Origin: a virus
Length of the DNA: 53,181 nucleotides
Reading direction: 5' to 3' (one strand)
Virus record (IMG/VR): IMGVR_UViG_3300025849_004161
Span: 1 to 53,181 of that record
In this document: positions 1 to 53,181 of the stretch, piece after piece
Numbering within the stretch: the first letter of the stretch is position 1
Layout: each line of letters begins with the position of its first letter
Notes under the pieces: model-generated
Seen by the model: the letters and a program-made list of their open reading frames with translations, nothing else
Databases searched by the model: none
What the model was told of the DNA's origin: nothing
Translations under genes and position numbers: made by a program

Positions 1-306
1 TTAAGCGACTTGTTTAACATGCTTACAATTTCCTCTAAATGTATAACCAGGACAAGAGCATTTACCATCTTCGATAGTGTATACTTTACCATTACTACCT
101 TGTACTTGTATTACATCAGCGGCTAATTCTTCTGGTCTTTCACCTATCTTAGTAAACTTACGTCTGCTCTTAGAGAATTGTTTAATTGGATTTTTAAATA
201 CTTTATCATTATGCTGAACAAGTTGTCCTGCACTATTAACATGATAAACACCATTTGCAACTGGGTATTTGCCCCAATCAGTTATTTCTTGTAGTATTTC
301 GATCAT
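1..306 (-). CDS. SWIM zinc-finger protein, 101 aa
   Basis: The C-terminus carries a CxC-x8-CxH pattern (CSCPGYTFRGNCKH), which is the SWIM zinc-finger signature; such fingers usually mediate DNA or protein contacts. The rest is basic and not recognised. The start ATG at 306 has a clear Shine-Dalgarno (TTAGGAG) and the stop occupies bases 1-3, so the gene is complete. A consensus sigma70 promoter lies directly upstream (332-360), so it is probably an early gene. The partner is unknown; a DNA-binding or regulatory role is inference. Confidence 0.75.
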   Translation of the reverse strand: MIEILQEITDWGKYPVANGVYHVNSAGQLVQHNDKVFKNPIKQFSKSRRKFTKIGERPEELAADVIQVQGSNGKVYTIEDGKCSCPGYTFRGNCKHVKQVA

Positions 307-331
307 ATGTAACTCCTAACAATTTAAGTAT

Positions 332-360
332 ATTATACTAAATTAAGAAGTCTCTGTCAA
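332..360 (-). promoter_or_regulatory. Early sigma70-type promoter
   Basis: Read on the minus strand: TTGACA (360-355), 17-nt spacer, TATAAT (337-332), a perfect consensus pair. It sits just upstream of the SWIM gene and overlaps the 3' end of the 207-aa gene. Confidence 0.85.
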
Positions 361-961
361 CCAGAAAAAGTGGCTCAAGTGTTAAATCACACTCTAAAAA
401 GTAGCAATCTCTTTTAGTATTATTTTGTGTACCATAATAAAAATCGTTGCTATTTAAAAATAAAAGTGCATCTAAGTAATCCCAATCTTTTTCTACTATT
501 ACATCGGTAACTGGCCAATCCATGTTACTAGTAAATAAAACTGGTGGCGTTAGTAAATAATCATTTAAATTTACAATAATTTTACCAAATATAATTCTGT
601 TATCATTGTATGGTGTTTTTTTATATCCCACAGAGTGTTTAACAATACTAGAATGATAACTTAATATTGTTTTTAAATAGTCAGGATCTCTTATGTTATC
701 GGTTGCCCATTGGTCGTACAAATAATCACCAATTTCTTCTATTGGTAGATTATCAATTATTCTATGAGAGCCAAAATAACCTAATAAATTTTCTAAATTC
801 TTTATGGTATTTCCTGAAGGCTCGACTAGTAAATGTTTACCCTTTTCAATTTCATCCCATTCGGTTTGTTCGCTGATTTCTTCTGGTTTCAGTTTCCAGT
901 TCAAAGAACCATTCCAAATAGGAAGTCCCTCAATTACTGGATTTGGATTTATCTTTATCAT
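338..961 (-). CDS. Hypothetical protein, 207 aa
   Basis: No recognised domain. The protein is acidic and rich in aromatic residues, with no membrane segment. The start at 961 (MIKINPNP) is chosen over a longer frame because AAAGGAAAAAG precedes this ATG. It overlaps the end of the small upstream gene (930-1082) by about 30 nt, which suggests translational coupling. Its 3' end overlaps an early promoter for the next gene. Function unknown. Confidence 0.6.
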   Translation of the reverse strand: MIKINPNPVIEGLPIWNGSLNWKLKPEEISEQTEWDEIEKGKHLLVEPSGNTIKNLENLLGYFGSHRIIDNLPIEEIGDYLYDQWATDNIRDPDYLKTILSYHSSIVKHSVGYKKTPYNDNRIIFGKIIVNLNDYLLTPPVLFTSNMDWPVTDVIVEKDWDYLDALLFLNSNDFYYGTQNNTKRDCYFLECDLTLEPLFLVDRDFLI

Positions 962-1082
962 CTTTTTCCTTTTTGTTATTACCAAAAATCTTTTCCCAGT
1001 TATCCTGGTACGCTCTTGGGTTCTTTGGATCAGTAGGCCTTTGCTTAGAGCCTTTGCCTGTGAAGTGTTTATCTGCTGACAT
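930..1082 (-). CDS. Small conserved-type phage protein, 50 aa
   Basis: A short ORF beginning MSADKHFTGKGSKQRP and containing the block AYQDNWEKIFG, followed by a Lys/Asp-rich tail. From memory, short proteins with a GKGSKxRP...NWxxIFG pattern are common in phages, but their role is unknown. The start at 1082 has AAAGGAAAATATAC upstream. The 3' end overlaps the start of the 207-aa gene. Confidence 0.75.
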   Translation of the reverse strand: MSADKHFTGKGSKQRPTDPKNPRAYQDNWEKIFGNNKKEKDDKDKSKSSN

Positions 1083-1099
1083 GTATATTTTCCTTTGTG

Positions 1100-1291
1100 T
1101 TAATCAAAAAAATGCAGTTCCTTATATTTTCTAAAATGCGGTATCTTTTCATATGTATCGCAATCAAAGTCACAATTCTTACACCATTTTTCTATTGGGT
1201 GATCGCATGTAGGAAAAACAAAATGGTCTGGCACTTCTAAATTTTGATTCCGATAGTGCTGTTTCAACTCTTCTTGATCTTGTTTTGTCAT
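1100..1291 (-). CDS. Cysteine-rich small protein, 63 aa
   Basis: Contains CDHPIEKWCKNCDFDC, a cluster of Cys/His that could bind one zinc. No family recognised. Its ATG overlaps the upstream stop (ATGA), so it is probably translated by coupling with the 1288-1719 gene. Confidence 0.65.
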   Translation of the reverse strand: MTKQDQEELKQHYRNQNLEVPDHFVFPTCDHPIEKWCKNCDFDCDTYEKIPHFRKYKELHFFD

Positions 1292-1719
1292 CCTCTTCTC
1301 ATTCTTGCAATGTCTATTGCTTGTGTTGTGCCTTTCATTACTGGTACTGCGTTAGACTTATGCATTGTAGCAATACCTGTTATAAGGTCGCCTGTGTACT
1401 TCATAGGCTCCTTCTTAGTGCCTTTACCATCACCTAGTTTGTTGAACTCGCCTTTCTTCATAGCCTCTTCCATAAGACTAGGATATTTTTCTCTATGCTC
1501 TCTGTCTAGTTCTGCTCTCCAGTTAGTTTCAGGTGTTCTAATCTTAAATGTACTTCTATCACGAGGATCAGGTTTTTTCTTGAGACCATAGCAGTACTCT
1601 ATGTAATCTTCAAGTGTGTCGTATCTAAAGGCATGCATATGATTACGTTTGCAATCCTTGTTGTGTTTACGCCACCTAAGTTCTACCTCTTGCAACTTTG
1701 CTTTTGTCAACTTAGGCAT
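1288..1719 (-). CDS. Hypothetical basic protein, 143 aa
   Basis: Charged, Lys/Arg-rich and soluble, with no family recognised. The start at 1719 (MPKLTKAKL) is preferred over upstream in-frame starts because the late-promoter octamer CATAAATA lies at 1744-1737; the longer version would begin upstream of that promoter. The 3' end overlaps the cysteine-rich gene by 4 nt. Confidence 0.6.
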   Translation of the reverse strand: MPKLTKAKLQEVELRWRKHNKDCKRNHMHAFRYDTLEDYIEYCYGLKKKPDPRDRSTFKIRTPETNWRAELDREHREKYPSLMEEAMKKGEFNKLGDGKGTKKEPMKYTGDLITGIATMHKSNAVPVMKGTTQAIDIARMRRG

Positions 1720-1736
1720 CTTGCGTGTCTTACGAG

Positions 1737-1744
1737 TATTTATG
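1737..1744 (-). promoter_or_regulatory. T4-type late promoter octamer
   Basis: CATAAATA on the minus strand, 17 nt before the ATG at 1719. Confidence 0.6.
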
Positions 1745-1779
1745 GTACTCAGACCTTGTTGTAGATGCATTGTCATAGT

Positions 1780-1787
1780 TATAAATA
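1780..1787 (+). promoter_or_regulatory. T4-type late promoter octamer
   Basis: TATAAATA on the plus strand, ahead of the sulfotransferase gene. An ATG 7 nt downstream (1795) opens only a 13-codon ORF; the sulfotransferase ATG is at 1820. Confidence 0.6.
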
Positions 1788-1819
1788 TAACACAATGTCT
1801 ACCAAAGGTCAAGAAAAAA

Positions 1820-2515
1820 ATGCCCCTATTTCATAACGGTGATGACCTAGTTTTATTTGTTCATGTTCCTAAATGCGGTGGTACTGCTATAGAAAATTCT
1901 TTTAGAAATGCTGGTTACGACTGGGGATATTTAAATGAGCCAATGAAGACAGGCTACGATGAAAAGCCATGTAATCCACAGCATTACCATGCAGAACTCA
2001 TAGAAAAACTTATAATGCCCAGTGAAAATTGCACAGATCAATTTACAGTTATTAGAAATCCATATACTAGACTGATATCAGAATTTATGTGGCAAACTAA
2101 TATTGGGCAATTAGTAACAGCAGAAGGATTTACTGATAACTTTTTTAAATATTTAGAAGAATTTACAATACAAAGACTTACTGCATATAAAACAAACGAG
2201 TTTCAATATAGAATGGACACTGATGCATTTTTAAGAAATAAGTTGTCATTTGTGTTTGATAACCACATGCGACCGCAACATCATTACGTTACTAGTGACT
2301 GGAACATTTATTGGTTTGAAGAAATGGATACAAAGTTCTGGCCTGAAATATCAAACAAGTACGGTATAACTATACCTGGTAGTATTAACCAGACTCTTGA
2401 TAGAAAAATAGAAAGACCAACAGAACACAAAGGAAGCAATCAACAATTTAAGGATTTGTTTACTGAGTTTTACTACGAGGATTGTAAGTTGTTTGGTTAC
2501 AACTTGCCTTTTTGA
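1820..2515 (+). CDS. Sulfotransferase family protein, 231 aa
   Basis: The N-terminus has HVPKCGGTAIENSF (residues about 15-28), matching the 5'-phosphosulfate-binding loop of PAPS-dependent carbohydrate sulfotransferases. About residue 76 follows the 3'-phosphate-binding motif FTVIRNPYTRLISEF. The family moves sulfate from PAPS to a sugar or similar acceptor. There is no signal peptide or membrane anchor, so it should act in the cytoplasm. The start at 1820 puts the PAPS loop near the N-terminus, as is typical. It is the only plus gene among minus neighbours and overlaps DUF2061 tail-to-tail. The acceptor is unknown. Confidence 0.82.
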   Translation: MPLFHNGDDLVLFVHVPKCGGTAIENSFRNAGYDWGYLNEPMKTGYDEKPCNPQHYHAELIEKLIMPSENCTDQFTVIRNPYTRLISEFMWQTNIGQLVTAEGFTDNFFKYLEEFTIQRLTAYKTNEFQYRMDTDAFLRNKLSFVFDNHMRPQHHYVTSDWNIYWFEEMDTKFWPEISNKYGITIPGSINQTLDRKIERPTEHKGSNQQFKDLFTEFYYEDCKLFGYNLPF

Positions 2516-2721
2516 TCATCCTCAAACAACTTTGCTAAATTATACCACATTCTTTCGTGCCCATAGTATAATATAAATTTAATAATTAAATCTGCTACAA
2601 ACACGCCTGCTACTGCTTTTTGTGGCAATCCAAAAGATAATGCTATCAAGGCTGTTGTTATTGATGCTATAATACGCCACGTTACTGCTTTTGACAAGTG
2701 AAGTTTTTGCGATTTATCCAT
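2497..2721 (-). CDS. DUF2061-type small membrane protein, 74 aa
   Basis: Matches the DUF2061 pattern: AVTWRIIASITTALIALSFG near the N-terminus and ILYYGHERMW near the C-terminus, with two predicted membrane helices between. Function in the family is unknown. The ATG at 2721 overlaps the ferritin-like stop (TGATG), so translation is coupled. Its end overlaps the sulfotransferase end by 19 nt. Confidence 0.8.
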   Translation of the reverse strand: MDKSQKLHLSKAVTWRIIASITTALIALSFGLPQKAVAGVFVADLIIKFILYYGHERMWYNLAKLFEDDQKGKL

Positions 2722-3161
2722 CAACTGTAGTCTTGTAGCATTTTCCTTATTTCTAATGCGTGTTGCTCTTCCATGCCAATCTGCCCTCTAGCATATTCTT
2801 CTAACATTATACTAGCATCTGCAACTTCTTCTAATAGAACTTTGTACATTTCTACAGCCGCCATTTCATGTGCTAAACTTTCTTGTAGAATTTGTTCAAC
2901 ACTATGATTGTGATTTTCTTCAATAGGCGAAATATTTTGACTTGGGTGACCGTTAAAGCCTGTGATGTATTCGCCTGCCTGCAAGGCGTGTGCTAAACTT
3001 TCATTGGCTTGTTCTTGTAAGAATGTCACGATAGGAATCCTATTAGGTCCTCTGACCATTAGTGAACTGTGAGCATAACGTACTACACCAGCCATTTCTA
3101 ATTCCACTATTCTATTAAGTATATCGCATACTTTCGATTCATTTAAATCTTTCAATTCCAT
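2721..3161 (-). CDS. Ferritin-like (bacterioferritin/Dps-type) protein, 146 aa
   Basis: A four-helix, ferritin-like sequence. Helix 1 has VELEMAGVVRYAHSSL, helix 2 ANESLAHALQAGEYI, helix 3 LAHEMAAVEMYK, and helix 4 MEEQHALEI with an ExxH. These supply the Glu/His pattern of a diiron site and the family length (about 145-160 aa). Family members oxidise and store iron or protect DNA from peroxide. The start has AAGGATAT 4 nt upstream. It is coupled to the DUF2061 gene. Whether it forms cages or carries haem cannot be told. Confidence 0.8.
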   Translation of the reverse strand: MELKDLNESKVCDILNRIVELEMAGVVRYAHSSLMVRGPNRIPIVTFLQEQANESLAHALQAGEYITGFNGHPSQNISPIEENHNHSVEQILQESLAHEMAAVEMYKVLLEEVADASIMLEEYARGQIGMEEQHALEIRKMLQDYS

Positions 3162-3167
3162 ATATCC

Positions 3168-3203
3168 TTATTTTCCTAATAAACTCATTCCTAATTCTTT
3201 CAT
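3168..3203 (-). CDS. Possible 11-aa coupling ORF
   Basis: A tiny ORF (MKELGMSLLGK) starts on the stop codon of the upstream fusion gene (TAATG) and ends just before the ferritin-like start. It may pass ribosomes to the next gene rather than make a useful peptide. Low confidence. Confidence 0.25.
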   Translation of the reverse strand: MKELGMSLLGK

Positions 3204-4000
3204 TATTCTCCGTAATTTGGTCCAACATCCAATCTTTTAATGTCGGTTTCTTCTAATATCTCTCCTGCCCAAACTTCGACTATACGCAACGGCACTTGGC
3301 CTGGGTTACTTAGTTTGTGTGTCTGTGCTGGCCTAATATACACACTTTCGCCTTCTGGAATATAAAATTCTCTTTCAGGCATTTGTCTAGTAGCACCTTG
3401 TTTAAGATGTCCTATACCGCTTAATACTATCCAGTGTTCGCTTCTGTGAAAATGAAATTGATCACTAAGTTCTTTACCTGGATCTATCTCAAGTTCCTTA
3501 ACAACATATCCTTCACCGGCATATAGTTGCCTGTATCTGCCCCATGGTCGTTCAATGACTGTGGTTGTGTAATCTTGTAATAACTTACTACTACTTGCAA
3601 CTTTGGCTTCACCGCCAATGCCGAACTCTAGTGCTACATCGTATTTATTGCATATATCTGTTTCTCGTATTCTTTTAGTATCACTACGATCACCGCCATT
3701 GCAAAAACATATTCTTGCATCAGGATTTCTAATTGCAAAATTCATAATAGCATTACTGCTACTATCATCTGCATCTTGAGATTGTATGATTACTTGACTT
3801 ACACACTTCATTTCTTCCAGTATGGCTTTTCGCTGAACTTGATCCATAAATGGTCTGCCTTTCTTTCTAGTAAGCCATTCGTCGCTGTTAAGTAGCACTA
3901 TTACATTGTCTGCTAACTTACTTGCATCTTTAAACATTTGCAAATGTCCAAGATGCACAGGATCAAACCCGCCACTAACGAGTGCGTAATCATATTTCAT
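3203..4000 (-). CDS. Nucleotidyltransferase-cupin fusion, 265 aa
   Basis: Residues about 1-130 form a cytidylyltransferase-like fold with GGFDPVHLGHL (the HxGH nucleotide-binding motif). Residues about 145-245 form a cupin like the C-terminal half of type II mannose-6-phosphate isomerases, with the metal-site stretch FHFHRSEHWIVLSG and later PAQTHKLSNPG. The first half should join CMP or AMP to a phosphorylated sugar or polyol; the second half resembles sugar-phosphate isomerase cupins. The start at 4000 has AAGGAAG upstream. It lies 2 nt after the bS21 stop. A fused sugar-nucleotide enzyme is the likely role; the substrate is unknown. Confidence 0.75.
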   Translation of the reverse strand: MKYDYALVSGGFDPVHLGHLQMFKDASKLADNVIVLLNSDEWLTRKKGRPFMDQVQRKAILEEMKCVSQVIIQSQDADDSSSNAIMNFAIRNPDARICFCNGGDRSDTKRIRETDICNKYDVALEFGIGGEAKVASSSKLLQDYTTTVIERPWGRYRQLYAGEGYVVKELEIDPGKELSDQFHFHRSEHWIVLSGIGHLKQGATRQMPEREFYIPEGESVYIRPAQTHKLSNPGQVPLRIVEVWAGEILEETDIKRLDVGPNYGE

Positions 4001-4002
4001 TC

Positions 4003-4416
4003 TTACTTCCTTGCCCAATCTCTTTGTTGCATGAGCCTCTTAGTTGCACGATATTTGTTTAGTGATCTTTTACCTTTAAGGTGTTTTTGGCCAACTGTTG
4101 CTGGAGGCATTGCTTCCCCTCTCATTATTTTCTCACGCAACAATTTTTGTCCTTTTTTAACACCTGTGGCTTTTACTCTTTTACGTTTAGCACTTGGTTT
4201 TTCGTAGTATTCTCTTTTAGCAAGTTCTTTTTGGAAATTATCTTTTAATAATTTTTTCTTTAAAGTTCTGATTGCTTGGTCTACATTACCATTGCGAACG
4301 TATATTGCAGAATCAAATGGATCACGTGGCTCGAACTTCTTTTTGAAGTCTTGCTTCTTTTTGTAATCATATTGATATCCTTTCTTGATATCATTTCCTT
4401 TAAATTTGTTATTCAA
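4003..4416 (-). CDS. rpsU: Ribosomal protein bS21 homologue, extended, 137 aa
   Basis: Residues about 37-87 align with bS21: IYVRNGNVDQAIRTLKKKL, then KREYYEKPSAKRKRVKA, matching the host pattern of a VR(E/N)N start and REFYEKPTxERKRAKA. bS21 sits on the 30S platform by the 3' end of 16S rRNA and aids initiation. Cellular bS21 is about 70 aa; this one has an N-terminal extension of about 36 aa and a basic tail of about 50 aa. The start is TTG with GAGG upstream; no other usable start precedes the core. A consensus early promoter lies at 4444-4472. Phage bS21 genes are known from marine phages. Confidence 0.9.
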   Translation of the reverse strand: MNNKFKGNDIKKGYQYDYKKKQDFKKKFEPRDPFDSAIYVRNGNVDQAIRTLKKKLLKDNFQKELAKREYYEKPSAKRKRVKATGVKKGQKLLREKIMRGEAMPPATVGQKHLKGKRSLNKYRATKRLMQQRDWARK

Positions 4417-4443
4417 CTTTACCTCTTTTTTAATATTATTTTT

Positions 4444-4472
4444 ATTATACTAGTTATCATCTAGTTTGTCAA
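4444..4472 (-). promoter_or_regulatory. Early sigma70-type promoter for bS21
   Basis: Minus strand: TTGACA (4472-4467), 17-nt spacer, TATAAT (4449-4444). It lies inside the last codons of clpX and reads into the bS21 gene. Confidence 0.85.
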
Positions 4473-5688
4473 CCTCGTTGATATACGAAATTGTACTGTG
4501 ATCTAGATCGTTAATATACATTTCTTTGACTTTTTTCTCTTTAAGATCTGTTATATTATATGTTAAATCTATAAAATATGCTTCTAAAATACTTCTTATA
4601 CCTCTAGCACCTGTTTTTATTTTGATTGCTTCTTCTGATACTGTTTTATAAAAGTTATCTGTAAAGCCTATAATTATTCCTTCAAGTTTGTATAACGCCT
4701 TAACTTGATTGCTAACACTATTTTTACTTTCTTGTTGTATGTGTATTAAGTCATTAACATCCAAAGTTGTTAAACCTGCTAAGACAGGTACCCTTCCTAC
4801 TAGTTCTGGTATTAATCCGTATTGTATAATATCTTCATGTGTAGCATGTAAATAAACATCTTTGTCTAAGTCATTTTCGCTATCAAGTGCAGATTTAAAT
4901 CCTATTTTATTTTTCTTGTTTACTCTTGCTTTAATAATTTTATCTATTCCGACAAATGCTCCGCCCAATATAAACAAAATATTATCAGTGCTAAATTCTA
5001 TTTTTTCACTTGATAATTTATTTGAACCAACGTTTATGTACGTTGTTGTGCCTTCTATTAATCTCAAGAGTGCTTGTTGGACGCCTTCGCCACTGACATC
5101 ACGTGTAGATGTGTTAGACTCACTGCTACGAGCCTTTTTATCTAATTCGTCGATAAACACTATGCCTTTTTCAGCAAGAGCAACATCTCCATTGGCGGCT
5201 TGTATTAATCTTTCAAGTACACTTTCTGCATCTTCACCGACATACCCTGCTTCAGTTAATGTGGTTGCATCTGCTATTGTAAAAGGTACTTTTAGTTTTT
5301 TAGATAGTGTTTTAGCAAGTAATGTTTTACCAACACCAGACGGACCTAGCATTAGTATATTACTTTTTTCTATTTCGACGCCATCTACTACAGGTGAATC
5401 AATGCGTTTATAATGATTGTATGCACTTACACTTAAAACTTTTTTGGCATATTCTTGCCCTACAATATATTGGTCTAAGTACTCGCGTATTTCTTTTGGA
5501 TCAGCAATGTTTTCTAATTGTAAGTCATCATCGTCGAACTCATCGTCTATAATTTTATATGATAAATCTATACATTCGTTGCAAATGTAGACATCTGGAC
5601 CTGCAACAAGTTTATTAACTTCGCTTCTATGCTTGCCACAAAAATTACATGATAGTGAGTTTTTATCTGTGCTGTTGTCTTCTGTCAT
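4450..5688 (-). CDS. clpX: ATP-dependent unfoldase ClpX, 412 aa
   Basis: Complete ClpX layout. A zinc-binding domain has C14/C17/C36/C39. Walker A is GPSGVGKT (115-122), pore-1 loop GYVGED (148-153), Walker B VFIDE (177-181), pore-2 region STRDVSGEGVQ, arginine finger in PELVGRVPV (about 299), and sensor-2 GARGIR. The IGF loop that docks on ClpP is kept (262-264). The RKH loop that reads ssrA-type tags is absent: the equivalent stretch is VGSNKLSSEKIEF. It could therefore dock on ClpP but choose different substrates. No clpP is visible here. The start overlaps the upstream stop (TAATG). Confidence 0.95.
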   Translation of the reverse strand: MTEDNSTDKNSLSCNFCGKHRSEVNKLVAGPDVYICNECIDLSYKIIDDEFDDDDLQLENIADPKEIREYLDQYIVGQEYAKKVLSVSAYNHYKRIDSPVVDGVEIEKSNILMLGPSGVGKTLLAKTLSKKLKVPFTIADATTLTEAGYVGEDAESVLERLIQAANGDVALAEKGIVFIDELDKKARSSESNTSTRDVSGEGVQQALLRLIEGTTTYINVGSNKLSSEKIEFSTDNILFILGGAFVGIDKIIKARVNKKNKIGFKSALDSENDLDKDVYLHATHEDIIQYGLIPELVGRVPVLAGLTTLDVNDLIHIQQESKNSVSNQVKALYKLEGIIIGFTDNFYKTVSEEAIKIKTGARGIRSILEAYFIDLTYNITDLKEKKVKEMYINDLDHSTISYINEVDKLDDN

Positions 5689-6209
5689 TAACTTTTAGGT
5701 TTCTTAATGTAGTATTTACTATCTGTAGGATTTTCTTTGTTATCTACTGGCAATTCAGTTTTGGGAGTAAATGTCCAACTGTTTGGTACTTTTGGTTTTG
5801 GTTTAGGTGCTACTGGAACTTCGACTATTTTTTCAACAATTCGCTCTGGTCCGGGGACTTCGACTTCCACGATTCTTTCCACGATTCGCTCTGGTCCGGG
5901 GACTTCAACAATTCGCTCTGGTCCGGGAACTTCGACTTCGCGAGTGACCACGACCTCCTTTGTGACAGGGACCTCCTTCTCAATTGTGACAACCTTCTCG
6001 ACCTCAACAGGAACCTCCTTAATAACTTCCTTAATGATTTCTTTTTCTATTATAACTTCTTTAGGTTTTATGTCAAGCGAATTCTTAACATCTTCGAGAT
6101 TTTCTAGTGTTCGTTTATACTTATCGTTTAATTCGTCTAATTGCTTTTGATACCTATATTCTGAATCTTTTAATTCGGTTTCAAGTTCGTCGATTTTTAA
6201 ATTTTTTTT
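5688..6209 (-). CDS. Frameshifted C-terminal extension: coiled coil plus VPGPER repeats
   Basis: An open frame directly follows, in the -1 frame, the 6197-7801 gene. It runs from the A10 tract to a stop at 5688 and has no ATG, GTG or TTG for its first roughly 86 codons. It encodes a coiled coil (IDELETELKDSEYRYQKQLD onward), then Val/Glu/Lys-rich repeats with three EVPGPERIVE units and a Pro/Lys-rich tail. The simplest reading is a -1 frameshift product of about 700 aa. The alternative is a separate gene starting at GTG 5951. Confidence 0.65.
   Translation of the reverse strand, partial: KKNLKIDELETELKDSEYRYQKQLDELNDKYKRTLENLEDVKNSLDIKPKEVIIEKEIIKEVIKEVPVEVEKVVTIEKEVPVTKEVVVTREVEVPGPERIVEVPGPERIVERIVEVEVPGPERIVEKIVEVPVAPKPKPKVPNSWTFTPKTELPVDNKENPTDSKYYIKKPKS
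5838..5933 (-). repeat. Three imperfect 23-bp direct repeats in coding DNA
   Basis: Plus-strand copies of ATTCGCTCTGGTCCGGGGAC (plus TTC) at 5839-5861, 5884-5906 and 5911-5933, the last with one change. They encode EVPGPERI units and are GC-rich for this genome. Confidence 0.9.
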
Positions 6210-7801
6210 TTGGTGATACTGTCGTAGTTAGCAATAACGTTGGCAACAATTTCTGCTTTAGAAAATTGAGCAGGTATTTCAACACCACCATCTAGTGCCA
6301 TTTGTAAAAGTTGCGATTTAGTCTTGCCACCTAATATTTTGTTTAGGTCGTCTTCTAGTTTTTCTGTTTTCTCAATTTGATTTACAATGTCTGCTGTTTT
6401 TTGATTGTCAATATTAACAATTGGCTCATTGATACTTTCAAAGAAAGTTTTATCTCTACCATTGTAATCACTCATCACATCAGCGGCATCATCAACAGCA
6501 CTTGGCAGTGGTTTGTAATCTTCGTCTGATATTTCCTCTACTACTTCTCTGCCTGTTGCTTCATCGATTTCAAATTCTTCCACACTTTCTTCCGGTTCTG
6601 GGTCTGGATCTTTTGGTGGTAGTGGAGGACCACTGCTTTCTAAGTTAATACCATGACGTAATAATGTTTGGTTAGCGGCAATAACTAGCATAACTGCTAG
6701 TGGATCAAATACAAATACTAATAGTAGAATGAATAAACGTATTGCCTGGTCTAACACATCACGTTCGTCATTACCATATATTAATTGTGCCAAGTATTTA
6801 ATTGGTCCTACTTCTCTATCTAGTGTCCTAACTTTTTGTTCTGCGTCAAATTTCTCGTCTTTAAGTGCTACTATGTTACTGTAAATGGCGTCAATGTCGC
6901 TGTTAAAAGTATCTATCTTTATTAAGTTATCATCTGCCTGCGATGAACTCTGGCCACGCAATCTGTTAATTTCATCATTAGCACCTTTAATAGTGTCTTG
7001 CGCCTGTGCCCTGTAATTGTCAATTGCATCTTGGAAAACTTTAATGTCTTTACTTGCTTGATCTCTTAGTCTAATCTTCTCATCTCTGATTTCATCTCTT
7101 TCATCTGTTTGGCTATTTCGCAGTTCGTTAGCCTGTGCTACATAATCTATCTTTTCTGTTTCAGCACCTTGGAATATTCCGCCTTCGTCGAGTGTGATAA
7201 TTTCTATACCTTTACTTCTTAAATCATTTACTGCTTTATCTAGTTCTGCTAATCTACTATCCTGTTGAGAGAGATCTACTGTGAGTTGTTCTCTAACTGT
7301 GGTTATTTGTTCTTGGTTGTAATCAATGTCACCTTGAACTCTAATCCAAGCACCATCTCTGATTTCTTCTTGTTGTGTTATGCTAGAACTAACATCAATG
7401 GAACCACCGATGCTTTGTATTCTGTCTTCTAATATTACAATTTTATTTTCTTCTCTGGCTATTTGAGCATCTACACGTTCTACTATTGCTACAGCATCTC
7501 CTGTGTTACTTGCTTGATCTCCAGCGGCTTTGCTGAGATAACCAAAGATACCTATACTTGTAATAACCATTAGTATGACAACTGCGGTCGTGAGGTAGGC
7601 CCGTAACATTAAGGATGTTTCGTTCCAATATCTGTACAGCCAACTTGCTGTTAGTAGTTTACCTACTTCAAGTGTGCCAGCCATTACGGCTATACTCAGT
7701 GGCATACCACTAAATAGTAGCATTAAGCCGACTATGGAAAACCATGCGGCAACACCGGCAATAGCCAGAGCAGTTATTAATGTTAGAATACCAAATATCA
7801 T
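6197..7801 (-). CDS. Multi-pass membrane/coiled-coil protein, 534 aa
   Basis: The N-terminal ~95 residues hold hydrophobic helices, including MLLFSGMPLSIAVMAGTLEV and VVILMVITSIGIFGYLS. A long charged coiled coil follows (about 100-340), then a final helix LFILLLVFVFDPLAVMLVIA (about 355-378) and an acidic cytoplasmic tail. Similar proteins occur in T4-like cyanophages with unknown role. The second Met (7801) is chosen because a late octamer ends exactly 5 nt before it. The frame closes just after an A10 run, where a -1 slip would add about 170 residues. A membrane or tail-associated role is a guess. Confidence 0.8.
   Translation of the reverse strand: MIFGILTLITALAIAGVAAWFSIVGLMLLFSGMPLSIAVMAGTLEVGKLLTASWLYRYWNETSLMLRAYLTTAVVILMVITSIGIFGYLSKAAGDQASNTGDAVAIVERVDAQIAREENKIVILEDRIQSIGGSIDVSSSITQQEEIRDGAWIRVQGDIDYNQEQITTVREQLTVDLSQQDSRLAELDKAVNDLRSKGIEIITLDEGGIFQGAETEKIDYVAQANELRNSQTDERDEIRDEKIRLRDQASKDIKVFQDAIDNYRAQAQDTIKGANDEINRLRGQSSSQADDNLIKIDTFNSDIDAIYSNIVALKDEKFDAEQKVRTLDREVGPIKYLAQLIYGNDERDVLDQAIRLFILLLVFVFDPLAVMLVIAANQTLLRHGINLESSGPPLPPKDPDPEPEESVEEFEIDEATGREVVEEISDEDYKPLPSAVDDAADVMSDYNGRDKTFFESINEPIVNIDNQKTADIVNQIEKTEKLEDDLNKILGGKTKSQLLQMALDGGVEIPAQFSKAEIVANVIANYDSITKKKI
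6202..6211 (-). promoter_or_regulatory. A10 slippery tract, putative -1 frameshift site
   Basis: Minus strand ACC-A10-TTTAAAAATC. In frame 0 it reads T-K-K-K-I-stop. A one-base backward slip on the A-run (A AAA AAA type) continues into the 5688 frame. Polymerase slippage or an assembly homopolymer error would give the same pattern. Confidence 0.55.
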
Positions 7802-7806
7802 ATACA

Positions 7807-7814
7807 TATTTATC
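7807..7814 (-). promoter_or_regulatory. Late promoter octamer, leaderless geometry
   Basis: GATAAATA, then 5 nt, then ATG at 7801 (minus). Confidence 0.75.
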
Positions 7815-7815
7815 G

Positions 7816-7824
7816 GATAATATA
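7816..7824 (+). promoter_or_regulatory. Variant late promoter, leaderless geometry
   Basis: GATAATATA, then 5 nt (CACAT), then ATG at 7830 (plus). It is divergent with the minus promoter at 7807-7814. The sequence departs from the usual octamer. Confidence 0.5.
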
Positions 7825-7829
7825 CACAT

Positions 7830-9284
7830 ATGAGAACAATTTTCGTTAACGCAACTGTAAATCCTACCGATTATAATACAGTACAGAAAAAAATAGCAAA
7901 AGCCTTTATCTCAGATTCTATACATGATAAAGACTATAACACACTTAATTATGTTAATAAACATGATTATATTAGGTGGGTATTACACAGGTCTAAACGT
8001 TTACGAAGAGAAATTTCCGTTAATTTGACATCAGATCATTTTATATATCCAGTATCAATTGATATTAACGAAGCAATCAATGTTGAAAGTCCGTTTTGGG
8101 TAGATTTAGTAAAAAGGTTTGAACCTATTCAAGATTGGCGTGTTGTTATATCTATTTCGGAGAAAGCGGCATTTAGTTTGCAAGGTGCAATTTTTAGTAA
8201 ATTTTTTAATCATCCAGAATTTAGTGCTATGGTGAGTGATATTTGGGAATGTGGTCCTCAAAAAGATACTAAACCGCAAACAGGAAGTGATGATAACGTT
8301 GAAGTATGGGAATACTTTGTAGAAAATTGTAAACGACATCTTAGACCTGCAGGAGAATGTAAACATAAACGATTTTATATAAAATCTAATTCAGACAAGG
8401 ATTATACACATTTTTTACAGTCACAAGGCGTAGATTTCGAAGTTGTGCCATTTGAATATTTTTTATTCGATGTAAACAATACATGTGGTATAAAGTCTTC
8501 CAGAAATATGGATATGATGGATTGGGAAGAAGCAATGGACGATCAGCCATTTGATATAGAAAAAGTTATGGATAGTGTTTGGCATGATGACAAGGAATAT
8601 GATGCATTGCTTTTAAATAGGATGCCAAAGCAACACAGACTAACAACTATTATAGAAGCAGAAAAACGCGGATTGCTAGATAACATGATATGGAGTTGTG
8701 GCGCAGAACCAATGGGCATGGTAACACCTGGAGAGGATCATGAATTAGATAGTAAAATTATTAATATGTTACCAAAACAAGCAGAATTTGAACCGCATGA
8801 TAACATATCAGGAAACAATATACCTATTCGCCACGACAGGAAATTTAATTTAAAATGGCCACAAAAATGCAAAGTAAACATAATTACAGAAAGTCAAGCA
8901 AGAGATTTGATCATTGAGCATACACCTCCACACCCGGTAAGATTTTTAACAGAAAAAACATTTAAAGCAATGGCGTGGGGAATGCCTTTTCTATTTGTAG
9001 GCAACCAACATGGCCTGCAACGTATAAGAGATTTAGGTTTTAAAACATTTCCAGAGTGGTTTGATGAAAGTTATGATGACCTAGAGAATTTTAATTTACG
9101 AATACAAGCCATGTTTGATTCCTTCGAAAAATTTCTATCAGAAGAGCATAGCATTGAAGAAATCAAAGATTCGCTTGTACATAATTTTAATATGATACAT
9201 GACACATATTGGGTATCTAGCAGATTAGTAGATCCGATGCGAATTATAATTGATAGAATTGACGAACAAAATATAGATGATTAA
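7830..9284 (+). CDS. Large phage family protein (paralogue 1), 484 aa
   Basis: A soluble protein with two recognisable blocks shared with 9277-10659: a central VVPFEYFLFD stretch and a C-terminal FLTEKTFKAMAWGMPFLFVG followed by a GFKTF...DESYDD segment. The C-terminal block recalls the nucleotide-sugar-binding half of GT10/fucosyltransferase-like enzymes, but that is only a resemblance. Two more distant members lie at 15817 and 50948. No Shine-Dalgarno is seen; a variant late promoter lies 5 nt before the ATG. The next paralogue overlaps by 8 nt. Confidence 0.75.
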   Translation: MRTIFVNATVNPTDYNTVQKKIAKAFISDSIHDKDYNTLNYVNKHDYIRWVLHRSKRLRREISVNLTSDHFIYPVSIDINEAINVESPFWVDLVKRFEPIQDWRVVISISEKAAFSLQGAIFSKFFNHPEFSAMVSDIWECGPQKDTKPQTGSDDNVEVWEYFVENCKRHLRPAGECKHKRFYIKSNSDKDYTHFLQSQGVDFEVVPFEYFLFDVNNTCGIKSSRNMDMMDWEEAMDDQPFDIEKVMDSVWHDDKEYDALLLNRMPKQHRLTTIIEAEKRGLLDNMIWSCGAEPMGMVTPGEDHELDSKIINMLPKQAEFEPHDNISGNNIPIRHDRKFNLKWPQKCKVNIITESQARDLIIEHTPPHPVRFLTEKTFKAMAWGMPFLFVGNQHGLQRIRDLGFKTFPEWFDESYDDLENFNLRIQAMFDSFEKFLSEEHSIEEIKDSLVHNFNMIHDTYWVSSRLVDPMRIIIDRIDEQNIDD

Positions 9285-10659
9285 TATTTTTGTACCTTTA
9301 GATATAAGCACTTATGCAACTGGATATTTTGTTGATGAAACAAAAGTTCAACATATGGAAAACGAATTAAGTCTAACAGGTAAGGATTATATTGAACACG
9401 ATATTTTTCATGTACTTTCAAGATCTCCGATGTACAATAGCGATTTGGATTTTTCGAAGTATGATAAAAAAGTGTCGATCAGTCCATTTAGGCTTGCAGT
9501 GGATGATATTGATTTATTAGATCAAATAGGCAGACGACTGTCTGATTCATACGACGACGAAATAATAATTTATATTACTATGAGTGAGCATCTTGCCTGT
9601 GTCCTTTCGCGTGAATTTTGGCTAAAGGCAGTTCCTAATTTTAATATAGTTATATCAGATGTATGGGAACCAGAATTTTTAGACCATAATCCAACACTAT
9701 CTATGTATAATGTTTTTGAGTTTATTAAAGAATGCAACGATGCAGTAGCACCTTTTAATATCAATATTATAAAACCTAATTCACATAATGGTTTACAAAA
9801 ATGGTTAACTGTAAATAAAATTCCTGCAAGTATTGTAGTATTTGAATATTTTTTATATGATACATGGGTGCAAAGTGGTGTCACCTACCATGGGTCTAAG
9901 TTAGATAACAAGACAGACTTTGATATAAATTCATTTTTTGAATTGCAACAAAAAACAGAAAAAAGTAAAGATTTGTTACTGTTAAACCGTACATACAAAG
10001 CACACAGAGCCGCTATAGTTAACGATTTGTACAAGGATGGGTATTTAGATAATAGTTTTTATAGTTTACAAGAAATTAATGAAGTAGGAGAAGCAAGTGA
10101 TATTTTAAAAGATTTCACGTTGCCTATTCTTGCTGATAGCGAACCAGAGCATAATATAAGTGTTGATGGATTTATGCAACATGACTCTGTTGCAAATTAT
10201 GACTGGATTCTTAAATCAAAATTATATGTTGGCACAGAAAGTTATATGTCAGTGGAATCTCAACTACTTCAGCAGGGTTATACGCATTACCCTATTAGGT
10301 TTATCAGTGAAAAAGTGTTCAAACCAATTGCATGGGGAATGCCTTTTGTAATTTTAGGAAATGCTTTTAGTTTACTTAAAGTTAGACAATTAGGGTTTAA
10401 AACATTCGACGGTCTTATAGATGAATCGTATGACAAAGAAACTGATGCTGAAGTTAGATACAAGATGGTACTAGATTCTATAAAAACATTTCTAGATAAT
10501 CCCCCTGATAGAGATAAAGTTTTGGAAATTTGTAAATTTAATTTAGATTTATTTTATAGCACAGATTTTCAATTAAATCAATTTGCCGACATGGCAAATC
10601 TGTGTGTAAACAATTATTATAATTTTAGAAGGAAAGTAGACGAAGAATTCAATCAGTAA
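9277..10659 (+). CDS. Large phage family protein (paralogue 2), 460 aa
   Basis: Tandem relative of the preceding gene, with VVFEYFLYDTW mid-protein and FISEKVFKPIAWGMPFVILG near the C-terminus, followed by GFKTFDGLIDESYDK. The two are clearly diverged, so the duplication is old. It overlaps the upstream gene by 8 nt, so translation is coupled. Function unknown; a glycosyltransferase-like role is possible. It ends 113 nt before the convergent queD gene, across a structured intergenic region. Confidence 0.75.
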   Translation: MINIFVPLDISTYATGYFVDETKVQHMENELSLTGKDYIEHDIFHVLSRSPMYNSDLDFSKYDKKVSISPFRLAVDDIDLLDQIGRRLSDSYDDEIIIYITMSEHLACVLSREFWLKAVPNFNIVISDVWEPEFLDHNPTLSMYNVFEFIKECNDAVAPFNINIIKPNSHNGLQKWLTVNKIPASIVVFEYFLYDTWVQSGVTYHGSKLDNKTDFDINSFFELQQKTEKSKDLLLLNRTYKAHRAAIVNDLYKDGYLDNSFYSLQEINEVGEASDILKDFTLPILADSEPEHNISVDGFMQHDSVANYDWILKSKLYVGTESYMSVESQLLQQGYTHYPIRFISEKVFKPIAWGMPFVILGNAFSLLKVRQLGFKTFDGLIDESYDKETDAEVRYKMVLDSIKTFLDNPPDRDKVLEICKFNLDLFYSTDFQLNQFADMANLCVNNYYNFRRKVDEEFNQ

Positions 10660-10660
10660 G

Positions 10661-10763
10661 GGCACCGGTTACTTTTTCTACGTTCTCTATATCATTATAT
10701 ATCTAATTGCTCGAGCAGTTAAGGGTGCCGTCCTCTATGCAATTAGGAATAGTTTAACTATTC
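10661..10763. ncRNA. Structured intergenic element with competing helices
   Basis: GGCACC (10661-10666) pairs with GGTGCC (10724-10729), enclosing a hairpin TAATTGC/GCAGTTA with loop TCGA (704-721). CTAATTGC (10703-10710) can instead pair with GCAATTAG (10739-10746), which excludes that hairpin. A further hairpin GAATAGT/ACTATTC lies at 10747-10763. It sits between convergent genes and could be a bidirectional terminator, a small RNA or the 3' end of either transcript. It does not fold as a tRNA. Confidence 0.45.
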
Positions 10764-10772
10764 TTTCTCCGT

Positions 10773-11261
10773 TTATTGTACGTCTTCTATGAAACGCAAT
10801 TTTTGATGGTCGTTAAGTTCAACAGTAGCACTATTATGCTCATGTTCTCTTACTGTGGTCTTTTGTACCCAACATCTTCCATTTGTTAATTCCTTAACAA
10901 TTTCATCTGCTTTGTCAAAAGCCATTTCAGCAAACCTTTCACAACCTGTATGCGATACTACTCGCATATCAATTAGACCTTTGGCTTGTAACAACTCAAT
11001 GGTTTCCATTTCTGGATCATTCTCTGCTACCAAGTAAGTATGATCAAACATGTGTTTCAACCATTCTTTAAGTGGCTTCAATCCACCAAAGTCTACTATC
11101 CAGTTACTCTCGTCAAGTTCGTCTCCACCAAAGGTGAATTCAAACTGTAGAGCATAACCATGGATTAAGTTACAGTGACTATCTGCCTTCCACTGCCTAA
11201 ACGCACAACTGTGGCCAGTTGAATGCGAATATGTTTTACCTGAATAAAATCTTTTGTTCAT
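10773..11261 (-). CDS. queD: QueD-like 6-carboxytetrahydropterin synthase, 162 aa
   Basis: Belongs to the PTPS/QueD fold: an N-terminal GHSCAFRQW His, then SHCNLIHGYALQFEF (residues 28-42) with the catalytic Cys, and C-terminal TTVREHEHNSATVEL. QueD makes 6-carboxytetrahydropterin for preQ0/queuosine or 7-deazaguanine DNA modification. The usual HGH is HGY here, so one of the three zinc histidines is Tyr. No other queuosine gene is visible in the window. The start has GAGG upstream and an early-type promoter at 11286-11314. Confidence 0.82.
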   Translation of the reverse strand: MNKRFYSGKTYSHSTGHSCAFRQWKADSHCNLIHGYALQFEFTFGGDELDESNWIVDFGGLKPLKEWLKHMFDHTYLVAENDPEMETIELLQAKGLIDMRVVSHTGCERFAEMAFDKADEIVKELTNGRCWVQKTTVREHEHNSATVELNDHQKLRFIEDVQ

Positions 11262-11285
11262 CTATATGCCTCAAATAGTTTTACT

Positions 11286-11314
11286 ATTATAAGATCTATT
11301 TAGGCATCAGTCAA
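11286..11314 (-). promoter_or_regulatory. Early sigma70-type promoter for queD
   Basis: Minus strand: TTGACT (11314-11309), 17-nt spacer, TATAAT (11291-11286). One mismatch in the -35 box. Confidence 0.8.
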
Positions 11315-11338
11315 CCTATTTTTTATAAATTCTGGTAA

Positions 11339-11821
11339 TTACTTCTTTTTCTTTTCCATTATGGCAACTGCTTTGTCGTATTCTTTTTTATCAATTACGC
11401 CTTCAGCAAGTAGTCTTGTTCTGTTTGCCATATGTCTTTCATATAACTCTTCTTTGCTACCACCATAGTAATCAACACAATGACCTGCGTCCATTAGTGC
11501 TGTTACTACACTACATTGCTCGCCATCTTTGTCAATAATAAAATCACCAAGGATACGTCCGAACTTGCCTTTCATATCTTCGCCATCTCTATTGATTTGT
11601 GTTTTTAGAATTGAGGTTTTACCTAGCATTGCCTTAAGAGCATTCTTAGCCGCAATACCAAATACCTTTTCGACCTTATCGCTTGTTCGACTTTCTGGGG
11701 TGTCGATACCCATTATTCTTACTCGTTCGTCGCTGAGTACCACACCAAAGCCTAAATCTATGTCTACGTCTACTGTGTCGCCATCAACAACTTTGAGTAT
11801 CTTACATCTATACTCGTACAT
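11339..11821 (-). CDS. Staphylococcal nuclease-type (thermonuclease) protein, 160 aa
   Basis: SNase fold with VVDGDTVDVDIDLGFG at the N-terminus, VRIMGIDTPESR (active-site Arg and Glu) and KFGRILGDF (second Arg). The family cleaves DNA and RNA phosphodiesters with calcium. There is no signal peptide, so it would act inside the cell, for example on host DNA. The start at 11821 (MYEYRC) has GGGAGTAGGAG upstream; a longer frame would start beyond the late promoter at 11859-11866. Confidence 0.88.
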   Translation of the reverse strand: MYEYRCKILKVVDGDTVDVDIDLGFGVVLSDERVRIMGIDTPESRTSDKVEKVFGIAAKNALKAMLGKTSILKTQINRDGEDMKGKFGRILGDFIIDKDGEQCSVVTALMDAGHCVDYYGGSKEELYERHMANRTRLLAEGVIDKKEYDKAVAIMEKKKK

Positions 11822-11858
11822 TGTTTTACTCCTACTCCCACCTACGGGATTATAAGAG

Positions 11859-11866
11859 TATTTATC
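11859..11866 (-). promoter_or_regulatory. Late promoter octamer
   Basis: GATAAATA on the minus strand, 37 nt before the SNase ATG. It overlaps the end of the SleB-type gene. Confidence 0.6.
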
Positions 11867-12404
11867 TAATAGACTTATAAAATTTGTGGTTACCAATTGT
11901 GGTGACGAGTGTCATATGAGGTGCCCAAAACGGCTCAATGAAGTTTGCATGATAATGATCTGATCCATCTGTTAATCCTAAACCTAGATCATGATTGATT
12001 ACACCATATGCAACATCTAATGCTCTTTGCCAACTGTCTGGCTCGGTAGGTTCATCACTGATACCATCGCACCACCAACTGAACTGGCACATACCTTTTA
12101 CTGGATTGAAGATGCGTTCTTCTTGACGCAAGTCTTCAAACCTAGCAGTTTTCCAACTTTCATATACAGGGCCTTGTTTAACTACTTCACAAATAGTGTT
12201 TGGAAAAGCCACACTTTTGACTCTATTGATAGTGACATCTGCTACTGCCCACATTCCTGAGGTTCTTTCGCTTCTTGCTTCGTGATAGATATTCAATGCT
12301 AGGCATTCTGCTTCTTGACGCAGATCTAACGGTCCTATCATTGATGCTTGTACTGATGTACAGAAAAATGTTGCTATCAACATCAACTTCTTATACTTGT
12401 TCAT
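11862..12404 (-). CDS. Secreted SleB-type cell wall hydrolase (candidate endolysin), 180 aa
   Basis: The N-terminus MNKYKKLMLIATFFCTSVQA is a signal peptide. The body is a Hydrolase_2/SleB domain: ECLALNIYHEARSE with the catalytic Glu, AVADVTINRV, and CQFSWWCDG. The family cleaves peptidoglycan glycan strands. The signal peptide means the host Sec system could export it, so a holin might not be needed for release. It has both an early consensus promoter and an abutting late octamer, unusual for a lysis gene. Start ATG with AAAGGGGC upstream. Confidence 0.88.
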   Translation of the reverse strand: MNKYKKLMLIATFFCTSVQASMIGPLDLRQEAECLALNIYHEARSERTSGMWAVADVTINRVKSVAFPNTICEVVKQGPVYESWKTARFEDLRQEERIFNPVKGMCQFSWWCDGISDEPTEPDSWQRALDVAYGVINHDLGLGLTDGSDHYHANFIEPFWAPHMTLVTTIGNHKFYKSIR

Positions 12405-12430
12405 ATCTCTTGCCCCTTTATATAAACTAT

Positions 12431-12468
12431 ATTATAACAAATTTGTGTGAATGTGTCAACTATTTATA
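12431..12468 (-). promoter_or_regulatory. Composite late plus early promoter
   Basis: Minus strand: late octamer TATAAATA (12468-12461), one G, then TTGACA (12459-12454), 17-nt spacer, TATAAT (12436-12431). It drives the SleB-type gene. The same ATAAATAG-TTGACA junction recurs at 33219-33232. Confidence 0.85.
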
Positions 12469-12910
12469 CTTTAGTGTCTTCTGCTCTATGCACTCTTTTG
12501 CGTAAAGACGTACTGCTAAAACTGTGATCTCTGCCGTTATACACTATCTTACTGCCACGTTGTTTAGCAATATCTTTGCCTGTAAAGTCTTTGTTTTTAT
12601 ATTCGTCACCTAGTACTCTAACATCTATTGGTAATGTAAGAAGTAAGTCTAGTAAGTCTTGCTCGGTGTTGTAAATAACTATTTCATCTACATACTTAAC
12701 TGCCGCTAGTTGTATTTGTCTTTCGACTATTGTTTGTACAGGTTTATTTTTTTCTGGTCTGTCTTCTGTTGGATCGTTTTGTAATCCTACAATTAAATAA
12801 TCACAGTGATGTTTTGCTTCTTCTAGCATTGTGATATGTCCTGCATGTAGCAAGTCAAAAGTAGAACAAGTAAATCCTATCTTTCCGCAATCTTTATAAT
12901 TTAATTTCAT
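12464..12910 (-). CDS. Cytidylyltransferase-family nucleotidyltransferase, 148 aa
   Basis: A single nucleotidyltransferase domain: GFTCSTFDLLHAGHITML has the HxGH motif at residues about 22-25, and FSSTSLRKRV near the end fits the KMSKS-like region. Closest types are glycerol-3-phosphate cytidylyltransferase and the RfaE C-terminal domain, which activate a polyol or sugar phosphate with CTP or ATP. It overlaps the upstream 62-aa gene by 17 nt. Its substrate is unknown; neighbouring glycosyltransferases suggest surface-sugar chemistry. Confidence 0.82.
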   Translation of the reverse strand: MKLNYKDCGKIGFTCSTFDLLHAGHITMLEEAKHHCDYLIVGLQNDPTEDRPEKNKPVQTIVERQIQLAAVKYVDEIVIYNTEQDLLDLLLTLPIDVRVLGDEYKNKDFTGKDIAKQRGSKIVYNGRDHSFSSTSLRKRVHRAEDTKV

Positions 12911-13082
12911 CTCTGACTACTGGTTGTTTACTGTAATCTAACTCACCTGCTGTAATCTTGCAAGGAATAAATTTAGCATTGTTAATAACTTTTCTAAGTT
13001 CTTTATCTAACTTAGTTCCATCGTTTAGTAGTTCATTGCTGTAAGGAACTTCTACTGTGATTGTTGCTCTGATAATTTTCAT
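12894..13082 (-). CDS. Hypothetical protein, 62 aa
   Basis: Short soluble protein (MKIIRATITVEVPYS start), no family recognised. Its ATG overlaps the stop of the 54-aa membrane gene (ATGA), and its end overlaps the nucleotidyltransferase start, so it is part of a coupled string. Confidence 0.65.
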   Translation of the reverse strand: MKIIRATITVEVPYSNELLNDGTKLDKELRKVINNAKFIPCKITAGELDYSKQPVVRDEIKL

Positions 13083-13243
13083 ACTATGTGTTGCTCTCTA
13101 CTCTTCTTTGCTGTGTGCTTAACACCTGACTTAGTAACATATTCATTTGTGATGCCTTTGGTACCGCCACCTTCACTCAGCAGTAAACTCACAATAGCAA
13201 TCAAACTTGCTATCATACCTGCCGCTAATATTACTCCGTCCAT
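13079..13243 (-). CDS. Small membrane protein, 54 aa
   Basis: Starts MDGVILAAGMIASLIAIVSL, one N-terminal membrane helix, followed by a Gly and charge-rich tail. Start and stop overlap both neighbours (TAATG upstream, ATGA downstream), strong evidence of a real coupled gene. Function unknown. Confidence 0.75.
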   Translation of the reverse strand: MDGVILAAGMIASLIAIVSLLLSEGGGTKGITNEYVTKSGVKHTAKKSREQHIV

Positions 13244-14070
13244 TATTTGTATTCTACTTCTACGGCCATGCCGTTATCTTGAACAATATTTATGTGTTCA
13301 AATTCAAACTCGTCCCCTGTTACTTGTTTCCACAATTGCCATTGTGTCATGACAGTTTTGTCGGCGCCTCTTGTTCCATGCAGATGCATAATTTTTGCAT
13401 CGTCTATGTTTGCTCCATTCCATGCTTCTATTTGTGCTATGTAATGTGGATTAGATATTGCTTGTGGTACAGCATTCATCATTTGAAAATTCATTGTTGG
13501 GTTATGCCATTGGTTAACATCTTTGTTTTCGCTGTACATCATTTCATTAAATATAATTTGTTCTGTTCCCCAAATGTTGTAGTCCCAATCGTTAGCATAC
13601 TTCCAACCTAAGTCCCAAACTTCCTGTGACATTGTTTTAGGATAGTATCGTACACCTGCATTAAAGTAATGTTGATGTTGTAATCCATATTTGTTGTTTG
13701 CATCTTTGCCGCCTAATGTTTTAGGATCTGTGTAATTAAACATTTGAAAGTGTTCCAGTTGATCAAACACATTTACTGGCTTTAGCATAATTGTATCTAA
13801 GTCTAAAAACAGTATATTGTTTTTGCCACCATCCCACATTTCATAAACTTCGCCAAAGTTTTTATCAAAAACTTCCTGGTAACTGTCTACTTCATTTTCA
13901 ATGATTTCAAAATCCCAGTCGCCTTCTAGAAATGTATCAACACTTTCGCATACTATTTCGCTCATACTAGAATACAGTTTAAATGTATTATCCGCACCCT
14001 GGTCTGTATTATATTCTAATTTATCGTTGTTCTTAATACGGCAAAGGGCCATTGAGACTATGTTTGACAT
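13243..14070 (-). CDS. GT-A type glycosyltransferase, 275 aa
   Basis: Carries NILFLDLDTIMLKPV, the DxD metal and nucleotide-sugar motif, followed by HYFNAGVRYYP and a WGTEQIIFNEM segment, as in GT8/GT32-like transferases. Such enzymes move a sugar from a nucleotide-sugar to an acceptor. Start ATG has AGGAAAAAACC upstream. The acceptor (DNA, protein or surface glycan) is unknown. Confidence 0.78.
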   Translation of the reverse strand: MSNIVSMALCRIKNNDKLEYNTDQGADNTFKLYSSMSEIVCESVDTFLEGDWDFEIIENEVDSYQEVFDKNFGEVYEMWDGGKNNILFLDLDTIMLKPVNVFDQLEHFQMFNYTDPKTLGGKDANNKYGLQHQHYFNAGVRYYPKTMSQEVWDLGWKYANDWDYNIWGTEQIIFNEMMYSENKDVNQWHNPTMNFQMMNAVPQAISNPHYIAQIEAWNGANIDDAKIMHLHGTRGADKTVMTQWQLWKQVTGDEFEFEHINIVQDNGMAVEVEYK

Positions 14071-14160
14071 GGTTTTTTCCTATTCTTGCTCATATTTAAC
14101 TGTTTTTTACCTATTATGAAACGGTTTAAGGCAGATCCTGTAAATATATTATGTAAATGA

Positions 14161-14184
14161 GGTTGTGATAAAATTCTCACAACC
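14161..14184. terminator. Inverted repeat hairpin in the intergenic gap
   Basis: GGTTGTGA (14161-14168) and TCACAACC (14177-14184), 8-bp perfect stem with an 8-nt loop. It follows the UV endonuclease stop. No long T-run follows on the minus strand, so termination is uncertain. Nothing else is supported in the 14071-14229 gap. Confidence 0.5.
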
Positions 14185-14229
14185 TTTAACAATTTGAGTC
14201 CCTCTGATGAAACTCTAAGATACACGATA

Positions 14230-15309
14230 TCAGAATACATCCACCTCATTTACTTTTTTAGTTTCAACTGCTCTATTGTATAGTTGCTCACTTGCTAGAT
14301 TCTTAGCCTTTGCCTCGCATTGTATATCGAACTCATCTAAAAACGTTAATGCCCAGTCATTTGCATCTTGATTAGGATAGTAGTCAGAATGTGCTCTTAG
14401 TTTTTGTTTCTTGCCGCCTGTCTCTAATAGATCGGGTATGGAGTGTAAGGTAGTGTGCCTGTTCGACTCATCAATTCTACTTGACTGATTGAGCCATTCA
14501 TCCCTGCTATAACTATAATGTATAGTAGGCCTAACACCACGCCAACTGTCAATGACCATTTTAACACGGTCATCATCTGCTTGTATATATTCTTCATCTC
14601 TAATCCAATGATGATGTATGTCTAGCACTAGTGCAACATGATCTTTCAGCATAAGACTTGCGTCTAAGCCATGACACATTTCGTCATTCTCAATAGCAAT
14701 AGTGTTCCTAGCCTCAGGGGAAAGCCTAGGCAATACATCTATGATACCCTGATATCCACGTCTACCTGATATGTGTACATTTAGTTTCATATCCATAAAC
14801 TCTTTGCCGTAACCCATCCATCTGGCCATATCAGCATGATACTCGAATTCGTCAATGCTACGTTCTACGACGTCATCATTGTCCGAAGCAAGGACACAAA
14901 ACTGACCAGGATGAAAACTAATCCGAACATCACGCTCACGAGCATGATCACCAATTCTTCCAAATCCACGGGCAAGTTCCTTACGAACTGTTTTATCTTC
15001 GAAAACATATCTCCAACTGGGTTCAGTTGCCATTGGTATTTGGTTACTGCCCAGTCTAACCATTCTCCTGCCTGCAGGTAAACTGCTGGCGTAATCAACG
15101 AGGTTGTAGGCACTTTGCATGTTGTGTTCAACTATGTCTAATAGTTTTTGTTCAGCAACACTTTTTTCTTGTCTATTGCACCATGCAACAGTTGTGCCTT
15201 TCTCGGTGTATTGTTGTTGTATTTCTTTTAATACTTTAGGTTTCTGTGTTTGATCGCTGTCTAAGTATTTACAACAAAAACCAATTCTTTTAACTGAGTT
15301 GTTAAACAT
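14230..15309 (-). CDS. uvsE: UV-damage endonuclease (UVDE/UvsE type), 359 aa
   Basis: TIM-barrel UVDE family: opening RIGFCCKYL, central RISFHPGQFCVLAS, IENDEMCHG, LDIHHHW and RAHSDYY supply the His/Glu/Asp metal ligands. The enzyme nicks DNA 5' to pyrimidine dimers and other lesions in an ATP-independent repair route. Length fits the family. It overlaps the upstream nucleotidyltransferase by 8 nt. An early-type promoter inside that gene (15599-15628) may drive it. Confidence 0.92.
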   Translation of the reverse strand: MFNNSVKRIGFCCKYLDSDQTQKPKVLKEIQQQYTEKGTTVAWCNRQEKSVAEQKLLDIVEHNMQSAYNLVDYASSLPAGRRMVRLGSNQIPMATEPSWRYVFEDKTVRKELARGFGRIGDHARERDVRISFHPGQFCVLASDNDDVVERSIDEFEYHADMARWMGYGKEFMDMKLNVHISGRRGYQGIIDVLPRLSPEARNTIAIENDEMCHGLDASLMLKDHVALVLDIHHHWIRDEEYIQADDDRVKMVIDSWRGVRPTIHYSYSRDEWLNQSSRIDESNRHTTLHSIPDLLETGGKKQKLRAHSDYYPNQDANDWALTFLDEFDIQCEAKAKNLASEQLYNRAVETKKVNEVDVF

Positions 15310-15871
15310 TATACACCTTTAGGAATGTTGATATATGTTTTGCTTCATATATGTGTTTTCTTTCTTTATTGAATTTAGGTTGTGGTGCTTCTAGTGAAGT
15401 GTAGTGTTTGTACAAATGTTCTGAAATTTTTTCAACTTTACGTTCTAGATAATGCAATGGTTCTCCGTTTTTGTATACTTCATAATAAGGTTTGTACATA
15501 TCTGTTCTGCCTAACTTGCTGACATCACCTGTTTGATTGTATGTATGTACACCTTCGAATAATGCAGGTGTTTCGTATAATGATATATCCACAAGCATAT
15601 TATACTGGTTTAGGCTGGTGTTTGTCAAGTCTATTATTGTTTTACCTGCTTCGTCGGTTGGCTTGCCTATTATTGCAATGTCTATGTCCCATGTAGGCAA
15701 ATGCGGAAATGCACCGTGCATAAAGATATCATGATTTGGAAAAGCATTAACTAAATGCTCTACAGCAAATTCGCAAAAAGTTTTGACGTCTGGCGGATTC
15801 CAAGCAATGTCTGTTTTTATGTAGTCGCCTGCCGTATATGTAAAGTTGTCTGTATTTGATTCAGATACCAT
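15302..15871 (-). CDS. Pol-beta-like nucleotidyltransferase, 189 aa
   Basis: FMHGAFPHLPTWDIDIAIIG fits the G-x-DxD motif of the minimal nucleotidyltransferase superfamily, with a third Asp in MLVDISLYE. Members move nucleotides onto proteins, RNA or small molecules. The ATG at 15871 is chosen; a longer TTG start would overlap the upstream gene more. It still overlaps that gene by 55 nt. The target is unknown. Confidence 0.68.
   Translation of the reverse strand: MVSESNTDNFTYTAGDYIKTDIAWNPPDVKTFCEFAVEHLVNAFPNHDIFMHGAFPHLPTWDIDIAIIGKPTDEAGKTIIDLTNTSLNQYNMLVDISLYETPALFEGVHTYNQTGDVSKLGRTDMYKPYYEVYKNGEPLHYLERKVEKISEHLYKHYTSLEAPQPKFNKERKHIYEAKHISTFLKVYNV
15599..15628 (-). promoter_or_regulatory. 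Possible internal early promoter
   Basis: Minus strand: TTGACA (15628-15623), 18-nt spacer, TATAAT (15604-15599), inside the nucleotidyltransferase coding region and upstream of the UV endonuclease gene. Confidence 0.5.
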
Positions 15872-16872
15872 TCTACCCAATCCGTTTTTGTGAGTACATT
15901 GTAATTATGTTCGCAAATTTCTTTAGTTTTATCATGTATCTCGGTTACTTCTAATTTAGATAAATTATAGCATAATTCAACTGCTAGGTCAACTCTTTCT
16001 TTTGGTGTATTTGCATTATAGTAATCTTCATTCCACATGCTATTAAATGTTTTAAAACCCATGTCTGTGAGATACTTATCTACCCCTTTACCTTTACCTA
16101 TTAAGTGTATGAATGGTCTTTTGTGTTTTATAGGTTTGATTATTTTTGCAGTATAGAACATAGTAGCACCTACCTTTTGTTCTACATCATGCCAGTCTTT
16201 TTCGTAAACACCAGGTACTGTGTTTGCCATTGAATCTACAGTAATTGTGACTGCACTATCTTTAAAAATAATTCCGTCCAGATTGTTACGATCATTTAAA
16301 TGAAAGCCGCCAGTAAACCTACTAGATTCTGGTATTTCTTCTGGGTAAGAATTATGCACATCAAGTTGTATCATTGTGCGTGGTATTTGTAATTTACAGT
16401 ATTGCATAAACTCGTTTGTAAAATGATGTTGCTTATGCATATCAGTATTAATTGTTCTGTATGCTGACCAATGCGTATCTTTTAATAAATCTTTTTCAAA
16501 CAAACCTTGCAGTAGCATAAATCTATCATAATGAAAATTACCTGCTAAGAAATTAAAATGTTTAGTTGGTGTAGTATCAGGAATTTCGTGAATAATATAA
16601 TGTGTTATGAGGTGCAACGGATAATGTACATGTAAAAAGGGTGTATTTTTAATTCCGTTTAATGTTGGCTCTGCTAAAACCACCCTGCTTGGGTCAATTG
16701 AGTTACTGACACAATACTCTAAAATTTTATCTAAGTCTATTGCTTCAAAGTTCTCACCTTGCTTTAGTGGCTTTGGTATAGGTAAGTCATACACATCTAT
16801 TAGGTTCATACGATCATAGAACTGCATAATCTTATTTTTTTGCGTACTAGGTAGTAATGACATTAGTGACAT
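15817..16872 (-). CDS. Phage family protein (paralogue 3), 351 aa
   Basis: A more distant member of the 7830/9277/50948 family. The C-terminal block reads TAKIIKPIKHKRPFIHLIG, then GFKTFNSMWNEDYYN. No catalytic motif is certain. The ATG at 16872 is chosen because a variant late octamer (ATTAAATA) ends exactly 5 nt before it. Its end overlaps the nucleotidyltransferase start. Function unknown. Confidence 0.65.
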   Translation of the reverse strand: MSLMSLLPSTQKNKIMQFYDRMNLIDVYDLPIPKPLKQGENFEAIDLDKILEYCVSNSIDPSRVVLAEPTLNGIKNTPFLHVHYPLHLITHYIIHEIPDTTPTKHFNFLAGNFHYDRFMLLQGLFEKDLLKDTHWSAYRTINTDMHKQHHFTNEFMQYCKLQIPRTMIQLDVHNSYPEEIPESSRFTGGFHLNDRNNLDGIIFKDSAVTITVDSMANTVPGVYEKDWHDVEQKVGATMFYTAKIIKPIKHKRPFIHLIGKGKGVDKYLTDMGFKTFNSMWNEDYYNANTPKERVDLAVELCYNLSKLEVTEIHDKTKEICEHNYNVLTKTDWVEWYLNQIQTTLHIRQATT

Positions 16873-16877
16873 GTGTG

Positions 16878-16885
16878 TATTTAAT
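16878..16885 (-). promoter_or_regulatory. Variant late octamer, leaderless geometry
   Basis: ATTAAATA, then CACAC, then ATG at 16872 (minus). Confidence 0.5.
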
Positions 16886-16914
16886 AAGTAACCTGTCACT
16901 ATTCTTTGATTTAC

Positions 16915-16922
16915 GATAAATA
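16915..16922 (+). promoter_or_regulatory. Late promoter octamer
   Basis: GATAAATA on the plus strand, 61 nt before the 16984 ATG. It gives an ordinary leader with a GTGGAG Shine-Dalgarno. Confidence 0.7.
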
Positions 16923-16983
16923 CTTTTATCAAACATACACACATATACTATAACCGGTTAAAAATATAAGTGGAGAAAAAATA

Positions 16984-18822
16984 ATGGCAGACACTAAAAA
17001 TTATGGATTAAAAGGTGTAGGCGCCAATATAGAATTAGGCAAAAGAGGCAACACGATCGAGAGCGATGGCGGAAACGTCATCCTTAAAACGACCGCTGGT
17101 GCATTGGCCACAATCGCAGGAGCAAACGGTACTGCTTCAAGTCATTTCGTAACAAAAGCACAGATGGACGCAGGTCTATCTGGTAGTGCTGATGGATTCC
17201 AAATTAGTTTGGGCGACGTTACGTCTTATGGTGACGGAAGTTATGCCGGCGGTGCAATAACACTAACAGATAGTACTAAAATTTCAAGTGCGATCGATAC
17301 ACTAAATGAAACGTTAGGCTTGTTAGTACCAACAGCACCAGGTGATTTTCCAAACAGTGAAACTTTAACAGTTTCAAGTGTTGGAAGTGCACCTTACCTA
17401 GCAGATGGCTCAGTTCCAGATAGAACCTCAGGAGGCACACTACCAGCAAGTGCAGGTGCAAGTGTGACTCGTGTTACTGATACAACTCCAAATTCAAGTC
17501 AAGTAGACAACTTTAGATCAGACTCAGGAACGTTAGCGGCTGTAGTCAATGGCTCTACCTCAGGTAGTGTTACATTTGACGGCACAGACAAAGATGGTAC
17601 TTATACTGATTTACTCGTTAGCGGATATGCAGACTCACCAAGTGATACCCCAGGATTTTATACAGAAAGTGATGCACAAATTAGAATTGCATCGGCTCTA
17701 AGTACAGGGTGGAATAGAATCCAAATGACAAAAACTGATACAAGTGACACTAATGAAGTGTACTTTGTAGTAGATGATCTAACAGGATCACCAACAGTTG
17801 CGTCAGGAACTATAACAGGTGACACTAATGGTACAACAGCATACAGTTCAGGTATTGAACATTTTGGTTCAAGCGGTGCTGTAACTATTGGCAATTTGAC
17901 AATGACGAATTTGGCAGGAGAGACATATAGAAATGGTAACCCTATTTCCGTATCTGGCTCTGATAGCATAATCAGTACACAGTCTTACTCTTATTCAGAC
18001 GTAGGCGTATCAACTCCGATTACCAGACAAACAACAAGTGCTCAATCCTTGAGTGCTTTAACAGTAAATGTTAATGGTTCTAACAGACACACGTCAGGAA
18101 CATTAACAGTAACAGGTACAAACGTAAATGGTTCAGGCTCTCAGTCTGTATCAGGTACAATATTACTCAAAGCAGGCACGGCGCGAAGCAGTGATGTAGA
18201 TGAGCAAAACATATCTATACCATCAGGAGCAACTGGCGGTAATAGAGTAGACTTAGGTTCAAGTGCAACAGGTGATACACCTTTAGGCGCAGGCAACCTT
18301 CCAAGTAGTAGTTTAACATGGGACAGTACTCAAGACTTAACAGCAAGTGGCTATGCTCACGAGGCTGGTGTAGTTGCAGGTATTTTATCCTCTGATCAAA
18401 CTGATTACACATCAGGCTATTGGCCAAATGAAAATGTTGTAGACTATAGTGGCAAAGATGCTACTCAGTATATGACATTCTATTTTGCCAAATCAGCCGT
18501 TAGTACTTTTAGTATTAGCATAACAGGTTCTTATACAGGACTATATATAGGATTGCCAGGGGTTAGTGATAGCAATAGCACATCACCTAACGCAACTGGC
18601 GGAGCATGGTATGATGCATTTACATTATATGATGGCTCAGGTAACCCAGGTGGGGTAGGCAATGGCGCAGGCTGTGGCAATGGTTCAATTGCAAGTGGGA
18701 GTTCCGGCTCAGTTTCAATTACATTAGGTACAGAAAGCACAACAAACGCCACCAATAACGTTGTTTTGATTAGAGTCAAACTAGGTAGTTCAGACTCTAT
18801 ATCAGCAATTAGTGTTTCTTAA
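16984..18822 (+). CDS. Virion structural protein, fibre/adhesin-like, 612 aa
   Basis: Ser/Thr/Gly/Asn-rich, with almost no Cys and repeated beta-strand-like segments after an N-terminal block MADTKNYGLKGVGANIELG. This composition is typical of phage fibre, whisker or decoration proteins. It has a late promoter and a clear Shine-Dalgarno. It is followed after 13 nt by another structural gene with AAGGAGG. The exact virion position is unknown; no enzyme motif is seen. Confidence 0.75.
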   Translation: MADTKNYGLKGVGANIELGKRGNTIESDGGNVILKTTAGALATIAGANGTASSHFVTKAQMDAGLSGSADGFQISLGDVTSYGDGSYAGGAITLTDSTKISSAIDTLNETLGLLVPTAPGDFPNSETLTVSSVGSAPYLADGSVPDRTSGGTLPASAGASVTRVTDTTPNSSQVDNFRSDSGTLAAVVNGSTSGSVTFDGTDKDGTYTDLLVSGYADSPSDTPGFYTESDAQIRIASALSTGWNRIQMTKTDTSDTNEVYFVVDDLTGSPTVASGTITGDTNGTTAYSSGIEHFGSSGAVTIGNLTMTNLAGETYRNGNPISVSGSDSIISTQSYSYSDVGVSTPITRQTTSAQSLSALTVNVNGSNRHTSGTLTVTGTNVNGSGSQSVSGTILLKAGTARSSDVDEQNISIPSGATGGNRVDLGSSATGDTPLGAGNLPSSSLTWDSTQDLTASGYAHEAGVVAGILSSDQTDYTSGYWPNENVVDYSGKDATQYMTFYFAKSAVSTFSISITGSYTGLYIGLPGVSDSNSTSPNATGGAWYDAFTLYDGSGNPGGVGNGAGCGNGSIASGSSGSVSITLGTESTTNATNNVVLIRVKLGSSDSISAISVS

Positions 18823-18835
18823 GGAGGAATGAATA

Positions 18836-19813
18836 ATGGCAATTACAGATAGCGATAAATTAGATTTCCTTTGGAAGAAGGTCGTATACGGTGTAACCGA
18901 AACGAACATTGATGGCAAAGACGGACCTAACGAAATTTACAAGAGTGAAACTTTAACCCTTGCACAAGACGTTTGGCAAAAATCCTCAGATATACCTGCA
19001 ACAGCACCTACAAGTAGTGCAGACACACCAGTGAAATATTATGGTGCGAACTCGGCCAGTGGCGATTACGTTGCTGAACCAATTCAAATGGTTGCTGACC
19101 CAACCGTTTCAGGAGGTAAGACATGGATAGCAGTGGCCGATCCGACAGGTAACGTTGTTCCAGGTAGTGCTAATAGACTAAGAGACTTTATACCACCTTC
19201 GATTGGTAGTACATATCTTGCTAAGGTTTATACAACTGAATCAAATGCTAAAGCAGATTCAAGTAAGATGAATGCGTTAAGTTCCAATGAAGAATGGGTG
19301 TTCGATTATGCGGCAGGTATTTTACACTTCCCAAATAATGTACCATCAGGTATTAGTAGCAATGTATTTTTAGTTGCTCACCAATACGTTGGTACAAAAG
19401 GTGTTGGTGCTAGTTCTAGTGCAAATGGCTTGGTTTTTGCAACTGCTAACGTTTCATACGATAGCGGTACTGCAAATATATTCCTAGTCAATAATGCAGT
19501 CAGAGCCTCAGCAGTTATAATCGAAGTTGATGCGGCATGGACTGATGCTAATAACACAACAGCAATTACTGTTGGTTCTAGCACAGATACAGATTTATTA
19601 TTTAAGGCAAGTGATATTGATTTAACATCAGCCGGACAATATAGATCAGACTTCCATTACATATGGCCAAGCAGTTCAACGGTGCAATTAGTAGCAGAGG
19701 TAACTCAAGGTACCGCTTCGGCAGGTACAGCCAGAGTTTCCGTGGAAATTGAAACAGAAGGTTCTATACAACCTACAGATTACGGACTTGTTACAGATAA
19801 CGGTTCAATATAA
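18836..19813 (+). CDS. Virion structural protein, 325 aa
   Basis: Begins MAITDSDKLDFLWKKVVYGV and contains LRDFIPPSIGSTYLAKVY and NEEWVFDYAAGILHFPNN, with small-residue-rich beta segments. It looks like a marine T4-like tail or neck structural protein. AAGGAGGAATGAATA precedes the ATG, an unusually strong ribosome binding site here that suggests high expression. A rho-independent terminator follows directly. Confidence 0.75.
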   Translation: MAITDSDKLDFLWKKVVYGVTETNIDGKDGPNEIYKSETLTLAQDVWQKSSDIPATAPTSSADTPVKYYGANSASGDYVAEPIQMVADPTVSGGKTWIAVADPTGNVVPGSANRLRDFIPPSIGSTYLAKVYTTESNAKADSSKMNALSSNEEWVFDYAAGILHFPNNVPSGISSNVFLVAHQYVGTKGVGASSSANGLVFATANVSYDSGTANIFLVNNAVRASAVIIEVDAAWTDANNTTAITVGSSTDTDLLFKASDIDLTSAGQYRSDFHYIWPSSSTVQLVAEVTQGTASAGTARVSVEIETEGSIQPTDYGLVTDNGSI

Positions 19814-19830
19814 TCCAAAGATAGAAATCA

Positions 19831-19859
19831 AATCCCCCTTATTTTAGGGGGATTTTTTT
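19831..19859 (+). terminator. Rho-independent terminator
   Basis: AATCCCCC (831-838), loop TTATTTTA, GGGGGATT (847-854), then a T-run to 859. It ends the two-gene structural operon. An outer 10-bp inverted repeat AGATAGAAAT/ATTTCTATCT (19819-19828 and 19867-19876) encloses it. Confidence 0.9.
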
Positions 19860-19880
19860 GGCCAAAATTTCTATCTCTGA

Positions 19881-19888
19881 GATAAATA
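19881..19888 (+). promoter_or_regulatory. Late promoter octamer, leaderless geometry
   Basis: GATAAATA, then CATGT, then ATG at 19894. Confidence 0.8.
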
Positions 19889-19893
19889 CATGT

Positions 19894-20652
19894 ATGAAGA
19901 TAGATGAGGCACTAAACGGATTACAAGGACTCAATAATAACGGTGGCGAAATGCCTCGCGTTAGAAAAGCAAAAAAGATTGAGAAAATTGTCTCAGGTAA
20001 AAAACATAAAAATTTTAGAAAAGGACCAATGAACATTGACCTTTCAAAGTTAGGAGAAGACGAAGTGGAAAATAACGATCCAATATTAAACAAATTAAAA
20101 GAAAAATATGCAAGTAAGAAGTATGCAAAGACTAGTGATAAAAACACTATGAAAGTAAAACCAACTACTGGACATGAATCCCCTAATAAAATGCGTGGTA
20201 AAATGGTAGGCGAAGCACCAGACAAAATGGGCGGAATGTATATGAATAAAGACCAAATGGCAACTACTAAAAAACCTGCTAGACAATCTACTAAAGCCGA
20301 TATGCAAATACAAAGAGATCTTGCAAATGCGGCACGAACAGTATTTAATCACGAAGAATTTAGAAAGTATATGGTGCAGATGCATGGTAGCAAAACTTAT
20401 GACGCAGTTAATCAAAATTTAGTTAAGTATCAAACTGAATTCCAAAATGCTCAAAACAAAGCAAGAGCAGAAAAAGAACTTAATAAGCCTAAACAAGATT
20501 TCAGTAAGTATGATGAACCAGCATTTAAAAGAAGAGCACCTATTAATACAAAAGTAAGCAAGAATCCTATTAACAGTCCTATTACTAGAGCAAATCATCG
20601 TAACAATACAGCCGCGGTAGGTAAGGTTGATCCTAGGAACGAAATTAGTTAA
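19894..20652 (+). CDS. Hypothetical basic protein, 252 aa
   Basis: Lys/Asn-rich, low-complexity, largely disordered, with Met/Gly-rich MRGKMVGEAPDKMGGMYM in the middle. No family recognised. The start MKIDEALNG at 19894 is set by the late octamer 5 nt upstream; a longer in-frame start lies before the promoter. It overlaps the next gene by 1 nt (TAATG). The late promoter suggests a virion or assembly role, unproved. Confidence 0.65.
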   Translation: MKIDEALNGLQGLNNNGGEMPRVRKAKKIEKIVSGKKHKNFRKGPMNIDLSKLGEDEVENNDPILNKLKEKYASKKYAKTSDKNTMKVKPTTGHESPNKMRGKMVGEAPDKMGGMYMNKDQMATTKKPARQSTKADMQIQRDLANAARTVFNHEEFRKYMVQMHGSKTYDAVNQNLVKYQTEFQNAQNKARAEKELNKPKQDFSKYDEPAFKRRAPINTKVSKNPINSPITRANHRNNTAAVGKVDPRNEIS

Positions 20653-20909
20653 TGAACTGGTTATTAATCTTATCACTTAAGGCAATACTATCAAGTATTA
20701 TAGGCAGTAGTTTTTATCAATGGTTTAAAAACACAAAGATGGGCGTATGGTTCCAAATCAAAATGGACAACACCATGGAATGGGTAGCAAAGCGATACGA
20801 CTTAGAAATAGCAAGTAGAGAAGAAAAATGGTTAGCACAATATCCCCTATTAGGCAACCGCATAGTACAACTTGAAAAAGAAGTTGCCAATCTTAAAAAG
20901 AAAAAGTAA
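20652..20909 (+). CDS. Small membrane-anchored coiled-coil protein, 85 aa
   Basis: One N-terminal membrane helix (MNWLLILSLKAILSSIIGSS), then a charged C-terminus ending in a short coiled coil, IVQLEKEVANLKKKK. Start overlaps the previous stop. Size and layout would fit an accessory lysis or envelope protein, but nothing specific is recognised. Confidence 0.65.
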   Translation: MNWLLILSLKAILSSIIGSSFYQWFKNTKMGVWFQIKMDNTMEWVAKRYDLEIASREEKWLAQYPLLGNRIVQLEKEVANLKKKK

Positions 20910-20918
20910 ATCATTCAT

Positions 20919-20926
20919 CATAAATA
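20919..20926 (+). promoter_or_regulatory. Late promoter octamer
   Basis: CATAAATA, 26 nt before the ATG at 20953, with an AGGAGAGAG Shine-Dalgarno between. Confidence 0.6.
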
Positions 20927-20952
20927 ATTCCTGTAATTAAACCAGGAGAGAG

Positions 20953-21108
20953 ATGGCAAAAGCGGCAAAGAAATCAAACAGAACCCAAACTAGGAAATGT
21001 TCCAGTATAGGTAGTGGCGGCAGAGGTAGACGTTGTAAAATTGGCATGTCTACAATGAATAAACACAAAAAACGCTCACATAAAAAATACAACGGACAAG
21101 GGAGATAA
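20953..21108 (+). CDS. Small very basic Cys-containing protein, 51 aa
   Basis: Contains KCSSIGSGGRGRRCKIGMST and a Lys/Arg-rich tail ending YNGQGR. Resembles short basic proteins of T4-like marine phages (from memory); a nucleic-acid or ribosome-binding role is possible. Strong AGGAGAGAG ribosome binding site directly before the ATG. Confidence 0.8.
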   Translation: MAKAAKKSNRTQTRKCSSIGSGGRGRRCKIGMSTMNKHKKRSHKKYNGQGR

Positions 21109-21109
21109 C

Positions 21110-21316
21110 ATGCCGATAAAATTTAAACCATCACAAAAAACATTCATCAAAGGTAAAGGTACTAACATAGAACACTTTTACATCAAAAATACTCCTAAAC
21201 AGGAATTAATAGATTATCTAAACAAAGGACAGAAGCCTAAAATCAAACAGAAGTGTAGCAATGAACTTGTTAGACGCGGCATTGAGATAGTTTGGAAAAC
21301 TCCTTCAGAACAATAA
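21110..21316 (+). CDS. Conserved-type small phage protein, 68 aa
   Basis: Begins MPIKFKPSQKTF and contains FYIKNTPKQELIDYL and NELVRRGIEIVWKTP. From memory this pattern is common in T4-like marine phages and has no known function. It starts 1 nt after the previous stop. Its last codons (VWKTPS) form one copy of a 19-bp direct repeat found again at 21834-21852. Confidence 0.8.
   Translation: MPIKFKPSQKTFIKGKGTNIEHFYIKNTPKQELIDYLNKGQKPKIKQKCSNELVRRGIEIVWKTPSEQ
21291..21309 (+). repeat. 19-bp direct repeat, copy 1
   Basis: TTTGGAAAACTCCTTCAGA, identical to 21834-21852. In this copy it is the coding end of the 68-aa gene; both copies are followed by a late octamer and an N5-ATG start. Confidence 0.95.
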
Positions 21317-21322
21317 AATATC

Positions 21323-21330
21323 TATAAATA
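21323..21330 (+). promoter_or_regulatory. Late promoter octamer, leaderless geometry
   Basis: TATAAATA, then AATTT, then ATG at 21336. Confidence 0.8.
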
Positions 21331-21335
21331 AATTT

Positions 21336-21830
21336 ATGCCTACTCAGTATAAATTTATCAAAAATTTTCTTTCCCCAATAGAATGCGATAACTTTATTGG
21401 TAAGTTGCCATTATTAGATATCAATACAGCACCAGCAATAGATAGAGAAAACGAGGAAGTACCGTTAGACACTTGGTATAGGTTAGAATTATTACCCACA
21501 AGAATTGAACTTAATGTATCTCATACAATCCTATCAAAAATTAGCAAGTTGTTAGAAAAGCAAGTATCTGCAATGGACAATAGGATGTATGTGATTAGAT
21601 ATCAAGAAGGAGAGTTTTGCGTCCCCCATGTAGATCCAACAGAAAAAACAATTATTATACAATTAAATTCCTCTTATACTGGTGGGGATTTTGTTTACAA
21701 CAACGAAGTAATTCCAATGAATAAAGGCGATGCTGTAATTTTTTCAAATATAGATTCTGTACACGGTGTTAAAATGCTAACATCGGGTGAAAGATACTCT
21801 CTTGCTATGTGGCTAAAAGATGATATATAA
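21336..21830 (+). CDS. 2OG-Fe(II) oxygenase, prolyl-hydroxylase type, 164 aa
   Basis: Double-stranded beta-helix core: YVIRYQEGEFCVPHVDPT has the HxD iron ligands, YTGGDF follows, GDAVIFSNIDSVHGV carries the distal His, and SGERYSLAMWL the Arg for 2-oxoglutarate. The family hydroxylates proteins, nucleobases or small molecules. It is flanked by a 19-bp direct repeat plus duplicated late promoter, suggesting insertion as a unit. The start sits 5 nt after a late octamer. Substrate unknown. Confidence 0.88.
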   Translation: MPTQYKFIKNFLSPIECDNFIGKLPLLDINTAPAIDRENEEVPLDTWYRLELLPTRIELNVSHTILSKISKLLEKQVSAMDNRMYVIRYQEGEFCVPHVDPTEKTIIIQLNSSYTGGDFVYNNEVIPMNKGDAVIFSNIDSVHGVKMLTSGERYSLAMWLKDDI

Positions 21831-21833
21831 GTA

Positions 21834-21852
21834 TTTGGAAAACTCCTTCAGA
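21834..21852 (+). repeat. 19-bp direct repeat, copy 2
   Basis: Same TTTGGAAAACTCCTTCAGA as 21291-21309, now noncoding, 543 bp downstream. It lies between the oxygenase stop and the next late promoter. Confidence 0.95.
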
Positions 21853-21864
21853 CGAATAAGTTCT

Positions 21865-21872
21865 GATAAATA
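21865..21872 (+). promoter_or_regulatory. Late promoter octamer, leaderless geometry
   Basis: GATAAATA, then CTAGT, then ATG at 21878. Confidence 0.8.
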
Positions 21873-21877
21873 CTAGT

Positions 21878-24259
21878 ATGAATTTACAATCATTACTAGA
21901 AGCAATAAACTACGCATCAGACAATCCCAAGGCAAACCCTGAAATAGTCAGGAAGTTTGCTGATGTAGATGCTAAAACCCGTACCTGGTACATTGGTCAA
22001 TGGGCTGATAAGAAGGGTATAAAGAGCGATGATGCTATGCACATGGCAGGCTATGTACAAGATGGTTACATAGGCGCAGGTGCTTGGAACTGGCGTTATG
22101 TAGGTATGGATGATGATAACATCGAAGAGAAAGCACCAAGTGATGCAATTTATGGTATTTTTGCTGATGGCAAGGATGTTACTGCTAGGTATAGTAGTTT
22201 ATCAGATGCCAAAAAGGCGGCAGAAGAATTACAACAAAGAAGTCCAAAAGTCAAATATACAGTCAAAAAAGCAGATCCAGAAAACATAGAAGAAGCAGAG
22301 GAAGATCCGTGGGATAGACATATGAGACAGATGGCTCCTATTAATAAGGCTAAAGGACATTTACCTTATGTAAATGCAGATCCTATTAATAAGGCTAAAG
22401 GACTTAACAAATGTGTAGACTGTGGCAGAATGGAAAAAGATTGCGAGTGTCCAGGACACGACCACGCAAATGAAGAGATAGATATGACAAACGATTTAAA
22501 CGAAATCGAACAAAAGATGATGGGTGCACCTGATTATAATCCAGCAAGAGGTGGTTATACAAATAACATGATAGGCGAACCTGATGGTTATTACGATGCT
22601 GAAGAAAGACAAGAAGCATACGATCAATTACAGGATGCGTTAGCACAATCAAATAGTGTCGAAGCAGAGTATGTTAAAGACGGCCATTGTCCAGAATGTC
22701 CTAATGTAGAGGATAATGAAGATTGTTATGGATTTGGTAATTATGGTTGTGACGATGGTGAATTAACTTATGATGGCGACACAGTAAGTTGGAAGGCAAT
22801 TAAAGACCATGATGAACGTCAAGCACAAAGACAACAAGCAAAAGATAACTATCCGGGCGACGAAGCAGTTATAGACTTTGCGGCTAGTACAGCCAAGCAA
22901 TTAAAGTCAAGTGGGCAAGATCCTAGAGATACATTACAGTATGTTAATCAGGAATATCCAAATTTGGGCAGAGCACAAAGAGCCAGTTTAGTTGCCAAAG
23001 GAATGAAGAAAGCAGGTTTAACCACTGAAGATCAAGTGCCATTTTTACAACGATCAAATTCAGGGTATAAAAAAGCAGTAGATGATTTTAAAAAGTTGAA
23101 TCCTGGTAAAACAGAAGAGGATTTTAAAGAATTAGGAACAAAACAACAAGAAAAATATCTTGACAAGTATTTAGAAGGCAAATCCCCACATAAGAAAGGC
23201 TCAGCAAAATACAAAAATCACATGGCGGCCAAACATGCTAGTATGGGAGAGAACATGAACGAAAATAAATGGAAAGAAATCGAAACCACTAGTGACTATA
23301 TGTTGCCAGTAACAATGGATAATAGGCCATTAGATTGGCCCACATACTGGGAATGGGAACAGTCACATGGAGAAACAAAAAAAAATAGAGCAAGTTTACG
23401 TTTTAGTAATTATGTAAAAAATGCCAAACACGAACTTGGCATTGCTGAAGGCGAACAGCATGGTAATAGCAAAATATATAAAAAGTGCTGGACAGGTTAC
23501 AGCAAAGTCCCAGGTAAAAAAGCAGGCGAAAAAGGTTCTTGTAAAAAGAACGAAGGCAGAATTGAAGATACATTTGGAACTGATACAGTTGATAAACATG
23601 ACAAGCCTAAAAAGAAGAAAAAGGAAGAAAGTATTCAAGTAGGCGACGAATTAATGATTGAAACAGCAGACGGCGAAGGTATTGTTGTACCTGTGTTACA
23701 TGTTGTAAACGAAAACATATTAATTGGTTGGGACGAACTAGCAGAAGACATTGTTGTCGAAGGTGCTAGACAATTAGCAGAATTAAAAAAATTAGCAGGC
23801 TTAGATCAACTCAATGAAATCACAGATGCATCTGCCAAAGAAGTTATTATGCAAATAATAAACAGTTATGGTAAAGATGTTGATTTAGAAACAGAGTTTA
23901 GAAACTATTTTCCAAGACTATCAGATAAGGAAGTAGATTATTACCTTAAAGGATATAAAAAGCCTGAACTTAAATTAGTTAAGAATGAAGCAGAATATCA
24001 AGGACGTAAAGTTAAGTTGGGCAAACCAACTAGAGGCGATGTTAAGAAGTTTAAAGTTTATGTAAAAGATCCTAAAACAGGAAATGTGAAAAAGGTAAAC
24101 TTTGGACATGGTGGTACTAGTGCTAAAAAAGCCGGGCAAAAGACTATGAAAATTAAAAAGTCTAATCCAGCAAGACGCAAGAGTTTTAGAGCAAGACACA
24201 ACTGTGATAATCCGGGTCCTCGTACTAAAGCAAGGTACTGGAGTTGCCGCGCCTGGTAG
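21878..24259 (+). CDS. Very large virion-type protein with zinc-ribbon-like motifs, 793 aa
   Basis: Mostly hydrophilic and low-complexity. Notable parts: an in-frame 15-aa duplication (PINKAKG twice), a CVDCGRMEKDCEC cluster and a second Cys cluster at CPECPNVEDNEDC. LAELKKLAGLDQLNEI lies in the last third. A basic C-terminal domain has GRKVKLGKPTRGDVKKFKVY and ends RRKSFRARHNC...ARYWSC. The LAGL-type motif recurs in two other late proteins here. I infer an internal head or scaffold protein. The late octamer ends 5 nt before the ATG. No enzyme motif seen. Confidence 0.7.
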   Translation: MNLQSLLEAINYASDNPKANPEIVRKFADVDAKTRTWYIGQWADKKGIKSDDAMHMAGYVQDGYIGAGAWNWRYVGMDDDNIEEKAPSDAIYGIFADGKDVTARYSSLSDAKKAAEELQQRSPKVKYTVKKADPENIEEAEEDPWDRHMRQMAPINKAKGHLPYVNADPINKAKGLNKCVDCGRMEKDCECPGHDHANEEIDMTNDLNEIEQKMMGAPDYNPARGGYTNNMIGEPDGYYDAEERQEAYDQLQDALAQSNSVEAEYVKDGHCPECPNVEDNEDCYGFGNYGCDDGELTYDGDTVSWKAIKDHDERQAQRQQAKDNYPGDEAVIDFAASTAKQLKSSGQDPRDTLQYVNQEYPNLGRAQRASLVAKGMKKAGLTTEDQVPFLQRSNSGYKKAVDDFKKLNPGKTEEDFKELGTKQQEKYLDKYLEGKSPHKKGSAKYKNHMAAKHASMGENMNENKWKEIETTSDYMLPVTMDNRPLDWPTYWEWEQSHGETKKNRASLRFSNYVKNAKHELGIAEGEQHGNSKIYKKCWTGYSKVPGKKAGEKGSCKKNEGRIEDTFGTDTVDKHDKPKKKKKEESIQVGDELMIETADGEGIVVPVLHVVNENILIGWDELAEDIVVEGARQLAELKKLAGLDQLNEITDASAKEVIMQIINSYGKDVDLETEFRNYFPRLSDKEVDYYLKGYKKPELKLVKNEAEYQGRKVKLGKPTRGDVKKFKVYVKDPKTGNVKKVNFGHGGTSAKKAGQKTMKIKKSNPARRKSFRARHNCDNPGPRTKARYWSCRAW
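22336..22403 (+). repeat. Intragenic 23-bp direct repeat
   Basis: TCCTATTAATAAGGCTAAAG (plus GAC) at 22336-22358 and 22381-22403, a 45-bp period encoding a duplicated PINKAKG segment. Confidence 0.95.
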
Positions 24260-24799
24260 ATGAAACCATTTGTTTATATTGGTGATATCAATATTGATTC
24301 TATTGCTAATAAATTATCTAATAACAATGACTGGAATAATCCTTATTCCATAATTCGACATTCCTACTATGCAGTTCACAGTGATACACATATAATTCCA
24401 TTGATGTGGTCTTTGGAATCTATCAAGTTTGAATATACATCTAAAAGTGCACCTAAAACAGAATATTGGGACAAATATGTTGATAAAGTATTTTTTAAAG
24501 AGTTATTTAAAAAAATTAATACTTATAAAACTGGTCATCCTATAAGAGTTATGTTTGCTCTTCTACCAGCACAATGTTTTATATATCCGCACACTGATAC
24601 AGGTGATTCTTTTTCTGTAAATAGTAGAATACATATACCCATAGTCACTAATGATAAAGTTGAATTCACAGTAGGATCTGAGACTATCTATATGAAGCAA
24701 GGAGAAATATTTGAAATTGATAATCAGGATATGCATTCAGTTTATAATAACTCAGACGAAGATAGAATACATTTAATTTTGGATTGGCATGCACATTAG
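24260..24799 (+). CDS. Aspartyl/asparaginyl hydroxylase-like oxygenase, 179 aa
   Basis: The core PHTDTGDSFSVNSRIHIPIV, then QGEIFEIDNQDMHSVYNNS and EDRIHLILDWH, follows the Asp/Arg hydroxylase cupin pattern with His/Asp ligands, a substrate-site Arg and the distal HSV. The family hydroxylates Asp, Asn or Arg side chains, or fatty acyl chains, using 2-oxoglutarate. It starts directly after the 793-aa stop and overlaps the next gene by 11 nt. Target unknown. Confidence 0.82.
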   Translation: MKPFVYIGDINIDSIANKLSNNNDWNNPYSIIRHSYYAVHSDTHIIPLMWSLESIKFEYTSKSAPKTEYWDKYVDKVFFKELFKKINTYKTGHPIRVMFALLPAQCFIYPHTDTGDSFSVNSRIHIPIVTNDKVEFTVGSETIYMKQGEIFEIDNQDMHSVYNNSDEDRIHLILDWHAH

Positions 24800-25424
24800 T
24801 AAAAGCAAAAATATATTTAATTCACAAGGTACTTGGGGCACAGCCATAGAACAAATGCATTGTCCTAATGCAGAATCATTACAACTATTTGATCAAAGTG
24901 GTTATGATTTATGTCCACTTGAACAAGAGTATGCCAAAGTAAATATGGGCGAAGCATACTTTGTAAGATATAGACGTGCTATTGCTAAACCTTGGTTACT
25001 AAGTGATAGTAAAACAGGTCCACATATAAATCATTCTTATTTGTTTGAACGCAAAGGCTATCACGGATATGCTCTAGAACAGTTAGGGCATTGGGCAGAA
25101 GGCAATCATCTTATACACAAAATGACTCAACTTAAACCTAAGTGGGGTATTGATATAAGTATAGATTATGTTGATAGCAATAGATATAAGACTATGGAGT
25201 TATTTCATTACGAATGGGATAGTAATAGTTTAGATGAAGTAGAAAGTAAAAAATCTGTCATAGAAGAACTATTAGTAAATACAGATTGGAATAACTTTGC
25301 CAAAGAAAAACTTGCTAAAAAAGAAGAATGGGCACACTTAGATTTTGTTGGGCAAAGCAAATGGACTACTAAATACTTAGGCTTACCAAAAGAGAGATTT
25401 AAGTTAGTACCATGGAATATATAA
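24789..25424 (+). CDS. Hypothetical protein between two oxygenases, 211 aa
   Basis: No family recognised. Rich in Trp, Tyr and His, with KWGIDISIDYV and MELFHYEWDSN blocks. It overlaps both flanking oxygenase genes (11 and 13 nt), so the three form one coupled unit and may share a pathway. No membrane segment or signal peptide. Confidence 0.65.
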   Translation: MHISKSKNIFNSQGTWGTAIEQMHCPNAESLQLFDQSGYDLCPLEQEYAKVNMGEAYFVRYRRAIAKPWLLSDSKTGPHINHSYLFERKGYHGYALEQLGHWAEGNHLIHKMTQLKPKWGIDISIDYVDSNRYKTMELFHYEWDSNSLDEVESKKSVIEELLVNTDWNNFAKEKLAKKEEWAHLDFVGQSKWTTKYLGLPKERFKLVPWNI

Positions 25425-25954
25425 ACAAACTATCTATACAAATAGATCAAAAACAATTATTAGAAGATGTCGAGTATATACTTGGGTTAACACCATTGTG
25501 GCCTAATCAACAAATCAGCCTTACAAGTATCACAGGCAATGACGATTGGGATTGTAGCATAGGCAAAATTGCTAATTTAAACTATAGCGAACACGAGTTT
25601 ACTACTATTAATAACAGCATAAAAGACCGTTATATAGGCGAATTAATACAAAGTTTAGCACCTAATTACTGTAGATGGCGTATAATGAATAAAGCAAGAC
25701 GCACATGTTATAGTGTTCATCATGACGGCACAGACCATGTAATGCGCCTACACATACCTGTTATAACGAACGATCAAAACTTTTTAATGTTCTACACGGA
25801 TAAGCCTGTAGCAAGTGATACAGGTACTGATATCTCTATTAAACATTACAATTTAGAACCTGGAAATGCGTACTTGATGCGTACTAATTATTTGCATTCA
25901 GCAGTTAATTTCAGCAATGATGATCGAATACACATTGTAGCAACACAGATTTAA
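25412..25954 (+). CDS. Aspartyl/asparaginyl hydroxylase-like oxygenase, 180 aa
   Basis: YSVHHDGTDHVMRLHIPVIT supplies HxD-type ligands and the conserved R-hydrophobic-HIP stretch; NAYLMRTNYLHSAVNFS and DDRIHIVA carry the distal His and Arg. It is a diverged relative of 24260-24799. It overlaps the 211-aa gene by 13 nt and the glutaredoxin gene end by 4 nt (convergent). Substrate unknown. Confidence 0.78.
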   Translation: MEYINKLSIQIDQKQLLEDVEYILGLTPLWPNQQISLTSITGNDDWDCSIGKIANLNYSEHEFTTINNSIKDRYIGELIQSLAPNYCRWRIMNKARRTCYSVHHDGTDHVMRLHIPVITNDQNFLMFYTDKPVASDTGTDISIKHYNLEPGNAYLMRTNYLHSAVNFSNDDRIHIVATQI

Positions 25955-26178
25955 CTTGCGTCTACTAATGCCTTATACTCTGTAAAACCGCCAATCTTAT
26001 TACCGTCTACTATAATTTGTGGGAATGTCCTAGCACCAGGAAATGTTTCCATTAACTGTTCTCTATTAAAGTCCTCATCTAACATTTTATATGTTAGTTT
26101 GTGACCTTCTCTTTCTGCTAATGCTTTTGCTTGAACGCAATAAGGACATTGTGGTTTGCTATATATTTCAACTTTCAT
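25951..26178 (-). CDS. grx: Glutaredoxin, 75 aa
   Basis: Classic small glutaredoxin: redox site CPYC at residues 11-14, TFPQIIVDG with the cis-Pro, and GGFTEY. It reduces disulfides with glutathione and could serve the NrdAB reductase encoded at 41954-45330. The late octamer TATAAATA ends 5 nt before the ATG and overlaps the end of the methyltransferase gene. Confidence 0.93.
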   Translation of the reverse strand: MKVEIYSKPQCPYCVQAKALAEREGHKLTYKMLDEDFNREQLMETFPGARTFPQIIVDGNKIGGFTEYKALVDAS

Positions 26179-26183
26179 AATTT

Positions 26184-26191
26184 TATTTATA
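26184..26191 (-). promoter_or_regulatory. Late promoter octamer, leaderless geometry
   Basis: TATAAATA, then AAATT, then ATG at 26178 (minus); it overlaps the methyltransferase stop codon. Confidence 0.75.
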
Positions 26192-26840
26192 CCTTGCTAA
26201 TGTACATCCATTGACCTCTTGGATGGCCAATTGGACCGTTAAATATTTTCTTTAATCCACAACTTGCAACAATATTATCCATATGTTGTTCGCTGTAGAA
26301 TAAATCTTCTTTGGAATGAGTTGCTTGTTGATTTGCTTGATTTTCTTCTAACCCTTCTAACTGGAAGTAAGTAAAGTAAATTTTACCATCAGGCGATAAT
26401 GTGTCTTTAACATTGTTTAAGCAATGCTTTATATCTGCTACACTTAGATGTGACATCAAACTTTGACACCATGCATAATCAACTGGTTTGTCTACAAATG
26501 CACAATTAAACTCGCTATTTACAGAAAATCTAGGAGTTTTATCAAACACAGTTTCGGGTGTTAATACTTCATTTAAACCGTATTCAATTAGTTCTGGCAT
26601 TCGATCTAATCCAAAGTAATTAGTTGAATCTAAATATGGAATAACAAACTGCCCTGTTCTCAGTGCACCACAACCAACATCAAATAATACATGATTAGGG
26701 TTTAGTCCGTGATATAATAGATATTCAAAATGATCTTTACCCATTAAATCAAAATCAAGTCGACTTTCTGACCCTACAAATTCTATTGCACCGTCTCTGG
26801 ATATCTTATCAATATATTGCTCTTGTTTTGTAGCCGCCAT
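26187..26840 (-). CDS. SAM-dependent methyltransferase, class I, 217 aa
   Basis: Motif I is VLFDVGCGALRTGQF (residues about 50-65), then YFGLDRMPEL for the acidic ribose-binding strand and a WCQSLMSHL segment for motif IV/V. It resembles small-molecule or protein methyltransferases rather than a DNA methylase: no NPPY/DPPY is seen. Late octamer 5 nt before the ATG. Substrate unknown. Confidence 0.82.
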   Translation of the reverse strand: MAATKQEQYIDKISRDGAIEFVGSESRLDFDLMGKDHFEYLLYHGLNPNHVLFDVGCGALRTGQFVIPYLDSTNYFGLDRMPELIEYGLNEVLTPETVFDKTPRFSVNSEFNCAFVDKPVDYAWCQSLMSHLSVADIKHCLNNVKDTLSPDGKIYFTYFQLEGLEENQANQQATHSKEDLFYSEQHMDNIVASCGLKKIFNGPIGHPRGQWMYISKV

Positions 26841-26845
26841 AGTAA

Positions 26846-26853
26846 TATTTATC
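26846..26853 (-). promoter_or_regulatory. Late promoter octamer, leaderless geometry
   Basis: GATAAATA, then TTACT, then ATG at 26840 (minus). A second octamer CATAAATA lies upstream at 26875-26868. Confidence 0.8.
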
Positions 26854-26881
26854 TTGTTTACTATGGATATTTATGGAGTTT

Positions 26882-27289
26882 TTAACTTACGCCGCTTGGG
26901 TCTTGATCTCTGTCGTCGTTGTAGTTTGGATCTGATACTTCTATGTCACCTTGACTACCGTCACCAGTCATATCATCGCCTGGCGGTACTTGCATTGTGT
27001 TTTCTAAATAGTGAGCACAGTCACTTAGATATGCTCCTGCTTTAGTAATCTTTGCTTGCCACCAATTTGGGAAATCTGAATCTGGCAATTCTTTTAGAGT
27101 CTTTGCGATCTCTACACTATATTTTCCCATTTGGTATAATTGGCGTCTAATCATATCTCTTTCATTATCAACATGACCAATTGCCACTTTTACATTGTCG
27201 CTGTCACCAGCATCTTTTTCGAATAGTTGGCCGTATATGCCTGCTAATTCCTGTAATCTTTTTAAATCTTCTTTGCTAACTTTACTCAT
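26882..27289 (-). CDS. Late acidic protein with LAG motif, 135 aa
   Basis: The N-terminus has DLKRLQELAGIYGQLFE, the same (L/M)AG(L/I) motif seen in the 793-aa and 637-aa proteins. Helical middle, then an Asp/Gly-rich tail. It starts just after the 637-aa gene stop. Likely virion-associated; function unknown. Confidence 0.65.
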   Translation of the reverse strand: MSKVSKEDLKRLQELAGIYGQLFEKDAGDSDNVKVAIGHVDNERDMIRRQLYQMGKYSVEIAKTLKELPDSDFPNWWQAKITKAGAYLSDCAHYLENTMQVPPGDDMTGDGSQGDIEVSDPNYNDDRDQDPSGVS

Positions 27290-27290
27290 A

Positions 27291-29204
27291 TTACTTTGCT
27301 TTCTTTATATTTTTCATATGTCTTAAGAAACGTGCTGTTTCACCTTCTTCTGCATCTGCTTCGCCAGTATCGCCTTTAGGAGGAGTTGCGACTGCTATTC
27401 TGTCATCTAAATCTTTTTGAGTAGATTTGCTATAAGGTACTCCTGGCTTTTTACCATCCTTACCTAACATTTCACCTAATCCTGCTAGGTCTCGCATTCT
27501 TTGAATATCTTCGTCTACTTCAGGTTCGCCATGGTCTTTCCAATCTGCACTATCTACAGTATCTTCAGCATGTCTTTGAATAATTTCATCTCTGTCATCA
27601 TCCATGTGTAAGTTTAAGTCTCTGGAAATCTCGCCCATTTCCTGATCAAGTTCTTCCATTGATAAACCACATGCTTCTGCGTATGCTTCTTCACCACCAC
27701 TTTGTAGGGCATTCATTAATTCTTCGTATGCTTCTTCTTCACGACTTTGTTCTGCACTTGCGTCAAAACTTTCGTCTTTCTTGTTTTTATCTTTGACTGC
27801 TTTTTTCATTGGCTCTTCTTTGTCGCCATCGCCGTCTATATCAATGTAGTCAGGCTTTGAACCTTTACTTTCTAATGGTGCACCTTCTGGTTCTTTATCT
27901 TGTTGCTCTACATATTCTTTGGCACCTTCAATACCTTTATCAACTACCAATGTGATGTAGTCTTGCACTACTTCGTTTGCATATTTGCTATCCCACTCAT
28001 CTGCATTATCTACTATTAATGCTTCTAACTCTTTTAAACATTCTTCTTGATCTTGGCATGTCATAATAATATCTTCTGAATCTGTCATTGCTATATCAAA
28101 TGCATTGCCACCTTCTGATACTGGCTTAACACCATAGTCATATCTGATATCATTTAAGTCTAAATCTTCTAATGCGTATTCCTCACCGTCTACTACGTCA
28201 CTTTCTTCTACTAATCCTTTTGAATTAGCAAATTCAATCATATTTGTTAAACCTTCTTCTTTTTGAATTGCATCTTGAAACTTTTCTCTAGGTGATTTTG
28301 CATCTGCTCCTCTATTAGAGCCCAGCATGTTTAACATTTTTCTAACTGCTTTTGCTTCGCCTACACTTACTTCAACTTCTGAACCGTCATCTGTTTTCAC
28401 AGTTGATTTAGGATTTTTTATGTCATCGCCATCTTTGGACATCTCGTCACTGTCTATGATTTTTCCTAATTGGTCAAACATAGGCATTTCCTTGTATCCT
28501 GGTGCATCTGCATAGTCGTCGTCCTCGACATCTATTTCGTTTAAACCTGCCATTTTACGCATATAGTTTAAATCTAATATTTCTTGTTCAGTTATCATAA
28601 GTTTCTCTCGTATAAGTTTAAATAAGTCTTCGTTGTATTTATCATATAAGTCCACAAAAACCTGTTTTGCTAGTTCTTCATCACCTTTCATTAGTTCTCT
28701 AATTTGACTAGCACTATCTAAATCGTGTCCTGCTATTTTAAATGGAAAGATAGGAGCAGTCATAATATAACCATGCTCAGCCATGCTTTTCATGTCATCT
28801 TCGTGTGTAAATTTTTGTAAATATGCAGGATTGCCGTCTTTTTTAAGTGATACACCCATGTTAGGAAAGTTAAATCTTGGGTCATCTACCATATCTTTTT
28901 CGCTAACAACCATGATCAATCCTGTATCACTAGCAGTAAATTTCTTGCCAAATTGGTCTATATATTCTTGTCCATTGTATGTATTTTTTACTTCTAGTAC
29001 TTCATTACTGTCGATGCCTAGCAGTTGCATAAAATTTAATTTATCTTGAAAGTTAAATGGTGATTTACCTGGTTGCACTTTGTTTGTGGTAGCAATATAC
29101 ACATTTGCCCAGTCTTTTTTAAGATGTTCGAACACTGATTTGTGTCCTTTGTGAAAAGGTTGGAATCTACCTGGGTATACTACTATGATATTTGAACGGT
29201 CCAT
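27291..29204 (-). CDS. Nucleotidyltransferase fused to acidic virion-type protein, 637 aa
   Basis: Residues 1 to about 200 are an NMN/cytidylyltransferase-like domain with VVYPGRFQPFHKGHKSVF (HxGH at 18-21). The rest is acidic and helical, with two LAGL-type motifs (RKMAGLNEI about 216-224 and RMRDLAGLGEML near 575). An IDGDGDKEEP segment near 460 looks like a calcium-binding loop. The enzyme core could make NAD or a nucleotide-activated product. The late promoter and tail suggest the protein is packaged. Late octamer 5 nt before the ATG. Substrate unknown. Confidence 0.78.
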   Translation of the reverse strand: MDRSNIIVVYPGRFQPFHKGHKSVFEHLKKDWANVYIATTNKVQPGKSPFNFQDKLNFMQLLGIDSNEVLEVKNTYNGQEYIDQFGKKFTASDTGLIMVVSEKDMVDDPRFNFPNMGVSLKKDGNPAYLQKFTHEDDMKSMAEHGYIMTAPIFPFKIAGHDLDSASQIRELMKGDEELAKQVFVDLYDKYNEDLFKLIREKLMITEQEILDLNYMRKMAGLNEIDVEDDDYADAPGYKEMPMFDQLGKIIDSDEMSKDGDDIKNPKSTVKTDDGSEVEVSVGEAKAVRKMLNMLGSNRGADAKSPREKFQDAIQKEEGLTNMIEFANSKGLVEESDVVDGEEYALEDLDLNDIRYDYGVKPVSEGGNAFDIAMTDSEDIIMTCQDQEECLKELEALIVDNADEWDSKYANEVVQDYITLVVDKGIEGAKEYVEQQDKEPEGAPLESKGSKPDYIDIDGDGDKEEPMKKAVKDKNKKDESFDASAEQSREEEAYEELMNALQSGGEEAYAEACGLSMEELDQEMGEISRDLNLHMDDDRDEIIQRHAEDTVDSADWKDHGEPEVDEDIQRMRDLAGLGEMLGKDGKKPGVPYSKSTQKDLDDRIAVATPPKGDTGEADAEEGETARFLRHMKNIKKAK

Positions 29205-29209
29205 AGTAG

Positions 29210-29217
29210 TATTTATC
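29210..29217 (-). promoter_or_regulatory. Late promoter octamer, leaderless geometry
   Basis: GATAAATA, then CTACT, then ATG at 29204 (minus). Confidence 0.8.
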
Positions 29218-29224
29218 TTTTTTT

Positions 29225-29554
29225 CTAATCTATCTGTACTACCTTGATTGCTTCAGCAGTAGTATATGGTGATTTATGTGCTAATGGTTCTTGTTGATCC
29301 ACTATGTTAGCATCTCTATATTTTTCAGAACCTTTGATATTAATATCAATAAAAGGAATTTGTTCGTTTGGAAGTTCGTCATCGCTCCATATTGCTTCTA
29401 CAGGACATTCAGGTTCACATAATGCACAGTCAATACATTCATCCGGATCAATGTAAAGCATGTCAGGGCCTTCGTAAAAACAATCTACTGGGCACACAGT
29501 GACACAGGCGGTATCTTTACAGCCTACACACGGACTTCCTACTACAAATGTCAT
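29225..29554 (-). CDS. fdxA: Seven-iron (3Fe-4S/4Fe-4S) ferredoxin, 109 aa
   Basis: The N-terminal half matches FdxA-type 7Fe ferredoxins: [19 protein letters not shown], then [19 protein letters not shown]. These give one 3Fe-4S and one 4Fe-4S site. The acidic C-terminal tail is family-like. Such proteins carry low-potential electrons, possibly to the oxygenase or radical SAM enzymes nearby; that link is inference. Its ATG overlaps the oxygenase stop (ATGA). Confidence 0.93.
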
Positions 29555-30228
29555 ATCAGTATTTCTTTAGGTTGGTGTAAATGCAATGACTCGGGTGTTA
29601 CTTGGCCAGTAATAGTTAAACTCCATCTAGGCCAATATCCTACATTTCCTGTAGCATGATATATGCCTTCTTTCCAACAATGTATGTCACCTATGCTGTA
29701 TTGGTGCAGTACATCATTGCCAACACTAACATAATGTCCCCATTGCCAATCATTTAGTTGTACTAAGTAACGTATTACTTCTGTATCATCACTAACTTTA
29801 GCAAAGTTACGTCTATAATTATTATAACTATCTCTATGCCAAGGAATTGCTTTTCCTGGTGGTTGTTCTAAAAACATTATTTGTGGGTTTTTTAATCCAC
29901 TTAACTCTCCCATTCTACGAAATGTATCGCATACATTCCATGTTTGTCTGCCGCCTGTATTATGTGGAGTAAACCCTGCTCGAGTTAAATCGTTATGATA
30001 TCCTTCCATTATTTCTGCGGCTTCTTTGTTGTAAGGAGTACCTTTGATACTTACTTCATCGTATGCATCGTCGTCGGATAAGGCATCACTAGACGCACTT
30101 ACAACGTCTGTAAGCAACGTTGTTGGATTAGATATATATTTTCCTACATATTGCACATCGGAATGTTTAGACGCAGGATCGTAATGCCAATCAAAGTTTT
30201 CTTTATTCCATTGCCAATAACTATCCAT
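29551..30228 (-). CDS. 2OG-Fe(II) oxygenase-like protein, 225 aa
   Basis: [10 protein letters not shown] gives the Hx[14 protein letters not shown] the turn, and [20 protein letters not shown] the distal His and Arg. The ATG at 30228 has CAGGAAT upstream and starts 1 nt after the previous stop. It is coupled to ferredoxin downstream, a possible electron donor, though 2OG enzymes normally need none. Substrate unknown. Confidence 0.75.
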
Positions 30229-30229
30229 A

Positions 30230-30808
30230 CTATTCCTGTGTACTAAAAAAGAATGTTTGAAACAATCTACCTGAATATTTATCTGTTCCAAATCCAGGTA
30301 ATACACTTCTATGGTATAGGCTTCCTTTGTAACATACTAGCCTATTATACACATTACCAACAAATGCAATCTGTTCCCATTGGTCCATATGTTCCTCACC
30401 TAGAAAATCAGAATTATTAAAATCAGATGCAGAATCTTTAACACCGTCCCATTCGTATATGCCTGTTGGTTTGTGTCTATAAATACCAGTACCTGATTCT
30501 GCAGGTGCGTCTGGTGTTAAGTATAATACTGCCGCCCATGTAGTTTCGTCGTGGTGAATCCATGTTTTAGATTCTTGTGTGGTAATTTGATATGCAGTAT
30601 TATATTCTTCCGGCCAATACGAAATTGGTTTTTTAATTATACTTTCTTCAAAAAATGTTTTTAAATAGTTATGTTGTTGTGTTTCTTCTGGGCCAGTCCT
30701 GTATCCAGGGTAATTGCCTTCTGTAATAAATTCTCTACTAAGTGCAAATTCTCGAACTTGGTCAGGGTTAGTATAAAAGTTATCCATTATAAAAAAGTTT
30801 AAATCCAT
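30230..30808 (-). CDS. DUF6445-like oxygenase-fold protein, 192 aa
   Basis: Pattern WIHHDETTWAAVLYLTPDAP, then GTGIYRHKPTG, then NRLVCYKGSLYHRS and GRLFQTFFF, as in DUF6445 proteins with a 2OG-oxygenase-like fold (HxD, distal His, Arg). The start at 30808 has AAGGAAT. It overlaps the GH6 gene by 10 nt. Biochemical role not established in the family, to my knowledge. Confidence 0.72.
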   Translation of the reverse strand: MDLNFFIMDNFYTNPDQVREFALSREFITEGNYPGYRTGPEETQQHNYLKTFFEESIIKKPISYWPEEYNTAYQITTQESKTWIHHDETTWAAVLYLTPDAPAESGTGIYRHKPTGIYEWDGVKDSASDFNNSDFLGEEHMDQWEQIAFVGNVYNRLVCYKGSLYHRSVLPGFGTDKYSGRLFQTFFFSTQE

Positions 30809-31644
30809 GTTGTATTCCTTACTAGTTCCTCGGCCATTTCGCCCCACATTCTTCCTGCTCTTGGTCCGCCATTGCATTTACCGTCGCTTTCACCGGGTAT
30901 CTTAATCCACAGATAAGCATCGCATTTTTCTAATCCTGTATCGCATGTAGGCGACTCTCCTAATGCTCTACCTGGTGGATTACACCAATCGTTACCATGT
31001 GGACCATTGCCGTTACGGCTAGTATCTATAACATAATAATCATGCGGTCTTAGTTCGCATATTTTGTTTGCCCACTTTGCCGACTCTAATGTTGTTCTAT
31101 AGTTACTTACATTAACACTAAAGCCTCTTACTTTAGTATTGGAAACTTTATTTAAATAAAGATTTACTTCTTCGGGACTTAACCAGTTACTGTGCCCAAC
31201 ATCTATATAAACAAATGCACCTGTTTGTGTTAATATTTCTAATGCTTCTTTAATCAATTGTATTCTACTATCTGCTTCGCTTTTATCTAAGTGTGTTAAA
31301 TGTGGAATAGCATCTGGTTCAAATACAACAATTGGTTTGTTGTTGCCTATGCCATTAGAAAAGTCTTGTATAAATTCTAGATACTCAGCATGGGTTTGGG
31401 CACCACCTTTACTGTATTGCCCAATGTCTCTGTTAGGCATGTTGTACACTACAAGTATAGGCATTTTATCACCACTACGTTTAAATAATCTGCGTAAACT
31501 TTTATCTAAACCTTTAATAGGTTTTGCACTACGATTACCATACCATAAACTTAATGGGTGTTTAAATATTTCTTTTGAAAGTGGGTATTGTTCTTGATAG
31601 TCTCTTACACGATTCCAATCAAAGACCCAAAAAGGATAATTCAT
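30799..31644 (-). CDS. Glycoside hydrolase family 6 (cellulase-type), 281 aa
   Basis: Strong GH6 signature along its whole length: ILVVYNMPNRDIGQYSKGGA (D73), VVFEPDAIPH (D111, the general acid position), VYIDVGHSNW, RGFSVNVSNY, VIDTSRNGNGP, CNPPGRALG and WIKIPGESDGKC (D254). GH6 enzymes cleave beta-1,4-glucan with inversion. No signal peptide, carbohydrate module or linker, so it would be cytoplasmic, released at lysis, or virion-bound. It overlaps the DUF6445-like gene by 10 nt and the methyltransferase by 4 nt. The glycan target is unknown. Confidence 0.9.
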   Translation of the reverse strand: MNYPFWVFDWNRVRDYQEQYPLSKEIFKHPLSLWYGNRSAKPIKGLDKSLRRLFKRSGDKMPILVVYNMPNRDIGQYSKGGAQTHAEYLEFIQDFSNGIGNNKPIVVFEPDAIPHLTHLDKSEADSRIQLIKEALEILTQTGAFVYIDVGHSNWLSPEEVNLYLNKVSNTKVRGFSVNVSNYRTTLESAKWANKICELRPHDYYVIDTSRNGNGPHGNDWCNPPGRALGESPTCDTGLEKCDAYLWIKIPGESDGKCNGGPRAGRMWGEMAEELVRNTTWI

Positions 31645-32222
31645 TTCTGCCTAGTCCTATAAGGTTTATAGTACCATACACTATCTAATAATGTCCATAC
31701 TGCTAAATTATTATCTGTGGCAAATTTTGTAATTGCGTTTGTGCATGGTGCACATCCGTAATCATGACCTGCTAATATACCGTTTGGTTTTAATAGACTA
31801 GAAAATTTTATCAATTCCCCCATTACATTACCATATGTGTGGTCACCGTCTAAAAATATCAAATCAAATTTTAAGTCTTTATCAAATTCAACATCTAGCG
31901 ACTTTTCATGATACATAAAAACATTTTTTAAATGCTTTGTATTTTGCCTCCATGTATTTTTATCAGACTCTATGTTTTCATATATTGTCTTCCTATCATA
32001 TCCTATTAAATAATCATTATGTTCTTCATTTGTCCATTTGTCTACGCAATATAAATTAGAATCTTGTCTTGCTTCTTTTAATGTACAAGTAGTACTGCCT
32101 AAAAAACAGCCAATTTCTAATATATTGCTATTGCTTGGTAATGTATATGCTAAGTCGTAAATAGATTCTAAGTCTGATTTAGACATAAAACTAGGAATGT
32201 CATATATGTATTTCGGAATCAT
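31641..32222 (-). CDS. Class I SAM methyltransferase, 193 aa
   Basis: Motif I is ILEIGCFLGSTTCTL, with DLIFLDGDHTYGNV and GILAGHDYG later, the pattern of Methyltransf_24 enzymes that often act with sugar or polyketide genes. Overlaps GH6 and deformylase starts and stops by 4 nt each. Target unknown. Confidence 0.8.
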   Translation of the reverse strand: MIPKYIYDIPSFMSKSDLESIYDLAYTLPSNSNILEIGCFLGSTTCTLKEARQDSNLYCVDKWTNEEHNDYLIGYDRKTIYENIESDKNTWRQNTKHLKNVFMYHEKSLDVEFDKDLKFDLIFLDGDHTYGNVMGELIKFSSLLKPNGILAGHDYGCAPCTNAITKFATDNNLAVWTLLDSVWYYKPYRTRQK

Positions 32223-32764
32223 ACACGACTAACTGATCTTTTCATCTTGGAATATTTTTTAATGAGTTTATCTCTTTTGTTTATTGCACGTTGTAATTTG
32301 AGATCACTCACATACGTTAGATTAAGTATACCATGTAAATGATCGGTTTCATGCTGAAAGCAACGTGAATCCATTCCAATTAGTTCCATGCTTTGCTCTT
32401 CGCCTTTTCTGTTTTGAAAAGTAACTTGTACGCCTTCGGGTCTAGTTATATGAAAAAACAATCCTGGAAATGTTAAGCATCCTTCTTCTAATGTAACTTT
32501 TTCTTCAGACACATTTATAATTTTAGGATTGTAAACAGCAATGTCACCTTCTGTGCTGTGTCTCATTACAAACATTTTTACAGGATTACCAAGTTGCGGT
32601 GCGGCAAGGCCTAGGCCTAGTCTTTCATGCATGAGTTTAAACATTTCTTGCTCAACTGTTTGCCACACTATGTCAGTAGTCAACGGGTCTATTGTGCATT
32701 CATTTCTTAATACTGGGTGTTTAGGATCTACTAGAGTAGTATTCCATTGTGATGCGTATTCCAT
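32219..32764 (-). CDS. def: Peptide deformylase, 181 aa
   Basis: All three PDF motifs are present: GLGLAAPQLG, EEGCLTFPG and CFQHETDHLHG (Cys and QHExDH metal site). The enzyme removes the N-formyl group from nascent proteins at the ribosome. The ATG at 32764 overlaps the upstream stop (TAATG). It lies in an early-promoter unit with the GGCT-like gene. Phage deformylases are known from marine T4-like viruses. Confidence 0.95.
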   Translation of the reverse strand: MEYASQWNTTLVDPKHPVLRNECTIDPLTTDIVWQTVEQEMFKLMHERLGLGLAAPQLGNPVKMFVMRHSTEGDIAVYNPKIINVSEEKVTLEEGCLTFPGLFFHITRPEGVQVTFQNRKGEEQSMELIGMDSRCFQHETDHLHGILNLTYVSDLKLQRAINKRDKLIKKYSKMKRSVSRV

Positions 32765-33186
32765 TATCTGTTCCAAGTTAGTGTGTTATTAGACAATGTG
32801 ATACTAGGAACATTTTCGTAATCGTCTCCGTAATCACTCCAATACCAAGGGTCTAAATGATATATGTATGCTGGGCCTTCTGTGGTACCAACTAAATCTC
32901 TGTGATAGAAATTGTTTAGTTTATCGCCCTCGTGTCCTTCAATGCTATCGCATAGTTCTAAGAAGTCTTTGCCACCTTCCCAAACTTCGCCAACTATATC
33001 ATGCTCGCCGTTTACAATTACTCCTGGGAATGCACCTAAGTCAACCATGTTGAATTTACTTCCAGTAGTTTTAGCAATACCTAACTTTGTTTTATCAATG
33101 TCTGCAAATTGAGGACTATCTAATCCTCGTGTAGAATTGCCTGATTTCAGTGTGCCGTATACAAATATTTTTATTGTTTCTTCCAT
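32764..33186 (-). CDS. Gamma-glutamylcyclotransferase-like (AIG2) protein, 140 aa
   Basis: IFVYGTLKSGNSTRG opens the GGCT fold; FPGVIVNGEHDIVGEVWEGG and a DSIEGHEG segment supply the catalytic Glu region. The family forms 5-oxoproline from gamma-glutamyl substrates such as glutathione derivatives, but many members have unknown substrates. Early and late promoter elements lie directly upstream; AAGGG precedes the ATG. Confidence 0.8.
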   Translation of the reverse strand: MEETIKIFVYGTLKSGNSTRGLDSPQFADIDKTKLGIAKTTGSKFNMVDLGAFPGVIVNGEHDIVGEVWEGGKDFLELCDSIEGHEGDKLNNFYHRDLVGTTEGPAYIYHLDPWYWSDYGDDYENVPSITLSNNTLTWNR

Positions 33187-33195
33187 AGTGCCCTT

Positions 33196-33232
33196 ATTAT
33201 ACTACTATTTATAGTATATGTCAACTATTTAT
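33196..33232 (-). promoter_or_regulatory. Overlapping early and late promoters
   Basis: Minus strand: AATAAATA (33232-33225), G, TTGACA (33224-33219), a 17-nt spacer that itself holds TATAAATA, then TATAAT (33201-33196). It feeds the GGCT/deformylase genes. Confidence 0.85.
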
Positions 33233-33432
33233 TTGCTATGTGGTGGTAGTTTTGCTTCTACAAAATACTCGTGTTTTTGCTTAACAGGATTAAATTTTTT
33301 AAGTTTTAATTTTCTATTTTCAATTACCAGTGCTTTTGTTTTCACTGCGGTATAATGATATGTGTGGTGATCCCTTGTTTCGCCTTCCGGTATTAGGTAT
33401 ACTATTGTTCGTCTTTTATCTTTCTTTGCCAT
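33229..33432 (-). CDS. rpmG: Ribosomal protein bL33 homologue, 67 aa
   Basis: Begins MAKKDKRRTIVYLIPE and ends KLKLKKFNPVKQKHEYFVEA, close to the bL33 pattern (LxxKKYDPxxRKHVxFKEAK), without zinc cysteines as in alphaproteobacterial bL33. The middle (TYHYTAVKTKALVIENRK) fits the short beta strand. bL33 sits by the E site of the 50S. Late octamer ends 5 nt before the ATG. It joins bS21 and deformylase as translation genes. Short length leaves some doubt. Confidence 0.78.
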   Translation of the reverse strand: MAKKDKRRTIVYLIPEGETRDHHTYHYTAVKTKALVIENRKLKLKKFNPVKQKHEYFVEAKLPPHSK

Positions 33433-33437
33433 GCTAC

Positions 33438-33445
33438 TATTTATA
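33438..33445 (-). promoter_or_regulatory. Late promoter octamer, leaderless geometry
   Basis: TATAAATA, then GTAGC, then ATG at 33432 (minus). Confidence 0.8.
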
Positions 33446-34259
33446 AACCAGAGCCTAATCCTACTGCACTTTCCCTAACTTTTTTCCAATCTTCAAAAGG
33501 ATCTAAATCCCCTGCTTTTACTTTATCGAAGTAATCGCTAGTTTCTGTTTGCCCTATACGGTTACAATACCATGCAATCTTGTGTATAATTGCATCTCTC
33601 ATTCTGATATTATTTTCGCTCATTAAATCATTTGGATCTTGCGGATTTCCTTCAGCATATTCTCTGCTTCTAAATATTTCATCGTCATTATTACCAGTAA
33701 GATCAAATCTATCATGTAATACATCTACAGGAATATCTTTAATAATACCTAATGGTTTAGCAATTAAATTAAGCCAAGCATCGTTTTGTGAATTCATACT
33801 AAAGGTACCAATAAGTCTGCACCAGTCTGTGGGTATTACAGGAAACAATGCGTATGGGTGGTCATGATTTGTTTGATTAAATTTAAGTAATGCAAATTCT
33901 TCATCAAATTTGCCTATTTCTAAATCCCAATCTTTGCTTTCCATAATAGCATCATCGTTCCACAGCATTAGCCATTCGCCATTTGCTTTACCCCAAAGTT
34001 GATTCATATATTGATGTAAATTTTTATAACCTAGTCTATCAAATACTACTGCTTGTACATCAACGTTATATTCATCTTGCATTTTATTTTGAAAGTCATC
34101 TGACTGTACAAAATCTAATGTTTCGTGATCATCATTGTCAATACCTAACATAATTTCAACATTATCTGTATTGCTTACATTTTTTAATAAACTGTCAATG
34201 CTTTTATCAAGCATTTCTGTTCTTTGTCTTGTTGCTAATAGTACACTTATTTTTTTCAT
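33441..34259 (-). CDS. GT2-like glycosyltransferase, 272 aa
   Basis: KISVLLATRQRTEMLDKSID is the GT2 N-terminal nucleotide-binding strand; MLGIDNDDHE and EWLMLWNDDAIM give the acidic metal-binding motifs. It overlaps the next glycosyltransferase-like gene by 4 nt. Together they likely glycosylate a common acceptor (virion, DNA or host glycan), which is inference. Confidence 0.75.
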   Translation of the reverse strand: MKKISVLLATRQRTEMLDKSIDSLLKNVSNTDNVEIMLGIDNDDHETLDFVQSDDFQNKMQDEYNVDVQAVVFDRLGYKNLHQYMNQLWGKANGEWLMLWNDDAIMESKDWDLEIGKFDEEFALLKFNQTNHDHPYALFPVIPTDWCRLIGTFSMNSQNDAWLNLIAKPLGIIKDIPVDVLHDRFDLTGNNDDEIFRSREYAEGNPQDPNDLMSENNIRMRDAIIHKIAWYCNRIGQTETSDYFDKVKAGDLDPFEDWKKVRESAVGLGSGL

Positions 34260-35335
34260 TTCTTTTTACTTATTTGTATGGATTTTTGTGGTTGTGGTTG
34301 TTCTGTAACTTTATCTGATGCACCAATAACAAATGGTCTATCGTCAGGTGATACATATTGTTGTTGCACTCTTGCTTCACCTGTAAGCATTTTTCTAACA
34401 TTACCATTAAATGTATAGTGACCAACATGATTAAGGCTTACTCTAGGATCTAGCCAAATATCTCCGTCGATTTGTTGCCAACGTCTGCAGAATGTATAAT
34501 CTTCTGACAAGTAACGTCTGCTTTCTGGATCAATAATACAATCAAACAATGCATACATAAATGGCTCAAACTTTTGATCAATGTTTAAATCATTGTTATA
34601 CTTTGTTTCAGGATACTTGTCAAACATAGTTTGTATAACTTCTTTCTTAATTGTCATAAATCCTGTACCGCCATCTAAGAGTTTAATTAAGTTATCTTTA
34701 ATTTGTACTGAAGGTATTTTATTGCCGTTTTCATCCTCTGCAAATGCAAAATTTGTAACATAATTAGAACTATGTCCTTCAATAGTCTGTGGGGTCTCAT
34801 TTAATCCAGGTGTTCTAGCCGCTTGTAAGATACTATCCCAGTTTAATGCTTTCTTAGGATATGCACCAACAATAATTGGTTTATCGTATGCTAACATTCT
34901 AAGTGCATCTTCAGGATTAAATTCAATATCAGCATCAATAAACATTAGATGTGTTGCATCTTTATTTTCCATAAAGAAACTAACAAGGGTATTTCTACCT
35001 CTTGTAATTAAACTTTCATTTGCTAGTGTGCTCATTGTAAATTTAACATTGAATCTATTCATAAGCAAAATAAGTCTAACCATACTTCTAAGATACGGTT
35101 CTGTTACTTGACCACCGTAACACGGTGTTGCAATAAACAGATGTTTATTTTCAAAACTTTGTACAGGAATTTCAATCTTTCTTTCTAATAGATTAAAAAG
35201 TGTTTCTTGCTCTGCTATTTGTTGAGGTGTAAGATCCTCAGATATACCTGATTTAACGTCTTGAGAACCTTTAATTGTATTCTGTGATTTTTCTGGATCG
35301 TATTTTTTATTTCTGGACTTTTTATTCCGTGCCAT
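34256..35335 (-). CDS. GT2-like glycosyltransferase family protein, 359 aa
   Basis: After a basic N-terminus it has HLFIATPCYGGQVTEPYLRS and HLMFIDADIEFNPEDALRM (DxD), a GT-A type core found in many T4-like marine phages. RRYLSEDYTFCRRWQ may be the acceptor-side region. A late octamer lies at 35365-35372, between the tRNA and the gene, with CAGGAACAC before the ATG. Confidence 0.75.
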   Translation of the reverse strand: MARNKKSRNKKYDPEKSQNTIKGSQDVKSGISEDLTPQQIAEQETLFNLLERKIEIPVQSFENKHLFIATPCYGGQVTEPYLRSMVRLILLMNRFNVKFTMSTLANESLITRGRNTLVSFFMENKDATHLMFIDADIEFNPEDALRMLAYDKPIIVGAYPKKALNWDSILQAARTPGLNETPQTIEGHSSNYVTNFAFAEDENGNKIPSVQIKDNLIKLLDGGTGFMTIKKEVIQTMFDKYPETKYNNDLNIDQKFEPFMYALFDCIIDPESRRYLSEDYTFCRRWQQIDGDIWLDPRVSLNHVGHYTFNGNVRKMLTGEARVQQQYVSPDDRPFVIGASDKVTEQPQPQKSIQISKKK

Positions 35336-35364
35336 TTGTGTTCCTGTTATTTGTGAGTCGCATT

Positions 35365-35372
35365 TATTTATA
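35365..35372 (-). promoter_or_regulatory. Late promoter octamer
   Basis: TATAAATA on the minus strand, between tRNA-Thr and the glycosyltransferase gene, with a 29-nt gap to its ATG. Confidence 0.6.
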
Positions 35373-35376
35373 TAAA

Positions 35377-35452
35377 TGGAGCCACCGGTCAGACTCGAAC
35401 TGACGACCTACTGATTACAAATCAGTTACTCTACCAACTGAGTTACGGTGGC
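35377..35452 (-). tRNA. trnT: tRNA-Thr (anticodon TGT), CCA encoded
   Basis: Complete cloverleaf of 76 nt on the minus strand. Acceptor GCCACCG pairs with CGGTGGC, discriminator T, then encoded CCA. The anticodon stem ACTGA/TCAGT encloses TTTGTAA with anticodon TGT; the T-arm contains GTTCGAGTC. It reads ACA and likely other ACN codons. It is the only tRNA seen in the window. Confidence 0.97.
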
Positions 35453-35486
35453 GTTACTAGATATTATTTACTTGATAGGAGAGTGA

Positions 35487-35648
35487 TTATTCGGGTCTTT
35501 TGGATACAAACTTATTAAGTTTTTCTGCTTCTTCAATAACTTCTTCTGCCGTTGGCATGTACTCAGGCTTGTTTGCTTTTGCTTGAAGAATAAGCCTAGC
35601 CTCTTGGATAAGTTCTAGACGGATTTCATATGGTGTTTTATTTGACAT
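35487..35648 (-). CDS. Small conserved-type phage protein, 53 aa
   Basis: MSNKTPYEIRLELIQEARLI opens a short helical, acidic protein ending with VIEEAEKLNKFVSKRP. From memory, T4-like marine phages carry similar TPYE(I/V)RLE proteins with unknown role. It lies just upstream of tRNA-Thr. No clear Shine-Dalgarno; an AAAGTAAAAAAT stretch precedes the ATG. Confidence 0.7.
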   Translation of the reverse strand: MSNKTPYEIRLELIQEARLILQAKANKPEYMPTAEEVIEEAEKLNKFVSKRPE

Positions 35649-35716
35649 ATTTTTTACTTTAATAAATTGTTACATGTATTTACCTTATTTGCCAGATAAA
35701 TTGGTTTATTAAATCC

Positions 35717-35878
35717 TTAATTTGTTACAAAAGAAGCAAACAAAAGCAACAATGTAATTGTGCCTAAAAATATTCCTGCTACTAAAAATGCAAATAGAAG
35801 AACTCGCAAGGGTGTGATTTTTATTTGGCTGTTGTCTTTGCCTACACCAACAACGGCCTGTATTGCTTCTTTGATCAA
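35717..35878 (-). CDS. Small membrane protein with TTG start, 53 aa
   Basis: A TTG start overlaps the stop of the 60-aa gene (TTGA). The C-terminal half is one strong membrane helix, VLLFAFLVAGIFLGTITLLL. No family recognised. Coupled overlaps support it despite the weak start. Confidence 0.5.
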   Translation of the reverse strand: MIKEAIQAVVGVGKDNSQIKITPLRVLLFAFLVAGIFLGTITLLLLFASFVTN

Positions 35879-36057
35879 AAGAAGAATGTATTTAAATACA
35901 TTACTGCTAACATTAAGCCAAATACTACTACTTGGATTACTGCTGGTATAACCACAAACATTTGTAGTACATCAAAGTCACCTTTCATAAAGAAGTCTGT
36001 TTCAAACCACTCTGCTTGTTCTTCAGGTGTTGCGTCTCTTACTTGATCGGGTGCCAT
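35875..36057 (-). CDS. Small membrane protein, 60 aa
   Basis: Charged N-terminus with TPEEQAEWFETDFF and a single C-terminal helix, MFVVIPAVIQVVVFGLMLAV. Length and layout recall holin-like or inhibitor proteins, but no family match is claimed. Overlaps its neighbours at both ends. Confidence 0.6.
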   Translation of the reverse strand: MAPDQVRDATPEEQAEWFETDFFMKGDFDVLQMFVVIPAVIQVVVFGLMLAVMYLNTFFF

Positions 36058-36107
36058 GGTGCTATCCAGTATTTGTAAATTGTTTTTAAAAGTCGATTAA
36101 TGTTCAT
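36039..36107 (-). CDS. Tiny ORF, 22 aa
   Basis: MNINRLLKTIYKYWIAPWHP; overlaps the ends of ORFs on both sides. May be a coupling ORF only. Confidence 0.3.
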   Translation of the reverse strand: MNINRLLKTIYKYWIAPWHPIK

Positions 36108-36225
36108 TTTTAGGTTCCAAATAATAAGGTGTATGATTTACATCTCGTAAGCCACGTAAAATGCCTGCTATGTTATCAGTCTGTGCGGCAAATAGTAGCA
36201 TCATGTAACATAAAGCATATTTCAT
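36097..36225 (-). CDS. Small protein with hydrophobic N-terminus, 42 aa
   Basis: MKYALCYMMLLFAAQT resembles a signal peptide or anchor; the rest is polar. Its ATG overlaps the previous stop (ATGA). Unrecognised. Confidence 0.4.
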   Translation of the reverse strand: MKYALCYMMLLFAAQTDNIAGILRGLRDVNHTPYYLEPKNEH

Positions 36226-36308
36226 GTTACAGGTGTTAGTGCGATAACACTGAATAAAAATATTGATATTAGTGTAAATAACTCTGCTTTGTCTCTAAGT
36301 TTTTCCAT
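36222..36308 (-). CDS. Tiny membrane peptide ORF, 28 aa
   Basis: MEKLRDKAELFTLISIFLFS then VIALTPVT: a charged start and one short helix. First clear member of an overlapping string of tiny ORFs. No Shine-Dalgarno seen. The stretch 36309-36464 upstream holds a possible late octamer (ATATAAATA core near 36432) and no supported gene. Confidence 0.4.
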   Translation of the reverse strand: MEKLRDKAELFTLISIFLFSVIALTPVT

Positions 36309-36464
36309 TTGTTGTCTGTTGTATATGCCCAAAAATAGAATAACACAACACACAACCTAGCATGTTATTAATTTTTATCTTGAATGTGGGCAAAAATAAT
36401 ATAAAAGTAAGTTATATCCTTTTATACAGTCTATTTATATTATGTTATTGATTTTATAGGGGTT

Positions 36465-37484
36465 TTAGGCAGTTTTGAGAATCTGGATATCTTTTGGATT
36501 ATTACAATGTTCATGTGGACACACTACACCATCAGGTGTAGGTAATTCAAAATCTTTTTCAAATACATTTCCGTAAGTTTTTGCACCACACCAACTGCTA
36601 ACAATGTTGCCACGCATGTCGATATTAAAACCTCGCTCACCTATGTGGCACATCATTCCCTGAAATTTGTTTAGTCCTTGATCCATAATTTGATCTGCAT
36701 TGTAGTAGTTTGTTTCTTCAGGTGTCTGGTATGTAAATAAAAATCTACCTGGGTGCGGCTCTGGTGGAGGCGGTGCATTTGGATCTGGTGGTGGTGGGGG
36801 CGTGTCTGGATTTTCTTTCCATGTAGGTAAATTTAAAATACGCCAATCATTGCCACTATAGTCATAAAATGTATCTTGTTTAGCACCTGGACCTAATAGT
36901 TTTTTGTACATGGTTTTTATTGCAATATTAACACCCCAGTAGTCTTGTACTGTACTATGCTTATATACTGTTCTAAGCCTCTCTGCTAACAGTTCTAATC
37001 TAGGTAAGTAATCTTTTACACCTGCTAATTGATAACTTGTATATACTGAGTCTTTTATTTCTTCTGCAATTTCTATAAGCGAGTCTTCATCCATTGATTG
37101 TGGGTGGTAACTGATAACTAAGTCATCAATTAAATGCTTTGCTTTGCTCCACCAATTAACTGTTCTGCTACCATTTGTAAAAATTATATTGTGTCCGTTG
37201 TACTCTTTTACTTTTTCTAGTATATCAATAAAGCCAGGTATAACTGTGACTTCACCGCCAATAAATTCAAAGTTTACTACTTTGTCTTGTTCTTGATAGT
37301 GTTTACATATTTTTTCTATTATATCAATATACTTGTTTGTGTCGTGCCAACCTAAACTGCCATCGTGTAATTGGGTAGGGCAGTATTCACATTCAAAGTT
37401 ACAACTGTTTCCCATGCTCCATTGTATAGTAATGTCTTTAGGCAGGTGCTCCGGACGTGGTCCGTGTACTTTAGTTGGATACAT
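36465..37484 (-). CDS. Radical SAM enzyme with SPASM-like C-terminus, 339 aa
   Basis: The CNFECEYC motif (CxxxCxxC, residues about 28-35) binds the 4Fe-4S cluster that cleaves SAM; FEFIGGEVTV follows. A second Cys set near the C-terminus (MMCHIGERG, SWCGAKTYG, VCPHEHCNNP) suggests an auxiliary cluster as in peptide-modifying SPASM enzymes. A proline-rich insert (PPPPPDPNAPPPPEP) is unusual. It overlaps the GNAT gene by 14 nt. No precursor peptide was identified. Confidence 0.85.
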   Translation of the reverse strand: MYPTKVHGPRPEHLPKDITIQWSMGNSCNFECEYCPTQLHDGSLGWHDTNKYIDIIEKICKHYQEQDKVVNFEFIGGEVTVIPGFIDILEKVKEYNGHNIIFTNGSRTVNWWSKAKHLIDDLVISYHPQSMDEDSLIEIAEEIKDSVYTSYQLAGVKDYLPRLELLAERLRTVYKHSTVQDYWGVNIAIKTMYKKLLGPGAKQDTFYDYSGNDWRILNLPTWKENPDTPPPPPDPNAPPPPEPHPGRFLFTYQTPEETNYYNADQIMDQGLNKFQGMMCHIGERGFNIDMRGNIVSSWCGAKTYGNVFEKDFELPTPDGVVCPHEHCNNPKDIQILKTA

Positions 37485-37947
37485 TTAACACCTTAGTCAC
37501 ATAAATGTTAGGCCCAAACTCCATGCCTTCATCAAAAAAGTTACCTATAGTTTCAAAGCCAAATTTAGTATATGCCGGTAAGGCACTTTTACGAGGTATG
37601 CTCCATATCATATTACAACCTTCTTTGATTGCTTGTTTTTCTGTAGCATTAAATAGTAATTGAGCAACACCTTTTTTTCTAACATCATGGTCAACCCAAA
37701 TTCCCCTGCTTCTATAAATATTGTCTTTTGTTCTGTGGCCGCTGTTTACACCAACAACTCTACCATTTGTAATTACACCAAAAAATGAAGGCTCATAGTC
37801 AAAAATATCCATGTCAAATTCTAGTGGATTTCCATCATATGGCCAAGTCATAGCACTATGGGTTTCAATTGGACTTACTCTATTTTGCCATAAATGTTTC
37901 TGCCATACGTGACAAATAGTTTCAAATGATATATTGGTTGTTTCCAC
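37471..37947 (-). CDS. GNAT acetyltransferase, 158 aa
   Basis: GNAT core: FFGVITNGRVVGVNSGH, GIWVDHDVRKKGVAQLL (the R-x-x-G-x-A acetyl-CoA loop) and ALPAYTKFGFETIG. The start is GTG, placed exactly 5 nt after a late octamer. It overlaps the radical SAM gene, so the two may act on one substrate. Substrate unknown. Confidence 0.82.
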   Translation of the reverse strand: METTNISFETICHVWQKHLWQNRVSPIETHSAMTWPYDGNPLEFDMDIFDYEPSFFGVITNGRVVGVNSGHRTKDNIYRSRGIWVDHDVRKKGVAQLLFNATEKQAIKEGCNMIWSIPRKSALPAYTKFGFETIGNFFDEGMEFGPNIYVTKVLNVSN

Positions 37948-37952
37948 AGTAG

Positions 37953-37960
37953 TATTTATT
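37953..37960 (-). promoter_or_regulatory. Late promoter octamer, leaderless geometry (GTG start)
   Basis: AATAAATA, then CTACT, then GTG at 37947 (minus). Confidence 0.75.
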
Positions 37961-37970
37961 TTGTACAGTC

Positions 37971-37995
37971 AAAAAAATAGGCTGTTCCCAGCCTA
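37971..37995 (-). terminator. Rho-independent terminator
   Basis: Minus strand TAGGCTG-GGAA-CAGCCTA followed by seven T. It ends the subtilase transcript before the GNAT late promoter. Confidence 0.9.
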
Positions 37996-38015
37996 CTTTT
38001 TATTATAAATTAATT

Positions 38016-39719
38016 TTATTTTAACTGTCTACCTGCATATTGACCTGAACCATAAACAACTTCACTTAATGTGCCGCCATCGTTTACAAAGTATGTTTCA
38101 TTACCTGCAGTTCTTTCATCTTCTGTAATTTCACTACCACCAAACAAACTTACTGAAAAATGTCTGTTGTATTTGGTATTATCGTTTTTGGTTGCTGTAA
38201 GGATAAAGTTATAAATGGTTGTGTTGCTCATAGTACCTGTTACACTAGTATCTGCTGTAATATTCCAACCTGCTGATGCATTACCACTTAAAGTTAATGC
38301 TGGAGGCATAGCGGCAAACTCTGAACCAGAAATATCTGTTACAGTATTTGCTACATCTAAACTAATATTAATATCGCCTGCTCCTGTTAATAGGAAGTCA
38401 CCTAAATTACCAGCGGCTGTATTCCAAACAGTTGCATAATATTCGTTTTCTGCAAACACGATGTTATTTGGTGTACTACTGTATAATGCTGGATCTTGGA
38501 AAAGTAGTCCAGTTAATGATTGCTCGATAATTAGTTCTTTGAGTGCATTTGCTGTTGCCCTAGCACTTCCAAATCTTTGTGAAGACATAGCACCCATACC
38601 TGCAACTATGGCACAAGATATACTTGTTCCACTACCTGTAGTTTTTAAGTCATCGCCTGTAACGCCTGTATAATTGCTGTCATTTAATCTATTGCTGATG
38701 TCTGCATAGTTTACTGCAACACCTGGAGCAAATACATCAACTTCTTCACCACCGTTTGTTTGTAGTCCAGTACCTTGTTCTACGATAGCACCTGCATCAT
38801 TTGAGAATGAAGGTACGTTATCTGAACTGTCACTTGCGCCTACTGTTAAAATTTCATTGATACCGCTTGGTGAATAATTATCAACATCAGCACCATTATT
38901 ACCTGCCGCGGCAACCATTAAGAAGCCTTCGCGATTTTGCATTAAGGAAACATATCTGTCTAGTACTTGTGATTTTGGAAAACTCCAAGCCATGCATACA
39001 GTTGGTGTATTAGTATAAGAGGATTCAAGACTGGAATCAAGGAAATTAATGTCTGCTAATCTCATTGCCTTGAATGCATTTAGTACATTTTCTAATTTGA
39101 TAGCACCGCCATCTACTGAGGGATCGGAAATTTTTACAATTCCTATTGTGGCATCTCCGGCTACACCGTATGTAGCACCATTGATTAAACTAGCCATTGC
39201 TGTTCCATGACCGTGTTTGTCTGATGTATCAAAATCTGTACCGGCGTTGCCGTCTTCTATAAATTCAGCAAATCCACCGGGTGATTCTAATACTGAATAT
39301 ATAGGTTCAAAACTTTTTCCTGAGAACTCTGGGTGACCTTGGTCAACACCACTGTCCATTAAATACACCATTGAGCCAGAGCCTGTATATACAGGATCAA
39401 ATGTTGTCCTTAGTGGTAAGTTTCTAGTTACTATTCTTTGTTTGTGCCATTCGCTTGTTGCTTCACTTATTAATAGTGTGGCATCTGCTTGGTCTGTTAC
39501 ATTTTCTGATGCAACGTAACCTGAAAGTGATGAAATGCTACTTATGTTAGTCTCGTCAATATCTATCTTGTACATACCAGACTTAGCATGATCAAAACTA
39601 CTATCTATTGTTGCACCTGCACCCGTTAGTGCAGATTCTGTCCCAGACTGGTTAAAAGTAACAGAATCACCATCTATGTGTTCGTGTTCAAACGATACGA
39701 TATATGATTTAACAGCCAT
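38016..39719 (-). CDS. Subtilisin-like serine protease (S8), 567 aa
   Basis: Catalytic triad: YLMDSGVDQGHPEF (D122), KHGHGTAMASL (H171), GSGTSISCAIVAG (S366), with oxyanion Asn in AAAGNNG (N274). The N-terminal ~95 residues resemble an inhibitory propeptide; the C-terminal ~170 look like Ig or cadherin-like beta domains. No signal peptide, so it is likely virion-associated or assembly-related. AAGGGAT precedes the ATG. A terminator follows. Confidence 0.9.
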   Translation of the reverse strand: MAVKSYIVSFEHEHIDGDSVTFNQSGTESALTGAGATIDSSFDHAKSGMYKIDIDETNISSISSLSGYVASENVTDQADATLLISEATSEWHKQRIVTRNLPLRTTFDPVYTGSGSMVYLMDSGVDQGHPEFSGKSFEPIYSVLESPGGFAEFIEDGNAGTDFDTSDKHGHGTAMASLINGATYGVAGDATIGIVKISDPSVDGGAIKLENVLNAFKAMRLADINFLDSSLESSYTNTPTVCMAWSFPKSQVLDRYVSLMQNREGFLMVAAAGNNGADVDNYSPSGINEILTVGASDSSDNVPSFSNDAGAIVEQGTGLQTNGGEEVDVFAPGVAVNYADISNRLNDSNYTGVTGDDLKTTGSGTSISCAIVAGMGAMSSQRFGSARATANALKELIIEQSLTGLLFQDPALYSSTPNNIVFAENEYYATVWNTAAGNLGDFLLTGAGDINISLDVANTVTDISGSEFAAMPPALTLSGNASAGWNITADTSVTGTMSNTTIYNFILTATKNDNTKYNRHFSVSLFGGSEITEDERTAGNETYFVNDGGTLSEVVYGSGQYAGRQLK

Positions 39720-39723
39720 TTTA

Positions 39724-40785
39724 TTATCCCTTTAATATGTTTATAATTAATAAATCCTTAAACTTGTCAATGTTGCGTTTTAGCAATGGTTGTCTAAAAT
39801 GTTTATCGAACACTTGCAGATAAGGATCGTTACCTATATATTTATCTGCATACCAAGTTTTCAGTGCCTCAAAACCAGTGAATTTGACAGCCTTATGGCC
39901 AACTGTATCAAAAATATTTTTATATAATTGTATTTTGATGTTGTATTCCTGATCCCATGCATCTACGCCTGCTCCTCGCGATACATCTCTTTTATATTTG
40001 CTATTTAACTTTTTATACACATTTGTAGATAATTGATCTATAAAATGATGACTTCTATAAAAATTAAATATACTATTGTCGTTTCTTAAATCTAGAGCAT
40101 ATCTATAAGACAAGTACTTTGTACTTAATCTATCAACTGATACATTGTTATTTATACTGCCATTTGGTGCACTTGATGTTTCTATTATAGGCCCGTCTAT
40201 TGATTCAAATGCTTTTAATAATGGTAAAAACTGTGGAGTAACGCAATGATATTTTTGTGCTGTTTCTAAAAAATCGCCACTATCAAAAAACTTTAAAATA
40301 TCAAAATCTATTGTTACAACATCGTCAGCAATATTTTTTATTTCATAATCGTTGAATACTGTGCCCTGCGATTTGTATCGTATACAATACGGTTTAAACG
40401 CAATGTCCTTGCGTTTAAGCACGTTATATAATGTGGTGCTATCAATACCACCACTTATGAAAACATTATGAGGTATTGACTCTAACTTTTCTCTATATAC
40501 CTTTTCGAATAGGTCATCAAAGTTTTTATAATTAAGATCTTTTTTTACAGTGGAGACAATGTACTCGTAACTGTCGTCAAACTCCGATAAAGTTTTGTTT
40601 GTATTTGCACGAGTAGTTAATGCTTTTTGTCGCTCAATTTCGCCACCAAGATATAGAATGTCTTTTTTGTATTCTCTAAGTTCGGTCTTATCTATGTCGT
40701 CACGCAAAACTTTGAAATATTTGCGTTCGTCTAGTTCACATTTGTTATTAAATAGTTTATCCAATGTTTGTTCTACTAGCACCAC
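39724..40785 (-). CDS. PP-loop ATP pyrophosphatase (asparagine synthase-like), 353 aa
   Basis: FISGGIDSTTLYNVL carries the SGGxDS PP-loop that activates a substrate carbonyl with ATP, releasing pyrophosphate. The helical C-terminal half, with KYLSYRYALDLRND, resembles asparagine-synthase type enzymes more than QueC. There is no N-terminal glutaminase domain, so ammonia or another donor would be used. GTG start at 40785, inside the end of the PAAR gene; a downstream TTG is possible. Substrate unknown. Confidence 0.72.
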   Translation of the reverse strand: MVLVEQTLDKLFNNKCELDERKYFKVLRDDIDKTELREYKKDILYLGGEIERQKALTTRANTNKTLSEFDDSYEYIVSTVKKDLNYKNFDDLFEKVYREKLESIPHNVFISGGIDSTTLYNVLKRKDIAFKPYCIRYKSQGTVFNDYEIKNIADDVVTIDFDILKFFDSGDFLETAQKYHCVTPQFLPLLKAFESIDGPIIETSSAPNGSINNNVSVDRLSTKYLSYRYALDLRNDNSIFNFYRSHHFIDQLSTNVYKKLNSKYKRDVSRGAGVDAWDQEYNIKIQLYKNIFDTVGHKAVKFTGFEALKTWYADKYIGNDPYLQVFDKHFRQPLLKRNIDKFKDLLIINILKG

Positions 40786-41020
40786 TTTCTAATGCATGGC
40801 CACATGAAGCGGCATCTCCTACTCTTGAAGCAAATTTACCTTCAATTCTAACTTTAGATGAGGCTTCTGCAACTGTGGGATTGCCATGCGGTGAATCACC
40901 GTGCCCTGTAACTGAATCGTCTATTCTTACAGGCTGTAAAGATTCAATAGTTGTTTTTGTTGCTGATGCAACTGCAGGACCTCCTGCAACTGATATTCCA
41001 TTAAGTGCGGCTTTTGACAT
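40757..41020 (-). CDS. PAAR-domain spike-tip protein, 87 aa
   Basis: PAAR type (T4 gp5.4-like): the glycine-rich NGISVAGGPAVASATK start, GHGDSPHGNPTV and DAASCGHALESG, with the paired His/Cys that bind the tip metal. It would sharpen the central tail spike for outer-membrane piercing. A late octamer (GATAAATA, 41029-41036) lies 8 nt upstream. Its end overlaps the PP-loop gene start. Confidence 0.88.
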   Translation of the reverse strand: MSKAALNGISVAGGPAVASATKTTIESLQPVRIDDSVTGHGDSPHGNPTVAEASSKVRIEGKFASRVGDAASCGHALESGASRTNIG

Positions 41021-41028
41021 AGTAATAT

Positions 41029-41046
41029 TATTTATCATAATAAATA
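41029..41046. promoter_or_regulatory. Divergent late promoter pair
   Basis: Minus GATAAATA (41036-41029) for the PAAR gene, 8 nt gap; plus AATAAATA (41039-41046) for the 41052 gene, 5 nt gap. Only two bases separate them. Confidence 0.8.
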
Positions 41047-41051
41047 CATGT

Positions 41052-41633
41052 ATGAAACTAGAATGGACCCACAATCAAGCAGAAGGTTTTGTTTATTGCA
41101 AAATAGACAATATTATGTACAAGTCATATAACGGCGGCGACAACATACTTAAGATTACCGACGGCAACGAAGTTGCTAATATGGGCAAATATGATGTAGG
41201 AGACCCATGGGAAAATGAAAAGAAATGGATTAGTGATAATTATTCAGATAGATTCAGTGTATATCAGCCTTTAACGGCTGGTCCACAGGAAATGGAACAA
41301 TGGCATAATGACCACCCTGAATATACTGAGGCATTTCCTGCCTATGGTTTATTTGAAGGTAGATATTTAGATCGCTTACAGAGAGATACTAATGTGCAAG
41401 TTGGTAAAGATATGATAACAGTAATACAAGACCCTGCTAAAAAACTTCATATCGAATGGGACAAATACGGTACTGACAAGTTCTATAGAAGAGAATGGTG
41501 CGAAGAAAATAACAGTTTTTACAATGTGCAACCTTGTTGTGTATTTCCAAACAATCCCGGTAGAACAGAACTAAGTGAAGATGAAAAACAATCTTTGATT
41601 GCTGAACACCGTTTGGATTTGTCTACTATTTAA
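41052..41633 (+). CDS. Hypothetical protein, 193 aa
   Basis: Soluble, acidic and aromatic, with no family recognised. MKLEWTHNQAEGFVYCK opens it; Cys residues cluster near the end (WCEEN, VQPCCVFP). The start at 41052 is set by the late octamer 5 nt before it; a longer frame exists but would cross the divergent promoters. It overlaps the 98-aa gene end tail-to-tail by 4 nt. Confidence 0.65.
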   Translation: MKLEWTHNQAEGFVYCKIDNIMYKSYNGGDNILKITDGNEVANMGKYDVGDPWENEKKWISDNYSDRFSVYQPLTAGPQEMEQWHNDHPEYTEAFPAYGLFEGRYLDRLQRDTNVQVGKDMITVIQDPAKKLHIEWDKYGTDKFYRREWCEENNSFYNVQPCCVFPNNPGRTELSEDEKQSLIAEHRLDLSTI

Positions 41634-41926
41634 GCCTTTGCTAAACTTATTCCAGTAGTGCCTTCAAGATACTGATCAGCAAGATCCTTTAGTGTATCCA
41701 TAGTGCAAAACACTTTTTCATTTGAAATAGTAATTTCTTTAGAAGCATCAGCACTAAACAACCACGGCATTAATCCTAATCCTTGTTGAGTAATTTGTAC
41801 TGCCATAGGCTTTTCTATTGTGATACCATTTTCATCTTGCCTGATAAAACGTGTAATGATTTCTGTATCGCTGGTTAATTTGATTGTGACAACGTCACCT
41901 TTTGTATGAGATTTATTTACTAACAT
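41630..41926 (-). CDS. Conserved-type small beta protein, possibly Sm-like, 98 aa
   Basis: DVVTIKLTSDTEIITRFIRQ and ITIEKPMAVQI are beta-rich and recall an Sm-like barrel; similar proteins are common in T4-like marine phages (from memory), with no known role. GAGGAACAC precedes the ATG, and TATAAATA lies at 41946-41953. It follows nrdB. Confidence 0.75.
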   Translation of the reverse strand: MLVNKSHTKGDVVTIKLTSDTEIITRFIRQDENGITIEKPMAVQITQQGLGLMPWLFSADASKEITISNEKVFCTMDTLKDLADQYLEGTTGISLAKA

Positions 41927-41945
41927 GTGTTCCTCTGTGTGTGAA

Positions 41946-41953
41946 TATTTATA
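41946..41953 (-). promoter_or_regulatory. Late promoter octamer
   Basis: TATAAATA, 19 nt before the 98-aa gene ATG, directly after the nrdB stop. Confidence 0.65.
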
Positions 41954-43042
41954 TTATAATGAAAAGCCGCTAAAGGATTCTTTGTCGACATCTTGTTTTG
42001 TACCACCAATTACATAACTACTTATTTCAGTTTCTTGTGGTGCTACTTGAACTTCGCCACCTGTAATCCATGCTTGTGTCCAAGGTAACGGATTAGTTCC
42101 AGTGTTAAAAATTTTTTCTTGCCCTACGGCATGCATTCTTTTACCTGCAATGTATTCTACATATTGTTTTAATAGTTCTGCATTTAATCCAATAATACTA
42201 CCATCTTTAAACAAATAGTCCGCCCATTTCTTTTCTTGCTCAACTGCATCTAAAAATAATTGTGTACAGTCATCATAGGTTTCTTTGGATATTTTTTCAA
42301 AGTCCTTATCTTCACGCGGTAAAAGTTTTAGCATTTGTTGTGTACTTGCCAGGTGAACATTTTCATCTCTAGCAATAAGTTTTATAATCTTAGCATTACC
42401 TTCCATTTTCTTAAGTTCAGCAAATGCCCAACTACAAGCAAAAGATACATAAAAACGTACACCTTCTAAAATGTTTACACTCATTAAACACATCCAAATA
42501 CGTCTCTTGTGTTCATACTCGCTGTATTTAGAACTGCCGTTTTCTCTAAGTCTGTTATACTCAATTAATGAATCGTAGTATTGTGTTATACTGTCTGAAC
42601 AATCAATGATTTCTTTAATGCTCATCATCTCATCAAACACTTTACTAGGATCTGGGTACACATTTCTAATAATATGTGTATAACTTTTACTGTGGATTGT
42701 TTCACTGAATGCCCAAGTTTCAATCCAAGTTTCTAATTCTGGTAGACTGACAATTGGCAGTAACGCCAAGTTAGGTGATCGTCCTTGTACACTATCTAAC
42801 AGTATTTGTCTTTTTAAATTACTAGTAAAGATGTGTTGTTCAAAGTCTGTTAAGTCTTTAAAATCCTTGCTGTCTTTGGTAATGTCAACTTCTTCTGGAC
42901 GCCAAAAGAACCCTAACTGTTTTTCTGTGAGTTTATCAAACTGTCTATATTTTAAAACATCAAATCGCTGAATGCCCATGTCTTCTGATAAAAACATTTT
43001 ACTTTTGTCAGTATATTTTGATTTAGTATTAAGTACGCTCAT
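41954..43042 (-). CDS. nrdB: Ribonucleotide reductase class Ia beta subunit NrdB, 362 aa
   Basis: Diiron-tyrosyl radical subunit: LLDSVQGR (Asp ligand, D83), FSETIHSKSYTHI (E114, H117 and radical Tyr 121) and IARDENVHLASTQ (Glu/His). It makes the radical for the NrdA partner. The start overlaps the nrdA stop by 1 nt, giving a coupled nrdA-nrdB pair. Full family length. Confidence 0.97.
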   Translation of the reverse strand: MSVLNTKSKYTDKSKMFLSEDMGIQRFDVLKYRQFDKLTEKQLGFFWRPEEVDITKDSKDFKDLTDFEQHIFTSNLKRQILLDSVQGRSPNLALLPIVSLPELETWIETWAFSETIHSKSYTHIIRNVYPDPSKVFDEMMSIKEIIDCSDSITQYYDSLIEYNRLRENGSSKYSEYEHKRRIWMCLMSVNILEGVRFYVSFACSWAFAELKKMEGNAKIIKLIARDENVHLASTQQMLKLLPREDKDFEKISKETYDDCTQLFLDAVEQEKKWADYLFKDGSIIGLNAELLKQYVEYIAGKRMHAVGQEKIFNTGTNPLPWTQAWITGGEVQVAPQETEISSYVIGGTKQDVDKESFSGFSL

Positions 43043-45330
43043 TAAATTTTACACGATTCGCAGTCTTCGTCATCGATTTCCCCCATTGGCAAATCTTCTA
43101 ATTTGTCATCTTTGTTAATATCAATTTCACCTTGGCCATCGTATGTGTTATTGTAGTATAACTGTTTGCCGCCATACTTATAAAACATTAGGAGGTCCTG
43201 AATCAGTACGCTCATTGGTACTTTTTCGTCTTCATAGTGTTCTGGATTATACGATGTATTTACCGAAATACCTTGGTCTATGTACTTTTGTAACACCGCC
43301 ATTATTTTTAAATAGCCTTGCGGAGACTTTTGGTCCCATAACAAGTCGTATTTGTTTTTGTAGTAAGGAAAGCCTGGTACTACTTGTTTTAATACGCCGT
43401 GTTTACTTTGCTTAATACTGATATATCCACGTGGTGGTTCAATACCATTTGTGCTATTACTAATCTGTGCGGATGTTTCAGCAGGCATAAGTGCCATTAA
43501 CGTACTGTTTCTTATACCATGTTCTACTAGATTCTTTCTTAGTTCTTTCCAATTCTGTCTTTCTTTGTGTTTAACTAGTTCATCTAAATCTTTTTTGTAT
43601 GTTTGGTTAGGAGTAATACCGTGTCCGTATTTTGTTTCCATTGACTTAGGACAAGCACCTTTTTCCATTGCTAGTTTATTACTGGCTTTGATTAAACTGT
43701 AACTCCATGCTTCTGCCCACTCATCAATTAATTCTAAGTTAGGCTCTTGATATGTCATGTCGTGTTTAACCATCCAATAAGCAAAGTTAATAATACCAAT
43801 ACCTAATGGACGTCTATTCATTGTGCTGAGTTCAGCCGCTAACACAGGATACTGTTGATAGTCTAATAACTCATCTAACCCTCTAACTGCTAACTTACAT
43901 ACTTTGTTCATTTCCTCAAAGTCTTTGATAACACCCCAATTTACTGCACTTAATGTACACAAACTGATTTCACCTTCCTTATCATTAATATGTGAAAGCG
44001 GTTTAGTCGGTAAATTAATTTCACAACATAAATTACTTTGTCTAATTGGTGCTAAGTCTTCTATAAATGCTCCATGGGTATTAGCATGGTCAACATTCAT
44101 TAAATAAATTCTTCCTGTATCTTTACGTTCTTGAACAAACGAACTAAACAATTCAATGGCAGGAATAGACTTTTTCCTAATACTTGTTTTACGTTCTGCC
44201 GCTTCATATAATTCTTTAAATTTATCTTGGTTGGTAAAGAATGAATCATATAAACCAGGAACATCTTTAGGCGAGAACAATGTAATATTGCCACCACTAA
44301 TAAGTCTTTCGTACATTAATTTGTTAAACTGTACACCGTAGTCCATGTGCCTTACACGGTTATCTTCTGTACCTTTGTTGTTCTTTAATACTAGCAAGTC
44401 TTCAACTTCTAAATGCCAAATAGGATAGTATAGTGTAGCCGCTCCACCTCTTACTCCACCTTGTGAGCAAGACTTAACTGCTGATTGGAATAGTTTGTAG
44501 AAGGGAATAACTCCTGTGTGAGTTGCGTCTCCACTCCTAATCTTAGAACCAATTGCTCTAATACTACCTGCACCTATACCAATGCCTGCCTTTTGACTTA
44601 CATACTTAACTACAGCACTAGACGTTGCGTTAATGCTATCCAAACTATCATCAGTTTCAATGAGTACGCAACTGCTAAATTGTCTTTGTGGTGTACGCAC
44701 ACCTGCCATTACTGGTGTAGGTAAACTAATTCTAAATGTACTAATAGCATCGTAGTATGCTTTCACATACGCCATTCTTTTCTTAGCAGGGTACTTGCTA
44801 AACAATGTTGCCGCAATCATCATATATGCTACTTGTGGTGTTTCGTATATCTCACCTGTACTTCTATTTTGTACTAGGTACTTGCCACGAAATTGTTCCA
44901 TAGCCGCATAGGTTAAATCTTCATCTCTGTCATGCTTAATATAAGATTGCAATACATTGATTTCTTCTTTTGTGTATAGTTCTACAAATTCTGGATCATA
45001 AAAACCAGCATCAATATTTTTTTGTACAATATCACAAAGACATGGTGGTTCAAATGTGTTGTATACTTGCTTACGCAAATGGTAATTGATTAATCTACCA
45101 GCAACATATTGATAGTTTGGTGTTTCTTCTGATATAAGATCTGCTGTACTTTTAATCAAAGTTTCTTGTATATCAGTTGAATTAATGCCGTCATAGAATT
45201 GTATCCGGCTGTTGATTTCTACTTGTGATGCACTTACTCCAGTGAGGTTTTCTACTGCATACATCACAACCTTGTGTAATTTGTCAATGTTTAGGTCTTC
45301 TTTAGTGCCGTCTCTCTTTGTAACTTTCAT
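43042..45330 (-). CDS. nrdA: Ribonucleotide reductase class Ia alpha subunit NrdA, 762 aa
   Basis: An N-terminal ATP cone starts MKVTKRDGTKEDLNIDKL. Active-site cysteines are in RQFSSCVLIE and SLCTLSAVN; the thiyl site is SNLCCEINLP (N, C and E as in E. coli NrdA). LYYNNTY carries the radical-path Tyr pair and the C-terminus ends CESCKI for redox exchange. It reduces ribonucleoside diphosphates to deoxy forms for phage DNA. Glutaredoxin at 25951 could recharge it. Overlaps the upstream 150-aa gene by 29 nt. Confidence 0.97.
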   Translation of the reverse strand: MKVTKRDGTKEDLNIDKLHKVVMYAVENLTGVSASQVEINSRIQFYDGINSTDIQETLIKSTADLISEETPNYQYVAGRLINYHLRKQVYNTFEPPCLCDIVQKNIDAGFYDPEFVELYTKEEINVLQSYIKHDRDEDLTYAAMEQFRGKYLVQNRSTGEIYETPQVAYMMIAATLFSKYPAKKRMAYVKAYYDAISTFRISLPTPVMAGVRTPQRQFSSCVLIETDDSLDSINATSSAVVKYVSQKAGIGIGAGSIRAIGSKIRSGDATHTGVIPFYKLFQSAVKSCSQGGVRGGAATLYYPIWHLEVEDLLVLKNNKGTEDNRVRHMDYGVQFNKLMYERLISGGNITLFSPKDVPGLYDSFFTNQDKFKELYEAAERKTSIRKKSIPAIELFSSFVQERKDTGRIYLMNVDHANTHGAFIEDLAPIRQSNLCCEINLPTKPLSHINDKEGEISLCTLSAVNWGVIKDFEEMNKVCKLAVRGLDELLDYQQYPVLAAELSTMNRRPLGIGIINFAYWMVKHDMTYQEPNLELIDEWAEAWSYSLIKASNKLAMEKGACPKSMETKYGHGITPNQTYKKDLDELVKHKERQNWKELRKNLVEHGIRNSTLMALMPAETSAQISNSTNGIEPPRGYISIKQSKHGVLKQVVPGFPYYKNKYDLLWDQKSPQGYLKIMAVLQKYIDQGISVNTSYNPEHYEDEKVPMSVLIQDLLMFYKYGGKQLYYNNTYDGQGEIDINKDDKLEDLPMGEIDDEDCESCKI

Positions 45331-45754
45331 AAATCTTTGTGAGTTTTTCCTGTCTAATAATTTCTCTAACTGTTATGTAATTATCAAAATTTTCAATATT
45401 TACACTTGTATCCGGTAAAACGTTATAATAACATACTCCGTCAAAAAACACAAGTCCTTCTTCAAAAATTTCTTTATTTTCTGCTACAATCCACCTAACA
45501 TTTTTTGTATCTATATATTCTAATTGTGCTAGTGTATGGTATAATAAAATTGCTTTACCACTTACACAAAACAAGCCTTGGTCTAATATTTCCCATGGTG
45601 TGGGCCAATGACTAGGAGTATAGTAATCAAAAGTTCTACTTATTGGTTTTATACAATTGATGTATTGTAACACATTTTCCAGTGTTGGGCGACCGTTTTT
45701 ATAGTCTCGCCATATAGATAATCGTTGCTGGGGATTTGTTATTTGGTCAAGCAA
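45302..45754 (-). CDS. Hypothetical protein, 150 aa
   Basis: No family recognised. Aromatic-rich, with FDYYTPSHWPTPWEILDQGL. Start is TTG at 45754, directly after the fibre-gene stop (TAATTG); no ATG lies nearby. It overlaps nrdA by 29 nt, so nrdA may be translationally coupled to it. Confidence 0.55.
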   Translation of the reverse strand: MLDQITNPQQRLSIWRDYKNGRPTLENVLQYINCIKPISRTFDYYTPSHWPTPWEILDQGLFCVSGKAILLYHTLAQLEYIDTKNVRWIVAENKEIFEEGLVFFDGVCYYNVLPDTSVNIENFDNYITVREIIRQEKLTKIYESYKERRH

Positions 45755-47509
45755 TTATCCCAACCATTTTCTGACTAGATATTTAAATGTGGCTGGTCTT
45801 GTTGTTCCATCTGATAAATTATTTGTTGCTCTTAATTTCATTGTATTTGATAAGCCGTCCCATACTGCACTTAAATCAAATGTAGTTGAGCCAAAACCGT
45901 TTTGCATCACAGCACCAGTGTCATTAAGTGTTGCGTCTGCAAGTACACTACTGCCTGTCATGTGTACTGTTCCAGTTCTAGTATACGCATTACCAGAACC
46001 ACCGGATGCTCTTACTGAATATTCTATAATGGCACTATCGACATCTGAAACTTGGAACGATGCAATATCGGTTGTTGCACCTGCTAGACATGTTTTTGGT
46101 ATTGCTTCGAATAATGAATTAGCGGAACCTGTTAATAGAACAGCATAGTCGTCTTGTGTTAATAATCTTTGATTGGTTTTGATATTTGTTAATCCAGTGA
46201 TATCTGCATTTGCACTGGCACCAAAAATTTTATTTGTTATTGTTGAAAAGTTTTCTGCTTCTTGATTACCTGTAAAAGTTAATGTCAAATTTTCACTGCT
46301 AGTCGATGGTGTATACTTACTAATTCTAGTTGCACCTGAATTAAATTTATTGCCAACCTGCGCCGCTACAAACATGTTAAACGCAGGGTCATTTAATGAG
46401 CCATGAATCCAGTTTTCTAATTGACCTTTGATTGAATTATTTGCCTTGGTATATGTTGCATTTGGCGTTAATGATAATTCTGTGGCATCTGTGCTATCGG
46501 TAAATCTAATTTGAAATTGATTATCACATGCAATAAAGAATGTTGTGTCTGATACTTTTGTTGCTCTAAATGTTGCATCATTATTAATTGTGCTGACAAC
46601 TAGGTCTAAATTAGTTGCAGGAGTTAAAGATATTTCTGAAATAACATTAGCCGCAGGATTGCTAAGATCAGGTGCGGCTTCTAAAATTATGTTAGACAAT
46701 GTCAACGGTCCGGCAGGCGAAGCCACTGTGCCCGAATCAGCAAACACTTCTGTGTGTTTGTCTTCTAGACCAATAAATGCTGTGCCTACTTCGTAATCTG
46801 CTCTAATATACGCATTATTAAATTGTCTATAACTAGCAACACTTTTTGCTTCATAAAATCCTGTTGTTGATGTAGTTCCTATAACACCTGTGTCAAACAT
46901 AGCATTAATAATATCGACATTACTATAGTAGTTTATTGTGATATCATCTGTACCAGTTGGATTATTGCCGAATGTTATGGTAGTGTTTTGACCTGTACTT
47001 GTTGGCGAAGATACAAAAAATTCGTTATTAAGCAAGTTAGCCGCAGTTCTTGTGGCATTTGTACTTAATGCAACTCCATTTTTAGCACCTGTAAAATCTG
47101 TTGATTCAAATGCACTGGAATCAAACACGTTTTTAATATTTCCTGTTGTTATACTTGCATTAAATACAGGTTGTCCGTGTGCTTGACCGCTACTGCTACT
47201 GACTATAAAAGTTGTGTTATTTGTAGTACCGTTAAAAGTTCCTGTAGGGAATCTTTTACTAGGCATGATAAGTCTTACAAAATTATTATTTAGATATGAA
47301 TTAGCATAATTAAAGCCTTCTGCTATATTATTAACTGAAACAACATTTGCATTTTGAGCCGTGACTCCTATCTCAGGATCTAAGCCTATGAATACTTCTT
47401 TGCTGTCTGATGCTAATGCTATCTCCCCCGCTCGTAAGGGTTGAGGTAAATCTATACGATTACCTCTGCGTTGTTGCATTCGTGATATAATTATTTCTTT
47501 TTCTGCCAT
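45755..47509 (-). CDS. Tail-fibre-like virion protein, 584 aa
   Basis: The N-terminus IISRMQQRRGNRIDLPQPL then AGEIALASDSKEVFIGLDP is the pattern of T4-like marine phage fibre/adhesin proteins. The rest is Thr/Asn/Ser-rich beta structure. Late octamer 5 nt before the ATG. Likely a receptor-facing protein. The downstream 150-aa gene starts on its stop. Confidence 0.78.
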   Translation of the reverse strand: MAEKEIIISRMQQRRGNRIDLPQPLRAGEIALASDSKEVFIGLDPEIGVTAQNANVVSVNNIAEGFNYANSYLNNNFVRLIMPSKRFPTGTFNGTTNNTTFIVSSSSGQAHGQPVFNASITTGNIKNVFDSSAFESTDFTGAKNGVALSTNATRTAANLLNNEFFVSSPTSTGQNTTITFGNNPTGTDDITINYYSNVDIINAMFDTGVIGTTSTTGFYEAKSVASYRQFNNAYIRADYEVGTAFIGLEDKHTEVFADSGTVASPAGPLTLSNIILEAAPDLSNPAANVISEISLTPATNLDLVVSTINNDATFRATKVSDTTFFIACDNQFQIRFTDSTDATELSLTPNATYTKANNSIKGQLENWIHGSLNDPAFNMFVAAQVGNKFNSGATRISKYTPSTSSENLTLTFTGNQEAENFSTITNKIFGASANADITGLTNIKTNQRLLTQDDYAVLLTGSANSLFEAIPKTCLAGATTDIASFQVSDVDSAIIEYSVRASGGSGNAYTRTGTVHMTGSSVLADATLNDTGAVMQNGFGSTTFDLSAVWDGLSNTMKLRATNNLSDGTTRPATFKYLVRKWLG

Positions 47510-47514
47510 ACAAC

Positions 47515-47522
47515 TATTTATC
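47515..47522 (-). promoter_or_regulatory. Late promoter octamer, leaderless geometry
   Basis: GATAAATA, then GTTGT, then ATG at 47509 (minus). Confidence 0.8.
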
Positions 47523-47552
47523 TTTTTTGTTTACTTTGCAGATAAACGTATG

Positions 47553-48269
47553 CTAGACTTTTTGTGCATCAACTTTTCCATAGTAATCAGCCAATCTTTC
47601 GGCCCACTTACCACAGTACTTGTCAAATTCTTCACCTTCAATAATGAATTCTTTAAATTTGGATTCTCTGTCTACCATGAGTATGACTACTTTTCGTATC
47701 TTTGTTTCGAACATTTCATTATGTGCTAATGCGTATGCACATCCTTGCATAAAGTAGTCTTCGATCCATTCGCGTTTTTTAATTTTTTTAGCAGTTTTAA
47801 AATCGATAATAGCATGTTCGCCTTCGTATATACCGATAGCATCTGACGTACCTGCATATAATCCTTTGGCAATTAAGGCTACTTCAACACCCCATAGTTC
47901 ATCTATTTTAGTTAATCCATTGTCGATCATTTCTGACGTCATTGATTCTGCTAACACACTAACATGATTATTACCAAAAGTGTTCCATTCCTCGCCAAGT
48001 ATATACTTTTCTAATGCATTATGGACTTTGGTACCAAGGCCTGCGGCTTCTGTGCTTATGCGAGTTGCTTCTGCATCTCCTACACGTTTACGCCAGGCAA
48101 TCAATGCCGACTTGTCTCCTGTATCTGATAGGATGGTTGTGACACTAGGTACAGGCTTGTTGTCATCACCAGTGTATTGGCGTTGTCCTGACTTTGCTGT
48201 AACTCTTTTTAATTGGGGGTAATTGTATTTGTTTTCTAAAAGGCTTTCTGCTACCACTTGATTGTCCAC
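47553..48269 (-). CDS. MGME1-like PD-(D/E)XK exonuclease, 238 aa
   Basis: VPSVTTILSDTG and GLGTKVHNALEKYI come first, then YAGTSDAIGIYEGEHAIIDFKTAKKIK with the Asp and DFK active residues, and YFMQGCAYALAHNE. These match the MGME1-type single-strand exonuclease clade found in T4-like marine phages. It would trim DNA in replication or recombination. GTG start overlaps the end of the 107-aa gene. Confidence 0.85.
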   Translation of the reverse strand: MDNQVVAESLLENKYNYPQLKRVTAKSGQRQYTGDDNKPVPSVTTILSDTGDKSALIAWRKRVGDAEATRISTEAAGLGTKVHNALEKYILGEEWNTFGNNHVSVLAESMTSEMIDNGLTKIDELWGVEVALIAKGLYAGTSDAIGIYEGEHAIIDFKTAKKIKKREWIEDYFMQGCAYALAHNEMFETKIRKVVILMVDRESKFKEFIIEGEEFDKYCGKWAERLADYYGKVDAQKV

Positions 48270-48574
48270 TGAATTGTATTTCCGGTTGATGAATTTGTAG
48301 TAATATTTACCGAATACCCTTTGTCAGTGAAATGTTTTTTGACTGTACTGATTTGATCAGTTATAGTAGTGTTAGTTGTTATGCCATTGTAGGCTTGGTA
48401 ATAAGAAGTATTACCAGTCATTGTTGTTCCTGTTGATTGTATTAGTTGCAATGAACCTGCACTTATGTTTGATAAGACATTGGCTTCGAGTGCTCTGACT
48501 TCATTAAGAATTACAACACTATCTCGGCTTCTTCTACGAGCCTCTGTTGCGTTTATAAAAATACTATCAGACAT
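48251..48574 (-). CDS. Conserved-type small phage protein, 107 aa
   Basis: ATEARRRSRDSVVILNEVRA then LEANVLSNISAGSL, a helix followed by a Thr/Asn-rich strand region ending IQWTIKW. Likely virion-associated from neighbours; no function known. Overlaps both flanking genes. Confidence 0.7.
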   Translation of the reverse strand: MSDSIFINATEARRRSRDSVVILNEVRALEANVLSNISAGSLQLIQSTGTTMTGNTSYYQAYNGITTNTTITDQISTVKKHFTDKGYSVNITTNSSTGNTIQWTIKW

Positions 48575-48923
48575 TTAGTTCATCTCCTATGCCTTGGTTA
48601 GCGGCCGATGTTGCCAAGTTAGAAACATTATTTTCCATGTCTTCTGGTTCTGGTACCATTTCGTCTGGCACATTTCCAGGTGTATTAAATTCTATTTCTG
48701 AATTGTCTACGTTTGCAATTAAGTTTTCAAACTCTGGTGACTCTAAAATTAATCTAAGCATTGCTTTTGAAATTGGAATACCTAAATTGTTTACTTCTTC
48801 TACAAATGCATCAAGACTTGCAGACTGCACACCACCGTCTATTTTGTTAATAACAAGTTCCTTAACGTCTGATGTAACATCATTCATGTCAGATTCTGTG
48901 AGTGCAAAGTCCGTAAACCTCAT
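48567..48923 (-). CDS. Acidic virion-type protein, 118 aa
   Basis: Short, acidic and helical, with FEEVNNLGI-type helices replaced here by FVEEVNNLGIPISKAM and a disordered C-terminal tail. It begins 2 nt after the 399-aa gene stop. No family recognised. Confidence 0.65.
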   Translation of the reverse strand: MRFTDFALTESDMNDVTSDVKELVINKIDGGVQSASLDAFVEEVNNLGIPISKAMLRLILESPEFENLIANVDNSEIEFNTPGNVPDEMVPEPEDMENNVSNLATSAANQGIGDELNV

Positions 48924-48925
48924 GA

Positions 48926-50125
48926 TTAAATCTTTTCTGCTCTACCTAGAGGTTCTTCTTCAGGTCCTGCTTCTGCGTCTGCACCAGCAAAATCATCTAC
49001 TGGTTCATCTAGTGCTGGTTCCATCATGTCACCACCTAGTGGATCTTCTGATGGCATTGGTGCGGCTGATTCTTCTCCAGTCATTGTACCAATAAGAGCG
49101 TCGACACCTTCTTTTGAACTTTTGTTAGCATCAAGTAAAGAACTTAGTAATCCTTCCATTTGATTTTTGAATTCTGCGGCTTTTTGTGCACCAAATTCAT
49201 GTGCCATTGAATCAGCAATTGAAGGTATATCTTCGTTTGCCATTCTACCGATTCTTTCAATGTGGTCTTGAATGTCGTTACTTAAGGCTCTTGCCGCCAT
49301 AACAACTTCTGCTTCTTCAACACTAGTACCTGAAATTTCTTCAGTAATTGTGTCATCTCCAACCATCTCGCTTACTAGATCATCTAAGAATGTTTCAAAT
49401 TGCTTCATTTCTTTTAAGTCTGTTATTCCATATTTTTTTGCCATATTATCTACCTTATTTGCTTTTTCTATATCAACACTTTCTAATTCTGAAAATAGTT
49501 CGCCTAATGCAAATTCTTTCCAATTATCTTTTCCTAGATAATCACCAATTAGTTCTGCTAACATTTCTTCCGTAGCATTTTCGAAGTTTGAAGGGATATC
49601 TTCTGAATTATCTACATTAATTTTTACTTCTGGTTCGTCAATAACGTCCATTATTTCGTCTTCTATGTCTTCTTGCATACTGCCATCGAACATAGGCATT
49701 ATTTTTTCTGCAATAGCGGCTAGTATCATATCTTTTGGATATCTAGCAGGCATGGCCTCATATTTTTTACTGCAACTGTCCATTATAGTATCGTAGTCGT
49801 CGCCACTTTCTGCTAATGAGCAACTGTATTCATGCAGTTCGTCCATTAGTCTGCGATATGTTTCACCTTCGTAGTATAGACCTTCGTTTATCATGATGCC
49901 TAATGCATCTCTAACCATAATATTCATACCATAGTTAGGATCTTGTTGAAACTTGTTACTTTTATTTCTTAAATTTACAAGTCTTTTTTCAACATTTTGA
50001 TATGCTTGTTCTAACTTCTGCTTAGGTAAAACTTTGTTGACGTTGATGTCATAATTTTCTGTTAGGTAATTCTGAAGTTTACCTAATCTAGTTAAGTTAT
50101 CTGAATTTAAATGTTTTACTTCCAT
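48926..50125 (-). CDS. Acidic helical virion/scaffold-type protein, 399 aa
   Basis: Strongly acidic, helical and lacking Trp-rich or enzyme motifs; the C-terminal ~60 residues are Asp/Glu/Pro-rich and disordered. Such composition suits a scaffold or internal head protein. Contains several (L/I)xE sites that a T4-type head protease could cut. A late octamer lies at 50147-50154 with GAAGGGA before the ATG, so it has a normal leader. Confidence 0.65.
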   Translation of the reverse strand: MEVKHLNSDNLTRLGKLQNYLTENYDINVNKVLPKQKLEQAYQNVEKRLVNLRNKSNKFQQDPNYGMNIMVRDALGIMINEGLYYEGETYRRLMDELHEYSCSLAESGDDYDTIMDSCSKKYEAMPARYPKDMILAAIAEKIMPMFDGSMQEDIEDEIMDVIDEPEVKINVDNSEDIPSNFENATEEMLAELIGDYLGKDNWKEFALGELFSELESVDIEKANKVDNMAKKYGITDLKEMKQFETFLDDLVSEMVGDDTITEEISGTSVEEAEVVMAARALSNDIQDHIERIGRMANEDIPSIADSMAHEFGAQKAAEFKNQMEGLLSSLLDANKSSKEGVDALIGTMTGEESAAPMPSEDPLGGDMMEPALDEPVDDFAGADAEAGPEEEPLGRAEKI

Positions 50126-50146
50126 AGTAGTCCCTTCTAATAGTTA

Positions 50147-50154
50147 TATTTATC
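50147..50154 (-). promoter_or_regulatory. Late promoter octamer
   Basis: GATAAATA on the minus strand, 21 nt before the ATG at 50125, with a Shine-Dalgarno between. Confidence 0.7.
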
Positions 50155-50166
50155 AAAGAAGTACTT

Positions 50167-50610
50167 TTATAAGGAGATTAACAGTTGACATTGTGACAGC
50201 AAATTGTTAATTGCATTACTAGATTTGTGTTCTGCCTCTGTAAGTTTGGTTTCATAAATTGCCATTCTGTCAAAATTTGTAGAATTTTCCGTCAACTCTT
50301 CGTATATTTTGACTTCTACCATTTTAGATACAGCATATTTTTCTGTTTTTAATATCTTATCTATAGTAGACGTATTTAGATCTTCGCCAGTATTCATTGC
50401 CGCGGCAACAATATTTGCAACAATGTTTAAATGTATTTCTTCGCATACTATTTCATTGTTTTTAAGATTTACTATATCGTAAGTATCGCCATTGTCAACG
50501 ACTTCATATATATCTAAAGTAGCAATAATACCACTTAGTACTTCTTGAAGTTGTGATTTTAAATCAGATTCGTTTACTTGTTGCATATAGTCTATATCCG
50601 TCTTGTCCAT
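50167..50610 (-). CDS. Hypothetical protein, 147 aa
   Basis: Helical and acidic, no family recognised. It overlaps the 73-aa gene by 47 nt, a long overlap but with both frames clean, so coupling is likely. The early promoter at 50889-50917 may feed both. Confidence 0.6.
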   Translation of the reverse strand: MDKTDIDYMQQVNESDLKSQLQEVLSGIIATLDIYEVVDNGDTYDIVNLKNNEIVCEEIHLNIVANIVAAAMNTGEDLNTSTIDKILKTEKYAVSKMVEVKIYEELTENSTNFDRMAIYETKLTEAEHKSSNAINNLLSQCQLLISL

Positions 50611-50785
50611 CTTTGAGTTTTACTAGTTTAATTATCTCTCTTTTTCTTAAATCTTCAGCAATCTGAATTTGCCTTTCGCTCATTTTGCCTTTGTAATATG
50701 TTCCAAACTCTTTTAATGTTTCACAAAATGAGATTTCTTCGCCCATTATGTATGTTAATCCGTATTTACTGTCTATGCTACGCAT
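50564..50785 (-). CDS. Hypothetical protein, 73 aa
   Basis: Contains MSERQIQIAEDLRKREII and a C-terminal Arg/Lys stretch; a winged-helix-like fold is possible but unproved. Its ATG lies within the stop region of the 51-aa gene (ATGCGTAG). It has an early promoter about 105 nt upstream. Confidence 0.65.
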   Translation of the reverse strand: MRSIDSKYGLTYIMGEEISFCETLKEFGTYYKGKMSERQIQIAEDLRKREIIKLVKLKDGQDGYRLYATSKRI

Positions 50786-50933
50786 TTTTCTTTTTCTTCT
50801 TTTTCTTAGTAGGCTTGCGTTTTATTGGTTCTTTGAATAGAGGCATTGCCACGCCACCAATAGCACCTGCTACTGTTTCATTGATACTATTATAGAACGA
50901 ATCTATGTTTATGTCAACCTCTTTTATACGCAT
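50778..50933 (-). CDS. Small Lys-tailed protein, 51 aa
   Basis: MRIKEVDINIDSFYNSINET, a short hydrophobic Gly/Ala stretch, then KPTKKKKKKKNA. The ATG is 5 nt after a late octamer (50939-50946). An early promoter lies inside its coding region. The Lys tail could bind nucleic acid or membrane. Unrecognised. Confidence 0.7.
   Translation of the reverse strand: MRIKEVDINIDSFYNSINETVAGAIGGVAMPLFKEPIKRKPTKKKKKKKNA
50889..50917 (-). promoter_or_regulatory. Early sigma70-type promoter inside a coding region
   Basis: Minus strand: TTGACA (50917-50912), 17-nt spacer, TATAAT (50894-50889). It lies inside the 51-aa gene and reads into the 73-aa gene. Confidence 0.8.
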
Positions 50934-50938
50934 ATATG

Positions 50939-50946
50939 TATTTATC
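50939..50946 (-). promoter_or_regulatory. Late promoter octamer, leaderless geometry
   Basis: GATAAATA, then CATAT, then ATG at 50933 (minus). Confidence 0.8.
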
Positions 50947-50947
50947 T

Positions 50948-52405
50948 TTAATCGCCTAACTCTTGTATAGGAATTCCTAATTCACCTGTGCCTGCTACAT
51001 AATCATCTAGTGTTTTCATTCTTACACGACGTATTAGGTTGTTCAAATAGATATTATAATTTTGTACAGCAATTCTATTCACACCTTGTAGCCAATCCTT
51101 CCATGCTTGTTTATCGCGTTTTAAGTCTGTTAATCGTTTGATTTCTTGAATTATTTCATTCATACGGTGTAGTTCGTCATCGTTTTTATCATAAGATTCT
51201 TTAATATATGGCTCGTATGATATATAACCCATTTGTTTAATCTTTTCCCAACTGCCAGTAGAGCCTAGTATTATAAAAGGTTGTTTAAATATAATTGCTT
51301 TGAGAAACTTTTCTGTTAAAAATATAGAACCTTCAAATTCACTTTCGCCTACAATTTCAATATCACAGTTTCTTCTAGCATTGTAGTACATATAATTATC
51401 GCTACTAAAATTTGTGTTAGGATCAAAGTCTAAATGGTTGTGTTCTCTATCAATGTATGTTGGTATTTTGCCTCTAACATTTAATAATGTAGGGTACAAT
51501 TCTTCGAAACCTTCTGCCCAATTTCTGTCCCATGTTATAGAATTAATATATTTTACAGCACTACTTTGCGTACCTCTCCATTCTTCAGGTGTGCTGTATA
51601 AATTATTGTCAAGTAAATGTTCTTTGTGAAGTAATGCTAAAAACAATGTTCTAAACCCACGTTTTGCATTCATATGTTTATACAAGAATAAATGCGGTTT
51701 ATTAACATCCTCTCTAATATGTTCTAATGGCTTAGAGCATTCCACAGATAAACTCCACATTTCATCAGAATCAATAAGATTTTCTGCTCTAAACTCGCAC
51801 ATGTCTTCCTCTTTTTCAATCTGATAATTGTCATCGAGCATTTGTTGACATACCAATTCATTCCACCCGCCGCAATTAAACATTTTAATTTTGTCTATTG
51901 TAGCATAAGGTTTATTAAGTAAATATTTGTCATACATTTCTCTTAAATTTTGAGTGCTATTTGTGTAATAAGTTTTTTCAAATGGTATACCTACTTGGCT
52001 AACTAATATATGCAATGCGTCAAACAGTTTATCACTGGCATGCCCTTCAGCCGCATTTTCTATTATTAATCCGCAGTTGTGAAAGTTATTTAAATCATCT
52101 ATTGCTTCTTGTGTAATGTAAGGTCTTACTAATTTTTGATTTACAAGTTCTCTGCCATAGTAAATTAGTTCTGCAATACTGTCATCGTCACAGCAATCAA
52201 TACTAATCATGTAAAAGAAACTTTTAGATTCATCAATCTGATCTCTAGGTTTGATAAAACTTTTATCTCCCAGGAAGTGTGTAAAACTATTAATGGTATT
52301 GTCAATAGGACAATGTCGACTGGCATCTCTAAGATGTGTTGGGCCTCTGCGGGCCATGTCTTCTAAAAAATCTCTATACCAATTAGGATGATGTACTATT
52401 TGCAT
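50948..52405 (-). CDS. Phage family protein (paralogue 4), 485 aa
   Basis: The C-terminal block FLTEKFLKAIIFKQPFIILG then MGYISYEPYIKESYDK marks it as a relative of the 7830, 9277 and 15817 proteins. The N-terminal half is different and aromatic-rich. Late octamer 52412-52419 lies 6 nt before the ATG. Function unknown; glycosyltransferase-like at best. Confidence 0.7.
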   Translation of the reverse strand: MQIVHHPNWYRDFLEDMARRGPTHLRDASRHCPIDNTINSFTHFLGDKSFIKPRDQIDESKSFFYMISIDCCDDDSIAELIYYGRELVNQKLVRPYITQEAIDDLNNFHNCGLIIENAAEGHASDKLFDALHILVSQVGIPFEKTYYTNSTQNLREMYDKYLLNKPYATIDKIKMFNCGGWNELVCQQMLDDNYQIEKEEDMCEFRAENLIDSDEMWSLSVECSKPLEHIREDVNKPHLFLYKHMNAKRGFRTLFLALLHKEHLLDNNLYSTPEEWRGTQSSAVKYINSITWDRNWAEGFEELYPTLLNVRGKIPTYIDREHNHLDFDPNTNFSSDNYMYYNARRNCDIEIVGESEFEGSIFLTEKFLKAIIFKQPFIILGSTGSWEKIKQMGYISYEPYIKESYDKNDDELHRMNEIIQEIKRLTDLKRDKQAWKDWLQGVNRIAVQNYNIYLNNLIRRVRMKTLDDYVAGTGELGIPIQELGD

Positions 52406-52411
52406 AGTACA

Positions 52412-52419
52412 TATTTATT
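52412..52419 (-). promoter_or_regulatory. Late promoter octamer
   Basis: AATAAATA, 6 nt before the ATG at 52405 (minus). Confidence 0.7.
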
Positions 52420-52425
52420 GAATGT

Positions 52426-53172
52426 TTAGTGTACAGTTTTGTTTTGTTGAACTAGATGCCAAACTTGAATACCGTCGTCTAATCTAAGGTCATCTACTGT
52501 AAACTGCACAGGCATTTGTGCTAAGAATTTTTGCATAACTTTGATATCATTTGCTTTAACCATTTCAAAAGCCATATCACCCATGCCACTGGCATTCATT
52601 GCCAAATCGTCGTCACTGTCTAGGTCCATATGTGCAACATAGTCACCGTATCTAGGACCGTACTCTTGTGCAAATAATTTTTCTAAACTGGTATGTGACA
52701 TCCAAGTTGGTAATTTTAAATTTTCAAATGCTGATTCGTTGACTGCATCTGGTAAATTGTGTGGATTGACGGTCAAGTGATGTATCCAAAGTGCTCTGGC
52801 ATCTTCGGCATGATCTATTATCCTTGAAAGTCGTAATTCTACTATATATCTTTTGAGGTCATCTAGGTTTTTAATTTTGCCACTCTTAACGTCACTGTCA
52901 ATATATTCGCCTGCCAGTTTTGCACTAGGAGATAAATTCTCCATATCTTCATTTGTTTTCTTTTTGCCAGACTTCATATTAGCACACCAATGATACATTT
53001 TTGCTTTTTCACCACTGCTGTTTTTTGCACGTTTGCGTAATGCTGTAACACTACCATTGCAACTTGCTCCACTACGTTTTACTCTACCTGGTCTGCTTTT
53101 GCCTTTCTTTTTACCATCAGCAAAGTTTTCTACAATGCTTGGGTTTATTTCTTGTGCTGTGAATTGTTGCAT
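52426..53172 (-). CDS. Basic virion-type protein, possibly 5'-truncated, 248 aa
   Basis: Contains GKSRPGRVKRSGASCNGS and EKAKMYHWCANMKSGKKK, a Cys-bearing basic block like that in T4-like marine phage head-associated proteins (from memory); the rest is helical. The frame stays open to the window edge, so the true start may lie outside. Ends 21 nt before the paralogue 4 ATG. Confidence 0.6.
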   Translation of the reverse strand: MQQFTAQEINPSIVENFADGKKKGKSRPGRVKRSGASCNGSVTALRKRAKNSSGEKAKMYHWCANMKSGKKKTNEDMENLSPSAKLAGEYIDSDVKSGKIKNLDDLKRYIVELRLSRIIDHAEDARALWIHHLTVNPHNLPDAVNESAFENLKLPTWMSHTSLEKLFAQEYGPRYGDYVAHMDLDSDDDLAMNASGMGDMAFEMVKANDIKVMQKFLAQMPVQFTVDDLRLDDGIQVWHLVQQNKTVH

Positions 53173-53181
53173 TAGTTCAAC

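Follow-up and report, generated by a model that had tools for sequence, protein, structure and literature searches.

Among the T4-type late transcripts of the marine phage described here, leaderless mRNAs very probably form a class of their own that stands beside a class of late mRNAs with leaders. What is observed is a motif at a fixed spacing before start codons, its conservation in related contigs and the lack of any strong Shine-Dalgarno match at these sites. In the window (53,181 bases, 35% G+C; an IMG/VR virus record), the heptamer ATAAATA was found 35 times and 12 of these cores lie exactly 5 nt before a start codon (11 ATG and 1 GTG), an ATG or GTG being counted only if it opens an ORF of at least 45 codons.

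For the transcription start, the sigma factor of the window virus and the mode of translation we infer the following. The ATAAATA octamer would serve as the -10 element of a T4-type late promoter (-13 to -6) that a gp55-like late sigma factor recognises, and its placement at 12 to 15 window genes would make the A (once the G) of the start codon +1. The late mRNA of those genes would be leaderless and ribosomes would recognise its 5'-terminal AUG without Shine-Dalgarno pairing, with the other late genes using a leader and a Shine-Dalgarno sequence. In T4, the textbook case of late transcription, leaders and Shine-Dalgarno sequences are the norm for late genes; with a T4-type promoter joined directly to the start codon of many such genes, some of them virion genes, late proteins would go through a different route of initiation. 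This amounts to a testable and exact prediction, both for marine phages of an abundant group and for HTVC008M and Mosig, two isolates whose host is in culture. It makes gene-start prediction more exact and raises the question of what causes orthologous late genes to change between the leaderless and the leadered form.

The window and its relatives

Judged from its PHROG and Pfam matches the window is a fragment of a T4-like phage, the matches including ribonucleotide reductase, endonuclease, endolysin, peptide deformylase, QueD, bS21, a PAAR spike tip and virion proteins. A megablast comparison of its first 25 kb with 50,697 phage records gave no match. Relatives were found as the IMG/VR contigs G001, G002, G003, G004, G006 and G007. 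G001 (94 kb) is 99.9% identical to the window and is the same virus; G002 (130 kb), G003, G004, G006 and G007 are mostly 70-90% identical to it.

Spacing of the core

The 11 ATG codons at spacing 5 compare with 14 over the other 40 spacings (0-40 scored; Poisson p ~2e-13), and the 20 other orders of five A and two T, used as a control, had 5 of 686 sites at spacing 5, where ATAAATA has 11 of 35 (Fisher p ~2e-12). Chance is excluded because the other spacings and the permuted heptamers give so few. Beyond 5 the histogram of the window has one start at 6 and one at 8, is empty at 9-16 and shows a scatter from 17 on. Such a histogram over window and relatives had been proposed as a check in the earlier note, and it peaks at 5 nt in the window and in all six relatives. 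The proportion of cores with ATG at spacing 5 was 15/51 in G001 (including the window's 11), 24/71 in G002, 7/21 in G003, 10/27 in G004, 7/21 in G006 and 5/15 in G007. When spacing-5 sites were pooled (n=66), the base before the core was not kept as T (A19 C6 G28 T13), which is likewise known for other T4-like phages according to an extract of PMC1524935. Start codons of these 66 sites were 60 ATG and 6 GTG, TTG being outside the scoring; with TTG scored as well, the window and its relatives each have 1-2 GTG or TTG.

The earlier note had listed 14 sites at exactly 5 nt, one of them with GTG. Twelve of these carry an exact ATAAATA, including 37947-, where GTG follows an exact core and 5 nt, and 16872- has one mismatch; 7830+ was rejected as an octamer site, the heptamer in register being TAATATA with 3 of 7 letters off. 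At 16872- the heptamer TTAAATA and the 5-nt spacer are identical in G002 though the flanks differ, and this is a plausible variant site. Absent from the earlier list were 52405- (spacing 6), which is probably also leaderless or nearly so, and 41020- (spacing 8).

Table 1. Putative late promoters in the window, from the core to the start codon (core, ATAAATA unless given otherwise)
Positions	Strand	Element	Gene and remarks
7799..7813	-	core 7807-7813 + TGTAT + ATG	534-aa ORF 6197-7801, C-terminal match to endonuclease VII family (phrog_3281); spacing kept in G002
16870..16884	-	variant core TTAAATA 16878-16884 + 5 nt + ATG	ORF 15817-16872, no assigned function; weaker than others
19882..19896	+	core + CATGT + ATG	ORF 19894-20652, no assigned function
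21324..21338	+	core + AATTT + ATG	2OG-Fe(II) oxygenase-like ORF 21336-21830
21866..21880	+	core + CTAGT + ATG	793-aa ORF 21878-24259
26176..26190	-	core + AAATT + ATG	glutaredoxin ORF 25951-26178; TAA in core is upstream gene's stop
26838..26852	-	core + TTACT + ATG	methyltransferase-like ORF 26187-26840
29202..29216	-	core + CTACT + ATG	cytidylyltransferase-like ORF 27291-29204; spacer CTGTT in G003, G007
33430..33444	-	core + GTAGC + ATG	67-aa bL33-like ORF 33229-33432; TAA in core is upstream stop
37945..37959	-	core + CTACT + GTG	GNAT acetyltransferase ORF 37471-37947
41040..41054	+	core + CATGT + ATG	ORF 41052-41633, no assigned function
47507..47521	-	core + GTTGT + ATG	ORF 45755-47509, no assigned function
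50931..50945	-	core + CATAT + ATG	51-aa ORF 50778-50933
52403..52418	-	core 52412-52418, spacing 6 before ATG	ORF 50948-52405
41018..41035	-	core 41029-41035, spacing 8 before ATG	PAAR-motif ORF 40757-41020; predicted leader ~3 nt
16916..16986	+	leadered, core 16916-16922, 61 nt before ATG	ORF 16984-18822; GGAG before ATG
20920..20955	+	leadered, core 26 nt before ATG	ORF 20953-21108; AGGAG
41924..41952	-	leadered, core 19 nt before ATG	ORF 41630-41926; AGAGG
50123..50153	-	leadered, core 21 nt before ATG	ORF 48926-50125; AAGGG

Some sites are compactly arranged. Divergent starts ~30 nt apart occur at 7801-/7830+ and at 41020-/41052+, and the core of 41052+ lies back to back with the minus-strand core at 41029-41035. 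A stop codon of the upstream gene is formed by the TAA inside the core at 2 of the 12 window sites (26178 and 33432) and at 4 of 26 in G002, and 26840- has another core (26868-26874) at 22 nt upstream of the first.

Conservation of the register

BLAST alignment of the 12 exact window sites with G002, G003, G004, G006 and G007 gave 39 pairs, among which one place in G004 is counted under both 21336 and 21878. None of the 273 core positions was changed and no indel was found in core or spacer, and the letters of the spacer were changed in 18 pairs. Across the window and its relatives the spacers of 41052 are CATGT, CTAAT, GTAGT and CTAGT, and that of 26178 (AAATT in the window) is AAAGC or AAAGT in five relatives. 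ATG or GTG was kept as start codon in 38 of the 39 pairs; at 37947 it is GTG in G002, G004, G006 and G007 and ATG in G003. The sole exception is G003 at 19894, which lacks the ATG and has its start 22 nt downstream, behind AGGA; by its sequence this ortholog is a switch to the leadered class. In the more diverged G003 and G007 sequences at 26840, which lie outside the 39 pairs, the heptamer is GTAAATA and still stands 5 nt before the ATG.

Transcription start

The T4 late promoter element TATAAATA lies at -13 to -6 (PMC1524935, in extract). In this register the sixth base after ATAAATA would be +1 and thus, at spacing 5, the A of the ATG. Of 66 distinct spacing-5 sites, 65 have a pyrimidine at the base preceding the ATG, and among 29 gene families 28 have one throughout; for ATGs that open other ORFs in G002 the figure is 40 of 92. 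Bacterial transcription initiates more readily with a pyrimidine at -1 and a purine at +1. At leadered promoters base 6 after the core is a purine in 23/30 cases in T4, 16/17 in Syn9, 39/44 in HTVC008M, Mosig and Melnitz, and 28/39 in the window lineage. At the leadered sites of the best 80 of 557 gp55 loci base 6 is a purine in 67/132 and base 5 is A in 100/132, and because A at the fifth base prevails there the exact +1 is less certain in these wider loci. The earlier proposal that transcription starts on the start codon draws support from comparison, in that the spacing is fixed while the spacer letters vary, and the T4 register, the pyrimidine at -1, the purine at base 6 in T4, Syn9, the three isolates and the lineage, and the absence of strong Shine-Dalgarno matches all speak for such a start.

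Translation signals and the leadered class

Pairing with the anti-Shine-Dalgarno sequence at or below -4.5 kcal/mol was reached at 51% of the leadered octamer sites (n=35), at 37% of other ORFs (n=87) and at 14% of random places (n=2000). The spacing-5 sites had 0/60 such strong matches, which agrees with the earlier view that Shine-Dalgarno sequences mostly do not fit at these genes and is partly built in, because the octamer occupies -12 to -6. Shine-Dalgarno 4-mers were found at 7/60 (12%) of the spacing-5 sites, equal to the random figure of 248/2000.

The genes starting at 16984, 20953, 41926 and 50125, already described as leadered, were confirmed to have a core 61, 26, 19 and 21 nt upstream and a Shine-Dalgarno-like sequence in all four cases. 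Since such late genes retain a leader and a Shine-Dalgarno sequence, two late classes coexist, as had been claimed, and leadered genes stand beside spacing-5 genes. Orthologs can differ in class between phages; the tail tube cap gene has spacing 5 in HTVC008M and spacings of 24 and 33 in the Mosig/Melnitz relatives.

Alternative explanations

Octamer promoters might start at the ATG but most protein be made from longer upstream mRNAs, via coupling or re-initiation, with leaderless RNA a minor species. An upstream same-strand stop 8-20 nt before the start in 5 of the 12 genes (21336, 26178, 29204, 33432 and 50933) and the second core upstream of 26840 would suit such an arrangement. However, 7801 and 41052 diverge from their neighbours and have no close upstream same-strand gene, and a minor RNA would not need the exact spacing and the -1 pyrimidine to be kept, which leaves this reading decidedly unlikely. 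It is highly improbable that the AU-rich element before the ATG is a translation signal, either an enhancer or the operator of a RegA-like repressor, and not a promoter. The element does sit where translation-region proteins bind and RegA is used by T4-type phages (PMC3014915, in extract), but the ATAAATA core also lies 17-26 nt upstream of other genes that have Shine-Dalgarno sequences, as in T4 late promoters, and orthologous genes switch between the spacing-5 and leadered layouts. Misassigned start codons, with the true starts downstream behind a leader and a Shine-Dalgarno sequence, are hardly credible. Some ORFs do have a further in-frame ATG, e.g. codon 11 of the 47509 ORF, but coding-type substitution begins right after the ATG (0.270 at the third codon position vs 0.105 and 0.061 at the other two) and no third-position-like pattern is seen upstream of it; the start codon is kept in all but one of the 39 pairs, and in HTVC008M 9/9 spacing-5 sites coincide with independently annotated starts.

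A wider proposition than leaderless late mRNAs beside leadered ones in this virus is that the leaderless class is a general strategy of uncultivated gp55-bearing T4-like phages, aided by a phage altering the ribosome late in infection; this is speculative and rather unlikely. The window virus encodes the ribosomal proteins bS21 and a bL33-like protein, and the bL33-like gene is itself in the spacing-5 class. In the ribosome bS21 sits by the anti-Shine-Dalgarno sequence.

Distribution among other phages

Outside the lineage, ATG at spacing 5 was found for 9/45 cores in HTVC008M, 13/44 in G020 and 7/41 in G012, and more weakly in Mosig (6/56) and Melnitz (3/42). None was found among 65 cores in T4 or 38 in Syn9; 25 ORF starts of T4 lie at a core spacing of 16-30. 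The nine genes of HTVC008M encode a baseplate tail tube cap, two baseplate wedge proteins, a DNA end protector, a tape measure protein, CsgF, an oxygenase, a regulator and one protein without assigned function, and the spacing-5 genes of G002 include terminase, head-tail adaptor and virion proteins. The sources compared yield 61 families with spacing 5, and the window lineage accounts for 29 of these.

A pattern scan of 18 named phages, in which each count was paired with a control, gave an excess in Mosig (8 to 0), Melnitz (4 to 0), immuto (4 to 0), T4 (2 to 0), XacN1 (5 to 1) and CBB (2 to 0); neither of the two matches in T4 begins an ORF of 45 codons. There was no excess in Syn9 (1 to 1), P-SSM2 (3 to 3), S-PM2 (2 to 1), SCTP-2 (10 to 8), Mel-JY01 (2 to 4), C48C1 (1 to 1) and KVP40 (0 to 2), and no match at all in phiM12, phiM9, Cr30, Aeh1 and RM378. 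The pattern was matched in 20 of 24 contigs, the others being G005, G008, G009 and G022.

In other uncultivated phages, genes for terminase and for the gp25 baseplate wedge are among those with spacing 5. The best 80 of 557 confirmed gp55-bearing loci contain 259 distinct cores, with 31 ATGs at spacing 5, all preceded by a pyrimidine, and a broad hump at 17-26. In this set of 80, 25 of the 31 sites belong to one family, the gp25 baseplate wedge, and are therefore not independent genes. With these 25 as queries 55 gp25 orthologs were found, of which 26 have an exact core at spacing 5 (with 20 different spacers), 7 at 4 and 1 at 7; the rest comprise 10 with a one-mismatch core at 5, 7 with a core-like element at 4-7 and 4 with none. 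In locus L333 the gp25 gene of G052 lacks an exact core. Among terminase loci, 35 close to G002 have 33/108 distinct cores at spacing 5 and 12 more distant ones 8/42. Where terminase ORFs of the terminase cluster have a core at 5 or 14-35 it is at 5 in 30/31, a count that leaves core-less ORFs outside and comes from loci overlapping in ancestry.

Late-transcription proteins

The contigs of the lineage are fragments, and a gp55 profile found nothing in G002-G007, nor did a 12-sequence gp55 profile in G001-G007; gp25 is likewise missing from the G001-G007 fragments. A weak gp55 match in G001 at 6991-7383 (E 0.005) was taken as chance because it lies inside ORF 6418-7683, whose relative in G002 matches a virion protein family. 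No contig of the window's genus was found among the best 80 of 557 gp55 loci, none of which aligned to G001 or G002 by BLASTN. PHROG profiles of gp45 and gp33 matched only Mosig and Melnitz among 12 records and nothing in G001-G007, a search limited by fragments and divergence. Genes for gp55-like sigma factors are present in G012, G020, G014, G015 and G052, the last being a relative whose terminase is 56% identical.

Comparison with known systems

Leaderless phage mRNAs are known from lambda cI and from Thermus phages. These phage mRNAs start at AUG, as is proposed here, but no T4-type late octamer class is described in the literature searched. The present elements resemble T4 late promoters (gp55/gp33/gp45) in the -10 core, which in T4 lies at -13 to -6 (PMC1524935, in extract), and in having late and virion genes downstream; they differ in that leaders are the rule in T4, with no core at spacing 5, and in that gp55 was not found in the window-lineage fragments. 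An extract of PMC5312081 makes the general remark that phage transcripts are often leaderless. In Deinococcus-Thermus, genes whose ORF adjoins a -10 element yield leaderless mRNA and have no ribosome-binding site (PMC12340547, in extract); there a host sigma factor and host genes are involved, whereas the element here is that of a phage late promoter and the genes form a temporal class. In Lactococcus cremoris leaders are either absent or long, with none of 4-14 nt in the extract of PMC10986495, and the gap seen here is similar, spacings 9-16 being empty in the window and 9-15 holding 0 or 1 in each of the six relatives. That study concerned host genes with mapped 5' ends, whereas leader length here is deduced from spacing. 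A full-text search of open-licence literature found no paper on leaderless T4-type late mRNAs, which is weak evidence; the components are known and their systematic combination appears new to the literature searched.

Sigma-70-type elements

Leaderless early genes of the sigma-70 type were also sought. TTGACA-N16-18-TATAAT followed by ATG 5-10 nt later occurred in 6/27 cases in G002 vs 44/242 in the permuted control, which itself contains shifted matches to real promoters, so that no such claim is made. TTGACA at 41014 was rejected as a promoter element; its letters overlap a start codon read on the opposite strand, and G006 does not conserve it. One small gene in five relatives has a -35 TTGACA (TTGACT in G003) and a TATAAT that is fused to the late core, as TATAATAAATA-N5-ATG.

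Late cores and promoter architecture

The late core (ATAAATA, the -10 element of T4-type late promoters) was found in several arrangements and in combination with early promoter elements. In G002, a related IMG/VR contig, it is fused with an early -10 in a composite promoter, which was found too in the related contigs G003 (with TTGACT), G004, G006 and G007. A perfect early-type promoter in the window contains a late core within its spacer and is predicted to give a leader of only a few nt. At the back-to-back cores the start codons of the PAAR-motif gene and its divergent neighbour lie ~30 nt apart, and the upstream core of the tandem pair is conserved in G002, G004 and G006. Another late core (35365-35371) sits 5 bases from a tRNA gene.

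Late cores and other features discussed in the text
Feature	Position	Strand	Remarks
ORF with ribosomal protein S21 domain	4003-4416	-	Pfam and NCBIfam
Tandem late cores	26846-26874	-	22 nt apart; one gene downstream
Phage peptide deformylase	32219-32776	-	close to bL33-like gene
Perfect TTGACA-N17-TATAAT promoter	33186-33224	-	ATG 9 nt downstream
bL33-like ORF	33229-33432	-	67 aa; resembles ribosomal protein bL33
tRNA-Thr	35377-35452	-	anticodon TGT
Divergent late cores, back-to-back (n=2)	41018-41054		between starts of PAAR-motif gene and gene of unknown function
Composite promoter	G002 64516-64560 (4516-4560 of its region L100)		TTGACA-N16-TATAATAAATA-N5-ATG

Ribosomal protein-like genes

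The bL33-like gene itself has a late core ending exactly 5 nt before its start codon in G001-G007, G001 being the same virus as the window. Its product matched the NCBIfam bL33 model at E 1e-4, under that model's cut-off, and 25 of its 28 PDB matches (best E 0.0055) were named L33/bL33, one of these also bearing an L30 label. The S21 domain was detected at a Pfam E of 1.5e-13, with NCBIfam S21p exceeding its cut-off; PMC9723584 links phage bS21 to late-stage replication.
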